The notes below the pieces were generated by a model. It was not told the origin of the DNA. It searched no databases and saw only the letters and a program-made list of their open reading frames with translations. The translations under genes and the position numbers were made by a program. A stretch of DNA of 64,000 nucleotides from Ischnura elegans (Eukaryota; Arthropoda; Insecta; Odonata; Coenagrionidae). Numbering within the stretch: position 1 is the first letter of the stretch; each line of letters opens with the position of its first letter. Of the stretch, positions 1 to 64,000 are shown one piece after another. The stretch spans positions 85,199,907 to 85,263,906 of the forward strand of contig NC_060249.1 in NCBI RefSeq assembly GCF_921293095.1. The letters run 5' to 3'.

Positions 1-1684
1 GAAAATTCTATCAATGTATTTACAGATATTAGAAAGGAGTTTGTTAGCAATGGATATGGGGACCTATTACAAACTTTGGCACAAACATCTAAATTTCGTC
101 GTGAATATCTATATCAGGACGGATCTAATAAAAATAAAAATAGAGTCTCGGAATTTTTCAACCCCTATTATAAACGACGATAAAATAATATTGGTAAACT
201 TCCCCTTTCCTATGGCAATAAAACTAATAATTAAGTGCTAGAATATTTTCCGGTAAGGGATTCATAGAAAACGTTTTCTTCCAAGCTTCAAATTGATGCC
301 AATGCTTATTGGCAACATAATCCTATCAAATATCAGCAAATAGATTGACAGAAGTTCTATTGAGAATCAATTCTTAGCTGTGAGTGATTTTCGGGCTCAA
401 CTTCGAATCGTTCTGCGAGCGAAGTACTGCAATCCAATTGACTATTGAGAACAGTTCTCTTTTATGTACTTCATTCGCCATTATCTCTACAATAAATTAA
501 AAATAAACCATAATATTAGCGGATAAAATTGATAGCTTCAATATTAACGATGTGGATATTTTGAGCTTCCATGTATGAAGAACAAAATATTCGATTTTCT
601 ACTTTAATATTTGATGTATTTTATTTACATCCAATTTTAGATAGTTTTTTGTTTTATTGGCATGAACTTATACCCTTATTGCTGCCTGAATCAAATTAAT
701 CAAGTTTAAATAAAACTGATTAGACGGTTATCATAAAATATTGTACGTTATCGTGTCATATCAAGGGTAAGTAGTATCATAATGACAGATATTTAATTTA
801 TTTTTTTATACTTGGAAATGAATAAAATATCTTTGTTAAGCTCACATTTGTTTTTCTTACGAATTAATTATTTAACTTTCGAAAAGGACAATGTATTTGA
901 ATACCACATCATGAAATAAGCAAAAAATTCTTACTGCATCAATTTATTTGCAATTATTTTGAACATCTTGAATATTTACTAGTCAAATTCATGCGAAGTT
1001 GTCATTAATGTAGAGATTGTCCTCTACCTAGTACTCTCTCCCATTTTTTAATCGTTTCGAATTTGCAAAGCACATTTTCTAGGAAAATTCAATATAAATA
1101 ACAGTAGCATATAATAATTAACTTTAACAGTGGATGAATGAAGAGGACTTCTAACCGTAACAAAGAGGAATAGACTGGAAAAAATAGCATGAAAAATATA
1201 TTTAACATTTTGGTCAATATGTTAGAAAGGCTATTCATTCCGAATAGAATGGTACCAACTAAGCACACAAAGTCGAGCAAGAAAATATTGACTCTAATTT
1301 GTAACAAGTGATTTCAGTCACTACAGAGCATTGCCTAACTAAATAAATAACATTTGTGAGATAACATCACCTGATTACACTCTCCTTCCCGTGATATAAT
1401 TAGCAAGTCATTTTGCGCATGAGCCCGTGCGGGAAATGTTTCAGCATTAGCACAACTATCAACTTTTTCTTCTCCTTGGTTGTAATTATTCCTACACTTC
1501 TGCAGATTTCAGGGTGTAATTTATGTGGAATAATGTCCGTTTATTTTCTAATTATTATAGTTTTGTTATAATTTTTTATATTTAGTTAAGAAGATATTTG
1601 CCACATAATGAGTATTATTGCCACATAATGAGTAGAATATTGGTCGGAATAAATCAGTAGAGGTCCTTGATTCTCGCAATATGA
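1..1684. other. AT-rich stretch without recognisable gene
   Basis: I see no coding region, RNA gene or transposon end here. Short open frames at about 14-241 and 1,089-1,307 have no recognisable domain and no splice context. The only local structure is an 18-nt direct duplication (core TTGCCACATAATGAGTA) at about 1,598-1,634. Confidence 0.6.
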
Positions 1685-2035
1685 GGTATCAAAAACAGTG
1701 TGTTCGGGGGTCCAAGGGCGGGCCCCCGCAAGGATACGCTCTCGAGGACCGGGAACCAAGTCAGAGACTTATACGCCCGAGCCTCTCGAGAGGGGGAGGA
1801 CAGATAGGAACAAAGGATTAGAGGCATCGCCGCGATGAGAGCCCGACGACACCTCTAGGGGAAGGACGGGGAAGGAAGGGAGGGGACGAGGAATCCTGCA
1901 CCGTCACAAAGGCGGGCAGGTCCTACTATAAGCGAAACCAAGCAATATGCAATTAATATTCTAACGACCTTGGAGGATTATTCTATGAGGAAGAATAATC
2001 CAACGATCAAATCGTTAGATGGTATCAAAAACAGT
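1685..2035 (+). mobile_element. GC-rich SINE-like or truncated retroelement insertion with 15-bp target duplication
   Basis: The 15-mer GGTATCAAAAACAGT occurs at 1,685-1,699 and again, perfectly, at 2,021-2,035, enclosing 321 bp. The insert differs sharply in composition from its surroundings: its first two thirds are GC-rich (runs such as GGGCGGGCCCCC), while its 3' end is AT-rich. The last 58 bases (1,961-2,018) can fold into a closing stem (CTAACGA with TCGTTAG) around an inner 10-bp hairpin (GGATTATTCT with AGAATAATCC). A long perfect target duplication is what LINE-type target-primed reverse transcription leaves. A structured 3' end is typical of elements recognised by a LINE reverse transcriptase. 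I see no clear tRNA-type A and B boxes, so a tRNA-derived SINE is not supported. A 5'-truncated LINE 3' UTR is the main alternative. Confidence 0.65.
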
Positions 2036-2499
2036 ATTTTTATGAATCATGGGAAAATCGTAAATTGCACCATGAATGCTAAAACTTCCTGATTAACTGC
2101 AAATAAAGTCTTGGCGTCGCCAATTGGTGAAAATTATGGAGCTCTAATATTTAACAAAATTTTTATATTCGAGTTTTTGGTTGATACTGAAAAATAGAGG
2201 GAAATCACGCAAAAATAAATGTATATATATTTTTGAGCTCCTGTCGTCCTCAGGTCATGATGCTAAACCATATATGGAAACATAATATTGGCGTAAGAAT
2301 TCACGAATGTCAGTGAGGAATTGAAACTCGCAGCACGTGCACGTGAAGCTCAGAGCCGCACGCTCAGTCCCCTTGGCACTCAATCGATCCGTCTTCACGT
2401 CAATTTTTCACTCGACCGAGCGAAATCATGACGTATGCCGAGTGGGATAATCTTCACGGGCCGTTCAAAAATGCATCACTCCTCTTGAGTATTCACTCC

Positions 2500-2895
2500 A
2501 TGATAGCACTTGGAATCGCAAGTCGCGGGAGCATTATGTCGCGTAGCATTTTTGAGTCCATGGAGTAGGGCTCTTATCCTAAAATTAAATGCTCGGGCTG
2601 CCAAAGTGTGAAACATTATGACAGCATCGATTATTTTGTAGCATTTAGAATCTTTAATGACCAAATCCCCAAACCAGTTAGCGCGTTTTTAAGTACTGGG
2701 AATCGTAAGTTGCGGGAAAGTTTCAATTGATAAGAATTATGCCGCGTAGCATTTTAAGTTCATGGAGTAGGACACTCATCCAAAAATTAACCGTTTTGGT
2801 CTTTAAAGTGTAAAATTTTATGACAGCATCGACTATTTTCAAAATTTTAATTATTTTATTGGCATTCAAACCAGTTATCCCGCTTTAAAACGTAC
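2500..2895. repeat. Diverged tandem duplication, unit about 190 bp
   Basis: Two head-to-tail copies, about 2,500-2,695 and 2,696-2,895, share several ordered landmarks: GGAATCG(C/T)AAGT, GCGTAGCATTTT, CATGGAGTAGG, TATGACAGCATCGA and AAACCAGTTA. Small indels separate the copies, so the duplication is old. There is no coding potential. It could be the relic of a satellite array. Confidence 0.75.
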
Positions 2896-5800
2896 TTCTA
2901 TTTGTTTCTGGCTATGGTAATAATATAAATGGTACGCTATTATTAAGTGCAATGTTTTACTACATGATTTTTCTGATTTAATATAAAAATTATTTAATTT
3001 TTACAATCGCGTCACTCGAAAAATGTGTTGTTGTATTCAGGAAATGGGATTGAATGTCTATTTATTTCGTATTGACGTGAATGTGTCTCTAAATGTATGA
3101 TTTTTAAAGAATTTTAACGCAGTATCATGAAAGATGATTTGAATTTGAGTAAATTATTGGCCCCAAACATCGCTTTCACCTACCTAGGCCGACGTTTTAA
3201 GCATTTTGTAATTATTTCAAGTCTAGAGAGTTCTCGTGCTTATTCTAACTTGCATAGCAGGTGAGACCATTGCACTTCCCTTCCCTACGCCAAATCCCTA
3301 CTCAAACTTCCTCCTCAGCTATTCATCCAGCAGCAATGCATTGGGTGAAAGATGCGCTCAATTCCATTTAGCATCCAGTAAATAAGTTCATCAGCACTCT
3401 CGAATGAATCTACTTTTTTAAGAAGTAAAAAATTATTATTTTAATTTTACCTAAAATAAAATAACTAATAAAAAACGCTAAAGAAAATTATTCCTTTCCT
3501 ATAAAAAAAACAGCCTTTGTTTTGCAAAACCCTGGTGCTTCCATTCGTATTCATATAATTCTTTGTTATTAAGGTTTCCAAGCACCTGCCCCTGTTTGGT
3601 GATAGTAATTAAAAAAGTTATTTGCAAAGTTAGTTTTCTAGTTGCGCCAAAACTGGTTTTGCTCATTTTATCGATTTTTTTCATTTAATTCAAAGCCCTG
3701 TTCATTGTATGTATGGTGAATTTTAGTGCATTTTGCGACTTAAATAGGAAAGCTTTGTCGGTAATAATTTGAACGAACGAAATAAATGTCCTTGGGGAGT
3801 CTTTTGATGCCCGAATTAATAAATGCTCTGAGTAGCGCGAGTAGTCTCCTTGATTCTGCCGATTCAAATTAGTGGAGAGAGAGAGGGGAGGTGGTCCAAA
3901 AGATTAGCTGCTGATTGCCATTTGGGTAATATTCTGCGGCATCCAAGCTTATAACCGCCCCGCGCCAACTTCTAATTGAGCATTTGGAACGGGAGGGGGA
4001 ATGTAAAAGGAAAGAAATGGCGCGAATGTTGCCTCGCGATGACGGTTGAAAGTGTTCGGAGAGCATAATTGAATACCTTAGCGCTGATCGTCCTTGTGCC
4101 CCTAATGAAATTAATCCTTCGACTTCACTCCACTTTGGAGAGATCGGCGCGGAAGTTTTCCGCGTGGAAGTCGAGCGAAGGGAAGACTTGGAGGGATGAA
4201 GTCAAAGTTTGCGCGGGAGTAAGAAGAGGGTAAGCGCGGTAGGGGAAGGGGTGGAATGGGAGGTTGCGATGCACGGACAAGTTTCCCGCGCCCCCGGGAT
4301 GAGACTCGACTGGGTAGATTAGAGATGACGACTCAAACACATACATTCAAACCACCCTCAACGGAAGCTAATTTTTTTATTATTCAACCTAATGTCCCTT
4401 CAATATCGGTTTCCATCATTCGGCGTCGTCATAATTGAAAATGAATCACGTTGACGTCAATCTCGCGCATAATCCTCATTATTCTCTGTGTGCATATGCA
4501 TAATTAAAAAAAAATTCGAAGCAGCTTTATCGCATGAATAAATGTGGCATGTTTGATTCTACGAAATCGTATTGCACGTGGCTGACATTGATGGATTGAA
4601 TACCGCAAGTAAAATTGAAAATGTTAATGACGTGGTCACCGGGGGTTTAACGAAATAATATCCCCTTCGTAAAAAGACATAAGCCGACGTTCTTTTGTTT
4701 CATTATGATGATTGTTTGATTCTGGATTCCCTTTTACATTTTGTGGGTGGTTCTGTAACATATTCTTGCAAATAAAAAACATATTGCGTAAATCCATTTT
4801 ATCTTTAAAAAGCATTTGAGAAAAATTAATTTGAAATGACAGAATAATTTTGTTCCGTTAATTAATGATATAAATTTGATCGTAAAAATAATCAACCTAC
4901 TGATACGAGGCAAATTATGGATAGAAGTAGTTGTTAAGGATATCCATGATTTTTTAGCTACCCTCTCGCATTTTATATCTGAATTTCGTATTGTCAGAGA
5001 TTCAAATATTCATCATAGCTGCTATTTGGGAAATTGCTGATAGGAATTCTGTGAAAACATAATAATTTGCAAGATTCGTAGAGATGCAATACTTAGCCGT
5101 TCATGGCGAAATAATGTATTGATATAAATTATTTAAAAAATCAATTGATAGAATACCTCATTAATCCATTAATTTGTTATCTCTGTCCCAGTAACATAAA
5201 AAATTAATTGTACACGTTTATTTGATAGTTGACCCGATGCATATATTCCGAAGCACGAAATTAAGTATTACCACCAAAAATATGCTCGCCATGAGTTTGA
5301 AAAATAGGGAACATTAGTTAAACACCATCCAAAGTGCATTCACTTTAATGTAGCGGTTATCAATACTTCAGAACTTCAGAAAAAACTTCAGAAAATCAGA
5401 TTAAGGGTATTTTTTCCTTTACTATTTAAGCCCACCCATTCTCCTTCATCCCCAATTTATTTTCAATGGTGAACAATGTATTCTCCCTGTGGGAAACACT
5501 GATTTAAGACCTAAATAAAGCAAATATTCCTAATTACTCTGTTTGAATCCAGTGTAATCCCTCGCTTCGGCGACTAATGAGGTTGCGAAGCCATTTCAGT
5601 ACCAAGATCGAGTTTAGTTCAAAGCAGTAGCATTTAAAATTGTCTTCATTCATTCATTAGTACCACCGATTAGTTCCATAGTAGACAGGTACCCATTTGG
5701 CTCGAAAGTTTTTTTTCTCTCAATTGGTGAAGGTCTTTAGGGAAGGCATAACAGCCGCTCAACTGGTATTTTCCGTGACGTATGACTTATTTAAGTCTTA

Positions 5801-6780
5801 TGCCATCATCTAAAAATTTCAAGAATACATATGTTGACTAAGTAGTTATAAAACATGTTTAATTAAATATATATATACTAACTTTATCAGCATCGTCAAT
5901 GACATTTAAAAGATTAGAACCGATTTTACTATTCTTACCAAGTTGTAATTAGGCTAATGCCAAATGAACCGTAATACAGATATTCGAGTACTGATCCATT
6001 TATATGGGTACCCAGATGAGTTCTTGGCAGGTTCACCTGCACATATGTTTTAGTCTGAGTTTTTGGGTATATTAATTAATACTGAAGTAAGCGGAGGTAT
6101 TCATCCAGACCCTCGTGTTTCATTCATCAAGATAATCTAGAGCTCACGAAGACAGTTGGAAAGCCACCTCAGGTCAGAATTTACGTAGTCGTCTAGGTGT
6201 TCATGTTCTACTTAATGTTAGCATGCCCGACCAATCCCTGCACCCTATTTTTCCCCTAGTGGGTTCATTTGATCCAATATGACCATGTTTGCATATTTAA
6301 TTCACAATACTTGATTCCTTCCCAGTTGATTTATTAAATTGTTTATAAAGCGTTTGGGAGGGTAGTAGAAAATTTAATTAGACGAAAAATATTAAAATTG
6401 TAGTTGTTCAGCAATTTCTATGCTGTTATGGGAAACTAGCTTCCACAAATTTGTGAATAACTATTGCTTTTCCTCTGATGGGTTTGGGAGGTATAATGAA
6501 TTTCAATGATATCAGGTTCAAAAACATTTCTATAAAATTTTGACAAAAATCAGTAAAAATTACGCCGTTACATTGAATGCAAAGGAAAAGTATAATTGTT
6601 TCAAATAGATTTGATAGTCTGAGTCATAATTAGCCATCCGCGCATGGCAGGTATAAGTGATGAGAAAAAATAGAAAAATAATAATATCAGGCCAAAATTT
6701 TGAACAGAGGAGAACCAGACGAAATAATTAAAATTCATGAAATATGAGTCTAAAATATATTTTTCTTACAAAATAATCAA
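2896..6780. other. AT-rich intergenic stretch
   Basis: No gene or mobile element could be recognised. About 4,110-4,330 is locally GC-richer and includes short open frames on both strands, but these show no domain. The remainder is AT-rich spacer DNA. Confidence 0.5.
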
Positions 6781-6819
6781 CATAAACATTCTCTTTTGGG
6801 TCAAAAAGGAGATGCACGC

Positions 6820-7340
6820 CTAGTCGGAACCAATGGCTGTTTCTCTTAAGCGACGAAATAGCGAGGATGTTGATCTGGCGAAAGCCGCCCTCCAAACGCC
6901 GATTGGTGCATCTCCTTTTCCCTCCTTCCTCTCAGCTCAGACATCCCTTTCCCCGGGATGGCCCGCAGCAGGAGCGAAAGCATAAACTGACGGAAACCTC
7001 TCCGCATAAAAACTCTCTTCAATTATTAAGGGGCCGAAGTAAATAATACATAAATTCCGCGCCGGGGTGGAGCGCTCCCTCTCTCTCTCTTCACCGCAAA
7101 CGACCCCGGACGACCCGGGTATTCCGTCTCAGGTCCCTCTTTCCTGAGGAAGAACCCGCCCCTCCTAGCCACCGCCTCTTTCAACCGCTTCGTCAGCAAC
7201 TTTCGCGCCCTTTTCTCCCTGAAAAACCGCTCCGACCTGGTTGAGAATTTCCTCCCGTCCGAATGAGTGAGGTAGAAATCTGCACCTACGTTCCCCTAGT
7301 GCTCTCAGGGGACCTAAGCAGGTACTTATCAAAGGAAGTG
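6820..7340. other. GC-rich block, possible promoter or unmasked repeat
   Basis: Composition rises abruptly relative to the flanks, with CpG-containing runs around 7,060-7,260 and a CT microsatellite at about 7,078-7,092. An 80-codon minus-strand frame (7,165-7,407) shows no domain. I cannot tell a host regulatory region from an unclassified repeat. Confidence 0.35.
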
Positions 7341-7373
7341 TATGTGTGATCTTCTCAAATATTTTAGAACGTG

Positions 7374-7475
7374 TCCTGACTGACTGACTGATTAACTCAA
7401 TTACCAACCAAGGCCCAAACTTCTAAAATTTAGCCATGAAATTTACTGAGTGTATACCCCGACTGACTGACTGAA
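7374..7475. repeat. GACT short tandem repeats
   Basis: Two short runs of GACTGACTGACTG lie about 80 bp apart (near 7,378-7,391 and 7,461-7,474). They are simple sequence with no associated gene. Confidence 0.7.
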
Positions 7476-8099
7476 AGAATGATTTCTCCAAATTAGTCAC
7501 TTAAGTCCTTTTGAGTTGGTGTTGGCATTCTTAAATATCTGAGAATTTTCTTTTCTTGCTTGCTGACATCCATTTTCCAAAATCAACAGACAATCTTTTT
7601 AAGGTTACTTAGAGGTTTTCAATGATTATCTGTATTATTTACTAATAGAAGATAATACAGAGAACGTTTCAACTGTTTATTTTAAATTCGATGCACAATT
7701 TAAATCTAGATGATACTTAATATCTCCACAAATTAAAAATCCCTCCTTTTATCGAGAATCACATTGACGATAAAAATGGAATATATCGGCGTCGATCATT
7801 TACATTTAGCAGTGGTTATCAATCTTAATTGTGCTGAAATTCGGCAGCTTCGAATATTTTGGTTTATAAATAGCTTTTTTTCGCGAGACGTAAAAGGATT
7901 ACACAAATGCTAGGAAGGATACAGTCGTCAAACATCTCTTACGCATTCCATTTCAATTCCATTGTTTTGTAAACGGACGGTGCCCTAACCATCACTTGCC
8001 GTTTAGCATTTAAATTTCAATAGTTGTTTCTCCGTACGAATATCTTATTTTAAAAAAATACGATTTTTTAGACCTCAAAGTAGCACATGAGTTATTTGG

Positions 8100-9160
8100 A
8101 CCAAGGCCCAATTCGGCTGGCTTGATCGGGCAGAGTATTAAGGTGGTGTCGCGGTAGAATTTGGCCAATATCGCAGACAATGCTGGTGGTCCTCTATGTC
8201 AGCCGGCCCTTCTCCAAGATGGCAGCTCGCCCGCGCATTCGGTCGAATGTGGGAGCAGATAGCAAGCTTCCTAGGCCAGAGTTATAGCCACCTTGAAACC
8301 TTGTAATGACCAACCACGGAGAATAGCAGTACGTGCAAGGCTGTTCTTAGACGGGTAGGTGGCATGTTCTGCAGCGAAGCAATTGGATCTCAGGAGGTTA
8401 GATAAGCGCTGATTCTGGAAGCAAGTCAAAGGGTGCTGGTGACAGAACGTTTCCCTAGTTTATTGGTAGAGGGAAATTGTTATCTCACAGCGACATAACT
8501 TTACTGCATCGGTATTACTTAATATCGGCGGTCCCTAGCGTTTTTACCGCAACAACCTAAGTTTCATTTCAGATATACTTTAAATCTAAATAAACTATTA
8601 AAGTAAGTTTTATCACATCCGATATAGGCGCAGTTGCAACTTTATACTGATTTCATGGAATTGGGTGTTATCCTATTTCTTTTTTATTGCCTAAATCGAA
8701 AGATTATTACTACTGGAGTACGTCTTTCACGCTTTTAGATTTTTAAATGACGATATCCATTTTTTGCGATTAAAAAAAAGTAAACATTTGCAAGCGCCCG
8801 AAAATGCGACGGAGTTAAATAGTAGGAAAAGCCCGTAGGACGTCATTCTGGTTCCGGCTTCCGCTGTGTGAGGCCACCTTGGTGCGAGGCTATGAACGCC
8901 GCTACGATGCAGGCTGCTAGTAGGTAGCGCTTGGCTTAAAAAAGGATTATAATTATCCTATCAAATGAATGAAACTTTCCGACCATATGCAATTTTTATA
9001 AGAGATAATTAAAAGATGTTTCCCTGAGCTCCGTGCCACATGCATGCATTGGTAATCCCTGAAGATGTAAAACTCCTGACTACTCGTGTAGCATCTAGAT
9101 CCCTCTGGCGTCACGTGGAGTGGCATCGCATGGGCGCCAATCTGGCCGTTTTCAAATGAG
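8100..9160. other. GC-richer unclassified stretch
   Basis: Two GC-richer pieces (about 8,100-8,430 and 8,815-8,940) stand out from AT-rich flanks. Six-frame inspection gives broken frames without recognisable motifs. They may be old repeat fragments. Confidence 0.3.
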
Positions 9161-10110
9161 ATGAAAATTGACCATTAACATACGTCTAAACTGGGATTTC
9201 TAAAAGAAATAATTTGTATATTATAAATACACTAATGATGGGTAGCGAGTCGAAATCAATGCCTTTCGTTTTCTTTGATGAAGCAAACTACCCTATTGAA
9301 AATTCCTCCTTGCCACTTTTTGCTGTAAAACAATAAGAGATGTAAATTTATTCATTTTTTATCATTTCACGGATGACTGAGTGATTCATTGCTGAAGGAT
9401 AAACTAATCTTTGATCTTCATTGACTGATTGCTAGAAGGTAGTTGAAGATTAATACAAAAAAGTGCAATTGTCCCTAAAATTCAAGCTTAGCAGTTATAG
9501 CTTGCATAGCAAAGAGCTATGCAAGATTAATGACCGAATTATCATTTGATTACATTTCTCAGTACTTAGAGGAAAATTTACGATTCGCTATGGTGTAGTA
9601 TTTGTGGTTTCACTTATTTTGTTTACCATCGTGTTGAATTCAACGACTTCCATTGCATGATGTTTTTAGGACGCTTTTCATTTCATTATGGAATTTATAT
9701 TTAGATTTTATGATGTTAGCGTGATGATAGCAGTGGGAGATTAAAGCAGGAACAACACAAACGGTTCAATTAGAAGCGCGAAATTAGTGGTCAGTTTAAG
9801 GTAAAAAAAATATTTTCTCACAAAAACTCAATACAATATTACGTTGAGAGGGTGTCTCCATGCATAAAAATTATAACAAAGAAATGGTTGAATTGTTAAT
9901 GAAAGGTAATGATTAAACCATATTTATTTCGTTCAAGGAATAAATTTGATATTTTTAGTGTACACAGGGTGTTTTGAGCTAAACATTGAACCCTTTGTAT
10001 GAGAAGCAAACAGAAAAAAAATTTTAGGGAAAAATTTCGTGAAAAGAATACGATTTTAATCAAATATTAAGTAATACAATTTTATTTTTCCTTGCGTACT
10101 CGACGAGTTA
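9161..10110. other. AT-rich spacer with one short perfect hairpin
   Basis: No gene was seen. At 9,501-9,525 a 10-bp perfect stem (CTTGCATAGC with GCTATGCAAG) encloses a 5-nt loop. That is too short for an arthropod microRNA precursor, and chance is a reasonable explanation. Confidence 0.5.
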
Positions 10111-10119
10111 ATTCGGGTT

Positions 10120-10470
10120 TCATGAAGCTTTTGCAAACTATACTGGCTTCTCTCACCTTCACCTTGGTAGCCTCTCTTCAATTCACAGTAAGGCCTATTC
10201 TCTTTTATTCTATCCACAAATCCTAATTTTTTCCTTTACCAACTTTGACTACCAAGTATTGTTACCACGAAAACTTTTTAATATCCCTTTTTCCGCTTGG
10301 TACCCGCTCCATCCAAGCCCTCTTTCTCCTCCGTGTCTCATCTAGAAGCTTCATCTCCTCGTTCACCGTTTTTATCCTCCTACCCACTCACATTTTAAAA
10401 TCTTCTAGGCAATTTTTGTTCTCTTCCCTTTACATTCAATTTTCCTCTACGTAAAGCGCTACACTCCCGA
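10120..10470 (-). pseudogene. LINE (non-LTR retrotransposon) 3' remnant
   Basis: Translating the minus strand in shifting frames gives fragments of the C-terminal tail of an arthropod non-LTR reverse transcriptase. One block contains VNEEMKLLDETRRKR. A second, closer to the 3' end, reads GFVDRIKENRPYCELKRG. The second block closely resembles the one at 46,980-47,040 (FIDKMKRCRPCCELNRE), which supports a shared LINE family. Frameshifts and stops make it non-functional. The catalytic palm with the YxDD box is absent, as expected of 5'-truncated copies. The family call rests on motif memory, not a search. Confidence 0.6.
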
Positions 10471-11189
10471 TCAAGTACTTCGATAGTCTTTTCTATGAAT
10501 TCTTAAACAATGATCCCCTCGTCAGCTCTTTCCGAGATTGCTAAAAATTTGGCCCCAATTTTCAGTTATTTTGTAGCGATTCCTTGTTGAATAGCACAAT
10601 TACACATGCATAGGGTTTCATAAATAAGGTGCATACATTTTCTTAAGAAATTTACGGCTCCGAAATATCGCATGAATGAAATTTTAATCCTTCCGTATAC
10701 AATATTACACCGTTCGCGCAAATTGATGATCACAGCGCCACTCACTCATAAATTTACTCCTCATTTGTAACTCACGCGTTGCATAAAATCGCTCGTGGGT
10801 TTAAAGATTTAATTCCCAAAAGCGCTATGAATAAAACCTCACTTAATGCGAGTCAACATGAATTAAATGCCAAGTATTAAGACGAGGCGGAGTGGGAAAA
10901 TGTTCTGAAGGGAAATTTATGCGAGATATGAATATGTATTCGAGCGGCGATGAGCGGAGAGAGCGTGGTGAGGAGGAGTGAAAGAGAAAGTCAAAGGGAG
11001 AGGTATATGATTCGAGATCACTGATCTTCACGCAAGTATAGTCATAAAATAACACTATTACCTCCACCTATGAATATTTTTGGGTAATTTCTTTCTCGAC
11101 TCATTCTAGATACTTACCTAAATTCTTTTTTCTTCATCATTACCTCTTCCGGCTTTTGGTTGCGATTTGGAGGAGACAGTAGGTTTGGA

Positions 11190-11430
11190 AGGAGGGAGTA
11201 CTTAGCGGGGAGGGGATATTGGAAACAATCTTTGAGGGTAGAATATACGGTAAACAAGGAAGAGAAGGGAAGAGAAATGCATTTTTAGATAAAATGAGAG
11301 GGATTGGCCTTATAGAGAATTGTAGAGGCAAGTGCTTGAAGGAAGGGAAGGCTCCCAGAATGCTTCTTTAAGTACTCCATGGAAACCTACCTTAATCGGT
11401 CAAATACTTTAAAGAATTACCTTATCCATT
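11190..11430 (+). pseudogene. LINE 3' remnant
   Basis: A plus-strand frame contains ETIFEGRIYGKQGREGKRN followed by FLDKMRGIGLIENCRG. This is the EGR-x-GK-RGR and F(I/L)DK(M/I) arrangement found near the C terminus of many arthropod LINE reverse transcriptases. Its downstream text, TACTCCATGGAAACCTA, is nearly repeated at the 46.9-kb remnant (TACTCCATGTAAACCTA), so both appear to carry the same 3' UTR. It is truncated at the 5' side and probably inactive. Confidence 0.6.
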
Positions 11431-12500
11431 TTCTACTTTTTCCCCCTTTTCACACATCAAAAAAGAACCTATAAGCTATTCCTCTGTTGATTAGCTTGCG
11501 GTCAGGGGCGAATTAATCTATATTATTTTCCTGAAATTTTCGAAATTGCTCTTTATATAAAATTCAAATACAAGTAAATATTAAATACCTAAAATAGACC
11601 TTTCGGGGATAGATTAAAAAAAATCAAATTTGTCATCTGAATTTCAAAGTTGGTACGTGAATATTTGATTGGGGCGACAATAGCCTTATAAAATAAGGGC
11701 GAATAAGGGAAGGAGTGAAAAATTACGGAGCGGAACGATTTTATTCGTGAACTAAATAGAATAAAAAAGAAAACTGCGTGATTCGTCGAAAACATTTGCG
11801 GGCAAACTAACACACCTTTTATATTAATTAGGCACGGAGCCACAGGAGACTGGGAGATTATGAATAAGTCTTAGATTTCCTGAGCAAATAAGAACAAACA
11901 TCTTTCAGAGCAACACCCAAATATTATCACGCACGCACTATAAGACTAGGTCTGTCTGGAACTACAAATAAGAATTACCGAATGGTTAACAATGATAATT
12001 CGTTTTTCCACCGAAAAAATAAAGGGTAATGATAAATGCTTGGTCGAACGCAGGCAGAGTAATCCTTAAAAATTACACTAATTTCAGTATTTTCGTGAAG
12101 TGTAAAAGCTTATGTCCTTCCACAAAATCGGAAAAAACTAACTTTATGCAAAAAGTGGTCTATTTTTCGAGAGCTGTATATCCGGAACTGGTGCATACGT
12201 AGAGCTGGTTTAGATTTTATTTTGTTGTAAATTTATACATATGTAGAATTATAAAAAAAATACCCAATGTAATGCATATTTTTTCTAAGAAAAGGCATAC
12301 ATGTATTCAAAGTTAGTGTCGCAGTTTTTGGCCCTCCGCAGTGGTCGCATATAACTTTCGGAGTTACAAATCTGTATTTTAAATGAGGGAATTGTTCGGA
12401 CGACATGTAAAAAAAATATGAACAAAATGAATTTATGCATTATGTCCCACTTTTAAGCTTAGGAATTCAATCGTGTCAGGCGAAACATGATGGAACTCCA
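11431..12500. other. AT-rich spacer
   Basis: No gene or element could be recognised. Open frames here, for example minus 11,589-11,843, have no supporting motif. Confidence 0.5.
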
Positions 12501-12776
12501 TGATGTATCAGAAAGAAAAGACAGTGGCAGATTCCACAATTTATTAAATACTGCGACCGGTTTCAAAACATATTATCATCATCAGGCACTTGTAATAGAA
12601 ATATATCCACATATATAGTAATCAAGAGGGATGAAGGTGAAACCATCCCTCTTGACTACTACTTATGTGGAAATAATTCTATTACTAGTTCCTGATGATG
12701 ATAAGATGCTTTGATACCGGTCGCAGTATTTCATAAATTGTGGAACCTGCCACCGTCTTTCCTTTCTGATACATCT
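12501..12776. mobile_element. Foldback element with hammerhead-like cores
   Basis: Two inverted arms (about 12,501-12,632 and 12,634-12,776) pair over almost their whole length, starting from TGATGTATCAGAAAG and its complement. Each arm carries CTGATGATGA, then a variable segment, then GAAAC (GATAC in the right arm), then CGGTCGCAG. On the minus strand of the left arm the core is CTGATGA at 12,585-12,579 and GAAAC at 12,564-12,560, followed by the palindrome ACCGGT and a C. No coding capacity is seen. The ribozyme reading is inference and is treated as a finding. Confidence 0.8.
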
Positions 12777-12879
12777 TTAATTTTAGGATTCCACTGACCT
12801 TCAATGAGTAACTTGCTTTTCGTTGTTTTTTTTACCCATTCATATCTAATTTCTTTCTCAAATTCCAAGATAGAGAGTG

Positions 12880-13465
12880 TCTCCCTGTCTACCATTTTCC
12901 GGCTCGCTATTCCATGCAACTGATCCACCCGCACCTTTCCACTGCCGTCTCGGATGTTTCTTTTTTTCTCTCCTTCCAACTCCTCCCTTCTCAAAGTCTT
13001 CATTTTTTTTACCCAACCGTCGTGCTAAACTTCCCCGGCAACTATCCCTTTCTTCTCCTCTCCTGTTTTCCGAGCTCGCTAGCTCCTATTCCCTTCAGCC
13101 TCTTCCATTCTTAGGGAGTATTGGGGGAATTCCTCGGCTATGAGTGTACAGTGACAACCTCCCCCTATTCCAGACTCTCCCTCACTCCATGAAACGGGGC
13201 TCCAGGGTGAAGTTACCGCGCTCCAGAACTCTCAAAAGCCACCTCCTCGCCGCTACCTTCGTTTCCCTACCCCCGCGCCACTTCCACCAAAAACAAACTT
13301 TTCAAGTAGTTCCGTCTCTCCCCACCGCACGGCGCCCCCTCTCTCTTACCCACTCGAATTCCCTCGGCATATCCTTCACTATATATTCTTTTCCCCCTCC
13401 ACTCCCACGTCACTCTTCTTCCTTGCCGCACCCTTCCCGATCTCTCTCCCTCTAACACACACACA
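12880..13465. repeat. Pyrimidine-rich tract (plus strand)
   Basis: About 580 bp are dominated by C and T on the plus strand, ending in a CA microsatellite at about 13,456-13,467. Several overlapping open frames on both strands (for example plus 12,877-13,143 and 13,144-13,455) arise because stop codons are rare in such sequence. They carry only Ser/Pro/Leu/His-rich low-complexity protein and are not called as genes. Confidence 0.6.
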
Positions 13466-13529
13466 CAGCCAGGGAGCTAGTCCCCCGCGAGAAACCGACG
13501 AAAATCCCAATGGATGTGCCGAAGGGAAG

Positions 13530-14215
13530 AAGGAAGACGGCTTCACGATTCTGTATATTGCGACTGTCCTATGATCATTCCTCTTATTCCACCCAGAAGG
13601 ATGAATGCTTCACGATTCGGAACAACTCTACTGACCAATGACCGTGTTTATCTGGTTTTACATTTCACTATACGTGATTGTATATTTTTCTACCGAAAAT
13701 TTATATTTAACTATTGTGAATTTTTATGTATATCTGGATACATTTGAATAAAATTACCCTAAAGAGCGGTTTGGGGGAAGAGGGGACTTTTTAGTCGGAA
13801 CCTTGCCCGAATAAAGGCATATATCTATATATCATTCCATTCATTTCACCAAGGAGGAGACAGGCTTCACGACTCCGTATATCCACACTGCCCTATGATC
13901 ACTCCCTTCACTTCGCGAAGAAGGATGAAGGCTTCACGATTCCGTTTATCTCAACTGCCCTATGACCTTGTTTATCTGGTATGAGATTTTACTGATAGTG
14001 AATGTTGTTATTTTCTTATTTTTCTATTGTAAATGTTGTTTTACCTGTATGTATGTTATATGTATACAATGACGCTAACGAGGGGTTAGGTGGAAGAGGG
14101 GACGATCTATTTGTCAAAATCTCCCTTCATTTCGCCAAGCAGGATAAAGGCTTTACCATTCCGTATATCTCTGGTCTCCTATGATCTTTCCCTTCATTTC
14201 ACCAAAGGATAGAGT
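13530..14215. repeat. Tandem array with about 65-75-bp subunits in a larger period
   Basis: A motif of the form GGCTTCACGATTCCGTATAT, then CTGCCCTATGATC, then CCCTTCATTTCGCCAAG recurs at about 13,538, 13,602, 13,862, 13,930 and 14,150. Groups of these are separated by a related AT-rich segment containing TGTTTATCTGGT and by GG(A/T)(A/G)GAAGAGGGGAC. That gives an apparent higher-order spacing of about 310-320 bp. Copies are diverged and truncated, indicating an old minisatellite. Confidence 0.7.
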
Positions 14216-16140
14216 GTCACCTGATACCTCGTATTTGAATAGGTTCCAGGAGATGGACTAATTTTTTTCGGGTACGTTATACTTTGGCTAGATATAGTTT
14301 GCCAAAGCATTCAAAGCAAAGGCAATTTCTGCCTATCCGTGGGGGAACGTTATAAGAAACGCCTACAAAATAAGCTTAGTGACAAATATTGGAAAATTTT
14401 CCCTAAGCGCAGACCGAGAAATTGAGGGGAATAAGCTCTGTACCTTGATAAATCATTTAGATTTCGAGCATAACGAAGAAAATTATATTATACTTTGTTG
14501 ATTACAGATTAAGAGCCTTTAATAATTAAGATTAACTTTCATCACTGAAGATTAAATCTATTCAATTTCGGCATTGTGAGTTATTGTTATTTATAGTCAC
14601 CCGATGAATGGAACAGAATGTAAAAAATGAGACTTCGAAATCTGAAATAAATACGTAAATAACAGCATGTATTTTAAATGGAATAGCGCTTTTCTTTCAT
14701 TTTATTTAATAAATTCTTACGAAGACTACTTTGAAAGTCGAAAACACAACAATATTAACGGGAAGCCAAACCATATGTCAAACATTTTTCATTAAAGTAA
14801 CAGTAGCTACTTCTCTTTAATTACAGTTTTACCACTTTTACGATTACTTTTCTATTTTTAGTTTAACAATTCAATATGCCGCACCATACATTTCTACCAC
14901 CATTTTTATGCATTATTTTTACTATTTTAAAATCAATAACTATCACAGCAAACTTTATATTTCAATTGTAACCAATATTTTTCACATAATGATATCAGCA
15001 ACATCCCAAAAACCCAAACATGATAGTGATATTTTTCAATAGGTTACATTTTCCATGCATAAATTCAATACCTAGAAAACATACATTAGAAAGTCAAATT
15101 TTTCTAATTTACGTCAATGAAATATAGTTAGAAGAGTATAATTTTAAGTTCCATCAAATTATTATTTTATTTGTCAAGCTAAAGTCTCCTTATTTGAGAT
15201 ACTTTATTTTTACTACATACTAATAGTTGGGATTGTCATTCCCTTAACCTCTTTTCTCAAAGACATGGTACCACTGATCCCTCACATATTAAAAGAATCG
15301 CAGTCAACTGGAACATTTATTTTTTAAGTTTATCTACGATTAAAACTTATGCGCATGGCTGATGAGAATTTTTTATAAGCGGAGGTAAATTTCGCGTCGG
15401 TTTTTATGCAGGATCAATGGGATAAAGCATCAATTTTACGGGGCCACTATTTCAGTAAAATGAGGGCATTCAAGATCAGACATTGAATAGCACAATGAAA
15501 AATAACCAATTCGAGGTCAAATTAATGTGTGACGGGCGTCATTAACAGATAGGCCAACTCTTACGTGAAAGGTTGGAAATAAATTCTATCGGAACTGATG
15601 AAAGAAAACAAAACATAACACCGCACCGTCTACTAATTTCTCTCAACATAGGTCGGTATAGGTTTATGCGTTAATTATAGCCTAGTAATTTTATTTTTCG
15701 GTCATGCTTGCTTAGTTTATCTCGTTTTTTCCTATTTTTCGTATCAAATACATTTTGAATATTACCTTACAGGATTTTTTTACGATATATTACTTTTTCT
15801 TGTTGATAAATATTGTATGAAACATATTCACTGCCGTAGCTTGATCTAATTGTAAGTCATCCAAATTAGACTCTATCGCTGTATTTTTTTAAATAAGACT
15901 TTAAGTGATTTTTTTTCTAGGGTGGCAAGGATGTGAGGATTATTTTTTACGTTTAGATACTATTTTTCTCTCTGAGTACCTAAACTAGGATACTTTAAGT
16001 TTGACACCGATTCGATAGTTACTGGAGTAAATAACGTAATTCTAACACGGCACGATATAGATGCAGGAAAATTTCATATTAACTATTGCATCGATTGGAT
16101 AAGGCGCTGCCGAAATTAGGATTGGGAATAATCCTCAAGT
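14216..16140. other. Long AT-rich spacer
   Basis: Nothing recognisable in either strand. Open frames are short and lack motifs. Confidence 0.55.
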
Positions 16141-16149
16141 TCTGGTCCT

Positions 16150-16660
16150 CGTAATGTATTTCGACACGTGTTCGATGGCCCTAATGGCTAAGGCCCTGAT
16201 CACGGAACCATGAAGCTAGGGTGGCGAGAGATAGAGGAGGGCGTAGAGGCTAGTTTGCCTGGGTCAGGGTAAGAACCCTTTCTCCCACATACATTCCCGT
16301 TCGGCTCCCCCTACGCCGGGTGGCGCGTCTTCCATCCCCAACGCCGCCAGCCTCTATACCCCCCGCCGGTGTGTCAGCGGGGGTTGCCTAGGGGAAGGTA
16401 GCGTCAGGGTGCAAATGGGTCTGGATGGAAGCTTGCGCGGTGAAACCATCCCCGTGGGAGTCGCTCGCACCCTGGGGAGGGTATAAATGGGGGGAGTCTC
16501 GCTTCTCGACTGTAGTGCGGTCCCGCTTTCCAATGGGGCGATAATGGGGAGCCGACTTGGGAATATGCTGTGGCTGATGGGGGAAAGGAATATGCACCTC
16601 CAGAGAAAAAAAGTAGCTGTTCTTGAGTCGGATCAATGTGGATTTTAACTTTAATCCAAA
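16150..16660. other. GC-rich block, possibly headed by a tRNA-like SINE fragment
   Basis: The start contains TGGCCCTAATGGCTAAGGC (about 16,176-16,194), which resembles the D-arm and A-box region of tRNA-derived SINEs. A matching B box (GGTTCGANTCC) is not present at the expected distance. The rest is GC-rich with a 93-codon minus frame (16,388-16,669) that has no domain. Confidence 0.3.
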
Positions 16661-16782
16661 TCTATCCACTTCTTTGTTGACGAAGGTGTTATAACGTAAC
16701 AGCTACATCAGTCACGTGATTCTCTCTGTATCATTTTAAGACTAATCATACATTTGCTAGAAAATTGCTTCTTATCCTATAG

Positions 16783-17090
16783 ACCAATTGAGATTGTCTA
16801 TCATTAGCCAATGCAACCTTTAGAAATGTCATGGCATGGTTGAACAAACGATTAAAACAAAGTATAATCCATACACCTCTCGTCTCTCCCGGCTATGCTT
16901 GTTATACACACTGCTAAAATTTCCTACGGTTGGAACCTTCATGCCAATTTAGACAGTCTATAATTAATTATTGCAAGTTTATAGCGATGTCATGACAGAG
17001 CTAAACACACTGCAACGAACAATCCATACACCGGTCGTCCTTCCCGGCTTTGCTGGTGAATCACAGTGGGAAAATTGCCTTCAATAACGA
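16783..17090. repeat. Diverged tandem duplication, unit about 160 bp
   Basis: Copies at about 16,783-16,935 and 16,944-17,095 share CCAATT(G/T)AGA, AATGTCATG or GATGTCATGACA, AATCCATACACC, CTCGTC or GGTCGTC, and TCCCGGCT(A/T)TGCT in the same order. There is no coding potential. Confidence 0.65.
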
Positions 17091-17095
17091 TCGGT

Positions 17096-17999
17096 TGAGG
17101 GTATTTTTGGGTTTTTCTTCAGGATCACATAATAAATGTACATGATACAACAGGCCAATGATTTTAGAGGATTCTGTTACTCTCATGAATCTCAATATTT
17201 TCCTCAAACACTACGTGAAATTAAGTTTGTGGAAGGTAAGATGAGGTAAGAACAGTTTTTACGATTCAGGGATCGCAAGAAATTATTTATAATACGAGGA
17301 AATATTCATGTTAAGCAAGAATTCTTGTTTCATGTGGTGTAATTTTGTGCAAATTGCTCTTTAAAAGAAAAATACACATGCATCTAGTTTTGAGTACCGC
17401 GAACACGACAATTCTGCTAGTTTTGTGTTGAGCTGAGCATTCGTATTAAGTGAGAGTATGGACTTTTAGTGCGATGCTTTTTATGTATTCCTCAGATAAT
17501 TTTGTCGCCTCACAGCTGTTGATGTACTCAGGCACTAATAGCTTAGTATTCGTTTACACAAACCTATGAGAACAGATCCTTCACTTAAAATTGTCTTCAT
17601 TTAAGATTTTTCTTCATTCAGTTAAAAGTTTGCGTTTATCCAAAAGTACAAATATACCCCACGGGTCATTAATTGGCGAAAATTTTATTATTAGGAAATT
17701 TCTGTCATTTGACGTCTTCTATAATTATTAATAACTTTTAAAATTAGACTGAAAATTCCTGTTTTCACTCAATTGATCCCTTTACTTTGATAAAGCATGC
17801 AAACTAGTTGCGATATTACGTATGAGCTTCTTTATGTATTTATGAACAAAAATTTAAACGACTGTGAACCAGCAATTCTGAGTTCATTACTTATCTTGGT
17901 AAACAGCATGGTAAACATTTCGGAAATCATATTGATTTGCCCTTCAACAGCACCGCTGTCCCTAGTTGTATCAGGGATGCGTGGTCATACCGCCTCATT
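17096..17999. other. AT-rich spacer
   Basis: No recognisable feature. A 68-codon plus frame at 17,797-18,003 has no motif. Confidence 0.5.
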
Positions 18000-18800
18000 C
18001 TAGTTGGAAAATAGCATTTCATCGCCAGGAGTCGAAGCTAGGGGGTTTCGCTATTTCCCGCTGTTAATTCACCCTGGATTCCAATCTAACTGGACTCTCG
18101 CGCCGATATCCTCCCGGCCAAATTTACTCAGTTCCCTCGCCCTCTCCGCTATGGTGCGATAGTGGAAATAGTGGGGCCGGGTGGGGTTGAAAACTTTTAC
18201 CTTCTTTCGCCACTCCCAACGTCACCGAAGCCCACCCTGTCCCTGTCCCATATTCGGCCAAATGGATTGCTGTCCGGCACTTTCAATTCCTAATGCGAAT
18301 TCTCCCCCACTCTCCACCGATTCGACTCTCTCACTCTGACTACCTCTCAGTACCTCTCTTTTCCCCAACGGTAGGCCACACGCAAACACGCAAGTCAATG
18401 TGGTGGCGGACGCTCCGAGGTGTTTGTAGTGGGAAAGCAAGCTGCCACCGTAGCCTCTCTCACACAAACCAACACTAGAGAGACTTTTCCTTTCTTGCCT
18501 CCTTCGTCCTCATAACCTACCTCGCCCCTGCAACCCCTCCCCCTTCCACTTTATCGTTTGCAATTCCAATTGACGCGCGTCCGTCGTCCGACTGATTGTC
18601 AATTTTGCAGTCATTCTCTCTCCCTCTCCCCCAGTCGCGACTGCTTCCATTAAAACATCCCCCTCGAACCTCGTCCCTCCTCACCAAATATACCAGACAC
18701 TCTTTGCTCTCTTGTGCTCTATCTACGTTTCCCCTCTATCTCCCAAGGAACCTTATCACCTCCCTCTCCCGTTTCGTTCTCTTTCTCAGCAAGAGGGCAG
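18000..18800. repeat. Pyrimidine-rich, GC-rich tract
   Basis: The plus strand is C/T-rich throughout and supports overlapping low-complexity frames on both strands. No domain, start context or splice pattern argues for a gene. It abuts the GAAACGAAA-rich repeat that begins at about 18,802. Confidence 0.5.
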
Positions 18801-18801
18801 A

Positions 18802-19453
18802 GATGGCATGGGAAACTAAAATGAAGCTAAAACCAGTAAAATTTCAATAGTTATGTCCCCGGGATCTAAATGCAGAAACGAAACGAAATGGATTTAAACC
18901 CGGGTAGCTAAACTCAGGGTCGAAACGAAACCGGAGTCAAAACTTCTTCGAGTCCGAACTAAACTAAACCTCTTAGACGAAACGGAACACAGATAATATT
19001 TCGCACCAGAGGGACCAAGTGTTTCACCTTCGAACAGTTTAGTTTCGACCCACACACCGAGTACGAAGTACGGTTGAATGAAGTAGAGGTTCGGCCTACC
19101 GGCATTAGATACATGGATCACTCATATTTTTACCACAGGCAGGAGAACGGTGAACGCAAACTGGGCATTCGATTTTTAAGCTCGATGTTTTAACATCTCT
19201 ACACGCATGTCAGATGTAATGGGCCGAAACTATTCCATATTTTCCCCCTCCACTCAACTTCTAGGATCGAAACTTAACTATGAGCAGCAGTATTTCGATC
19301 AATTTAGTTTCGTTTCCGGGAGTAAAGTTTCGTCCCGGATGTAAACTAAACTCCTCGGTGATTTTAATTTCGTGCAGGAACGAAACTAAACCTAGGCGTC
19401 GCATTTTCGTTTCCCTCTGGGTCGAAACAAACATTTTTGCTTCGTTTCACTTG
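18802..19453 (+). repeat. GAAACGAAA-rich dispersed repeat, copy A
   Basis: This ~650-bp repeat is studded with GAAACGAAAC, GAAACTAAAC and their complements. It aligns end to end with the reverse complement of 53,975-54,607. Shared landmarks include AAAACCAGTAAAATT, the run from CGACCCACACACCGAG to TACGAAGTA, TTCGATTTTTAAGCTCGATG and GGTGATTTTAATTTCGTGCA. Neither copy has a shared open frame, so it looks non-coding and mobile. I cannot assign it to a known family. Confidence 0.8.
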
Positions 19454-20029
19454 CCATTCCTGCAAGTGTCGTTGGGTCAAGTCGCTGCAAGTGGGTTCCC
19501 GAGAACATGCATTGCTTTGCTTGGCGAAATTTTTCCTGGAAAGGGAATCAAATCGAGGTATCTTAACCCCTTCCACTTTATTTTATTTTCTGAATATCGT
19601 GGTCTTATCCTCTATTTTATTTTTCTGTAGTTCTTTTATATGGAATGGCAGGTAATGTATTGATATTTTGTTGTTTGCAATCAGTATACAACAGTGAAAT
19701 ATAATGTTCATATAATTTCATATTTTATTGTATTTAGATAATTACATCGGGAGCACAGACATCGCTACTCGTATAAAGTCATATTATTTCTTACTATAAA
19801 TCATATTTCTTGAAATATGGGTTTTTTATGTACATTATGAATGTTTTAACATAGTTACACTTGCAAAAAAAGGTTTTCTCGTATATAGAGCTAAAGTTAT
19901 GGTAATTTGATGACGAGGTACATTCGCCATTCCCCGATTTGGTATTGGAAGTTTATGACGGGCTAAACTCACCATGTAAGCGCAAGGGGTTTAAAGATCC
20001 TCCCATTACTCTAAACTCTCGACTTTCCC

Positions 20030-20525
20030 TCCCGACTAATGCACCCACTCTTCCCTGCTATCTTTCGCTTCATCGTTATCCTTTCTCAATTATATCGCTA
20101 TCCTATCCTTTCGAACCTTTTTCACTATTACCCTCTCTCTCTCAACATCCACACCTGCATCACTTCCTCAACTTCTAGGAAAATGAAAAATGAATGAAAA
20201 AATGAAACTTTTCCGCGGATGCACTCTCATCCACTTACGTAACTTAAGAAAAAATGCTACAAATTTAAGATCTTAACGGGTGTTTTGAAATTTATCAATT
20301 TTACACCGGCATTAGAATAAAAACTCTTGATCCCCCCTTGGCCATCTCTTCTCGCCTTTTCCTTCCAACATATACACTCAATCATTGCTATCTTCCCCTT
20401 CGTTGCTATCCCTTCACGATTGTATAGCTATCCTTTCCCATCGAATCCTTTTCACTTTTACTCTCTCTCTTTCTTCACTTTCACTCTCCCTTCTTCCATC
20501 TCTTTTCCTCAACCTAAGGGCAGCT
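20030..20525. repeat. Duplicated pyrimidine-rich segment
   Basis: Two related C/T-rich blocks (about 20,040-20,180 and 20,333-20,520) share GCTATC(T)TTC, TATATCGCTATCC or TATAGCTATCC, TTTCGAACC or ATCGAATCC, and TTTTTCACTATTACCCTCTCTCT or a close variant. The open frames across them are low-complexity. No gene is called. Confidence 0.55.
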
Positions 20526-22420
20526 AGGACAGACCCTGAAAATTTTCTGGGAATGCTGTGGATTCTCTCTACCAAAAACCAATACATGTAATATGCATTA
20601 TAATTAACCGTATCATTAGCCGTGAAGCTATTAATAAATTGCATCAAATTTAAATAAGAAATAAAACTTATCATGATTTATTTTCCTGATGCTTAAAAAT
20701 TCCACCTGGCCGCAAATTGGTTAAATATAGGTATATAACAATTGATTATTATTAGTGATTATTTGAAACTATTATATGTTATTTTAGATAGTAGTTTTTG
20801 GATCTTTTTATGAAAATATTACAGCGTTAATGTAGATGAAAATAATATGCAGTTCGGAGGTTTCGCAAGGAGTGTGGTCACTAAAAACACTATCTCCATT
20901 TTTACTGCAAGGCGGCCGATGGCCTCAGTTGACTTGAATGCCATCAGATAAATTTTTACTTCAGCCCGCTATACTTTAGAGAGCCAGATGGCTTGGTCAT
21001 TTTTCAATGCAATTCATTTCTTTCATTTGTATTTTTTAAATAAATCTTCTAATAAAACTTAATCGTGGCTTTTCTCTAGGTTATATTGAAAGCATCATCA
21101 TCAATGTTTATTTTATCCAAGCTATCAATTCTCTGTCATCACCTCAGCGTAATTTTTTATTCGTCTTTAAGGTTATACGCACTGTGCCAAAAAATGATAT
21201 TGCCATAATTTTGTATTACCTTTAAATTTAATTCATTATATTTTAATTCTCTTTATGACAAATTCGATGGTGGTCGCTTATGGTCCTAATTCACTTCCGT
21301 TTATTTCCTGTTCCACAATATTGCATATTGCCAGTTAATAAGTTGCTGCCTATTAACTTTTTCCGAACCTTTAAACTTTGAACTACCCGGCCTTAACACA
21401 CTGAAAAGAATCTTTTATTTGTACTATACCTGTCTTCATGGTAAATTTCAATTTGTTTCACTTGATCCACTTTCATTCTTTTCCTTTCCGTTTCCTATTT
21501 ACGAATACTTAGAAAAATAGCCACGCAGCAAAGTACTTGTCAGTGGTTAGTGCATACATTGTATACAGTGTATACACATACAGTGTATTCACTTCAGTAA
21601 TCGAAGGAAATAGGTTTGCTTAACTATGCGAGTCACCACCGTGTTGTTTTCGTTGAGGTGAATTAGTATATGATGCTCATAGCAGCATTGAAGTAACCGT
21701 CGCGTTTTGAGTTAGTAATTCATCGATTCGTTTGTGAAATCTCGTATATGCCTCAGTACTATAAATAAAAAAGGAATCCATGTACACTCAATGCATGGAA
21801 TAGAGTTCATTTTGCATACCGCTATCATTCAAGATAACAGAGGAGAAAAGGATATGAGGAAAAGAAAGTGAGAAAATGGATTCTGAGAGAAAGGCTCGAG
21901 AAAACTTATGAACAAGAATAATTAATAATTCGCTTAACCAACGATTTAAAGATTATAACAAGGATATCCATGGGGTCGTTTACTCCGATTAACGTCACAT
22001 TTCAATAAAATAATTTCTATGAAGCAAGGGAAAGATAAGTTACTGCGAGAAAAAAGTTCACGATTTAGCCAATTTATCGTCAGGTTAAGGTAACGCGAAA
22101 GATTCCACCCTATTTCATTGAGATTGTTCTCTCGCTATTTCCTTGGGGTAGCGTCATGAGAGTTCTTATTTATATGCATTCTGGCTCGCTTAGGGTCAAA
22201 CTTCCGTTAACAGAATGACTAGCTCACAACATTGTACATAGGAATGAACCTTGCCAGGCATAAGCACAAGGCTGAGGATTAGGTGAAAATCGGTCAACCA
22301 CATAGCATAGTTTAGCATAGCATAGTTTCTTAGGGTAGTCAACTTATTGGCGAGTTATTGAAGTCGATAACTTAAAGGTTTGGACCATCGATTTTTCATC
22401 TCGAATAGTTCGGATGAGTA
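20526..22420. other. AT-rich spacer with minor simple repeats
   Basis: No gene was found. Small features are a GTATAC-centred palindromic cluster at about 21,555-21,590 and a CATAG-type tandem (CATAGCATAGTTTAGCATAG) at about 22,302-22,330. Confidence 0.5.
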
Positions 22421-23110
22421 GGCTACTTATCGGAAAAATGTGTGTATGCATTTACCAAATGCTACCACAATTGACAGTAACAAAATAACTGTACGAGTGG
22501 ATTATGTTAATATGGTTAGTGTTTGGGTATTTGAGAAGCAAATGGTTGGTCAAATACCAGTACCTGAGTGCATTTGGTACTCACCTAATCCATACCACTC
22601 TTCTCTCTGGCATCCGTCTCCACCCTTTTATCTTTCATGGTTCGACTTCTCTCTCCCCCACCTCCCCGACTGCGATCCATATTTCCCTTTTTCTGATTCA
22701 TCGACATTGCCATCCCTTCGGGGCAAAACGGAGTGCTCTGCTTTTAAAGGGGTGGAGGAGGAAAAGGAAGACACGCTTTGGCGGCCCCGGGCTCCGCGTC
22801 GTGCAGGTATATCACTGCCGATCGTCTGCCTCGACCTACACAATCCTTTCAGGCATTGTGTTACGGGACGCTTTCCATTTCAGCGAGGGATTTTCATCTT
22901 TCATTCCACAGTTAACTTGCGTGCTCTTCTTCGCCCAATCATCTCTTTTTTGACTTGTTTTTACTCGTAATCATCAACGTAATAGAAAATTTTGCGAGCT
23001 GCCTGAAGGGTGTCTGAAGTTGGTTGTATTTTTGTGTAATGGCAATGGTGAATATTTTACAATCAGATACTTCATGGATCACAAGGGCCAAAAATCTAAT
23101 CAAAAAAGCC
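22421..23110. other. Open-frame-rich stretch without recognisable product
   Basis: Two long overlapping plus-strand frames (22,440-22,970, 176 codons; 22,504-22,953, 149 codons) cover a C/T-rich region. I see no conserved domain, transmembrane pattern or supporting splice sites. Overlap in different frames of pyrimidine-rich DNA suggests chance. A lineage-specific exon cannot be excluded. Confidence 0.3.
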
Positions 23111-23382
23111 AAAGGTACTTTGTCTGATTTGCGGTTCTGAAGAACGGTTTCCTTGGGCATTTCAAGTGCATACAACTCCTCATTTATTCGTTATTACATG
23201 CTCTCGATATAACCCATGCTATAAACAACCCATGCTATAAATATAAGAAAATAAGAAATATAAATTTAAAAAATTGAATATAATTAACTCTGAAATCGGG
23301 GAATCTAGATAGCTACTTAGAGGTCGGACGTGACTAAACATCATTCCAGTGCGCGACTAACAATAAGTGAAACGGTTTTTGA

Positions 23383-23492
23383 TAGCGTAGTGGCCGAATT
23401 GCGGTAGCCAAGCGGCAGCTGGCCACGAGGCTCTCCAGCCTCGCGCCGTTTTGGTCCAGCCCTCTGAAATTTTTACTTGTTTTTTTTTTGTT
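23383..23492 (+). mobile_element. Possible tRNA-derived SINE head
   Basis: The sequence TAGCGTAGTGGCCGAATTG resembles an A-box/D-arm of a tRNA-Ser or Leu type promoter. About 50 nt later TGGTCCAGCCCT is a weak B-box match, and a T10 run follows at about 23,480. Such a layout occurs in tRNA-derived SINEs, but the B box differs from GGTTCGANTCC at more than one position. Confidence 0.35.
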
Positions 23493-24012
23493 ATGTGAGA
23501 GTTACTTATTATTTTCTTCGGTTCATGTGACCCCACCCAAGGTTTTCAGCGGGTAGGTGACGGCGGCACCTTTTATTTTGAGTGTTTTGCAACTATTTTT
23601 TGTGTTTTCGCTGCTCACCGAGTTGAATAATGGTTATACAAAGGGTGAATATCCTGTTGGTCACCACTGACTACACTAACCGCGTCACTACGATATAAGA
23701 ATGTCATAGCTATATCCGTAAAACGGTGGGAGTGACAGAGCACGAAGTAATAATAATAATAGTTTCGCTGCACCACGAGGAGCATATTTGTGCAGATGGC
23801 CTCCGCCGAATTGCTTTACAGAATCTTCCAGCGTACTCGGCTACCGTAGGACCATACCGCATAGGCAGGCCACCCGTCAATCCAGTAACCATGTATCATA
23901 GCCATGTAGTTATCACTAATGCGTAACGTGGAAGGTTTATCGTTTCATAAAAACCGCTTATTGCTCCTATTTTCATTTATCCTATTTATTTTTTAGCAGC
24001 TGTTAATACTAC

Positions 24013-24271
24013 CAGTGGCGTAACTAGGGATATGATTTGGGGGGATGAGATAGCCTGAGGTGGCGACCCCTCTCCCCTAGCCAAAATCTTGTAAACGTTT
24101 TGCAAAATGACACGCATGGGAATACATCTTACATCATTTTGGCTCTAAAAATTGAGCTTTAAGCAGATGCAGTTATTATATGTCAAAACTAGAAGATAAA
24201 TTTAAATATTTTTTTTCTCCGAGGCTTTGGAGGGGATCTATCCCCTCATTCCCCTCATAGTTACGCCACTG
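24013..24271. mobile_element. MITE with CAGTGGCGTAACTA terminal repeats
   Basis: The 259-bp element begins CAGTGGCGTAACTA and ends with its exact complement. It has no coding capacity, so it must be mobilised in trans. It lies inside the 23.1-26.3 kb inverted-arm region and is therefore probably younger than it. A clean target-site duplication is not visible. CAGTGGCG termini recur in a second MITE at 39.5 kb. Confidence 0.85.
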
Positions 24272-25250
24272 AATCCCGGCAGCTTTGAAACTGGTAGGCA
24301 TAGCAATTCCCTCCTCTAAGGACTTCGCTTAATTTTTTCTTCTGACGGAATGGGAGCATCGTGGGCGTTGACTGAAAAGAATCTGCTTGAAGGTGGCCTT
24401 TTAACTTGTACTATTCTCTTTACTCAGGTGAAGAAATCAAGAAAATTGTTCCCATTTAAAATACCATTCTTAATCACCTTTCATATCCCTATCTACTCTA
24501 CAAAGCATTGTTCTCCATAACTTTGCCTTTTTTCAACCGTCATCGTTAAGAAAGTGTATTACTCATAATTTCGACCAATCATAACCTACTAAGTCATCTT
24601 ATACGGAGAGCAAAGATCATAATCACTTGAAGCGAGATCCAGAGTGCTTAGTGCGTGGGAACCTATCCAAAGGTTTCCAATAATCGGTAGTAATCGACTC
24701 ACTAAACAGGATGATCAACTGTTCCCCTCGAGAAAGTCATTGTGCATTTTAGGTAGCCTTACCCTGTGAATAAAATAATCGAAAAATTATGAAATGAAAC
24801 AAAAAGGTTTTCAGGAATAAACAAAACTTAATTTTTACCCACGCTTTAAAATATGCAAAAACTCCATGAATTGTTTTAATTTATAATTATTTAAGAATTT
24901 TCTATAGCACATGTGTATAAATTAGTTCTGTGAGCAATTTATGATGCTCATTTTTCGATCTGTATTCACTCATTTCTCAGAAAAAATATTAATAAGCATG
25001 GCATTACTGGTACTGATGTTATTGTAAGTATTAATTAATGGAACCATCACTGTCTCTCCGGTAGTGGAGGCATTTAATACATTACTGACATGGATATGTT
25101 TTTTTTTCAAATGATTATATTTGCAACTGGGTATCTGGTAATCAGTCCAATTAATCAATACGCGGCGCCGACTGATACTCGCCTTGATTTACGCCTTAAT
25201 CGACAAGTTGTGAGAAATTAAAGATTTCCCATCGCTGAAACCATTTGGTG

Positions 25251-25880
25251 GCCACTTTTACATTTACGAGGATATCGCTAACACCTTGATGCGGGTAGAC
25301 GCGGAGAGTGGCATTTTCCAATCAGCTGTAGCTATAGATACGAGCACTAAATTTCCATGGCAACGCGCTTTATCGCGGGAAGAATCGTTTTCGCGAATTA
25401 ACAATGGAGCACCACCACCCATGGACCGTTTTCGCTTTTGCAAACCGTTCCATCTCCGTGATGCCGTGAAATTCGGTCGGTCCATATTAATGACGGGAGT
25501 CTAGAAATTTTCGGATATGTATATATGTGGGAATATTAGATGTTGCATATGGCCCGGGATCTAACGATCGCTTTATATGGTCAAAGCATCGGGCCAAAAC
25601 AAGCTTGAAAGCTGACAGCAGACTCTCTCTCACACACACGCAGACGTTTACGTCCGCCCGTGTAATGCTTCCCCTATCTGGCGGCCAATCATGCCGCATT
25701 TGCCCCGCGACCGCACACATCGGAAGGAGCATGACTTTCGGCTATCTGCTCGACCACCTGGGTCACCCGCGCTATTTCCCTCGATCACTCCGCTTCGATC
25801 GCAGTTATCATCTGCCTTTTATAAGCATCCGACGCTCTCCATACCCACACGTGAATGCGCAACAAAACTTTTATAGCCGA
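25251..25880. promoter_or_regulatory. GC-richer block with an RFX X-box-like site
   Basis: Within a GC-richer, CpG-containing stretch, ATTTCCATGGCAAC at 25,351-25,364 matches the RFX X-box consensus GTTNCCATGGNAAC at all but the first base. In animals RFX factors use such sites at ciliary gene promoters. I see no obvious downstream gene, so regulatory use is inference. Overlapping open frames (for example plus 25,527-25,898, 123 codons) lack domains. Confidence 0.3.
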
Positions 25881-26318
25881 AATTGGCCGGTCTCGTAAAT
25901 TGTAAATTTTTTTCGGAGGAAGTTGTAAAGCGTGTTTTTTTTATTTTCTCGGTTCTGAAAAAAAAAGTCTGTCTCGTGCGTTTGAATATTCCAGCCCCCG
26001 ATCGTTACTTAGTCACGCACCAGTCTCCGTTGCAATCGTCAGATTGTGAGGCATTATTGGGGAGACATTACTGGAAGTATGTAGGTACCGTTTTACTTAT
26101 TGTTAGTTGGAATGATGTTTAGTCACGTCCGGCCTCTAGGTAGCTACCCAGATTCCCCGATTTCAAATTTTTATTTTAGTCAATTTTTTATTTATATTTT
26201 TTATTTATTTATATTTATAGCATGGGTTATATCGAGAGCATGTAATGACGAATAAATGAGGTGTTGTATGAACTTGAAATTCCCAAGGAAACCGTTCCCC
26301 AACACCGCATATTAGACA

Positions 26319-27945
26319 TTGAATTGAGGAAATTTGAGGAGATCACTTTTAAGGCCATTTTTTGTTGTTTACGAGGAGATAGTACAATTGGCACTATGTG
26401 TGTCAAAATTACTCACAAATGTTTGGAATGAATGGATTTATTCGTTTATTTAATAATACATATTGCATTTATGTGAGTTCATGCCTTCAAAGCGTGAGGA
26501 GTAATAGAAATTGAGCAGAAGCTCATGAAGAAATATTTATTGATTTGAAAGGCATTTGAAAGGCGAAACATTGACCGAGCTAAATACTTCCAGAATAGCT
26601 ATTCTAAAGAAAGCTTCAATTAGTATCAATACCGACTATGATAACCAAAGCCCGCTACTAATGGTAAGCTAATCACTTATCCACATTATTATTATGTTTT
26701 TGAATCTTGTCACAGTTGGCGCGAAATATCGTGCCTATATTATTTTAATGCGCTTTAAGCTTCACTATATACGTATAATAGAGTCTCCTAATTCGTGTAT
26801 ACTACTGATTTATATTGAATTTATAACAATTGATTAATATTTTAAATACCTCTTACAAATATATTAGCTTCGATCACATTATCTATTTACCAACAGGCTT
26901 GCGATAGAATTGTTATCACTATAATTCAGGTCTATTACTATTACTAAATCCTTCATAAATCCCAAAATGTTATCTAGAATTCGGACTATCACGGTTCGTA
27001 AGAAGTCTTTATAAATTTATTGGGTTTTATGCTGAATGAGAATGAGACGATTTTACGGCTAAAATTAAATTGGGTTCTACAATTTAAAGATTTTAGCACT
27101 GGTTAAGTTTCTACATCCACGTAAAAATAATTATAGTTTCCATTAATGCACTTTGAGTCGAGAACTTATTTTCAGCATCCCTCTAAATCGTATTTCGCAT
27201 TTCTAGCCGACTATATAGAGGATGTGGACAGAGAAAAATGGGTCATTTGAATTAAAATCTCGGTGTCTTTGACATTCGTGCTGCTACTTACTTTTTTCTT
27301 GAAAACAATCTGCCTTGTGCCGCAATAACAGTAGTGAGGATATTTGTTCATGTTTGACCACTGCAAGCGGTATGTTACCACTGGAAATTAATTTCAGCAG
27401 AGCATGTGGGAGACTATTTCACTGCCTTTGACTTTTTGAAACTAATGAAGTTTCTTCCATTTATTAATTCTTACAAAATTTTATGGCCTAAAAGAATCCT
27501 TAAAATTAGGAATTACCACTGCTCGGCACGAATTTCCGAATATTTAAAGCGGCCGTTTTGAGATGGGAATTGTGTTTCTTATTTCAGAATCGTCCCGAAT
27601 ATTTGTAAATTTCTTCGTAAAAAAGGGTGCACAGAGTTTATGGACTTCATAATCATAATGATAGCAAACGTTATTGAATTTAACTTGCCAAAGTGTGCTA
27701 GGCTTAGGAAGTTATGGAATACGGAACATCATGATTAAGGGTGTAGGAATTTGACTCCATTTCAAAATTTTCATGCCTTGAAATAGTTATTAATTGTTCA
27801 AAATCGTTGTAATATTTAAATATATTTAATATATTTCCTAGGTCAAATCATGACGCTGGTGAAATGTATGTATATTAAACTTTGTTATCTCTAATTGGAT
27901 TAAATTTCAAATATCTGAGAGCTAAGCTGTTTCAATCCATTAAGG
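26319..27945. other. AT-rich spacer upstream of the Harbinger insertion
   Basis: No gene or element could be recognised up to the TAA target duplication at 27,946-27,948. Confidence 0.55.
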
Positions 27946-28280
27946 TAAAGGGGGTTTCACACTGTCAAATTCTCGTCAAATTACGTTCGAGACTCGTTGA
28001 ACAATCTTTATTGAATCTATATGACGTCATGTCAATCGTCATGGCTCGTAGCCACCGAGAGACAAGGCCTACGCAAGCGAGCAGAGAAGGTCGGTGACGT
28101 CAGGACAAGTGGGGTTACAAATGTTGTTAGGGAGTTGTTGATGGAAGGATAGTGGCATTGTCGAAGTGGTAAACAGAAGTCGCTTCAATGAGTGAGACGT
28201 GAAAATAAAACTATAATTTGAAGAAATTAAAGAGGTTTTTAGCAGTGGTTCGTTCTACGGTAGCAGTGGATGTTACTGAA

Positions 28281-28463
28281 GTTCTACCAAAGTGTAAAAA
28301 GTTGTGCAATTAGTCTAACTACCGCAGTGTTTCTGACTGCCGAGGAAATTACAAGACGGGGCCCAAGGTGTCTGTTTTCAATTTCCCGAGCGATCCAGAA
28401 GTTTGAGAAAAATCCATTCGTGCCATTATGAGAGAAGAACTTGAGCCAACAAAGAACAATAAG
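28281..28463 (+). pseudogene. THAP zinc-finger domain exon, degraded
   Basis: The frame starting at 28,281 contains SVSDCRGNYKTGPKVSVFNF followed by PSDPE and, after a stop, a segment ending SIRAIMREE. This is the pattern of the N-terminal half of a THAP domain: CxxxxC, a short linker, then VSVFxFPxDPExxxxWIxAI. THAP domains are C2CH zinc-binding DNA-binding modules used by P-element transposases. Here the first zinc Cys is Arg, the usual Trp of the WIRAI block is Ser, and two in-frame stops occur (near 28,311 and 28,406). The exon ends at a good donor, AAG|GTACGT at 28,464. About 40 bp on, GTGTGTTCAAAATAATTT could encode a decayed VCSKHF, the usual second half of the metal site, but this part is tentative. 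Confidence 0.65.
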
Positions 28464-29393
28464 GTACGTATCGTATAATTATAGAGGTATTGATGAAAGT
28501 GTGTTCAAAATAATTTTTGGTTTTGTTAAAGATGCCTACTTATTATTTCGATGAAATTGCCGAGTTTAAATTTGAAGGGCATGAATCAATGGATACTTTT
28601 AAAGTCTCCTGAGTGATTAAACATTTATATAACGTTCCGGCCTTAGTTATTGGAAGTCTTTTGGCAATGATTGCAGTGGTGGAAAAGTTATTCATTGTTG
28701 AATAGGTAATTCGGCATGTTTAATTTAGTCATGAATCCCATTCGGTGGATCGAAGTATATCATTTAATTCAGATTGATATTGCTTTAAGCTATTCCTGAA
28801 AGGTTCTTAATATGGTAATAAGTAAAGGTAGCACAGTGAAATTACTCAAGTGCATAAAATATCTTTGTTTTTATGTCACCGTTTGATGTGAATGAAATAT
28901 TTTCATGATTTAATATAAATATTTACAATTAATCTTGTGGGTTATAATTAAAGAGATGAGGAGTTGAATAGCGGCATTCACTTACTACTTTAAAATATTA
29001 GAATTTCTTTTAATTTAATTGACAGCAGTCCAAGATTTCCTGTACTTGGAAGTGTGTAAATTATTTTAATTTTATTGTTTGGTGGAGTCAAAGAGTGTAA
29101 ATTTAGTCTAGCTGGCCAAATATTCAAGTACTTACTTAATTAATTACAAATAAAAGAAGCACGGCCGTGGTATAAAAAATCCAACCGGCTAGAGTAGCAT
29201 TTATTAATAGCTTTTTTTATTGGAAGGCTTATTGTATTGATCGCAGCGATAGAAAAGTTATTGCTTTCTAGTTAAAAATTTGGGCAATTCGTCAAATTTT
29301 ATTTATTCATGACTCCTATTTGGTGAATCAATTCTTATTAATTCCTGTAAGCCATAATTCTCGATTATTCAGAGTTAAACAAATATTGTTGTC

Positions 29394-29599
29394 GGTGATT
29401 GTTTTTCGGGTTCATTCCGCGTGGTCTCATATTTTGAGGACGGCAGTTTCGGGCGTGTTCCAGCTCCCGTCTTTGGTTCCAAATGATTGGACATTATCAT
29501 TGATTATCATTTGTACCCGAAGACGGGAGCTGGAACGCGCCCGAAACTGTCGTCCGCAAAATATGAGTCAATGCTGAATGAACCCGAAAACCAATCACC
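29394..29599. mobile_element. 206-bp foldback MITE-like palindrome
   Basis: The arms begin GGTGATTGTTTTTCGGGTTC and pair with the complement ending at 29,599, meeting in a short AT-rich centre near 29,490-29,505. Similarity spans nearly the whole element (CAGTTTCGGGCG, CCAGCTCCCGTCTT and so on). It sits within the THAP element, so it is probably the innermost layer of a three-level nest. The open frames on both strands are by-products of the palindrome. Confidence 0.8.
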
Positions 29600-30039
29600 A
29601 AATAACTCACCGCGGAAGCCTCCGTAATAAATATTGTAGTCATTGGTATCCCTATACACGCTTCAGTTTTCTCAAGGTTAAAAATTAAAGGCATGAGGGG
29701 TAGAATAGAAAAATAGAGTGGTCTAAAGAATTGAAAATGCTTTAAAATAAATTAATAGTCATTCAAAATATCATGCAATGGGAAGTAAGCGATTACTTTT
29801 TATATGAGCGTAAATATGTAAAATATTTAATTTGATTGTTGTACTGAGACCTAAATAGTGAATTGCATTACTTTTACAGGTGTGTGTGAAGAGAATTTTG
29901 CTCCTCATGGCATAATTCGTGAATTAGGGAAGTATGATGAGAGGACAGCGAGATTACTTTCCGCACCATTGAAATGATCACGACTGAGACGCTGTGACAT
30001 CCTAACTTCCCTATTACCCCATCTACCTGTCTTCTCAGG

Positions 30040-30320
30040 CAAGCATACGGGAGAGCCCAGGCAAACGAAGAAAGGTGAAGGAATTTTCTGCATTGGAAGA
30101 GGCGGTGGAGGAAAGCATTAGGGTGAAGGAGACATACGACCGACAGAATATTATTTCAAGCTTAGTGAATCTTGGAGAAAAGTTCAGTTTCTTGATTTGT
30201 GAAATTTTTGGACAGTGGTTCATAAGCATGACTGCATACTTGTTCCGAACACATTATCTTCAACCCCATACCTTGAATTTAGCTCTCTGTTGTGGTAAAC
30301 TAGGCACGCAATATTAGTGT
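30040..30320 (+). other. Possible exon of unknown function in the THAP element
   Basis: A plus-strand frame (30,075-30,317, 80 codons) is Glu- and Lys-rich at its start (containing ALEEAVEESIRVKE) and could form a helix or coiled coil. A further candidate piece at about 31,004-31,155 follows a TTTTCATAG acceptor and contains VIEQEVRALRLLTFGGLVC. Both lie between the THAP exon and the right terminal repeat, where the transposase would be expected, but I recognise no catalytic motif. Confidence 0.3.
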
Positions 30321-31494
30321 TAATTTTGAAAAAGTTCCAATTTTAAAACTAGGGAAGTTTAGCTTACGCAAGAATGTTTATAATGTTGGAATCTGAGGTG
30401 AGACTTTCTCCCAAATGTTTTGATCTGCCTCTTGTGGTAGATATAGCAGTGACTCCTTAGTCATTATCTCTGATTACTGAAAATCTGTCATGCCAGACAG
30501 TGATCCCTGTTATTACTTTATTGGCGAACACCTGTCCTTGAAATCTGTTAACAAGCCTGACTATTCCACAGATATGTAGATATTTAGTGCAATTCTTCTC
30601 TCTCTCTCTATCTCTCAACTTCTGCTTAAAAGTAAAAGTACCAGGGAAATGTGTGCAGCCGCATTTGAGAATGTCCTCTGTGATGTGTACAATTACACTC
30701 GAGTTTTGATGATAATAATAAACATGTTAATACGCAACTGTTGACATCCTTATTTATGCATCACCTCCACTCCCCTATGACTTTTATTTTTAAATAGGTC
30801 CATGGTATCCAGATAATCAATTTCGGAGAGGAGCTCGTCAAGTAAGTGAGATGTCTAAAGCTACCGGAGTGATATACTGAGAATTTTGGTTAAAGCCTTT
30901 GCCAGCTACTTCATTCCGATCAGATTTTAAAACGTATTAATTAACGTCTCGTGGAATTTATCATATATTTGGAGAAAACTAATAAGCTGTTGCTTTTCAT
31001 AGGATTCCCCGCAGCAAAAATGTGTTATTGAACAAGAAGTTCGAGCATTGCGTTTGCTTACTTTCGGTGGTTTAGTTTGCAATCGTAAATATATAAGGAC
31101 GTTAAGAGCTGAATATAGTAAACCTGAAATATTTGTGGTAAATATTTTAACGTAGCAAAGTAAATGCGAAGGAATTCTACTATCTAATTAGAAAGAATTA
31201 CGTTCACTCCAGTTGCAATCGTTCAAGCGAACGACGAGTGGCAATAATCTAACCCTTCTCGTCGTGACGTCACGGCTGGTTGCTCAGGCCTTGTCTCTCG
31301 GTGGCTACGCATGGCTGCGGACATTTGGTCTTGAATGCTCTTGAATCACTTCGTTTCCATCAAATTCGTCTTGTCTTGAACGGTTCTAATTTCTATTGAA
31401 TCTCGAATGGTATTGAAGTGTTTCGACCAATCAGTGAACGATACATAGCTTTCCGAGCCTTGCCAACGCGACCTTGGAGATAACTATTGACATC

Positions 31495-32987
31495 ATGGCC
31501 GTTTGGGAGAGGAACGCTGTGGAAGCCCTCATTAGTTTTTACGAGGAAAAAAGGTGTTTGTACGAAGTAAGCTCCCCAGATTACCACTTGAAGCAGAAGA
31601 GAAGTTCGGCGCTGCAAGACATAGCCACTAATTTGTTGCCTGTAAGTAAAATTATAATTATAATTGTTTTGGTTAACCTTGACCTATACCTAACTCGTGA
31701 AGATATTAACTAATGCAATATTTATATAAATATATATTACGTATATATTATGTGTGATATCGGAATGCTTCGATAATTGTCGTGATAATATTTTGTACGT
31801 TTATTTCCTTAAAATTATAATTTCATTCACAAATATACATTTCTGGAGCTAGGGCTTGTTTCGTTCAAGTGGTGTTGGATATGTTTTTATTTAGATAAGT
31901 GGTGGTCCCGTAGTGGCCTTTATATTGAGTTTTTTGTAATACGAGGTTTCAATGAATCCTACAAAGAATTATTTTGTGGTTACCGCCGATATGGTCTTTT
32001 AAAATATATGTTTACTCGATACTCCCAACAGTTTCGACCTGGTACCACATCGGAGGACGTGAAAACGAAGATAAATGGCCTCCGCACACAATACATGGCT
32101 GAAAAAAACAAATTAATCAGGTCGAAGAAGAGTGGAGCAGGAGTGGAAGAGGTTGTAAGGCCAAAATTGTGGTGCTACAACAATTTAAGTTTCCTTGAAA
32201 GGCATACGGCACCCAGGAAGAGCATATCAAACTTGGATCCAGTGGATCTTAACAAGGTATGCCGATGACACTTGCAAATAAATTCGTCTTTATTACGTAT
32301 AATTTGTTTTGCTGGAATGTGCATTGTTTGCTTCTGGCATGAAGTAATAACATGAAAAGTCAAATTCAAGGGGCATGTTTGGAACGAGTCTATTGTTTGA
32401 GATCGTCCATTGACTCCATTATTTACCATTGTTGATCATCTATTTTGGTTTACTGTTTACGGAAATTTGTGATCTTACTTTGAGTGCCCACTTCAACGCA
32501 GTTACTTCTGCGATATTTATGTTTTAGCTACACTTGAATTCACGAAGGGACTTCTTTGCACTTCTGAACATTACATTAATTTTTTTGTCTGTAGGAAACG
32601 CCCATTGAAATACAATCAGGAGAGTTATCAGATGTCACGGCAGAAGAGCAGCATGAAATTGGTACCATCCCAGTCCCCTTACTCAGTGAAGAGTCCACCT
32701 CTGCCAGCGCTGACCACTGCAACATCTCCTCAAGAAGCGGGTCATCAAGAGGAGTACCGACCCCCAAGAGGAGAAGGACTGAGGAAGCAGACATAACTAC
32801 CTTCCTCTCAAAGGCTTCGTCAGCCCTTGAGCAAGGGACACTGCGGAAAAACACAAAATTTGAAAATTTCGGCCTATTTGTAGGGCAAGAAATTGCCGAT
32901 ATTAGTGACGAAAAAAAACAGAAAGCTGCAATGCAGAAAATTTTTGATATAGTAATGAAAGCTAAAGATGATGAGAATGAAAGTTAA
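31495..32987 (+). CDS. Harbinger MADF-domain accessory protein, three exons
   Basis: Three exons join in phase 0 to give a 254-residue protein: 31,495-31,641, 32,032-32,256 and 32,595-32,987. Introns start GTAAGT and GTATGC and end CCCAACAG and TCTGTAG. The N-terminal ~100 residues form a MADF/Myb-SANT-like fold: residues 4-49 contain the W-x-LISFYEE-x-LYE-PDYH pattern and ALQDIA. Residues 58-104 contain VKTKINGLRTQY, then SKKSGAG and a PKLWCYNNLSFL block. MADF domains bind DNA, and the Harbinger copy helps the transposase reach the nucleus and the element ends. The C-terminal part is Ser/Glu-rich with a basic PKRRR stretch (about residue 180), a likely nuclear signal, then a Lys/Asp-rich helix. 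The start is the ATG in CATCATGG. All frames are open, in contrast with the broken transposase next door. Orientation is convergent with the transposase. Confidence 0.82.
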
Positions 32988-33029
32988 CTATTTTTGTATG
33001 TTTTTTATTTTATAATTTTAATTTACATT

Positions 33030-33700
33030 TTGTTACATTGAATTTGATTGTAAAATAATTGTTAATTATATAATTTGCTTGGTGGAATCACTGTTGTTTG
33101 GTCATTTCTTCAACCCTCAATGGCCATTTGTTAAAAAATCTTGAGTATATTGCATGATTTAAGAATTTGTTTCTACTATCATACCAAATAATCGTATAAC
33201 ATCAGGGAGTACGTAAGCTATATTAGTTGTTCAATTATTATTATTATTATTATTCAGTTTCTGACAAGGTTGCAAACTAACTTAATTTGAAGAAGTTCTA
33301 GAATAAACTTTGGTTTCTGAATCTTAACTTATAGCATTTTAGCCAATAGTCCTTCTATTTCCATGCGATGCAAGGACGCAAATGAGTGCTCTCCTTCTTA
33401 ACACGATTCATTCCAGCAATTTCCTATTTATTAACCATAGGTAGATAAACCATCATCATAGATTTTTTAATTGGTTCATTATGGCATAGTAGGCCACTAT
33501 CACACAAAAAAAGTCTTGATTTGGTTCAAATATAAAAAGCTTTATAGCGCAAGAAGGTTGTGAGTCATCAATAAAGCCAATAACACAAATGAAAAGTGGA
33601 ATAATTTTTCATAGAACTGCAGAAATATTACAATCTTTACTACCACAAAAATCACTAATAACAAAAGGGGGAATGAAATAGAGGAATTCATTAGCACTAC
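33030..33700. other. Non-coding segment between the convergent Harbinger genes
   Basis: This AT-rich stretch holds the 3' ends of both transcription units. It includes a (TTA)n microsatellite at about 33,236-33,258. No further gene is visible. Confidence 0.6.
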
Positions 33701-33706
33701 CACAAC

Positions 33707-35102
33707 CTACATGCCATTTCCCAATGGTAGTATTCCATCAGTCACAAAATATTCGCAAAATTCATCCCTAATAGCTCTCGCATCGTTATTGTGCCTATTT
33801 CCACCCTGTCTTACCAATTGACCGTCAAGTATTGGGCCCTCCCTCCACACTCCAGGAATTACCCTTCCATCACTCATCACTCTATCTACCAGACCTTGAG
33901 GCAAGTAATTAGCGTCCTTCTTTGATCTCAAAAAGTTGTGTAGTACTATACAGGCTAGTGTCACAATTTCCACTTTTTCAACAGAGAGATTGATACAGTT
34001 TAATAGTATTCTGAAGCGGTTCACTAAAATACCGAAAGCATTCTCTGATGTCCGCCTTGCCCGGCTAAGGCGATAATTAAAATTTCTCTTCTGCAAACTC
34101 AGTCCCCTATCTGGATATGGTTTCATTATGTTATGTTGCAGAGGAAAAGCATCATCTGCCACAATCACATGAGGGACACCGAGTACACGGCCAGGCAAAG
34201 CTATGTTCGGGGGTATATGCAAAGAATTTTGGCGCAATGCCTCAGCAAGGGTGCTCTCAAGAAAAACACCGCCATCACTCACTCTACCATTCACCCCGAC
34301 ATCGATGTATAAAAATTTATATCTGGCATCTACTAATGCTAACAGCACAATACTGTGTGAGCCTTTATAATTGAAATAGAAAGACCCGTCTGCTCTTGAG
34401 GATCTAAAATGTATATGCTTCCCATCAAGAGCACCAATGCAATTGGGAAAATTCCATTTTTCCTGAAATTCCCTTGCTATTTCCCCCCATTCATCAACAC
34501 TTCTCGGCATCTGAAATGAAAGATAATACATTAAAAATTCAAATCGAGGAATGCTATACTTATGTTCATATTAAATGGAGTGAATTGTACAAATTTTATC
34601 TAATTAGCTCGTTTCAAACAACTTACCTTCAAGAAATTCTCTTTCAGAACTTCATAAATAGCTCTGCATACTTGAGGTACAAAAAGAGAAATAGTATTGT
34701 GAGCAATCCTCGTGGAGTACTGTAGACTTTTGTAAGACTACAGTACTCCACGAGGCTAAAGATGAGGCGAGAAGTGGCTAAAAATCTCAGAGTCACCGCC
34801 AACCTATGTTTTGCCGAGATACATTCCCGTAAAATTGTGTCTCTTTTAGATATGAGAGGCGACACCAACTCCAGTAACTCTCTAAAATTGTTGTTATCCA
34901 TCCGGAGGAAGTTGGTGAAAGATTCCGGATCCTCCGTTTCCAATTCCCGGTACAGCAAGCTCATGCTACCAGCGGCATACCTCCGGCTTAACCATTCTCT
35001 TGACCAAAGCCTTCGACGATTTCTCCTCCGACCTTGCAGTACTGCTGCCACTACTCCTACGCAAAATGCCACTCTTGCTATATTTGCGTTGTCATTATCC
35101 AT
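33707..35102 (-). pseudogene. Harbinger DDE transposase, two exons, frameshifted
   Basis: Exon 1 (35,102-34,627; an upstream in-frame ATG at 35,159 is possible) carries the N-terminal helical region, including ESFTNFLRMDNNNFRELLE and KHRLAVTLRFLATS. The intron (34,626-34,511) runs from GTAAGT to TTTCATTTCAG. Exon 2 (34,510-33,707) is fully open for 267 residues and holds the DDE_Tnp_4 catalytic core. The first Asp is in GALDGKHI, the second in YIDVGVNGRVSDGG, and the Glu in RRTSENAFGIL; VADDAFPL lies between the last two. These residues coordinate the metals for strand transfer. A 26-bp insertion at 34,721-34,746 shifts exon 1 so that it ends in a stop before the donor. Without it the two exons would encode about 417 residues, the usual family length. 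It is a recent pseudogene and otherwise well preserved. Confidence 0.88.
34708..34755. repeat. 48-bp palindrome disrupting transposase exon 1
   Basis: Arms of 18 bp (CCTCGTGGAGTACTGTAG and complement) surround a short spacer. The inner 22 bases (34,721-34,742), themselves palindromic with ends TGTAG and CTACA, are flanked by GTAC on both sides. Without one GTAC and the 22-mer, the site is a 22-bp perfect palindrome in the reading frame. Confidence 0.8.
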
Positions 35103-35559
35103 CGTCGGACGCAAAACCAGATTTAATAATTGTAATGATGTATCAAATGATGATATCAAAACGTTGTTATGAGTACGGGTTTCTACGCGCTTTATCAGAG
35201 AATAGAACGCTATACGTTTTTCCTTTGTCGATCATGTTGACTATCGGTATTCAAGTCAATTCAAGCTTTCTGGAACAGTCTGAAAGAACGCTCAACTCGA
35301 TTCAATGTGTGTTGAACAATCACTCTTGAAAGACCGTCTCGAATGGTCTTGAATCTTCATTTAGCGTTCAAGACGACTTGTTCAACGTTCCTTGTTCATG
35401 ACATCTCGAATAGTGTGAAAGAGGCTTAAAAGTTTTAAGTCACGCAATATTTGAAACGGAGAGCATGGTGGATCCAGAGACGGGCTATGGGACACAATAT
35501 ATGATAGTATTAACGCAATATATGAGGTTCGTGGGTTATCCCTCACTTTCTACCGCCAG

Positions 35560-35830
35560 AATCCTATCACTTGCCTGCTGGAAACCTACCACTCTTATCC
35601 ACCTTTCCGGTTAATACTAAAGCTACCCCACGTTGACTTTCCTCCCTACCACTATATGTAACCCTATACCCATCATTCCAGTTTTCCCAAACATCCTTCC
35701 ATCTCACTTCGAGCAATCCTAAGATATCTAACCTCCCTTTCTCCTTTCCACTTTCGATATTGTGTAGCTTGCCGTCCCGCATCATTTTCCAAGCATTTCA
35801 TGTCCCTGCATTAATTAATTAATGCCCTCT
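35560..35830 (-). pseudogene. LINE apurinic-like endonuclease fragment
   Basis: The minus frame 35,785-35,567 contains RLDILGLLEVRWKDVWENW, then GYRVTYSGREESQRGVALVL. This matches the N-terminal endonuclease region of arthropod non-LTR retrotransposons, in which (I/V)LGLxExRW holds a metal-binding Glu and YSG-x-G-x-x-GVA-x-(V/L) follows. That nuclease nicks target DNA for reverse transcription. The fragment is truncated on both sides and the reverse transcriptase is missing. It lies just outside the right Harbinger end. Confidence 0.72.
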
Positions 35831-35869
35831 TCTTCTCCGTATTCTTTTTTTTCTATCTTATATTCAAGG

Positions 35870-36020
35870 GGACTCCAGAAAAGAAGGTTCCGGAACATGG
35901 CGGTTAGGCGCTATATCTGTAACCGTTTCGCGCGCATTTTATACGGCCACGCCACGCGCCACTAGGCAGCTGCATCTCGTTCAATTGTAACTTCCGCCAT
36001 TAGCCGTAGTGGAAGTGGTC
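35870..36020. mobile_element. Possible solo mariner-type terminus
   Basis: GGGGACTCCAGAAAAGAAG followed by GGTTCCGGAACATGGCGG has the look of a mariner 5' end and resembles in layout the end at 60,761 (CGAGGACTGTCCAGGAAG). There is no transposase frame and no second terminus nearby, so the call is weak. Confidence 0.25.
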
Positions 36021-36534
36021 TTTTTTGTTGATAATTGTCTCACATGCGTTAAATGTGTATTTATATGACTTATTGGCTCAGTTACGTATTACTACCGTTT
36101 ATTACCTCGTGAAAATTGAATATAGATGACTCGTAGCGCCGCGAGTGGCGATTTTGAAATCTAATTTTAATGCGCGCTAACAGTTCTTGCGGGGGACTTT
36201 ATCATCCTATTGTGTAATATTGGTGGTTATATTTTTTTACTCATGGTAAGTCTCTGCAAGAGTTTCGCATGCTGACTAATTTGAGGACCTTGACGACCCC
36301 GCCGACGGGGTACCTATCTATGAATTTCTGAGACTCGTTTGATTTTTACTCCGTGTTTTCAGGGAAGGGATAGTTGGTAGAGTTTCCCTTTTCTATTCAA
36401 ACATTGCTTTTTACGTCACACCATCGCGTGGACTACCTTTCTTCTTGCTCCTATATTACGACCTATATGAAATAGGGAGTGATTGAGAAAGAATCCCTCT
36501 AGTGTAGCTCAAAAGGTCATAGGAGCGCGTAAGG

Positions 36535-36588
36535 TTTCCCTTAGGCTACTGCCTTTTCCATCGTGAAAAGGGTGTTGCCTAAGGGAAA
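36535..36588. repeat. 54-nt strong hairpin
   Basis: An outer 12-bp stem (TTTCCCTTAGGC with GCCTAAGGGAAA) and an inner 7-bp stem (CCTTTTC with GAAAAGG) are separated by a symmetric 5/5 internal loop and close on a 6-nt loop. It could be a microRNA-like precursor, a mini-foldback or a template-switch product. There is no expression evidence here. Confidence 0.7.
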
Positions 36589-36599
36589 AGAATTCATCA

Positions 36600-39510
36600 T
36601 AAAAGCTCAAAAATCAGAGTTCAAAATTAATTTTACGATTTCAATGCTAAAAAGTACTCTTTATTAAACGTTTGTCATACATTTTAATAATATAAGATAT
36701 TTCCTTCAAATATCATGCTAATTGAGGGAACACTGCGTTGCTTTCCAATGAAATCTGAAATTGGAATGACATATTTATTGAGAATGACATGAGAAATTAG
36801 GAAATTTCCACGCATCGATAAATGCAATAGAAAACATTTAAATTACGCAGTTTGTGAAAAAAATTTCATTTATTTCTCTTTCAGTACACTTTTATGCCGC
36901 ATAAACCTTGGTAATAGGATTCATATTTTGTAACTCAATGAATCATTTATGGAAAACGTATTTTAATGATTACGCAATTGGATATTCGACGTTAAATGTA
37001 AAACGATGGCAACAAACACAGAATATCCAATTGCTCTCTATTTTGATTACCGGGTTGTATCAATTTGTAACGTGAGAATCATTTAATAAAAGTGCTTCTT
37101 TTTTTATTCACGTTTTTTCTTCAAAATTGAGTAACTTGAGCGAACACAATTAAATGTAACCGTTAAAATACCGGCTGATTTTCCATTATTACGAGCTCCT
37201 GATTTATTTTATCGCAGTAACTGGATAGCATTTACGGCTATTTACATAGCGATGAATTGATATATTTCGTTGCGTGCGTTCAAACTCCCAAAGCATTTAC
37301 TGGAAAACAAAATTTCAATATTATCGCATCGTCAATGTTCGAGTTAACTCTATTTTGTGATATACAATCCCGTTAGGAGCGAAACATTTTCTTTCATCTA
37401 AATTCAGTTTCACCTTTTCATCACAAACACCTTTAGCCAATTATAGGTATATCTTGACCGGTTATTGAGATGTCCTTTTCAAGGTTATTCGAAAAGCGTT
37501 CTGTTGTATGTAGAGCCGTACCCGGACCTGGATTTTAAGTTGAAGCAAGACTCTGATATATTATCTGTATATTTATTCAGTGACACTGTCTATCCTTCCT
37601 ACCCTGCCTTCTTTAAGTTCACGCAATAAAAAACGGTTAATTATTTTTTTAATCCATGTATCATTGAAGCTTTCGCATTATCGTCCGGAAGAAAGAACAA
37701 AACAGCACGAACATTATACTCATGAATTTAATGATACAGCCCACGTATTAAGTGGTGATCCCTAACCTTTGTGTCTTAATAAATGTAGACCCACCACCCC
37801 TCATTCAAAGAGTAGGTAGGGTTTACATACCATTGTCTCCAAATGGGAATAATTTCCCTGACTAGTGACACTAATCCAAATACTTTCACACATCTTTATC
37901 AACAAAACTTAAAATTCGTTTTAGTTCCACAGGATATTTAACCTGCTGATAATAAAAAAAATCCTGAATAGCTTCTGTGTCTGAGGACTAATTCTACTCC
38001 AAAACGTCGTGTATTTCGCTGATTTTCCTCATATCTGTGAATAATTTTCTTTTTCAATTTCCATACTTCAGTTAAGATATCTATTTTTGCTATCACCATA
38101 ATCTAAAATGTTTATTTAGACATTTGCATTATTTGACCGCGTAAACAGAAAGACGACCTTTACTTTCCGAATTTTGGCTACAGCTATGCAGTGGTGGATC
38201 CCTTTTCCCTGTCCTGGATCCGCTACTGCAGTTATGAACACCGAGAAATGCTGTTGAAAGAAAACAGCCAATTTAATAGTCGAATATACCCTGACAACTG
38301 TAAGCTATTAATAAAAATTTGGCAGATTTATCTTTGCTTTCATAATTCTGTCGGTCACGATTGGCCGATTCTATACATGTGTCGTTCGTTACCGAGAGGA
38401 GACCATTTATCTATGATATCTCCAGCTGAAATAAAAGATCCTTCATTCTGATGCGTTCTAGTTTCAATTCCAATTCAGCTTTGAAAGAATTGATAAACGT
38501 TAATTACTGGCATGCATAAGAAAAACATAATAATAAATTTAGAAACATTGGTTTTGAATTGTAAAATAGTCACAGTTAATCTTGTGGAGGTATGGGGAAT
38601 TTAATTTTAACAACTTTATTTGGTGAGCGTGCAAAGTTTTGCATTTTTAGGTGGATGTAGCGAAATTTTTAGGATTTTACGTTTAAGAAGATAGAATTAA
38701 ATACGAAAATACCATGTACGGCCAATAAACACCAGTGTTGGCTGATCGGAGTTTTTCATCTCTTTATTATCCGGTTGTTTTATCAACCTGTTTGAACAAC
38801 TGGTGCATAAAGGCGAACATTTCTGTTGATGATATTATCCGCTAAAATTTTTACCCACACATGACTAGCCAACCACTTTGAATAACCTAATTATCTAATG
38901 TGAAAGTTTTTTTTGATCCTTGTATAAATTTGTTTTATGTAATTTTCATATCAAACGTGACGGTAATTTTTGACATTTCAAATTTTCTATGATGAAATGA
39001 AATACACCAACTCAAATAATTCAAAATTAAATTATTTTTGTTCGACTGGAAATTTAAAGAATGAACAATAGTTAATGAATTTGGTTAATTTTGAAACCAA
39101 GTTTATTTACATAATTACTCTTAAATTAATCATATCGTGTGTTTGTCTTTTCAAAAATACATAGGATAAACCGCAAAAAAGCTGTATTACTCGCGCCTTT
39201 AAAGTATTGTATAGTTCGGAGTAACGCGACTATTCTGTCAAGCATTTATTTTATATTTAAATATGAATTAGGTTCCAAATATTTTTAAGACATCTTGCTT
39301 CTTAGTCATTTTATGAAAGTAAAAAAGAGGCAGAAAAGAAGGTCAAGTTTTCTAGTCAACCCGCTGTGCTCTTGGATTGTGAGGAAAATTGAATTGTGTT
39401 TTGCTTCAACTGGAGTGTGTTGCGAATAATCGAAATAACGATTGAGCGTAGGCTCTCCCGGCGAAGGATATTATTAAAAATCTTCTCAGGTTTTGTACTG
39501 GGTGTAGCAT
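36600..39510. other. AT-rich spacer
   Basis: No gene was recognised. The 86-codon frame at 38,191-38,451 has no motif and no neighbouring splice-compatible exon. Confidence 0.5.
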
Positions 39511-39513
39511 TTA

Positions 39514-39773
39514 CAGGGACGCCGACTTACAAAAAATATTGGGGGGGCCCCAACCGGGGATCTTGGCCTGGTAAATTTTATAAGTAGTGAGTTTTAAGTT
39601 TTTTAAGCATTTTATAAGAGTCATAGGATCAACATTAGAACCGTCATAACTCGAATCTCGATATCTGGACACTCCGGGAAAATCAGCAAGCCTGACACAT
39701 TTTTTCTTCACACCCATAACGAATTTTTGAGGGGGCTCGGGCCCCCTCAGGCCCCATGGAGTCGGCGCCACTG
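39514..39773. mobile_element. MITE with CAGTGGCGCCGACT-type termini
   Basis: The 260-bp element starts CAGGGACGCCGACT and ends with the complement of CAGTGGCGCCGACT. Subterminal GC-rich segments contain GGGGGGGCCCC and GGGCCCCCTCA. ATTTA lies at both outer flanks with a one-base offset, a possible target duplication. The ends and size resemble the 24.0-kb MITE, so both may use a related transposase. It is non-coding. Confidence 0.75.
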
Positions 39774-39779
39774 AATTTA

Positions 39780-41390
39780 TGATATACGGATTCTGCAAAT
39801 GATATTTGCTCACTCCTCACATCCAAATTTTTCCTCCTTTCCTTGCATTCAAAAACATTCGTAAATCAAAGCACAAGTTTCTTGCGTACTTATAGGTCTA
39901 GAATAACAAAGAAGTTTCTAAAATAAAGTTTCGCATTGCTATGTAATTTATTTAATGATGATTTTAGGCTACAGCCTATTAGAGCCATGATAAAGATGAA
40001 TAACATTCAGTTCATTAGAATTTTTACTTTCGAAACCCGTGTAGGGGTTAAAATAATAATATTTTGAACTGCTTATGCATTGCTATTTCTTAACTACACA
40101 CTTCCCTCATTTGCATTATTTCTTTTTAGCTATTTTTTAATTGATAGATTCCTCCTGAAATTTTATTTCATCTCATTGGTAAAGATTCCAAACATTTTGA
40201 TATCCTATTACGGATTCTTCATAATTTACGTCCTGTCTCCTCATACTTGGACTGTTATCTCTTTTTTGGTCACCAGGATGAAAAATATGTGTTACCACTT
40301 CACCACAAAATACCACTTCAATGTTTTGTTTTCTTACAAAGATCTTTGCATTGGAATACTTTCTCGCCATTGCCTTTTCTACTTCCGTCAAATTAATCAA
40401 GCAGAAAATGTTATATTTGAGATCAATCTAATATTCTATAGTTGGCAACCAGACAATACTTGAACGAAAGAATGATCACTGTAGTAACCTACCGTTTTAT
40501 TCCATGTTAGCAGCTAATTTTTCAATCTTTTCCTGGATGCGTCTTTATGCCAATAGAGTCTGACACGTAATGGTTGTGAGATTAAAAGAATAAAATAGAA
40601 TATAATTTTATTTGCCTTGGGAGCCTTCGTTCCAAAGAACATACAATAAAGTTCATGTACGCAGGAATAGAAGGATTAACAACTTTGCTATTTACAGAGT
40701 AATTTATTGAGACCGACCATGGTTTCGTTACACAGTAACATTATGAAGGTTATTAATTATACTAATTATATAAGTTCATATACGTTTGAGCTCGATTTCA
40801 CATTGATTCTCTAATAAATTACATTATTATAAGCATTAATAAGAAATATTTAGTGGTGATTTTGCATTCATATTAAATTAAAACCCTTCTTGGTGGAATA
40901 AATACAATTTTTTTAAACAGATAGTGAACTGGATTTTTTATGCCGGTAGGACTACTATTCCAAAACCTGGTCCTAGCAGTGTGATATATGTTAAACAAAT
41001 CGCACCAAGGACAATTTGTACTTTTATCACATTTCCGTTCTTTCATGTCTATTAGTTCCCTAATTGATGAGACGTATCCCCATACCTTCCCCCGAGGTGA
41101 AGTGGTCGTCACTCCTCTAAGTAGGCCCCCAAGCAATCTGCGCAAAGATGCAATGCGGTCCAGGGCCGTGAAAGCCTTGCAAATGGGTTCCAGGCACATC
41201 AGTGGGCCGAACTAATCAATATATGGGTGAATCTAATTTTGATTGTGCTCTCACAGCAAGGAGTTATCATCCTATGCTTCCATTTGCGAAATACCTAGTA
41301 CTACATGCCACCGAGCCGGACGTTGAAAATTTGTTTCGGAACAACTTGCTTCTGCTCTGCTACAATGGAGTGCGGTTTTCTTTTTTGACT
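39780..41390. other. AT-rich spacer
   Basis: No gene is supported. Open frames at 40,080-40,463 (127 codons) and minus 40,873-41,199 (108 codons) have no domain or intron signals I can defend. Confidence 0.45.
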
Positions 41391-41398
41391 CCTTTATT

Positions 41399-42012
41399 TT
41401 CATCATCATCATCATCTTGTGGAGTTCTGCCCGTCGGCAGGTCCCCCTCGCCAATGCTGTCTCCATTCCCTCTTATCTCCGGCCATCTCCTTGAAGTCTT
41501 CATATCTTCCAATTTTTACGTTGTCAATAAACTTCAGCCTTCTCCTTCCCCTTCTTCTGATCCCCTCCACCGTTCCCTCCAAAGCTACTTTCAAAATTCC
41601 ATTCCCTCTCATCAAATGTCCCAGCCACTTACCCTTCCTTTGATTTATTTTGTCCATCAACGTTCCTTTCTCATCGATCCTATTTAACACTTGCTCATTC
41701 CTAACTCTATCCATCCACCGTATTCCCTCCATGTTCCTCCAAACCCACATCTCTAACGCCCTAATCCTGTCCCTGTCTCTCTTCCCCATCTTCCAAGTCT
41801 CACATCTATACATAAACACACTCCACACATAGCATTTCACCAATGTCTTCCTCAATTTTAATTCCAGTGCCTTGTTACACAAGGCTCTTTTCTTCTTCTT
41901 GAGAACTTTTTCGCCATTCCTATCCTTCTTTTTATTTCTCCTATACTCTTCCACTTTTCCTTTATTAATTAGTTTCAATTTTCTAAGAAAAAAATCTAAA
42001 TATGACACAGTT
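41399..42012 (-). pseudogene. LINE reverse transcriptase C-terminal fragment
   Basis: A 198-codon open minus frame (42,008-41,412) reads LRKTLVKCYVWSVFMYRCET, then IRALEMWVWRNMEGIRWMDR, NRIDEKGTL, RKGKWLGHLMRGNGILK and VEGIRRRGRRRLKFIDN. This is the thumb and C-terminal tail of the arthropod endonuclease/reverse-transcriptase type of non-LTR retrotransposon, including the WLGHxxR and EG-x-RxRGR motifs. The palm domain is missing, so the copy is 5'-truncated. It ends at its stop just before an (ATG)n tail on the minus strand (plus 41,399-41,416), a typical LINE 3' tail. The open frame suggests a fairly young insertion. The related endonuclease piece at 35.6 kb could be of the same family. Confidence 0.85.
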
Positions 42013-43325
42013 AAAAACTAGCATTATTAATTTATATCCCTAATGCCCGTTCAGCTTAAAACTAAATACTCAATCCTCCTTTATCAACGAATGCATTCTT
42101 ATGCCTCCGATCCCTCTTAAATATTATGGTGACAAAGATAATGTCTCTCCATCCATCCACGTCCTTAAGAGGAAATAATTATTTACAGCAGCCAATACCT
42201 AACGTGATTGATCCTGTCAAATCTCTTCAATCGGCTAATAGTTTGTGACATTAAAACTTGTCAGCACCATAATGGCCGGCGCTTAGGTATATCTTTGGCT
42301 TGAAGACATTTTCCTTAATATACGCCACCCAACAGAGCGACGTTCTGATGGGTAATCTAAAATTTCTCCTTCCCTTTCCTGCCTTTGGATATGCATATTG
42401 CGCCTTCCTGATGCAGTCGTCAGAGAAATCCGTGGTGCCAATGGAGCATGATTTACCCCCGCTAAAACTATTATCCTAGTAAAAAATTATATAGCGGTAT
42501 GCTGATTCGATGATTACTTTGTGTTACCACATGATTCCTCAAACTCAAGTTGAAACTGATTCCTCTGGCTTTGCTGCCAAGTAGAAGTAGGTGTATTTCA
42601 CTAAGTATTTCAAAATAGGTTCAAGAAAGTTCTTAATGGGATCAACAGCTAACATTTTAGCACTTGTCTGTCTTGGTGCCACAAATATAACCTGTAAAAA
42701 ACGAAAGATAAAAAATTTATTAATGAATTAAATTCGTCCACCGTCATTTTCTGTATCACCAGTATGTTACGCACAGGAGTTTTGACGCGAGCGTAATAGG
42801 AGGATCTTAATTCCTGATATATGTACAATATGTATGCTTTTTTCAACAGTTGACAAAATATTGGTCATCCTCCGCCCATCAATTGGAAATAAAATGCCCT
42901 AGTGGGAAGAAAGTCCGTGAATTGATTTTTTTCCTTCTAGTACGCACTACCACTTCTACATCAGTGACGTAGGATGCTAGATTGAGACATCGAATTAAAA
43001 CTTTTATTCAAGTTGATAGTGATGCAACTACCCTGCAGTTAAACTTCAATGCCGCAGTGCTCATTGTTGTGAGCCCAATGTGCACGACAGTCATGTAAAA
43101 ATTAGTAATCGGAAAATATTGCCTAAGAGTTCTGGCTCATTAACTCGTTCACGGAGAACCTTTCATGGAGGAAAAAATGGCTCACAAGAGTGTAATCTAA
43201 TATTTAAAATGAAATCTTGGAGTTTTCATGAATACCAATGATGGGTACAGTTTATTTCAATAATATTCGACACCATTATTGTGGTGTAACTTACAAATTA
43301 TAAACATGAATTGGCATGAGAAAAA
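42013..43325. other. AT-rich spacer
   Basis: No recognisable gene, RNA or element. Confidence 0.5.
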
Positions 43326-43329
43326 ATTC

Positions 43330-43410
43330 CCCCAGACCTGGAATCGAACCACGGACCTTAGGCTTTCCGGCCCGGTTTAACCCATTGTACCAAACAATTG
43401 TTCCGAGATT
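43330..43410 (-). mobile_element. tRNA-derived SINE head
   Basis: On the minus strand the order is TTTGGTACAATGGGTTAAACC (A-box region), GGGCCGGAAAGCCTAAGGTC, then a perfect B box GGTTCGATTCC (complement at 43,340-43,350). The two boxes act as an internal RNA polymerase III promoter. The molecule does not fold as a proper tRNA, so a SINE head rather than a tRNA gene is called. The body and tail were not delimited. Confidence 0.6.
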
Positions 43411-43462
43411 AAGCCCTTACATCTAGTACCATGAGCTTCGGTAATTGCTATGGGAATTAAGG

Positions 43463-43532
43463 AACCTGGATAGTGTAGTAGTCTGCGCAGTGGCCCGGAA
43501 ACCCGAAGGTCGATTCCGACGCCGCAGATTTC
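43463..43532 (+). mobile_element. tRNA-derived SINE head, divergent to the previous one
   Basis: CCTGGATAGTGTAGTAGTCT is followed by GCAGTGGCCCGGAAACCCGA and AGGTCGATTCCGACG, a B box missing one T. The GGCC(C)GGAAA(C/G)CC(G/T)AAGGTC block is shared with the minus-strand SINE at 43,330-43,410. The two appear to be the same family inserted or rearranged head to head. Confidence 0.5.
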
Positions 43533-43736
43533 GAAATATTACACGAACAAACTACGTCTATAAAAATTTTCCATGTAGTCTATATCACAACATTGAACAC
43601 ACAAATACATACAAAATTTTAATATTGGCACTTCAGTACGCAGGTTTACGCCTGCACTACCATCTACTGATTCATTGACAAGCTATAGCAGCATTTTTTT
43701 TAGAAGTCGATTGTTTGTTCGTGCATCCAAATAGCA

Positions 43737-44240
43737 ATGTCGGCGACAATCATTGATCCTGCCACTTGTGAAAAGTGTTCTGTCATACGATTCTTGTATG
43801 CAAAAGGATTGTCGGCTGCTGAAATTCATTGAGAGTAATGCCTAATTTATGGACCGAATTCAAAATATGCGGGATCTGGCGTAATTCTCTTCCACGATAG
43901 CGCGCGTCCTCACAATGCTGTCAAATTCATTAAGAAAATTCAAGATTTTTTTATTGGGAACTCTTCCACCACCCACCTGTCCTTTCCTATCCAGTTCTGA
44001 CCTTGCATCTAGCGACTACTTCCTCTTTTTGCCCTTGAAACAGTAGCTCACTTGATAACGTTTTGAAACCGAAAAGGAACTCAAGAACGGCGTTGTCAAT
44101 AGGTTCAACTCTCAGGTGGCGAGCTTCCATGTATAGGGGTTAAAGAAACTGGTGCAGTGGCACGAAAAATGCCTAGGGGTGAACGGCAATTATTCAGAGA
44201 AGTGAAGTAGGTTTGTAGCTAACTAAAATTGCCAATAAAA
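43737..44240 (+). pseudogene. Decayed, internally deleted mariner transposase
   Basis: The start reads MSATIIDPATCEKCSVIRFL then YAKGLSAAEIH, a mariner N-terminal helix-turn-helix region. It then jumps to a C-terminal segment with LFHDSAR-like text (SSTIARVLTMLSN in another frame obscures it) and decayed PPYSPDLAPSDYxLF equivalents, followed by GTGCAGTGGCACGAAAAATG, the Q/K-W-H-E-K-C region. Stops, frameshifts and the missing central part make it inactive. The retained second catalytic Asp neighbourhood is recognisable around 43,892-43,912. Terminal inverted repeats could not be identified, so outer limits are unknown. Confidence 0.62.
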
Positions 44241-44559
44241 TGTATTTCATGTGAGTATATTTTTTCCTGTAACCAAACGGCCCTTACTTTATCAATATAT
44301 GGCTCGTAGTTTGGCTGGACTCTGATATTTCGCAATTTGCAAGAATTCAGTGACTTAACGAATAAATCCATTAATTAAGGCCGATGCACATGGCTGAGGG
44401 GAAGCTAAGAAGCGGTGATCCTTTCGGTAAGAGAACGTGACATCACCAACTTATCTGCTTTAGGGTTAAGGCACTGACTTTTTGGCGCGAAAAGCTTGAG
44501 AAGTTAGTGAAAATGAGATGGAGGAGCATGAAAAATTCGGGTCTCCTTATATTTCAAAC

Positions 44560-45060
44560 TATATCATAAACGGCAGATAATTAGTGGATGAGCCCACTGC
44601 GATTTTTGGTGCGAGCGATTCCCGCTCGGTGCCTCGAGAAAGACAGCCTCTACTTCCCTGAGCCAATTGCCGGGGTACCTATTTGTAGTCCGCAGGCTGA
44701 TTATAGCGCCGTGAGGGGGATTGGAGGAATCCTGTCTCGGCCAATTAACGAAGATGACGACACGTCGTATGCTCATGGGGAAAGAGGGCCGGCCGAGAAG
44801 GCGCGCGAGTGAACACGTCCCTAGTACACGCTTGAAAGCTGTGTGCAATTATTACGATCCCCGTGTAATGGCCGCTGTTGATTGGGAAGGTGAGGAGCGC
44901 GTGTAGCCGCATAGCCGTTCTGCAGGCAATTAATCCACTCGTCGCGATGCTGTCGCCGTGTAATTGAAACCGTTGGCGTCCGAGGTGGGTGGGTGGGAAA
45001 GTGGCGAACTAGAGGGGAAGGGGGGGGGGTTTCCATGGTCACCAGAGCGAACTGCACTCT
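44560..45060. other. GC-rich block
   Basis: This block is richer in GC and CpG than its flanks, with a G9 run at about 45,020-45,028 and GTGGGTGGGTGGG at about 44,984. Overlapping frames on both strands lack domains. It could be a regulatory island or an unclassified repeat. Confidence 0.35.
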
Positions 45061-46930
45061 CTAAACAGTAAATAATTGAGCCTATGAATTGCAAATATGA
45101 CGTTCGAAGCATTTAATTCGAGATTGCTACGGCCACCGTTGTTTCGAATAGGTTAGGTAGTCTCATTGTTTCTTGCCTTGTTAAGAGGACATGGAAAATA
45201 TACTCTGCGCGTTGGACTAATAAATAAATACGCGAGCCAACTAGTTGGGGAAAGCGAAGGGACTGTCTACGAAATAGGACGTTTGTTCGGATCCATTATT
45301 CATTATTCAAACCTGAAACTAAATGATTTACCTCGGTCGGAAATTTAGTTTCCCCGCTGTTTAATTCCCTGCGGTTCTCACGAGGAGTCTGCAGCTGATT
45401 AGGATGTAATAAATATTTGAAATAAAAATACGATTTTTATAAATTGCTACAGATTATGGCAATCCATATCTGTAACTAAATTCCTTCGAAGCAAACCGAA
45501 GTTGCAGGCAGCTTTTTAGGGGTTTTTAAAAATTCCTTCAATTTTTGTTTTCACATGTTGTAGCTGTTCCTTTGATGTAATTGAGTATATACCTGTATTC
45601 TTTACTATTTCGCACATAAGGTGTAAAGATCATATCACATGCACCAATATGTGCCCAGAATTATTTTCTTCAAGCTTATTTTTTATATGATTTGTTCTAT
45701 TTTATTCCTTTTATTTTATACCTTTAAATTTAAAGGAAAAACCTATACATTTCCACCAAGATTTCATATGCGAAGATAAGATATTTCAGGGTGAAAATTA
45801 AGAGAAATAGCTGTGCTTTTTCTCCAAAACCTCCGATCTGTAAGTTTTATTACCGTTTAAACTATATATTATCTTTATTATCATGAAACCTTTTATATCC
45901 TCATATGTCCCCATCCTTATATTTTTATGTAACAAAATCTAGAGGAAAGTGTACCTCATTTTCATTGTGAGCAGCCCCATAACCCCATAGTGTGCTCAAA
46001 CAGTCAGTGGTGCCACACATGAAAAGTTTTGCTTTAAATAGAAGACGCGGATTTCACTCATAATAAATCCGAAGGAACTATTGTAACGAATAAAATTTTT
46101 GTAAGTTTTTAGATCATAAGATTGAAACATTAATTTGCCTGCTGTCAACTGGTATTACTTTTGGATTGATGGTATAGACTTACTACACCTAACAGTTAAG
46201 ATGCGATCTTCCTCCATATTCTGTCTCATTTAACTGTGCACATTTCTCATGTATATTTTTCAGCAATGTACCAGTATAATATGATGTAGAGGGAACCTTT
46301 GAGTCATTTAATTTCGACAAATTTAGTTTAAACCTAAGTTAAAAGATGACATTTTTAATAACTTTATTTGGTTAAAACAATTTCTCTCTTTGCATCACTT
46401 CGTACTTCAACTGAGCCAACTAAGAGCAAATGTTAGACATATCAGATTTAAATTTATGATGATGATTTAAAAATAGCCACGACTACGTAAACTGAACACA
46501 TGAGTACTGTAATTTTCACACGAGTATACAATTGCCATCCTTCATAAGATGGATGCTTGTTTGAACCTCTAAGCACCCAATTTTCTCAAAGGATACGATA
46601 TTGGTGACTGGGTGATTACTACAGCTTACCTATCAATTTTTCTGAATACTCGAGTACCCATATATGTTGAAATATCTTACCATAGATCATGAAGAGGTGA
46701 CACCATCCCTCCTGGGGAGTATATCTCGTGCTTTAAGATTGGTATACCCCAGCCCTCCATTTTCCCTTTATCAATGTATGCCGTGCGGTTCCTTCGTGCC
46801 CTTCCTTATATCCTTCATCATCTGCCTCAAGAAATATGGTCTTGGTCTTTCTCGTGCGACTTTTTATTCAGTTTTTCCCACCATTAGACGGTTTGGATGA
46901 AGCTATTACTAAACTGGAAGATGATGCTAA
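45061..46930. other. AT-rich spacer
   Basis: No gene or element was recognised. Confidence 0.5.
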
Positions 46931-46939
46931 AAAGCCTGT

Positions 46940-47130
46940 CAGCGGAAATAAATTTGGGTAAGGGAAGGAAGGGAGAGAATAGAATTTATAGATAAAATGA
47001 AGAGGTGCCGGCCTTGCTGTGAATTGAACAGAGAAATCCAACTAGGACAGAATAATTCATACAATACTCCATGTAAACCTATCATTACTGCTTGAACACT
47101 TTAATAACATGTTTAATATCATGTTTCTCA
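46940..47130 (+). pseudogene. LINE 3' remnant
   Basis: The frame around 46,980 reads FIDKMKRCRPCCELNREIQ. It continues into a 3' UTR containing TACTCCATGTAAACCTA and CTTGAACACTTTAATAA. Both match, with substitutions, the remnants at 10.1-10.5 kb (protein block) and 11.2-11.4 kb (UTR). It lacks the catalytic domain. Confidence 0.6.
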
Positions 47131-49828
47131 CGTAATTCTGTTGTCTATTGTAAGACCTATAAACCGGTTCATTCTGTGGCGTATGATTTTCCTCACTTCC
47201 ATTTTTACCTCAATTCTTTGGTACTTTGCTTCTTTTGTCACTTTATCCGTCCATTTGATTTACATCAATGGCCGCCAGTTTCCAGTATCGAAGTCATCAA
47301 TTCTTACCTGGTCGGCTTTAGTGAAATTGAAAACGTTGGCAGGGGAAAATCTTTCTTATTTAAAAGGTTTAAGGGATCAATGGTTATTTTGCTTAGCTCA
47401 TTTTCCTAGCCATCCAATTCCTTTAGTCTTTATCATCGACGGATTATTTTTTTAAATACTAATTAAAAAACACCATTATACTAAGCATTGTAATCGAGTG
47501 CCATCTAGTCATTCGAAGGACTGTGCTCGAGCAAATTTTAGCGCAATGCTTCATTCCATCTAAGCTCTCTCCTTCCACAGAATCCTTTTCTCACTCCTGT
47601 TTAGCCTCTTAGATAAACCACACATCCGCGCTTCTTCTCTTCCGAACTCTAACATGGTTTGCTAGTTCATTTGCCTTGACATTAAGGCCTCTTTGGATTT
47701 TTATCAAAGGGACCACAACTGTGACTAACATTTGAGATATCCAGTCGTATTATCCCTAAGATCTTGAGAAATTACTCGGGATATTTATTAGGCATTCTTC
47801 ATGTAATTCCTGGGAATTTGGAAGTAGTTTAAGACAGGGCACGTAGGTAGAAAAAAACATTTCTTATAGAGTAAGCTATAAGGTTCACAATAGGTCTCGG
47901 AATTATCTCACAAGCAACCGATTCCGTTAGTCTCAATCGCATGTATGCACCTATTCATGTATTTGCAATGTGACGATTTTAAAACGTAGGAGTACACGTT
48001 TGTGTACTTGATAACCTACCTGTGCAATGAGGTACTTACCTGGGTACATGAATAACTAGTTCACGAGAATATCTAGTACACTCCAACTCCGTATTCTCTT
48101 TTATTCATCCCGGGAACATCCTTCTTTTGCTTCTGAATCTCAACTCCAGCTACATTATAGCTTCCAGAAGCTACCCCACATCCGTTATTCGACCCTTCTT
48201 AACATCTTAACAATTCGCACCTTCTTTTGAGCCGACATCGCTATGTTCGCTAATTTATAACAACGAATCAACGGGATTCGATCAGCTCCTGACAATACTG
48301 AGTGGTTGGCGTCAAATCATCCCAAAGGGTTTTGGAATTTAATATTGTTCCTCGGATAGCTGGGGAATTGAACAAGGTTGAAGATTCGATTTGTAGTCAA
48401 ATAAATCGTCTTAAAGTTAAAGGTATCATTAATCATTCAGGACATTTTATTTTCCCATCAAATTAAGTCTTCTGGTACGAATTGTCAATGGGTTACCATG
48501 TCATTTCCACTTTACAGAAAATGTGAGAAAACTTGGGTCTAATATTATGTTCCCACGGTTTTCATGTAATATATTGAGCATTTGCCTGAAGACGTAAATT
48601 TCTGTTTAATTACAAATTTTTTACAAAATGTTTGTTAAATTACAGTATGCATTGGTGTGTTGGAGTTGTTTTTAAATATTTTACGCTACACACCGGAGCC
48701 TAATGAACTTGGAGAAAGGAAATCATCATTGTCTTTTTTAATTACAGAGCTCGCGGAAAATTAAACGTACAAAGCCCTCGATATTTTTCGTCTACATATT
48801 ATTCACATGACCGTTTCTCGCATTCGACGCTAATTTCGAGCATGTCAGTGCTGTTTCCGTAACCATTTTAATTTCGGCCAACGGATAACGTTTTTCTCAT
48901 CCATCAGATTAAAGCCTGCCGTTGGTATTGAATTGTAATTATTTCATCAACCAATCTATCAATGCCCTATCATTTTATATTCAAAATGACATCTGCGGAA
49001 TCTTTCGACCGTCTCATTTTTTACGATTAAATTGGGTCTGAGAGCGAAATATATTTTTGAACCTCAAATTGAAGGCAATAGTTCAATAATGTATACGGAT
49101 AAGGGCAAATTAATTGACCCAAAAACGAAATGATAGCCATTTAACTATAAATTGTGATGATAGTCAGCGGGCTGTTCATTTCTATTTGAGGACTAAATGT
49201 CGCACCGAATGGGTTGAGAATTTTTCCCATCCGACTGAATTAGGTCCGCATTCGTTCCATCGGTGATTAATGGGTGGATATAGCTCTCTAATTTCCGATC
49301 ACTTTTGGCTATCGAAGCGGCTAAATTTGGTGCCGATGTGCGTATTTCCGACTTCTTCTCTTTGTACTAGTTAATTATAGGGAGAGAATTGGGCTATGCA
49401 AGCCCCTGCCGCGCCACTGTCGCACCCTCCTCCCATTTGACACTTTTCGTACGAGGAGAATTAATGAGAGATGATACAGTTTCGGCTCTGCAATATCAAT
49501 GGAAAACTTTCAAAACAATATTGCGCCCGATAGAGACCGATAAATAATTTCCTGGCTATTTTGGTGAATTAAGTTTTCTCTGTTATAGTTTTTGTTTTCG
49601 AGCTCACAAGAGGCTTTGTCTTTCAAATATAGGCTAAATTTGAGGAACAGGGCATTTGAATCGTAATGATTCCAATGGACTGTGACTAATTCTAATTGAG
49701 GATGATTAATATGCATGCAGAAGAAAATGAGCTCCAATCAATAAGTACGAAAAATGGGCCGAAATATTTTGAATATGTATCGTTAAAGATTCTACTGAAT
49801 AGGAGACATTTAATCTGTTAATACCTGC
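47131..49828. other. AT-rich spacer
   Basis: No recognisable gene. Two overlapping frames at 47,092-47,455 (about 105 codons each) in different registers have hydrophobic stretches but no motif, and are probably chance. Confidence 0.45.
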
Positions 49829-50609
49829 ATGTACACTAGGGTGGGCCGAAAAAAGGTTTTTCTTCCTAATCAAATTTGCCCTTTGCGGGAAAGTTGCGAA
49901 ATGATATGAGGATCTCGCACACAAATTTTTTTTCAAATCGGATAATATTAACCACTGCCGCCCGAGCTCTAAAGTTTAAAATTTTGCGAAAAATCAGGCT
50001 GATTTCAGAATCAAACGGCTGTGAAGACGAATTTTAAGAAAATATGGGATAATGGACAATATCAAAGAGTGGATACATGTTTATAGTTTATGAAAATGAA
50101 ATTTGAAGTTTTTTTGACAAAATCTATGGTTAAAAAATGCCTATGAATTAACAACAAAAGTATAGTATAGACCACCCGCACAACACAACTGATTTTTGCC
50201 TACATTTCTAAAATTCCATTTTGGGGGCTAAATTGCAGGTAAAATAATATTTATTTCGATTGAATTTCATTTTTTATCAAATAAGTCATCATATGGTAGT
50301 AAATAATCCCACAAATAAGTAATAATAAGGTAAATTATTTGAAATTAACAGCAATCACAATGACGAAAAGCGTACCTGTGGAGCTATTTTCAACAAGTAA
50401 TTCAGCCAAGGCTGAGAAAAAACAGAACATGAACACAAAGCATTTCACTAAGTAGCTCTCTGCTAGTTTCGTAAACAAACTAGGTACCCAAAAATCACCA
50501 CGAGGAACAGGCTACCATCGAGTTCCACCCGTGTCCCCCCAACCAACCTTCCAAAGGATTACGGGAGGATTGACGCAATGGTTAAAATAGAGGGAAAGCG
50601 TACCAGGTG

Positions 50610-52600
50610 TGGAGTGGAGAGCATGATATTTGTTGCATCCGAAAATTTCACGGGTAATGATTTGCCCACTTATGAAGAGATGATGAAGATGTTTTTGTAC
50701 TCTCGGTACATTAGAGAAGAAAGTTAAAATACCATTATTTCTCTGCCGGGAATCACGGAGACAGTGGCTTATGCCATTGAAGGCATTTGGCATAGATCCT
50801 CTATCCCAGTTGATGGATATAGGCAAATTGTTTGACGAGTTATTCAATATCATGGAAATAATCGCAATATTCTTCGATCTGTCAAGAAGAATGCTTTCAT
50901 TGATCTGAAGCAAGACTTTCTTCGTCACGCACGTCAGCTTTTTGATGTTGCGGCATGTAAATTGCTTTAGTGGGATTGATTGTGTTGTGATATTCCTTCG
51001 AAAGTGCCTAGTTTAGAATGGGAATTCCCTTAAGACAGAGAAGTGGCAGGAAAATGAAGATAGGCGCCATCGATGTGCAGGAGACCAAAAATAAGAAGAC
51101 GAGGCTTTGCAGGTTTGGAAGGAAAAAAGGAACACCCGAATGTTCCACCCTATTTTGTCATAACTCCTCTGTTCGGAAGACTCAGGTGATGAAATGACAT
51201 TGAACGTAGAGTTATGTAATGCAAGTGAAGGAGAGGATTTCATGGAAAAAGGTTAGTGTAAGTAATTTGAAATTGCCAAGATTTGCATCATCCTGTGAAT
51301 AATTCTGCATATCAAACCATACCTCTGCAGCACTTCCATCTATGTACTTTTTGTTGACAAGAACAAAGAAGGGAAAGAGAAAGATTGCGCACGTCTCTTC
51401 GGAGGAATGTGGGTACTGTTAAACTGCAAGTGCTTTACTTCGACGATAGGAAAGACTCAATATATAGTCAATCAATGTGAAAAACAATAGGTGAGAAGCA
51501 TGTAACTCTCGTTCAAGAGCCCGGTTCACGCTACTTATGGCATGTCACCCCATGTGTCAGCAAAGCCTCTCAGATTCTATCACGAATTTTCTAGCGGAGG
51601 ATATGATCATTATCGATGGACTGCAAGAAATTGTGTGCGATGGAACTGAGGTTGAGGTCAACACCGGAAGCCATGCCAGAGTAATCAGGAGAATGGAAAT
51701 GGCCCTAAGAAGACCTTTGCATTGGTTTGTTTGCCTGTTTCATTGCAATGAACTATCGTTTAGTACCGTCAATAGAACTGATGACCCTGGCAAAATTTGT
51801 TATCGAAGTTTACGCTCCAATGCGGTTTTCAATAAAATTGAGACAATATTGAACAGACGGCCCGAAGCATTTTATGAACATGATTCTTCTTATGAAATAT
51901 ATAGATAGAGACATTAAATTACGCCACTACTCTATGATTCAGGGAAATGTAATTTTGCTCACCCAGAGACTATTCTGCTTGCAATGTTAGCCGATGAACG
52001 CAGACAAATTCGTGCAATGGCCATCACAAATACATTGAAATCGAGAGAAACTCAGCAGGAGGAATTGAGGAAATTCGAATTTTCCAAAGCTAACCTTCGA
52101 TGCAGTGAAGAGTTCTCGGGATCGCCACCGGGCCAGGAACTCCATATCTGCCGACGTTTCGATGTCCAACTCGGTCATCGTCTTCAGGGCTGTGAAGTGT
52201 TCATTCACAGCCCTTAGAAAGATGACCGAGTCGGACATCGAAACGTCGGCAGATATGGAGTTCCTGACCCGGTGGCGATCCCGAGAAATCTTCACTCAGT
52301 CCATTCGCCGGGAAAGCACAAAATCTTTCTAAACTTCGAAGCTCAAATTTATATCGACTTGGTTGACTGGGAACCAATTGAGGTAAATCAACCACCAATA
52401 GTAGCTGGGATGACAACAAAAACCTGGAAGACCTTGTTACGGAAAGATCTGTATTAGAAGAACCTTTTCCCTGCCATACACAAGCAGTGGAAAGGATGGT
52501 ACAAATGATAATGTTAGCATCAAAATCCGTGTACAGTATATAACGCAGGCATGGATGGGCATTATCGTGCATAAGAAACAGAGAAATTTAGCCGAAATTT
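50610..52600 (+). pseudogene. Decayed gene of an uncharacterised element-borne family
   Basis: Collinear coding blocks are spread over three frames with stops. About 50,620-50,975 contains FVASENFTGNDLPTYEEMMK and a long block with DLKQDFLRHARQLFDVAACK. About 51,020-51,180 contains QRSGRKMKIGAIDVQETK. About 51,500-51,590 contains HVTLVQEPGSRYLWHVTP. The best block, 51,600-51,905, reads VCDGTEVEVNTGSHARVIRR followed by PLHWFVCLFHCNELSF. Then come MLADERRQIRAMAI (51,984), IYIDLVDWEPIEVNQPP (about 52,348) and EEPFPCHTQAVERMVQM (about 52,458). From memory this order (CDGTxxNTG, then RPLxWxxCLxHxNEL, then PCHTQAVER) matches an uncharacterised multi-copy family in arthropod and cnidarian genomes. 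The Asp, His and Glu residues suggest an RNase-H-like transposase core, but that is inference. A 226-bp foldback interrupts it. Confidence 0.68.
52103..52328. mobile_element. Foldback element inserted in the decayed gene
   Basis: Near-copies CTAACCTTCGATGC (52,089-52,102) and CTAAACTTCGAAGC (52,329-52,342) flank the insert, a 14-bp target duplication with two changes. The arms (from AGTGAAGAGTTCTCGGGATC inward, and complement) pair through CCATATCTGCCGACGTTTCG and meet near 52,195. The minus strand of the left arm has CTGAAGA, a stem-forming segment, and GAAACGTC, a hammerhead-like layout. The right arm lies against a short unpaired tail. A 14-bp duplication suits retrotransposition better than cut-and-paste. 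Confidence 0.8.
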
Positions 52601-53385
52601 GAAAAAAATCACAAAATAATTTTGTCAGAGTAATTCATGTGCTTTCACAATCGTGTCCTTTGGAAGGTTGGTTGGGGGGACACGGGTGGAACTCGATGGT
52701 AGCCTGTTCCTCGTGGTGATTTTTGGGTACCTAGTTTGTTTACGAAACTAGCAGAGAGCTACTTAGTGAAATGCTTTGTGTTCATGTTCTGTTTTTTCTC
52801 AGCCTTGGCTGAATTACTTGTTGAAAATAGCTCCACAGGTACGCTTTTCGTCATTGTGATTGCTGTTAATTTCAAATAATTTACCTTATTATTACTTATT
52901 TGTGGGATTATTTACTACCATATGATGACTTATTTGATAAAAAATGAAATTCAATCGAAATAAATATTATTTTACCTGCAATTTAGCCCCCAAAATGGAA
53001 TTTTAGAAATGTAGGCAAAAATCAGTTGTGTTGTGCGGGTGGTCTATACTATACTTTTGTTGTTAATTCATAGGCATTTTTTAACCATAGATTTTGTCAA
53101 AAAAACTTCAAATTTCATTTTCATAAACTATAAACATGTATCCACTCTTTGATATTGTCCATTATCCCATATTTTCTTAAAATTCGTCTTCACAGCCGTT
53201 TGATTCTGAAATCAGCCTGATTTTTCGCAAAATTTTAAACTTTAGAGCTCGGGCGGCAGTGGTTAATATTATCCGATTTGAAAAAAAATTTGTGTGCGAG
53301 ATCCTCATATCATTTCGCAACTTTCCCACACAGGGCAAATTTTATCAGGAAAAAAAACCTTTTTTCGGCCCACCCTAATGTACAC

Positions 53386-53970
53386 CTCTCCGTGAGATTA
53401 CCCATTAGTATTTTGAGCAAATATATAATAACATATTTGGATTAAGTTTTTCAAAGAAGAGCATTTAATATGTCTTTATCTATACCACATTTAATGCATC
53501 CTCCTTCCTTTATCCTTTTCGCACGATTTTTTAACTCGCTTCATTCACTTGTCCATTTCATCGATATGTAATCTTGTGATTGATTTTCGACGCATTTCCG
53601 TCTGTCGGATCGCCTTGACATTTTCACTGGAGACTTTTTCTTTCAGAACCAGATGAAAAGGCATTCATAAAAATATTCCCACAGGTTGACCCACCATCCG
53701 TATCCCGGTGGACACACTCGGTGGCTTAAAGTTCAGCCGCGAGAATAATGTGATAAAAAGATTTTAAAAACACCCTCTATCCAAAAATAGTATAAAATGC
53801 ATAAAAAGTAAAAAATAAGATTTTCTTCAGTCGGAGGATGAAGCCTGGGTCTCAATCCTTACTCACCTACAGGATACGTCTACACTCATTTCTGTTAAAC
53901 CTATATATCACTTTATTCTCCAAGATCATTTTTCACTTCTAAGTGCGTTATATACTGTTTTTCTCAATTT
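53386..53970. other. Spacer between two repeats
   Basis: No gene or element was seen. Confidence 0.5.
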
Positions 53971-53974
53971 CAAG

Positions 53975-54607
53975 TGTAACGAAACGAAAATGTTTCGTTT
54001 CGACGTGGAGGGGAAACGAAAATACGATGCCTAGGTTTAACGTCGTTCCTGCACGAAATTAAAATCACCAAGGAGTTTAGTTTCGACCCGAAACGAAACT
54101 TTACTCTCAGGAAAGGAACTAAATTAATCGAAACTCCGCTGCTCATGGTTAAGTTTCGATCCCAGAAATTAAGTTGAGGGGGATAAGAGGGAATAGTTTC
54201 GACCCATTAAGTTTGACACTTGTAGAGAGGGAAAAACATCGAGCTTAAAAATCGAATGGCCAGTTTTTGTTCACTTTTCTGTTTGTGGTAAAAATATGAG
54301 CGCCCGTGCCTATAATGGCGGTAGGCCTAACCACTACTTCATTCAAACATACTTCGTACTCGGTGTGTGGGTCGAAACTAAACTCTTCGAAGGTGAAGCA
54401 TGTGGTCCCTCCGGTAGAAACATTATCTACGTTTCGTTTCGTCCCAGATATTTTGATTAGTTCCGAGCCAAAGTAGTTTTGACTCCGATTTCGTTTCAAC
54501 CCTGATTTTAGCCTCCGTGGTTTAAATTTCTACATTTCGCTCCCGGGAACGAAACTATTGTAATTTTACTGGTTTTGCGTTTCGTTTAGTTTCTATTCCC
54601 ATCCCTG
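53975..54607 (-). repeat. GAAACGAAA-rich dispersed repeat, copy B
   Basis: This is the reverse-complement counterpart of 18,802-19,453 and is similar along its whole length. The flanks GTTTTTCTCAATTTCAAG (left, 53,957-53,974) and GTTTTTCTTTCAAG (right, 54,608-54,621) look like an imperfect target duplication with a 4-base difference. That supports a mobile origin. The 84-codon minus frame at 54,245-54,499 is not conserved in copy A, so it is not called as a gene. Confidence 0.8.
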
Positions 54608-54621
54608 GTTTTTCTTTCAAG

Positions 54622-55395
54622 CGTGTTTTTTAATATATCTCTTTTACATTATTTCACCAAGAATGCGGGCTGAGATAAGGCCTAGAAAAATGAAACCTTC
54701 AAGGTTTTATACAAAAGCTATTGTGCCAAAGTTGAAACCTCGAGGTAAATTGTGGTAACCGCATGAATCGTTAGTCTAGATTAGTCTTCTCCGGCTAACT
54801 ATTTTCTTACCACACGTTTCGCCTGTTTATTATTCTCTTCTAAGCTTTTTAAATGCGGAATTTGCTGGCAACTTTTACTCTTTTATCGCTTTTAAATGTC
54901 TGTGGCGTGCCTTTGGTGTATTCTATTCTCGCATTAGAGTTATGGTAGGGTGGAGTCTTTTTTTTAATGCTTGAAAATTTCTGTCCAAGCTATGCATTTT
55001 TATCGCAGGCGATAATGGCTTCTCTTTAATCTAGCGAGTCATTAGCAGCCTAGTTACGTCGGACTCGTACGCTCTGGTGACCTACTTTCATTTTTAACAT
55101 TCCACTGAAAAAATGCGGGGCTCACTATATGAGCGAGTAAACTTGAGCAAAGTCTCCCTTTGAGGAATGGGTAACTTTTAGACATTCACTATGAGTGAAG
55201 AGGTCAATGTGACTGATTTTATATTAAAAGCTATAAAAACTCGGGGCAATTTCGTACATTTGAACCTTAGTTCAACCTAAATTTGAAATTCTATTTTAGA
55301 GTATTTTCATGAAATGGTGACAGTTAATTATGATCGTAAGCTTTCCCGGCGGTAAATTTGAAGTATTTTTTTTTTATTTCTTTGATTTTTATTAG
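54622..55395. other. AT-rich spacer
   Basis: No feature recognised. Confidence 0.5.
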
Positions 55396-55404
55396 GTTTT
55401 CCAC

Positions 55405-55510
55405 TGGTTGAGATTCTCTACAGCCGACATTTCATTACTCGACCCGGCATTGAAACGACGTCCATGGAAAATATCACCCGGTGGATAACCCGAGAAGAAT
55501 TCCATCCAAT
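55405..55510 (+). mobile_element. Degraded half-copy of the 52.1-kb foldback family
   Basis: CCCGGCATTGAAACGACG, then CACCCGGTGGATAACCCGAG, aligns with CGGACATCGAAACGTCGG and GACCCGGTGGCGATCCCGAG of the foldback at 52.1-52.3 kb. The CTGANGA half of the core is lost, and the inverted partner is absent. Confidence 0.55.
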
Positions 55511-55849
55511 GGTGGCAGTATTTCAAAGCAGGATGCTTTCAAGGTTTCTTGTTGTATTATTACTACCAATGAAACAGTATCAATAACAACCAAGCTATTC
55601 TGAACGCTGATAACAATATAACTGAAAAGGGAGGCACAACTATGCTGCATTTTGTGAATGATGATAAGCCTTTTTTAGCGTATGTGCTTTCTTGGACTGA
55701 AGAGTTCCTTCTCTAATAGCTCCAAAAGCGTCATACCTGCATATAAAATCCATCATATGGCCATGAATCATTAGCCAAGCTATACCAATGAGAGATTACT
55801 TTTAACAGAGCACTAAAATGAGGTAGATCTGGAAGTTAAGAGCGAAATT

Positions 55850-55864
55850 GGGGGGGGGGGGGGG
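55850..55864 (+). repeat. G15 homopolymer
   Basis: Fifteen consecutive G residues are followed by ACCGGG. The run is a likely sequencing-length uncertainty and sits just 5' of the RNase H fragment. Confidence 0.9.
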
Positions 55865-55899
55865 ACCGGGATGGAATAATTTCAGGAAGCGATGAAGGA

Positions 55900-56640
55900 T
55901 TCTCGTGGATTCCGGGGCATGCTGGCATTCCGGGAAACAAAATGGTCGACCAATGTGCAAAAAAAGCCCTTAGAGAATTTGATTCTTGGATTGAAACACT
56001 ACTTGCGGGCTAGGCAATAAGCTTTTTTCCGGACATACACCCGGGAATAGTGGGAAAATACTTGGACGATTATTAGAAAGAATTAGCTGACAGAAAGAAA
56101 GTCGGAAGTACTCGAATGTTCATCATCCGTGAGGAAGCTTCGTCTAGAGGGATTAGTTATCGCTCCAATTATAATAGATCACAATGGCAATAAAGAGACT
56201 TTTTCACTTCCACAGGTAATTCAACCTGTAATTTGAGTCCCCCAGCACTTTACCATTCCTGCTCAGCCAACCTAATCTCCCCAATGTAATATCTCATCAC
56301 AAATATGTACATATACTTGTCCTCTCCGTGTTTTTCAATATAGGTACTTGAAAATGTCCTGACAGCTGAAACCGATGGTTCTATGTTAAATTAACTGTGG
56401 AAGTCACCATGTTTCATCACTGCTATTGTAGAGCCTTTCCACCATATCATAGCTTCCAATTTTTATTTAATAAGATGGAGCGCACAGCCATTACCCATTC
56501 TTATCTCTGTAAAGAAGGCAAGGTATCACCACGTTGCGGCGACTTCGATTCCCCATTGAGCGTGCAATATATTTTGACTGATTGCAAGAAATGTCGTTTG
56601 TTTCAGGATTGATTCGAGGTCAACAGAGCCTGAAACACAA
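55900..56640 (+). pseudogene. Non-LTR retrotransposon 3' end: RNase H and zinc-knuckle remnants
   Basis: The frame 55,900-56,013 reads FSWIPGHAGIPGNKMVDQCA then KKALREF and stops at TAG. This is the C-terminal block of a LINE RNase H domain (WxPxHxGIxGNExAD), which removes RNA from the RNA:DNA hybrid in I- and Jockey-related clades. The usual Glu of NExAD is Lys here. Downstream, 56,480-56,612 contains THSYLCKEGKVSPRCGDFDS followed by PLSVQYILTDC, matching the terminal Cys/His-rich motif (HSYLL...C..C...L(S/T)VxHIL..C) of the same elements. Intervening frames are broken. The tail ends near AAATAAATAAATG at about 56,690. Only the 3' portion survives. Confidence 0.78.
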
Positions 56641-56989
56641 TACAAGGCGATTCCCCGAATAGTAACACGCGAGTTTATATCCTATTTGAAATAAATAAAT
56701 GATAAAGCACCCGCTTGGATACTCCGCGTGGAGCACCAACTCAAATGAAGGTAGGTTAGAGGCAAAGAGGAAGGACAAGCAAGGCGTTCTTGACGGATTT
56801 ATCGGATGGAAAATCGTATGGTGTGGTTAAGGATCTGCATACGGAAGGACAATCCGAAAATGCAAACTGCAAATGAATAACCTAACGGTTTATTTTTAAA
56901 AAAATATTAGATACTTAGACAGTACCGGGTATTATTTGCATTTTCAATAATAAACCGTAAATATTTGATCTCACCTTCTTAATTGAAAT

Positions 56990-58275
56990 CCTGAAAGTGG
57001 TGCCGAGTGACTCCACCTGTCGACGCGCTCGGGAAACTTACTCTGCCAGTACGATGTAGGTGGTGAAGGAAGGACAGGCGTCTCTTCGCGATCGCAGCGC
57101 CTCTGTCGGTGGCGGCGAGAAGAGCCGCAGTATCTCCTTATCCTCCAACGGGCGTCCCGGAGAAGTAAAAGGGCCCCTTCGCCGTCGTCGTTTGCCTTAA
57201 CCTTGATTTGCATATGAATGAGAGTGAAAAGCCAAAGGAAGCCCGCCGCCCTCTGCCGACACGCATATGTATTCCGGTCGTGTATTTCCCTGATGCCGAC
57301 GACTCTCCTCTTCTGCCGCCCATGTTGCGACTCTTCCTCCCGCCAATCCGATCCCCTCCACGCGGGCCACAAATATATATTACAGGAATCAAAAGTCCCG
57401 AGAATTTCACCCGCTTTTCCCGATTTTATTTTCACTTATTCCCGAATATTTTGGAATTAATAAAATCAGAAGAACCATGCGTGATGGAGTGGGATTTTTC
57501 CATGTTGAAAAATAAACTTGTAATTTTATACGTTTGTATAATAAATTATTATTATTTTATTATTATAATTTTTTAAATTAATAATAGTGGAAATTCGTAT
57601 GTTTGTATTTCAATTTTGAAATTACATATTTTCTCTACTAGTTATAACTCATTATATGTTTTCTCGGAGGAGGTAGGAGGTATTTCACAATACTCATACA
57701 CTTTATTGCAGCAAACGCTTTGCTTTATTGAAAGCTTCATTGAGATTTCAAAATGTATAATGGAGCTAAGTATTTACCGTAATGTGAAGCTGACTATATG
57801 TTGCACAGGTACCTTCGCATCTAATTGAATACTGTTTCGCAATAAAAGGAAAATGACAGGAAATAATAAATTTATGTGAAAATAATTACCTAGTGATACC
57901 TCTAAGATAAATAAGAGAATATACATGGGAATGTGCTATAAAATGTTCTCCCTATCACATAGTATGAGTAATATTCCTACAAAATCCCCGATGATAAATT
58001 TATCTCGACGACCCTAATATGAGGTTGAAAAGGAATGCATTAAATGTGAAGTTTGCAAAATTAGCAATTTGGTTTATTCTCCCCCTCGTCTCCCTCACTC
58101 GCCGCCCAGGGCAAACCGCCCGTTCGCCCCCTTCATGCGGTCTCCGCAACCACCACGCCCTCTGCCGGACACCCCTCTCTCGGTCCTCCTCGGTTGCTTT
58201 TCTGCGGGCGACGGATAACCAGCAACATGCAGCCAGCACGCCTCCCCGCCCTCTGCCGGACTGCGAAGACTTCGG
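56990..58275. promoter_or_regulatory. GC/CpG-rich blocks with repeated CTCF-like motif
   Basis: Two GC-rich blocks (about 57,000-57,420 and 58,080-58,265) flank an AT-rich interval. The 13-mer CGCCCTCTGCCGG occurs at 58,156-58,168 and 58,247-58,259, and the closely related GCCCTCTGCCG at 57,248-57,258. Its complement, CCGGCAGAGGGCG, resembles the core of the animal CTCF site. Long frames on both strands (such as minus 56,971-57,435, 154 codons) lack domains and overlap one another, so no gene is called. Promoter or insulator function is inference. Confidence 0.3.
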
Positions 58276-59390
58276 GTTCATTTTTTATATTTAAGAGGGC
58301 TGGGTGGAATGAGGATTATGGTTGTTTTTTTAGGTGATGATCTTTTTCATTAATTTTTTCAGAGGTGTAATAGGAGATAAAAAGGATAAGGAACAGGGTT
58401 CATAGCTTCCGGATTTATACTTTGGAAGGAAAAAGTAATACATATGCCTGATGCTGTTCCATTGAGAAATGGAAGAAATTTTATTTTCATAAAAACTTCT
58501 TAGTAGGAATTCTTTGATGAACTACCCCTCTATTTATTTTAATTACTCTCTTTAATGATAAATTAATCCGTTAATTAATTTTTTATTCACTGTATGGTAG
58601 TAAGATGTCTTTCCACTTATTTGACATTAAAATTTTATTATTAGTTGTAAATAGTAGCTAGTGTAAAAATCACTCTGTCATAATAAATACTCCTATATCA
58701 GGCGCAAAGAAAGAAAATAATCATGGTAATAATACGGAGTTACTTCACCTTGATTTTGTTTTAGCTGCTTATTAATTTATGCCATGATAGACTCTAAAAT
58801 GCGATAACTCAAAATACCTAAATGACATGGTGGTATGGTGAAATTATGTATGGGATTGTTCACAAGTCACCGTATTGATGTCCCTTACCAATCCCCCATT
58901 GAATCGTAGTACACTAACCTTTTAAGATGAGAGTTTGTTACACTATTAAAGAAAAGGATAAAATTCTGCTCTCATTTTTTAAAACACTATGCCACACTTA
59001 GGCCTCCTGAGGTGTTTGGAACGGAAAAGGTTGGTTTCTTAGGGTTTTCGTTTATAATGCATGTAATTTCACTCAGGTCATGATGAGATAAAAGAAACTA
59101 AGAGAAGATAAAGGGGTGATATAAAATTAATGATTCATGCTGTACTTGCGAATTCAATGAATTGGCATAAAACTTTTGCTCCGCACATTACACTTTTCAT
59201 TTTTTCCGACCAATACTTCAACGAAATGTGTCATTTTCAAAGTGAAAAAACATCGGTAGTCAACTTTTTTTCGATACTATTTATGAGTGAAATATGAAGG
59301 TGAAAGGGAAGAAAAGGACGTGAAGATGGTGATGAGATGAGGGCGAGAGATTAGTAATATCATTAACTAGATTGGCATTACTAAATTTTT
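58276..59390. other. AT-rich spacer
   Basis: No gene or element was recognised. Confidence 0.5.
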
Positions 59391-59477
59391 GCTTTCTTTT
59401 TTAATTTCAAATTGCTCGTAAAATCGAATTCTCTGCCTTTATTTTGCATATGCAAAAAATAATTTCCCTTGCAATCC

Positions 59478-59900
59478 CTCCTGTAGAAGGGAAATCGTGG
59501 GAAGTACAAAGTGAAATTTCTACTTCCAAGAAGGGGTAGAAATGGCTCGAGAGGGGGCCGAAAAGCCTAGAAAGAACACAAAACAAAAGCTTAAAAAAAG
59601 AGGGAGGAGGGGTGGGGAGATTCTTTTTAAGTAAATTAGATTGAGGCAAGTTGTGGGGAAGAGGGAGGATAGGGTTTAAGGGAGCAAAAAAAAAAGAGAA
59701 AAAACAGTTTCGGGGAGCAAGAAGGAATTGGAGCAACGGGGATTAAGGAGGGTTGGTTGGGGGCTGTTGACTTCTGGGGAGCGTGGGAGAGTGTATAATG
59801 CGGGGATGAAGGGTCGGGATGGATCCAGGAATGGAGAGGAGGAATTCGTGAGCGACTTGCGAGAGTGTTTGTCCCCATGAAAAGCGTATGGAAGGGAAGC
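59478..59900 (+). repeat. Purine-rich tract
   Basis: About 420 bp are strongly A/G-biased on the plus strand, the mirror composition of the C/T tracts at 12.9, 18.0 and 20.0 kb. Minus-strand frames of about 80-110 codons are low-complexity Pro/Ser/Phe/Leu products of this bias. Confidence 0.6.
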
Positions 59901-60755
59901 GGAGGAAGGGATTATCCTGTATCAGGCAAGATATTTCAATATTGCGATGATCAGCGAATCGAAAAATATGTTTTCCCTTTATCAATTCTCCCGTATTTTT
60001 CTTAATTCTTCTAATCCTATTGTAATCAGTTCGCTGGGCTATGAAATTACCTGAGGATTTGAAAGTTGATGAAGCATTTGACTGAGCAACACATTTTCCA
60101 TACTCGACTGCTTTTGAAGGAAGGGGTTAGTTTGAAGCCATGACTTTCGATGAAATACGGTTTCTTACTTATATATTGCGCCACTATTGTCTAAACCAAT
60201 ACCCATGTCATGAATTTACTGACTGATTTTTAATGGCTAGTGATATTAAAAGGAAAACTTCTAGTTTTTCCATCTGAGCATAAATAATATGATCATTATT
60301 CTCTTTCATTTTGGAGTTTCCCATTCATAAAATCCGGTAGAAACATTCTATTGGATTTTAAATAGTATATTTAAGTCCGCCATTAAATTCCTTCCCAATC
60401 TCTCCAATATCGAAACAATTTCAGAGGGATTACTTTCTTTATTTGAAAGCAGTACGGAGCCCATATTGTTTACAGTGTCTCTCCATGGAATGGGACGAAA
60501 TTTTATCAGTTTTAATCAAGGTTTTGCCCAACTCGATACTCAATTTTACATTTTCATTTTTCTAATGGGTAAGAAATTTCGTGACAGGCAATAGAAATGT
60601 TAAAATTTTATGTGGTTACTAATTAAAAAAACATTTGAAAAAACACCATTTTTTAGAAAGAGAAGACGGTGATAATAGGTTTCCACTTCCGTGATAACGG
60701 CAAAAACTTTTTCTTAAGGACCATTTCAAAATATCTTCGGCTTCATAAATATCAT
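59901..60755. other. AT-rich spacer
   Basis: No feature recognised up to the TA target site of the mariner element. Confidence 0.5.
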
Positions 60756-60760
60756 TTATA

Positions 60761-61515
60761 CGAGGACTGTCCAGGAAGTAACGAACGTTTTGGCATGGCG
60801 GGGCAATGGTTGGAACTAGCGCCTCTATCTCCGCGTCAGAGTTTTCCTACCAGCCGTGGTAGCTTGCGCATCGTGCTCATTATAATCTGTATACAGTGGA
60901 ATGTTAAAATGAGCTTTGCGATTAAAAATCCCGGCAGATGTGAAGTTAGAGCTGTGATAAGTTTTTTATTGACAAGAAATCACAGAACAAATGAAATTCA
61001 TCGCCAGATTTACTATTTGTACGATAAAGGGATAGTGACTATAAAATTAAGACGCGCGATGCAAAACAAGCGACGGGAAAAAATCAGCAAAAAAGTTTTG
61101 TTTCTCCACGACAACACTCATCCAAACACGCCCAATCGTACCCAAGAGCTCTTAGACAGTTTAGGATGGGAAGTTTTCAATCATCCACAATAGAGCCCAG
61201 ATTTGGCGCTTATAGACTATCACCTGTTCCTGGCGATGAAGATGTGGCCCACTTTGCAACGATTTGATACTGATGCTGAACTGAATTCCGCTAAAAAAAA
61301 AACAGTGAATGAACTCGTAGGTGGCAGATTTCTAAACACTGGGTTCTGATTGAAAAGCTTGTGCATATCACGTTGCGATAATTGGTTAATTTTAAATGGC
61401 ATTTTGTAGAAAAGTAGCCAAAGATTTTACCTTAATAATGTCTATAATAAAAATTGTTATTCTAACTGTGCTTATTTTTATTTCAAAATGTCTCTTAATT
61501 TCTGTACAGCCCTCG
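60761..61515 (+). mobile_element. Internally deleted mariner element
   Basis: TA dinucleotides (60,759-60,760 and 61,516-61,517) flank the 755-bp element, the usual Tc1/mariner duplication. The ends pair as CGAGGACTGTCCAGGAAGTA on the left and the complement of CGAGGGCTGTACAGAAATTA on the right. Full mariners are about 1.3 kb, so roughly half is missing. The enclosed transposase pseudogene retains only its two ends. Confidence 0.9.
60909..61430 (+). pseudogene. Mariner transposase, internally deleted
   Basis: The N terminus reads MSFAIKNPGRCEVRAVISFL and NEIHRQIYYLYDKG, the first helix-turn-helix. It then joins directly to a C-terminal part with RRAMQNKRREKISKKVLFLH, DNTHPNTPNRTQELL and SPDLALIDYHLFLAMK. 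The middle of the protein, with the second helix-turn-helix and the first catalytic Asp, is gone. The second Asp (LHDN) and third Asp (the D of IDYHLF, D34D spacing) remain. A TAG stop interrupts the last block near 61,191, replacing the residue before SPDLA. It cannot be active and would depend on a full-length relative. Confidence 0.85.
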
Positions 61516-61650
61516 TAATTTCTATTTCTGACGTGAGAGGGATTTGAAAAGGAGAGAGGATCCTTTTGCATTTTGGTTATGATTATAAAATAATGTCTTT
61601 GGTGATAAAATCAAAAAGAAGAAAGTTTTGCTTTCACATCAAGTATATAT

Positions 61651-61808
61651 TCACACATTTACACGACCATGGTTTCAACGTAAGACGTCATCATCAGGTG
61701 AACTCTGAGTCACCTGATGATGACGTAAGAGTTACCTGATGATGATCTAGAGTCCACCTGATGATGACGTCTTACGCTGAAACCATGGTCGTGTAAATGT
61801 GTATGTAT
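61651..61808. mobile_element. Foldback element with repeated CACCTGATGATGA and hammerhead-like cores
   Basis: The arms (about 61,651-61,705 and 61,755-61,808) pair through ACATTTACACGACCATGGTT and onward. The centre is built from further CACCTGATGATGA copies, making about four in all. The plus-strand core is CTGATGA at 61,758-61,764, GAAAC at 61,779-61,783, the palindrome ACCATGGT at 61,782-61,789 and C at 61,790. CAC (61,755-61,757) pairs with GTG (61,791-61,793). The mirror arm carries the same core on the minus strand. No coding capacity. Confidence 0.82.
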
Positions 61809-61914
61809 TTCACGTGAAATCACAATATGTCTTCCTTTTCATTTTTCATAATGAATCGCTTTCACAAAATTACACCTCAAACCATCGATGACTTTGGTGT
61901 TTTTCGCCGGTAAA

Positions 61915-63346
61915 ACTTCTTCACTATAAATCAACTCATATAGATAAATATGTTCTAAAGCTGTGCACGCTAATTTTAGGCTAATAAGGTGGCAAGATGT
62001 GGCCAAACAGATGTGATAACAAATTAGCTACGATGAAAACAAACTCGCCATATTTATTAATTAGACACGTGCCGTTGTATACGGCGACAGAGGAATAAAA
62101 AATTACCCATTCATCATCGCCTTCTCGTTTTTGGATAGTTTTCGAACGGCTTCAGCATAGGACTTCAGAAAAATTCGGCCCGGCCAAGTGCGCGACAGTT
62201 AATTCAGCAAAATGCCAAGGACGCTCCAATATTGACGCGGGACTTGCATCGAGCCTCTCTTGTTAGTAGTCACTAGTCAGCCCTCCCACTGCGTTGTAAT
62301 AATTCGCCAAAAGCGTTATTTTTTATTGCATCGATCTGAGAATCATGTCCGTTTGAGTGTAGCATTCTGATTTCATGTGAAAGTCTTCCTGTTAGTTTAA
62401 AATCCGAAGATTTAAGTGCGATGAAGAGAAATTTTTCGTATTGAAAAATACTTGCCATTTCGGCGATTATAAAATTCAATCTTGAAGATGATGTGGCAAC
62501 ATTGAATCCTAGGGCGTAATAAATTTAATCGTGTAAAATAGAAAGTATTTATTTTAATACTTTCCTATCGGGATCATAGGATTCGTTCATTTTTTCTGAA
62601 ATATAGAGACTTTCAGTCGGACTTCTTCACTATAAATCAACCTATATAGATACAAATGTTCTAAAGCTGTACACGCTAATTTTAGGTTAATAGGGAGACA
62701 AGACTTGGCCAAACAGATGCGGTAACAAATTAGCTAAAATGAAAACAAACTCGCCATATTTATTAATTGGGCATATGCCGTTGGTGACGCCGACATAGGA
62801 ATAAAATATTACCTATTTATCATCGCATTCTCGTTTCTTTATGAAATGTTTTATACCCATCAAAAGGGGAAGAGTTAACACTTATTTATGGAGAAGAGGA
62901 TTTTTACATCATTGGCAAAAACGCCATTTATTTGGAATGTCTGCGGTAACTCCTCGAATCACGGCTTTAAATGGTGAAGCGGAGGAGTCACGCTTGCTCG
63001 ATGTGGCTGACGCATAAGGATGTGACACTTTATTCAGCCCATTCACTACTCAACCGCCTTCGCGCGAAAACCATCCTCTCAGCCAATACAAAAAAGCACG
63101 CGAGGACATCGTAGCAGTGGGAGGACTGACTACTAACAAGAGAGGCTCGATGTGAGTCCCGCGTCAATATTTGAGCGTCCTTGGGATTTTGCTGAATTCA
63201 CCGACGCGCTTTTGACCGGGCCGAATTTTTCTGAAGCTCTCTGCTGAAGCCATTCAAAAACTATCCAAAAACGAGAATGCGAGAATGAAATGGGTAATTT
63301 TTTATTCCTCTGTCGGTGTCACCAATGGGCACATGTCCAATTAATT
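61915..63346. repeat. Compound repeat: two direct copies and one inverted copy of a ~370-bp unit
   Basis: Copy 1 spans 61,915-62,287. A direct partial copy lies at 62,621-62,838 (ACTTCTTCACTATAAATCAA onward), and an inverted partial copy at 63,119-63,346 (from GGGAGGACTGACTACTAACA). The inverted arms (62,061-62,287 and 63,119-63,346) bound a 1.29-kb segment that may be a foldback element or MITE. There is no transposase, and its exact ends and target duplication are unresolved. Confidence 0.72.
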
Positions 63347-64000
63347 TTCCCTTCGTGTAATTCGTTATTCAATTTTCATTCCTCCGCTGCACACTATGTC
63401 ATTTAGAGTAGGAAATTGGTGGATTGTTCACATGGTATGATGGATCTGTGGAGACGAGGGATTTCAATTTGGGTCCAAGCCATTATTCACGCATCTCATC
63501 ATGAATTGTTCTTTAATACAGCAATATCCTTTGGTTTCTTGTATTTAATATCCGATTGCTACGATTTCATCATTTTAAATGAACCCGATAGGTATCAGGC
63601 CCCTTCAGCTTGCTACTCACAGTAAAACAGTAAAACAAAAATATCGACCTCTTGGGAAAAATAATTACAATTCAATGATTGAAATAGTTATGTTTTATCA
63701 TTACTGATATTCTGCCGTGGTAGATACTAATGTTGGCAGTATCTTTTTTACCTATTAAAATTCCAGTTTTGAGAGAAAATTACCAATTAATTATTTTTCC
63801 CTAGTTCTGAGGCAAGAAGGAGAAATAGGATTTTTATAAATATGCCGTAGGAAGTTATGTAACGCGATGATACATTGAAAAAAATATCACTTTCATAGAT
63901 TTTAAAGGTATATTTAAAAATACACGCATTTCATAATTTACATCTAATCTTAATAAAGTGAAGATTAACACTGCTAGTATTTTTACGGTCAGGATTACTT
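63347..64000. other. AT-rich spacer to window end
   Basis: No recognisable gene. The 69-codon frame at 63,416-63,625 has no motif. Confidence 0.5.

What the first reader, a model, noticed from the sequence alone, without database searches (positions are those of the whole stretch)
12501..61808. Hammerhead-ribozyme-like cores shared by three unrelated foldback families
Seen: in the foldbacks at 12.5, 52.1 and 61.65 kb the same order recurs: CTGANGA, a variable segment, GAA plus a self-complementary block (ACCGGT, ACGT or ACCATGGT), then C. In each, the 3 nt before CTGANGA pair with the 3 nt after that C, using different bases. The pairs are TGC/GCA (12,588-12,586 with 12,554-12,552, minus), GCC/GGC (52,190-52,188 with 52,152-52,150, minus) and CAC/GTG (61,755-61,757 with 61,791-61,793, plus). 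The 52.1-kb copy also has a strong stem II (GATG/CATC, CC/GG). Known: the hammerhead core is CUGANGA, GAAA and a cleavage site ending UH; very short palindromic stem III is typical of hammerheads that act as dimers, and Penelope-like retroelements and small retrozymes carry them. Inference: these foldbacks descend from ribozyme-bearing retroelements. Stem II is weak in two of the three.
Basis: partly seen in the sequence, partly recalled or inferred. Interest (0 to 1): 0.78.

Follow-up and report, generated by a model that had tools for sequence, protein, structure and literature searches.

The report
Twin Penelope retroelement ends with ribozymes
The small hairpin repeats in this stretch of a large genome are most likely tiny, double-ended insertions of Penelope-like retroelements, which are known to carry a small self-cutting RNA motif; here that motif is recognisable but partly decayed, and the hairpins look like leftovers of how the elements jump.

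Summary
All three cores are at the stated coordinates; 1,000 dinucleotide shuffles gave 11 chance hits in total, at most one each, against 4 observed. Genome-wide, the ACCGGT and ACCATGGT motifs number 2,213 and 1,204, against 9 and 0 for reversed patterns. Stem II covaries if one extra nucleotide is allowed after CTGANGA (52 of 54 pairs; permutation maximum 46).

The foldbacks are best read as Penelope-like element (PLE) insertions: two short 5'-truncated copies, head to head. Evidence: one genome copy carries reverse transcriptase and a weak GIY-YIG match beside the same core; a start-of-ORF peptide lies in the outer 'tail' of A and C; 60 of 61 twin insertions of one family have exactly one tailed arm; target duplications, with candidates at all four window foldbacks, A's weak alone. 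A fourth foldback, at 29.4 kb, belongs here but its core is broken.

PLE hammerheads and inverted pLTRs are published. What I did not find in the papers I could see: the near-strict one-tail rule, the absence of a clear pile-up of insertion ends at the cut site, and a 1,584-motif family with a broken core. Cleavage was not tested.

The parts
12452..12464 (.). Foldback A: candidate left target-site duplication (TTTAAGCTTAGGA)
   Evidence: 11 of 13 identical to 12776-12788 at the boundary expected for a tailed left arm; score 5 is below the 90th percentile (6) of random draws, so weak alone
12465..12775 (.). Foldback A: twin PLE insertion, head to head, tail on the left arm
   Evidence: Arms 89% complementary, matching to +84 from C3; left arm runs on into a tail reading MEFHHVSPDTIEF
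12550..12590 (-). Foldback A left-arm minimal hammerhead (block ACCGGT)
   Evidence: Model R1 E 2.3e-11
12687..12727 (+). Foldback A right-arm hammerhead, damaged (GATACCGGTC; stem I broken)
   Evidence: Model R1 E 1.2e-5
12776..12788 (.). Foldback A: candidate right target-site duplication (TTTAATTTTAGGA)
52090..52103 (.). Foldback B: candidate left target-site duplication (CTAACCTTCGATGC)
   Evidence: The script found 11 nt with 1 mismatch, score 7 = 95th percentile of random draws; by eye 12 of 14 identical to 52329-52342
52104..52328 (.). Foldback B: twin insertion of another PLE clade whose ORF starts inside stem II; tail 52297-52328 on the right arm
   Evidence: right arm reads MTESDIETSADMEFLTRWRSREIFTQSIRRESTKSF, with a similar peptide in a relative in L033
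52148..52192 (-). Foldback B left-arm hammerhead (block ACGT); predicted cut after nt 26 of the ORF
   Evidence: model R1 E only 0.29
52329..52342 (.). Foldback B: candidate right target-site duplication (CTAAACTTCGAAGC)
   Evidence: and sequence
61593..61604 (.). Foldback C: candidate left target-site duplication (ATGTCTTTGGTG)
   Evidence: 11 of 12 identical to 61888-61899; no random control was run for this window
61605..61887 (.). Foldback C: twin PLE insertion; tail from 61851 on the right arm reads MNRFHKITPQTI
61660..61702 (-). Foldback C left-arm hammerhead (block ACCATGGT)
   Evidence: Model R1 E 1.9e-9
61753..61795 (+). Foldback C right-arm hammerhead (block ACCATGGT)
   Evidence: Model R1 E 6.1e-7
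61888..61899 (.). Foldback C: candidate right target-site duplication (ATGACTTTGGTG)
29381..29393 (.). Foldback D: left target-site duplication (AAATATTGTTGTC)
   Evidence: 12 of 13 identical to 29629-29641; score 9 equals the maximum of 300 random draws
29394..29628 (.). Foldback D (not in the finding): twin PLE-like insertion, tail 29600-29628 on the right arm, degenerate core CCGAAGA / CCAAAGA
   Evidence: family
29629..29641 (.). Foldback D: right target-site duplication (AAATATTGTAGTC)
40710..40752 (-). Possible single-armed hammerhead remnant (stem GTTAC/GTAAC, block ACCATGGT, core damaged)
   Evidence: Model R1 E 0.013; no second copy of this arm in the window by blastn

Best explanation
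Each foldback is one insertion of a Penelope-like element of the GIY-YIG type: two short, 5'-truncated copies of the pLTR/ORF-start region joined head to head and flanked by a target-site duplication of about 8-14 bp. The element's minimal type I hammerhead (stem I, stem II after one extra nucleotide, self-complementary block able to act as stem III in a dimer) lies near the 3' end of the pLTR, so arms that reach it carry it near the palindrome centre, reading outward. Most likely mechanism: the element's protein cuts both target strands; each 3' end primes cDNA at one of two nearby internal sites on the element RNA, one at the pLTR end and one about 30-40 nt further on, giving one tailed arm; both cDNAs usually stop within about 200 nt, and their ends are joined, sometimes with short overlaps. 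Shown by sequence: anatomy, covariation, head-to-head order, duplications, one-tail rule in one family. Inferred: double priming, end joining, past ribozyme activity.
For: Genome motif counts: 2,213 vs 9 control, 1,204 vs 0, 1,925 vs 0 (overlaps the first). Covariation: stem II 52/54 with the extra nucleotide, 16/54 without; stem I 37/45, permutation P 0.0004; on 12 sequences outside the window 85.3% of cells paired, 0 of 500 shuffles as high. PLE identity: L016 ORF with RVT_1 E 9.6e-8 and GIY-YIG E 0.001 on a fragment, 0.0065 on the whole ORF, both below Pfam's cut-off; its stop is 39 nt before C3 of a hammerhead. Tail peptides M-x(1-2)-F-H in A, C and six other loci. Orientation in the first 100 listed places of each family, neighbours within 4 kb: 18 head-to-head, 0 tail-to-tail, 1 overlapping ++; 20 and 0 (C-type), 19 and 1 plus one -- (D motif). 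One tailed arm in 60 of 61 GTCGC-family insertions, and by eye in 6 of 6 C-type and 3 of 3 D-type loci that I had picked as close pairs. Duplications: 24 of 29 score at least 8 against 5 of 400 random pairs. PMC11167929 (section 3): PAc protein cleaves and extends both strands, RT starts 111-118 bp into the ORF, cut site 26 bp after the start codon; B's C17 is nt 26 of its ORF.
Against: No PLE reverse transcriptase or endonuclease was found in the window (tblastn with L016 fragments; Pfam was run on only six window ORFs). GIY-YIG is below the Pfam cut-off. No full-length element was seen for families A, B, C or D. B scores poorly with the model (E 0.29) and D is not reported. PMC11167929 saw no difference in RT start between strands, whereas here the arms nearly always differ. 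A's duplication scores 5 and B's 7 where the random median is 2, the 95th percentile 7 and the maximum 9. No Rfam hammerhead model reports the window, though none reports seven loci with such cores elsewhere either. One D-motif neighbour pair is tail to tail.
Confidence: 0.87

Rival explanations
1. Self-priming: one cDNA folds back on its own 3' end and copies itself, making the palindrome (self-priming, on an antisense template, is proposed for Penelope palindromes in PMC3846280).
For: 11 of 61 insertions have both arms starting within 1 nt of each other, 9 of them at -24 to -40, by or inside a short palindrome in the pLTR (seen by eye); PMC3846280 describes palindromes at inverted junctions.
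Against: A snap-back copy should repeat the same outer end, but 60 of 61 insertions have one tailed and one untailed arm, and 50 of 61 pairs start at different points.
Confidence: 0.12
2. The foldbacks are MITE-like or Foldback DNA transposons that happen to contain a hammerhead-like motif.
For: Short palindromes with target duplications; a DNA transposase is present in the window (DDE_Tnp_4, 33710-34570).
Against: In the family studied, centres vary (5' truncation) while outer ends fall at two fixed places; outer ends of A and C carry an ORF start shared with other loci; L016 has RT and a weak GIY-YIG match.
Confidence: 0.03
3. They are non-autonomous retrozymes (small tandem hammerhead repeats moving through circular RNA).
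For: Type I hammerheads; retrozyme-like repeats are reported in many invertebrates including insects (PMC7229834, passages read).
Against: Neighbours are head to head, not tandem: within 4 kb one ++ (overlapping hits of one place), none in C-type and one -- in the D motif.
Confidence: 0.03

Closest known systems
Penelope-like elements with minimal type I hammerheads in pLTRs (Cervera and de la Pena 2014; Lunse et al. 2017; originals not held, known here only from passages of PMC7761336 and from reference titles)
   Same: Helix III lacking or very short, possible cleavage as dimers; thousands of dispersed minimal motifs in animal genomes; presence in pLTRs.
   Different: Here many dispersed motifs are explained as twin 5'-truncated insertions. 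I could not check whether the extra nucleotide after CTGANGA is described in the originals.
PAc, Poseidon of Anolis (PMC11167929; section 3 read in both parts, plus search passages)
   Same: Hammerhead at the pLTR/ORF junction, cut site 26 nt into the ORF (as in B), internal RT start about 110 nt into the ORF (B's tailed arm ends at 107), both strands extended.
   Different: In families A and C the ORF appears to start beyond the ribozyme, in the tail; here the outer ends of the two arms differ in nearly every insertion of the family studied.
Adineta vaga Penelope families (PMC3846280, passages read)
   Same: Inverted head-to-head pLTRs, 8-10 bp duplications in several copies (none in others), optional 31-bp tail on one of the inverted pLTRs, palindromes at junctions.
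   Different: Here the tail is close to obligatory on exactly one arm, and most arms examined are at most 200 nt (107 of 122).

Membership tests
Penelope-like elements (GIY-YIG type) | RT and GIY-YIG endonuclease in one ORF | tested here: met
   L016 ORF: RVT_1 E 9.6e-8; GIY-YIG E 0.001 on the fragment, 0.0065 on the ORF, below the curated cut-off. Tested on one GTCGC-family copy, not on window copies.
Penelope-like elements (GIY-YIG type) | Inverted head-to-head pLTRs with tail and target duplication | tested here: met
   for window copies the duplications are candidates
Penelope-like elements (GIY-YIG type) | Full-length element belonging to each window family | not tested
Type I hammerhead ribozyme (minimal PLE form) | Core CUGANGA...GAA and UH cleavage site | tested here: met
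   A left arm, B left arm, both C arms. Not met for D (CCGAAGA/CCAAAGA); damaged in A right and B right arms
Type I hammerhead ribozyme (minimal PLE form) | Stems I and II supported by covariation | tested here: met
Type I hammerhead ribozyme (minimal PLE form) | Stem III, here a self-complementary block for dimers | tested here: inconclusive
   ACCGGT, ACCATGGT and ACGT are palindromes, but two of these were in the search patterns; one search shows other palindromes and also 6 non-self-complementary rows. It cannot covary within one molecule. D's ACTGT is not a palindrome
Type I hammerhead ribozyme (minimal PLE form) | Match to an Rfam hammerhead model | tested here: not met
   None in the window nor in seven loci with PLE cores at E up to 1
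Type I hammerhead ribozyme (minimal PLE form) | Self-cleavage | not testable with these tools
   Needs RNA experiments
Metazoan retrozymes | Tandem repeats of about 150-450 bp with a hammerhead each | tested here: not met
   Neighbouring copies in the listed places are head to head, not tandem

The most novel reading that the evidence does not exclude
PLE integration uses a paired, offset priming rule: one DNA strand is primed at the pLTR end and the other about 30-40 nt further into the ORF, so every insertion has exactly one tail. Ribozyme cleavage is not needed to make the template, since insertion ends do not clearly pile up at the cut site and a family whose core is broken in nearly every copy checked holds 1,584 motif copies.
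Probability: 0.5. Interest if true: 0.65.

Novelty: new member of a known kind. Interest (0 to 1): 0.5.

Why it matters
[quoted passage not shown] A genome full of twin insertions is a natural record of template ends and priming sites. In 70 tail-anchored loci of one family, 3 of 123 arms (2 loci) begin exactly after the predicted cut, which argues against routine use of cleaved RNA as template and agrees with the in vitro result in PMC11167929. The near-strict one-tail rule constrains models of how a PLE protein primes the two strands. It also offers a reason why small hairpins with hammerhead cores lie scattered in such genomes; in the window they scored below cut-off with miRNA-precursor models.

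Tried and rejected
Rfam: at E up to 10, matches on the foldbacks were below their families' cut-offs, many of them miRNA precursors as expected for long hairpins; none was a hammerhead. IMG/VR pattern scans: one search gave three contigs, two of which (L002, L003) look like real hammerheads by eye and one a chance hit; one search gave four contigs with one shared unrelated sequence; two searches gave nothing. My first reading that C ended at +45 and lacked a tail was wrong; C-type family copies corrected it. My prediction that relatives of D would carry an intact CTGANGA failed: the whole genome has 9 exact matches, and 1 of the 100 exact D motifs listed is among them. A pile-up of ends at the cleavage site was looked for and not clearly seen. 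The ACGT (B-type) genome count, the GIY-YIG family search and the RF00163 genome search did not complete. A whole-genome count of the step at the cut site was planned and not done.
Full report
Observation. The strict pattern gives 4 hits in the window, all inside the named foldbacks; 1,000 dinucleotide shuffles gave 11 hits in all, never more than one per shuffle. No Rfam hammerhead model reports the window or the three foldbacks alone, but Rfam also misses seven loci holding such cores elsewhere in the genome, some with a five-pair stem II (E up to 1), so this weighs little.

Genome-wide test. The window lies in an unnamed 1.72-Gb assembly. The ACCGGT form occurs 2,213 times against 9 for the reversed pattern, the ACCATGGT form 1,204 against 0, and a form with any ACNNNT block after CTGATGATG 1,925 against 0 (overlapping the first). 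These are motif copies; a twin insertion can hold two. The ACGT form (B) could not be counted because that search did not complete.

Structure. In 18 representative sequences, stem II pairs in 52 of 54 positions if one nucleotide, mostly T, is left unpaired after CTGANGA; 5,000 permutations of partners reached at most 46. Without the extra nucleotide 16 of 54 pair. Stem I pairs in 37 of 45, P 0.0004. I chose these sequences by hand; four are from the window and several are variants of the same stem, so they are not 18 independent cases. On 12 sequences from outside the window, 85.3% of cells pair, 18 cells have changes on both sides (shuffle mean 7.8), and sliding the strands by 1 to 3 columns drops pairing to 50% or less. 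An extra nucleotide at this place in a natural hammerhead is something I recall for a viroid. Two IMG/VR contigs, L002 and L003, show it too, with stem III changed on both sides between them (by eye; model R1 E about 5e-5); Rfam at gathering did not call them.

Identity. Locus L016 carries an ORF with a reverse transcriptase (E 9.6e-8) and a weak GIY-YIG match (E 0.001 on a fragment). Its stop lies 39 nt before the hammerhead C3, and an inverted partial copy that repeats the end of the ORF lies head to head with it. RT with GIY-YIG in one ORF defines canonical Penelope-like elements (PMC11167929, section 3).

Architecture. In the first 100 listed places of each family, neighbours within 4 kb are head to head in 18 cases and never tail to tail for ACCGGT, plus one overlapping ++; 20 and 0 for ACCATGGT; 19 and 1, plus one --, for the D motif. 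Outer ends were studied at length in the GTCGC family. In 61 distinct twin insertions from 130 fetched loci (some the same place), 60 have exactly one arm ending near +79 and one running on by about 42 nt; one was called two-tailed at a low threshold, probably L023, which one search left open. Seventy of the loci were found by the tail itself and could not show tail-less pairs. Of the 60 found by the ribozyme, 18 had been picked as pairs; they give 29 scorable pairs, 28 with one tail, one open and none without. By eye, 6 of 6 C-type and 3 of 3 D-type loci, picked as close pairs, agree. Target duplications score at least 8 in 24 of 29 pairs, against 5 of 400 random pairs. PMC3846280 (passages) describes inverted pLTRs, an optional 31-bp tail on one of them and 8-10 bp duplications in several copies; this is the same structure, more strictly asymmetric.

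Window copies. A: element 12,465-12,775, candidate duplication 12,452-12,464 / 12,776-12,788, left tail reading MEFHHVSPDTIEF. C: 61,605-61,887, candidate duplication 61,593-61,604 / 61,888-61,899, right tail reading MNRFHKITPQTI. The motif F-[HY]-x-[VIL]-x-P-[EDQ]-T occurs only at these two places in the six frames of the window, and similar starts recur elsewhere (MDFHKVKPETIKF, MSRFHSISPETSD, MIDFHRVLPETVS). B: 52,104-52,328, candidate duplication 52,090-52,103 / 52,329-52,342; its ORF starts in stem II, C17 is nt 26 of that ORF, and the tailed arm ends 107 nt into it. A relative inside L033 reads through a similar peptide. PMC11167929 reports for PAc a cut site 26 bp after the start codon and RT starts 111-118 bp into the ORF. 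D: 29,394-29,628, duplication 29,381-29,393 / 29,629-29,641. Against random flanks (median 2, 95th percentile 7, maximum 9 of 300) the scores are A 5, B 7, D 9; C scores 8 in a different search window without its own control.

D family. The D motif occurs 1,584 times at up to 2 mismatches against 0 control. Only 9 exact copies in the genome have CTGANGA before it, one of them among the 100 exact copies listed. In the three loci read, five of six arms have CCGAAGA; stem I is GGAC/GTCC in two arms and shorter in the others, and the block is not a palindrome (by eye). I infer an inactive ribozyme in a family that nevertheless multiplied; that it was once active is not shown.

Does cleavage matter? 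In the 70 tail-anchored GTCGC loci, 97 of 123 arms start between -60 and +85 relative to C3. Three arms in two loci start at +33, the first nucleotide after the predicted cut; positions 28-36 otherwise have 0-2 each, so there is no clear peak. The highest counts are at -32 (7) and -30 (5), near a short palindrome seen by eye. Arms are short: median 120 nt, 107 of 122 at most 200 nt.

Mechanism. Double target-primed synthesis from two start sites explains outward-reading ribozymes near the centre, fixed outer ends, variable centres, duplications and the single tail. Self-priming explains equal arms but not the tail difference. The foldback segments fold at -101 to -175 kcal/mol as RNA, so I infer that a whole-foldback transcript would bury the ribozyme.

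Literature. Searches listed no paper whose title or abstract start describes the one-tail rule or a cut-site test. The 2014 and 2017 papers on PLE hammerheads and a 2021 PLE paper are not held, so priority is uncertain. Papers seen: PMC11167929 section 3 and passages; passages only of PMC7229834 (with outline), PMC7761336, PMC6466107, PMC3846280, PMC12910113, PMC8969392.

Duplications in the window are now called candidates and A's is marked weak; the stem III membership row was lowered to inconclusive; the D-family wording was mended.

Noticed in passing
29394-29628: A fourth PLE-like foldback with a degenerate ribozyme core (CCGAAGA); its motif occurs 1,584 times at up to 2 mismatches, and CTGANGA is rare before it.
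   Followed up: yes
40710-40752 (-): Possible single-armed hammerhead remnant with stem GTTAC/GTAAC and block ACCATGGT; model E 0.013.
   Followed up: partly
49830-53384: 729-nt inverted arms, 99% complementary, 2.1 kb apart, with foldback B inside the spacer; possibly a recent DNA transposon or inverted duplication.
   Followed up: no
31813-35231: DDE_Tnp_4 transposase (33710-34570, -) and a MADF domain fragment (31813-32265, +), perhaps a Harbinger-like element.
   Followed up: no
62000-63345: Cluster of direct and inverted repeats (131-nt direct repeat, 176-nt inverted arms at 87%) next to foldback C.
   Followed up: no
L002 2259-2295 (+), L003 8177-8213 (-): IMG/VR contigs with what look like complete hammerheads, an extra U after CTGATGA and stem III changed on both sides (ACCAT/ATGGT, ACGCC/GGCGT), not called by Rfam at gathering.
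   Followed up: partly
L033 about 1100-1320: A B-clade twin insertion that appears nested inside a GTCGC-family insertion (by eye).
   Followed up: partly
-40 to -24 of the GTCGC-family pLTR: 9 of the 11 insertions whose two arms start within 1 nt of each other begin here, around the short palindrome AATAACTGTTATT (by eye).
   Followed up: partly
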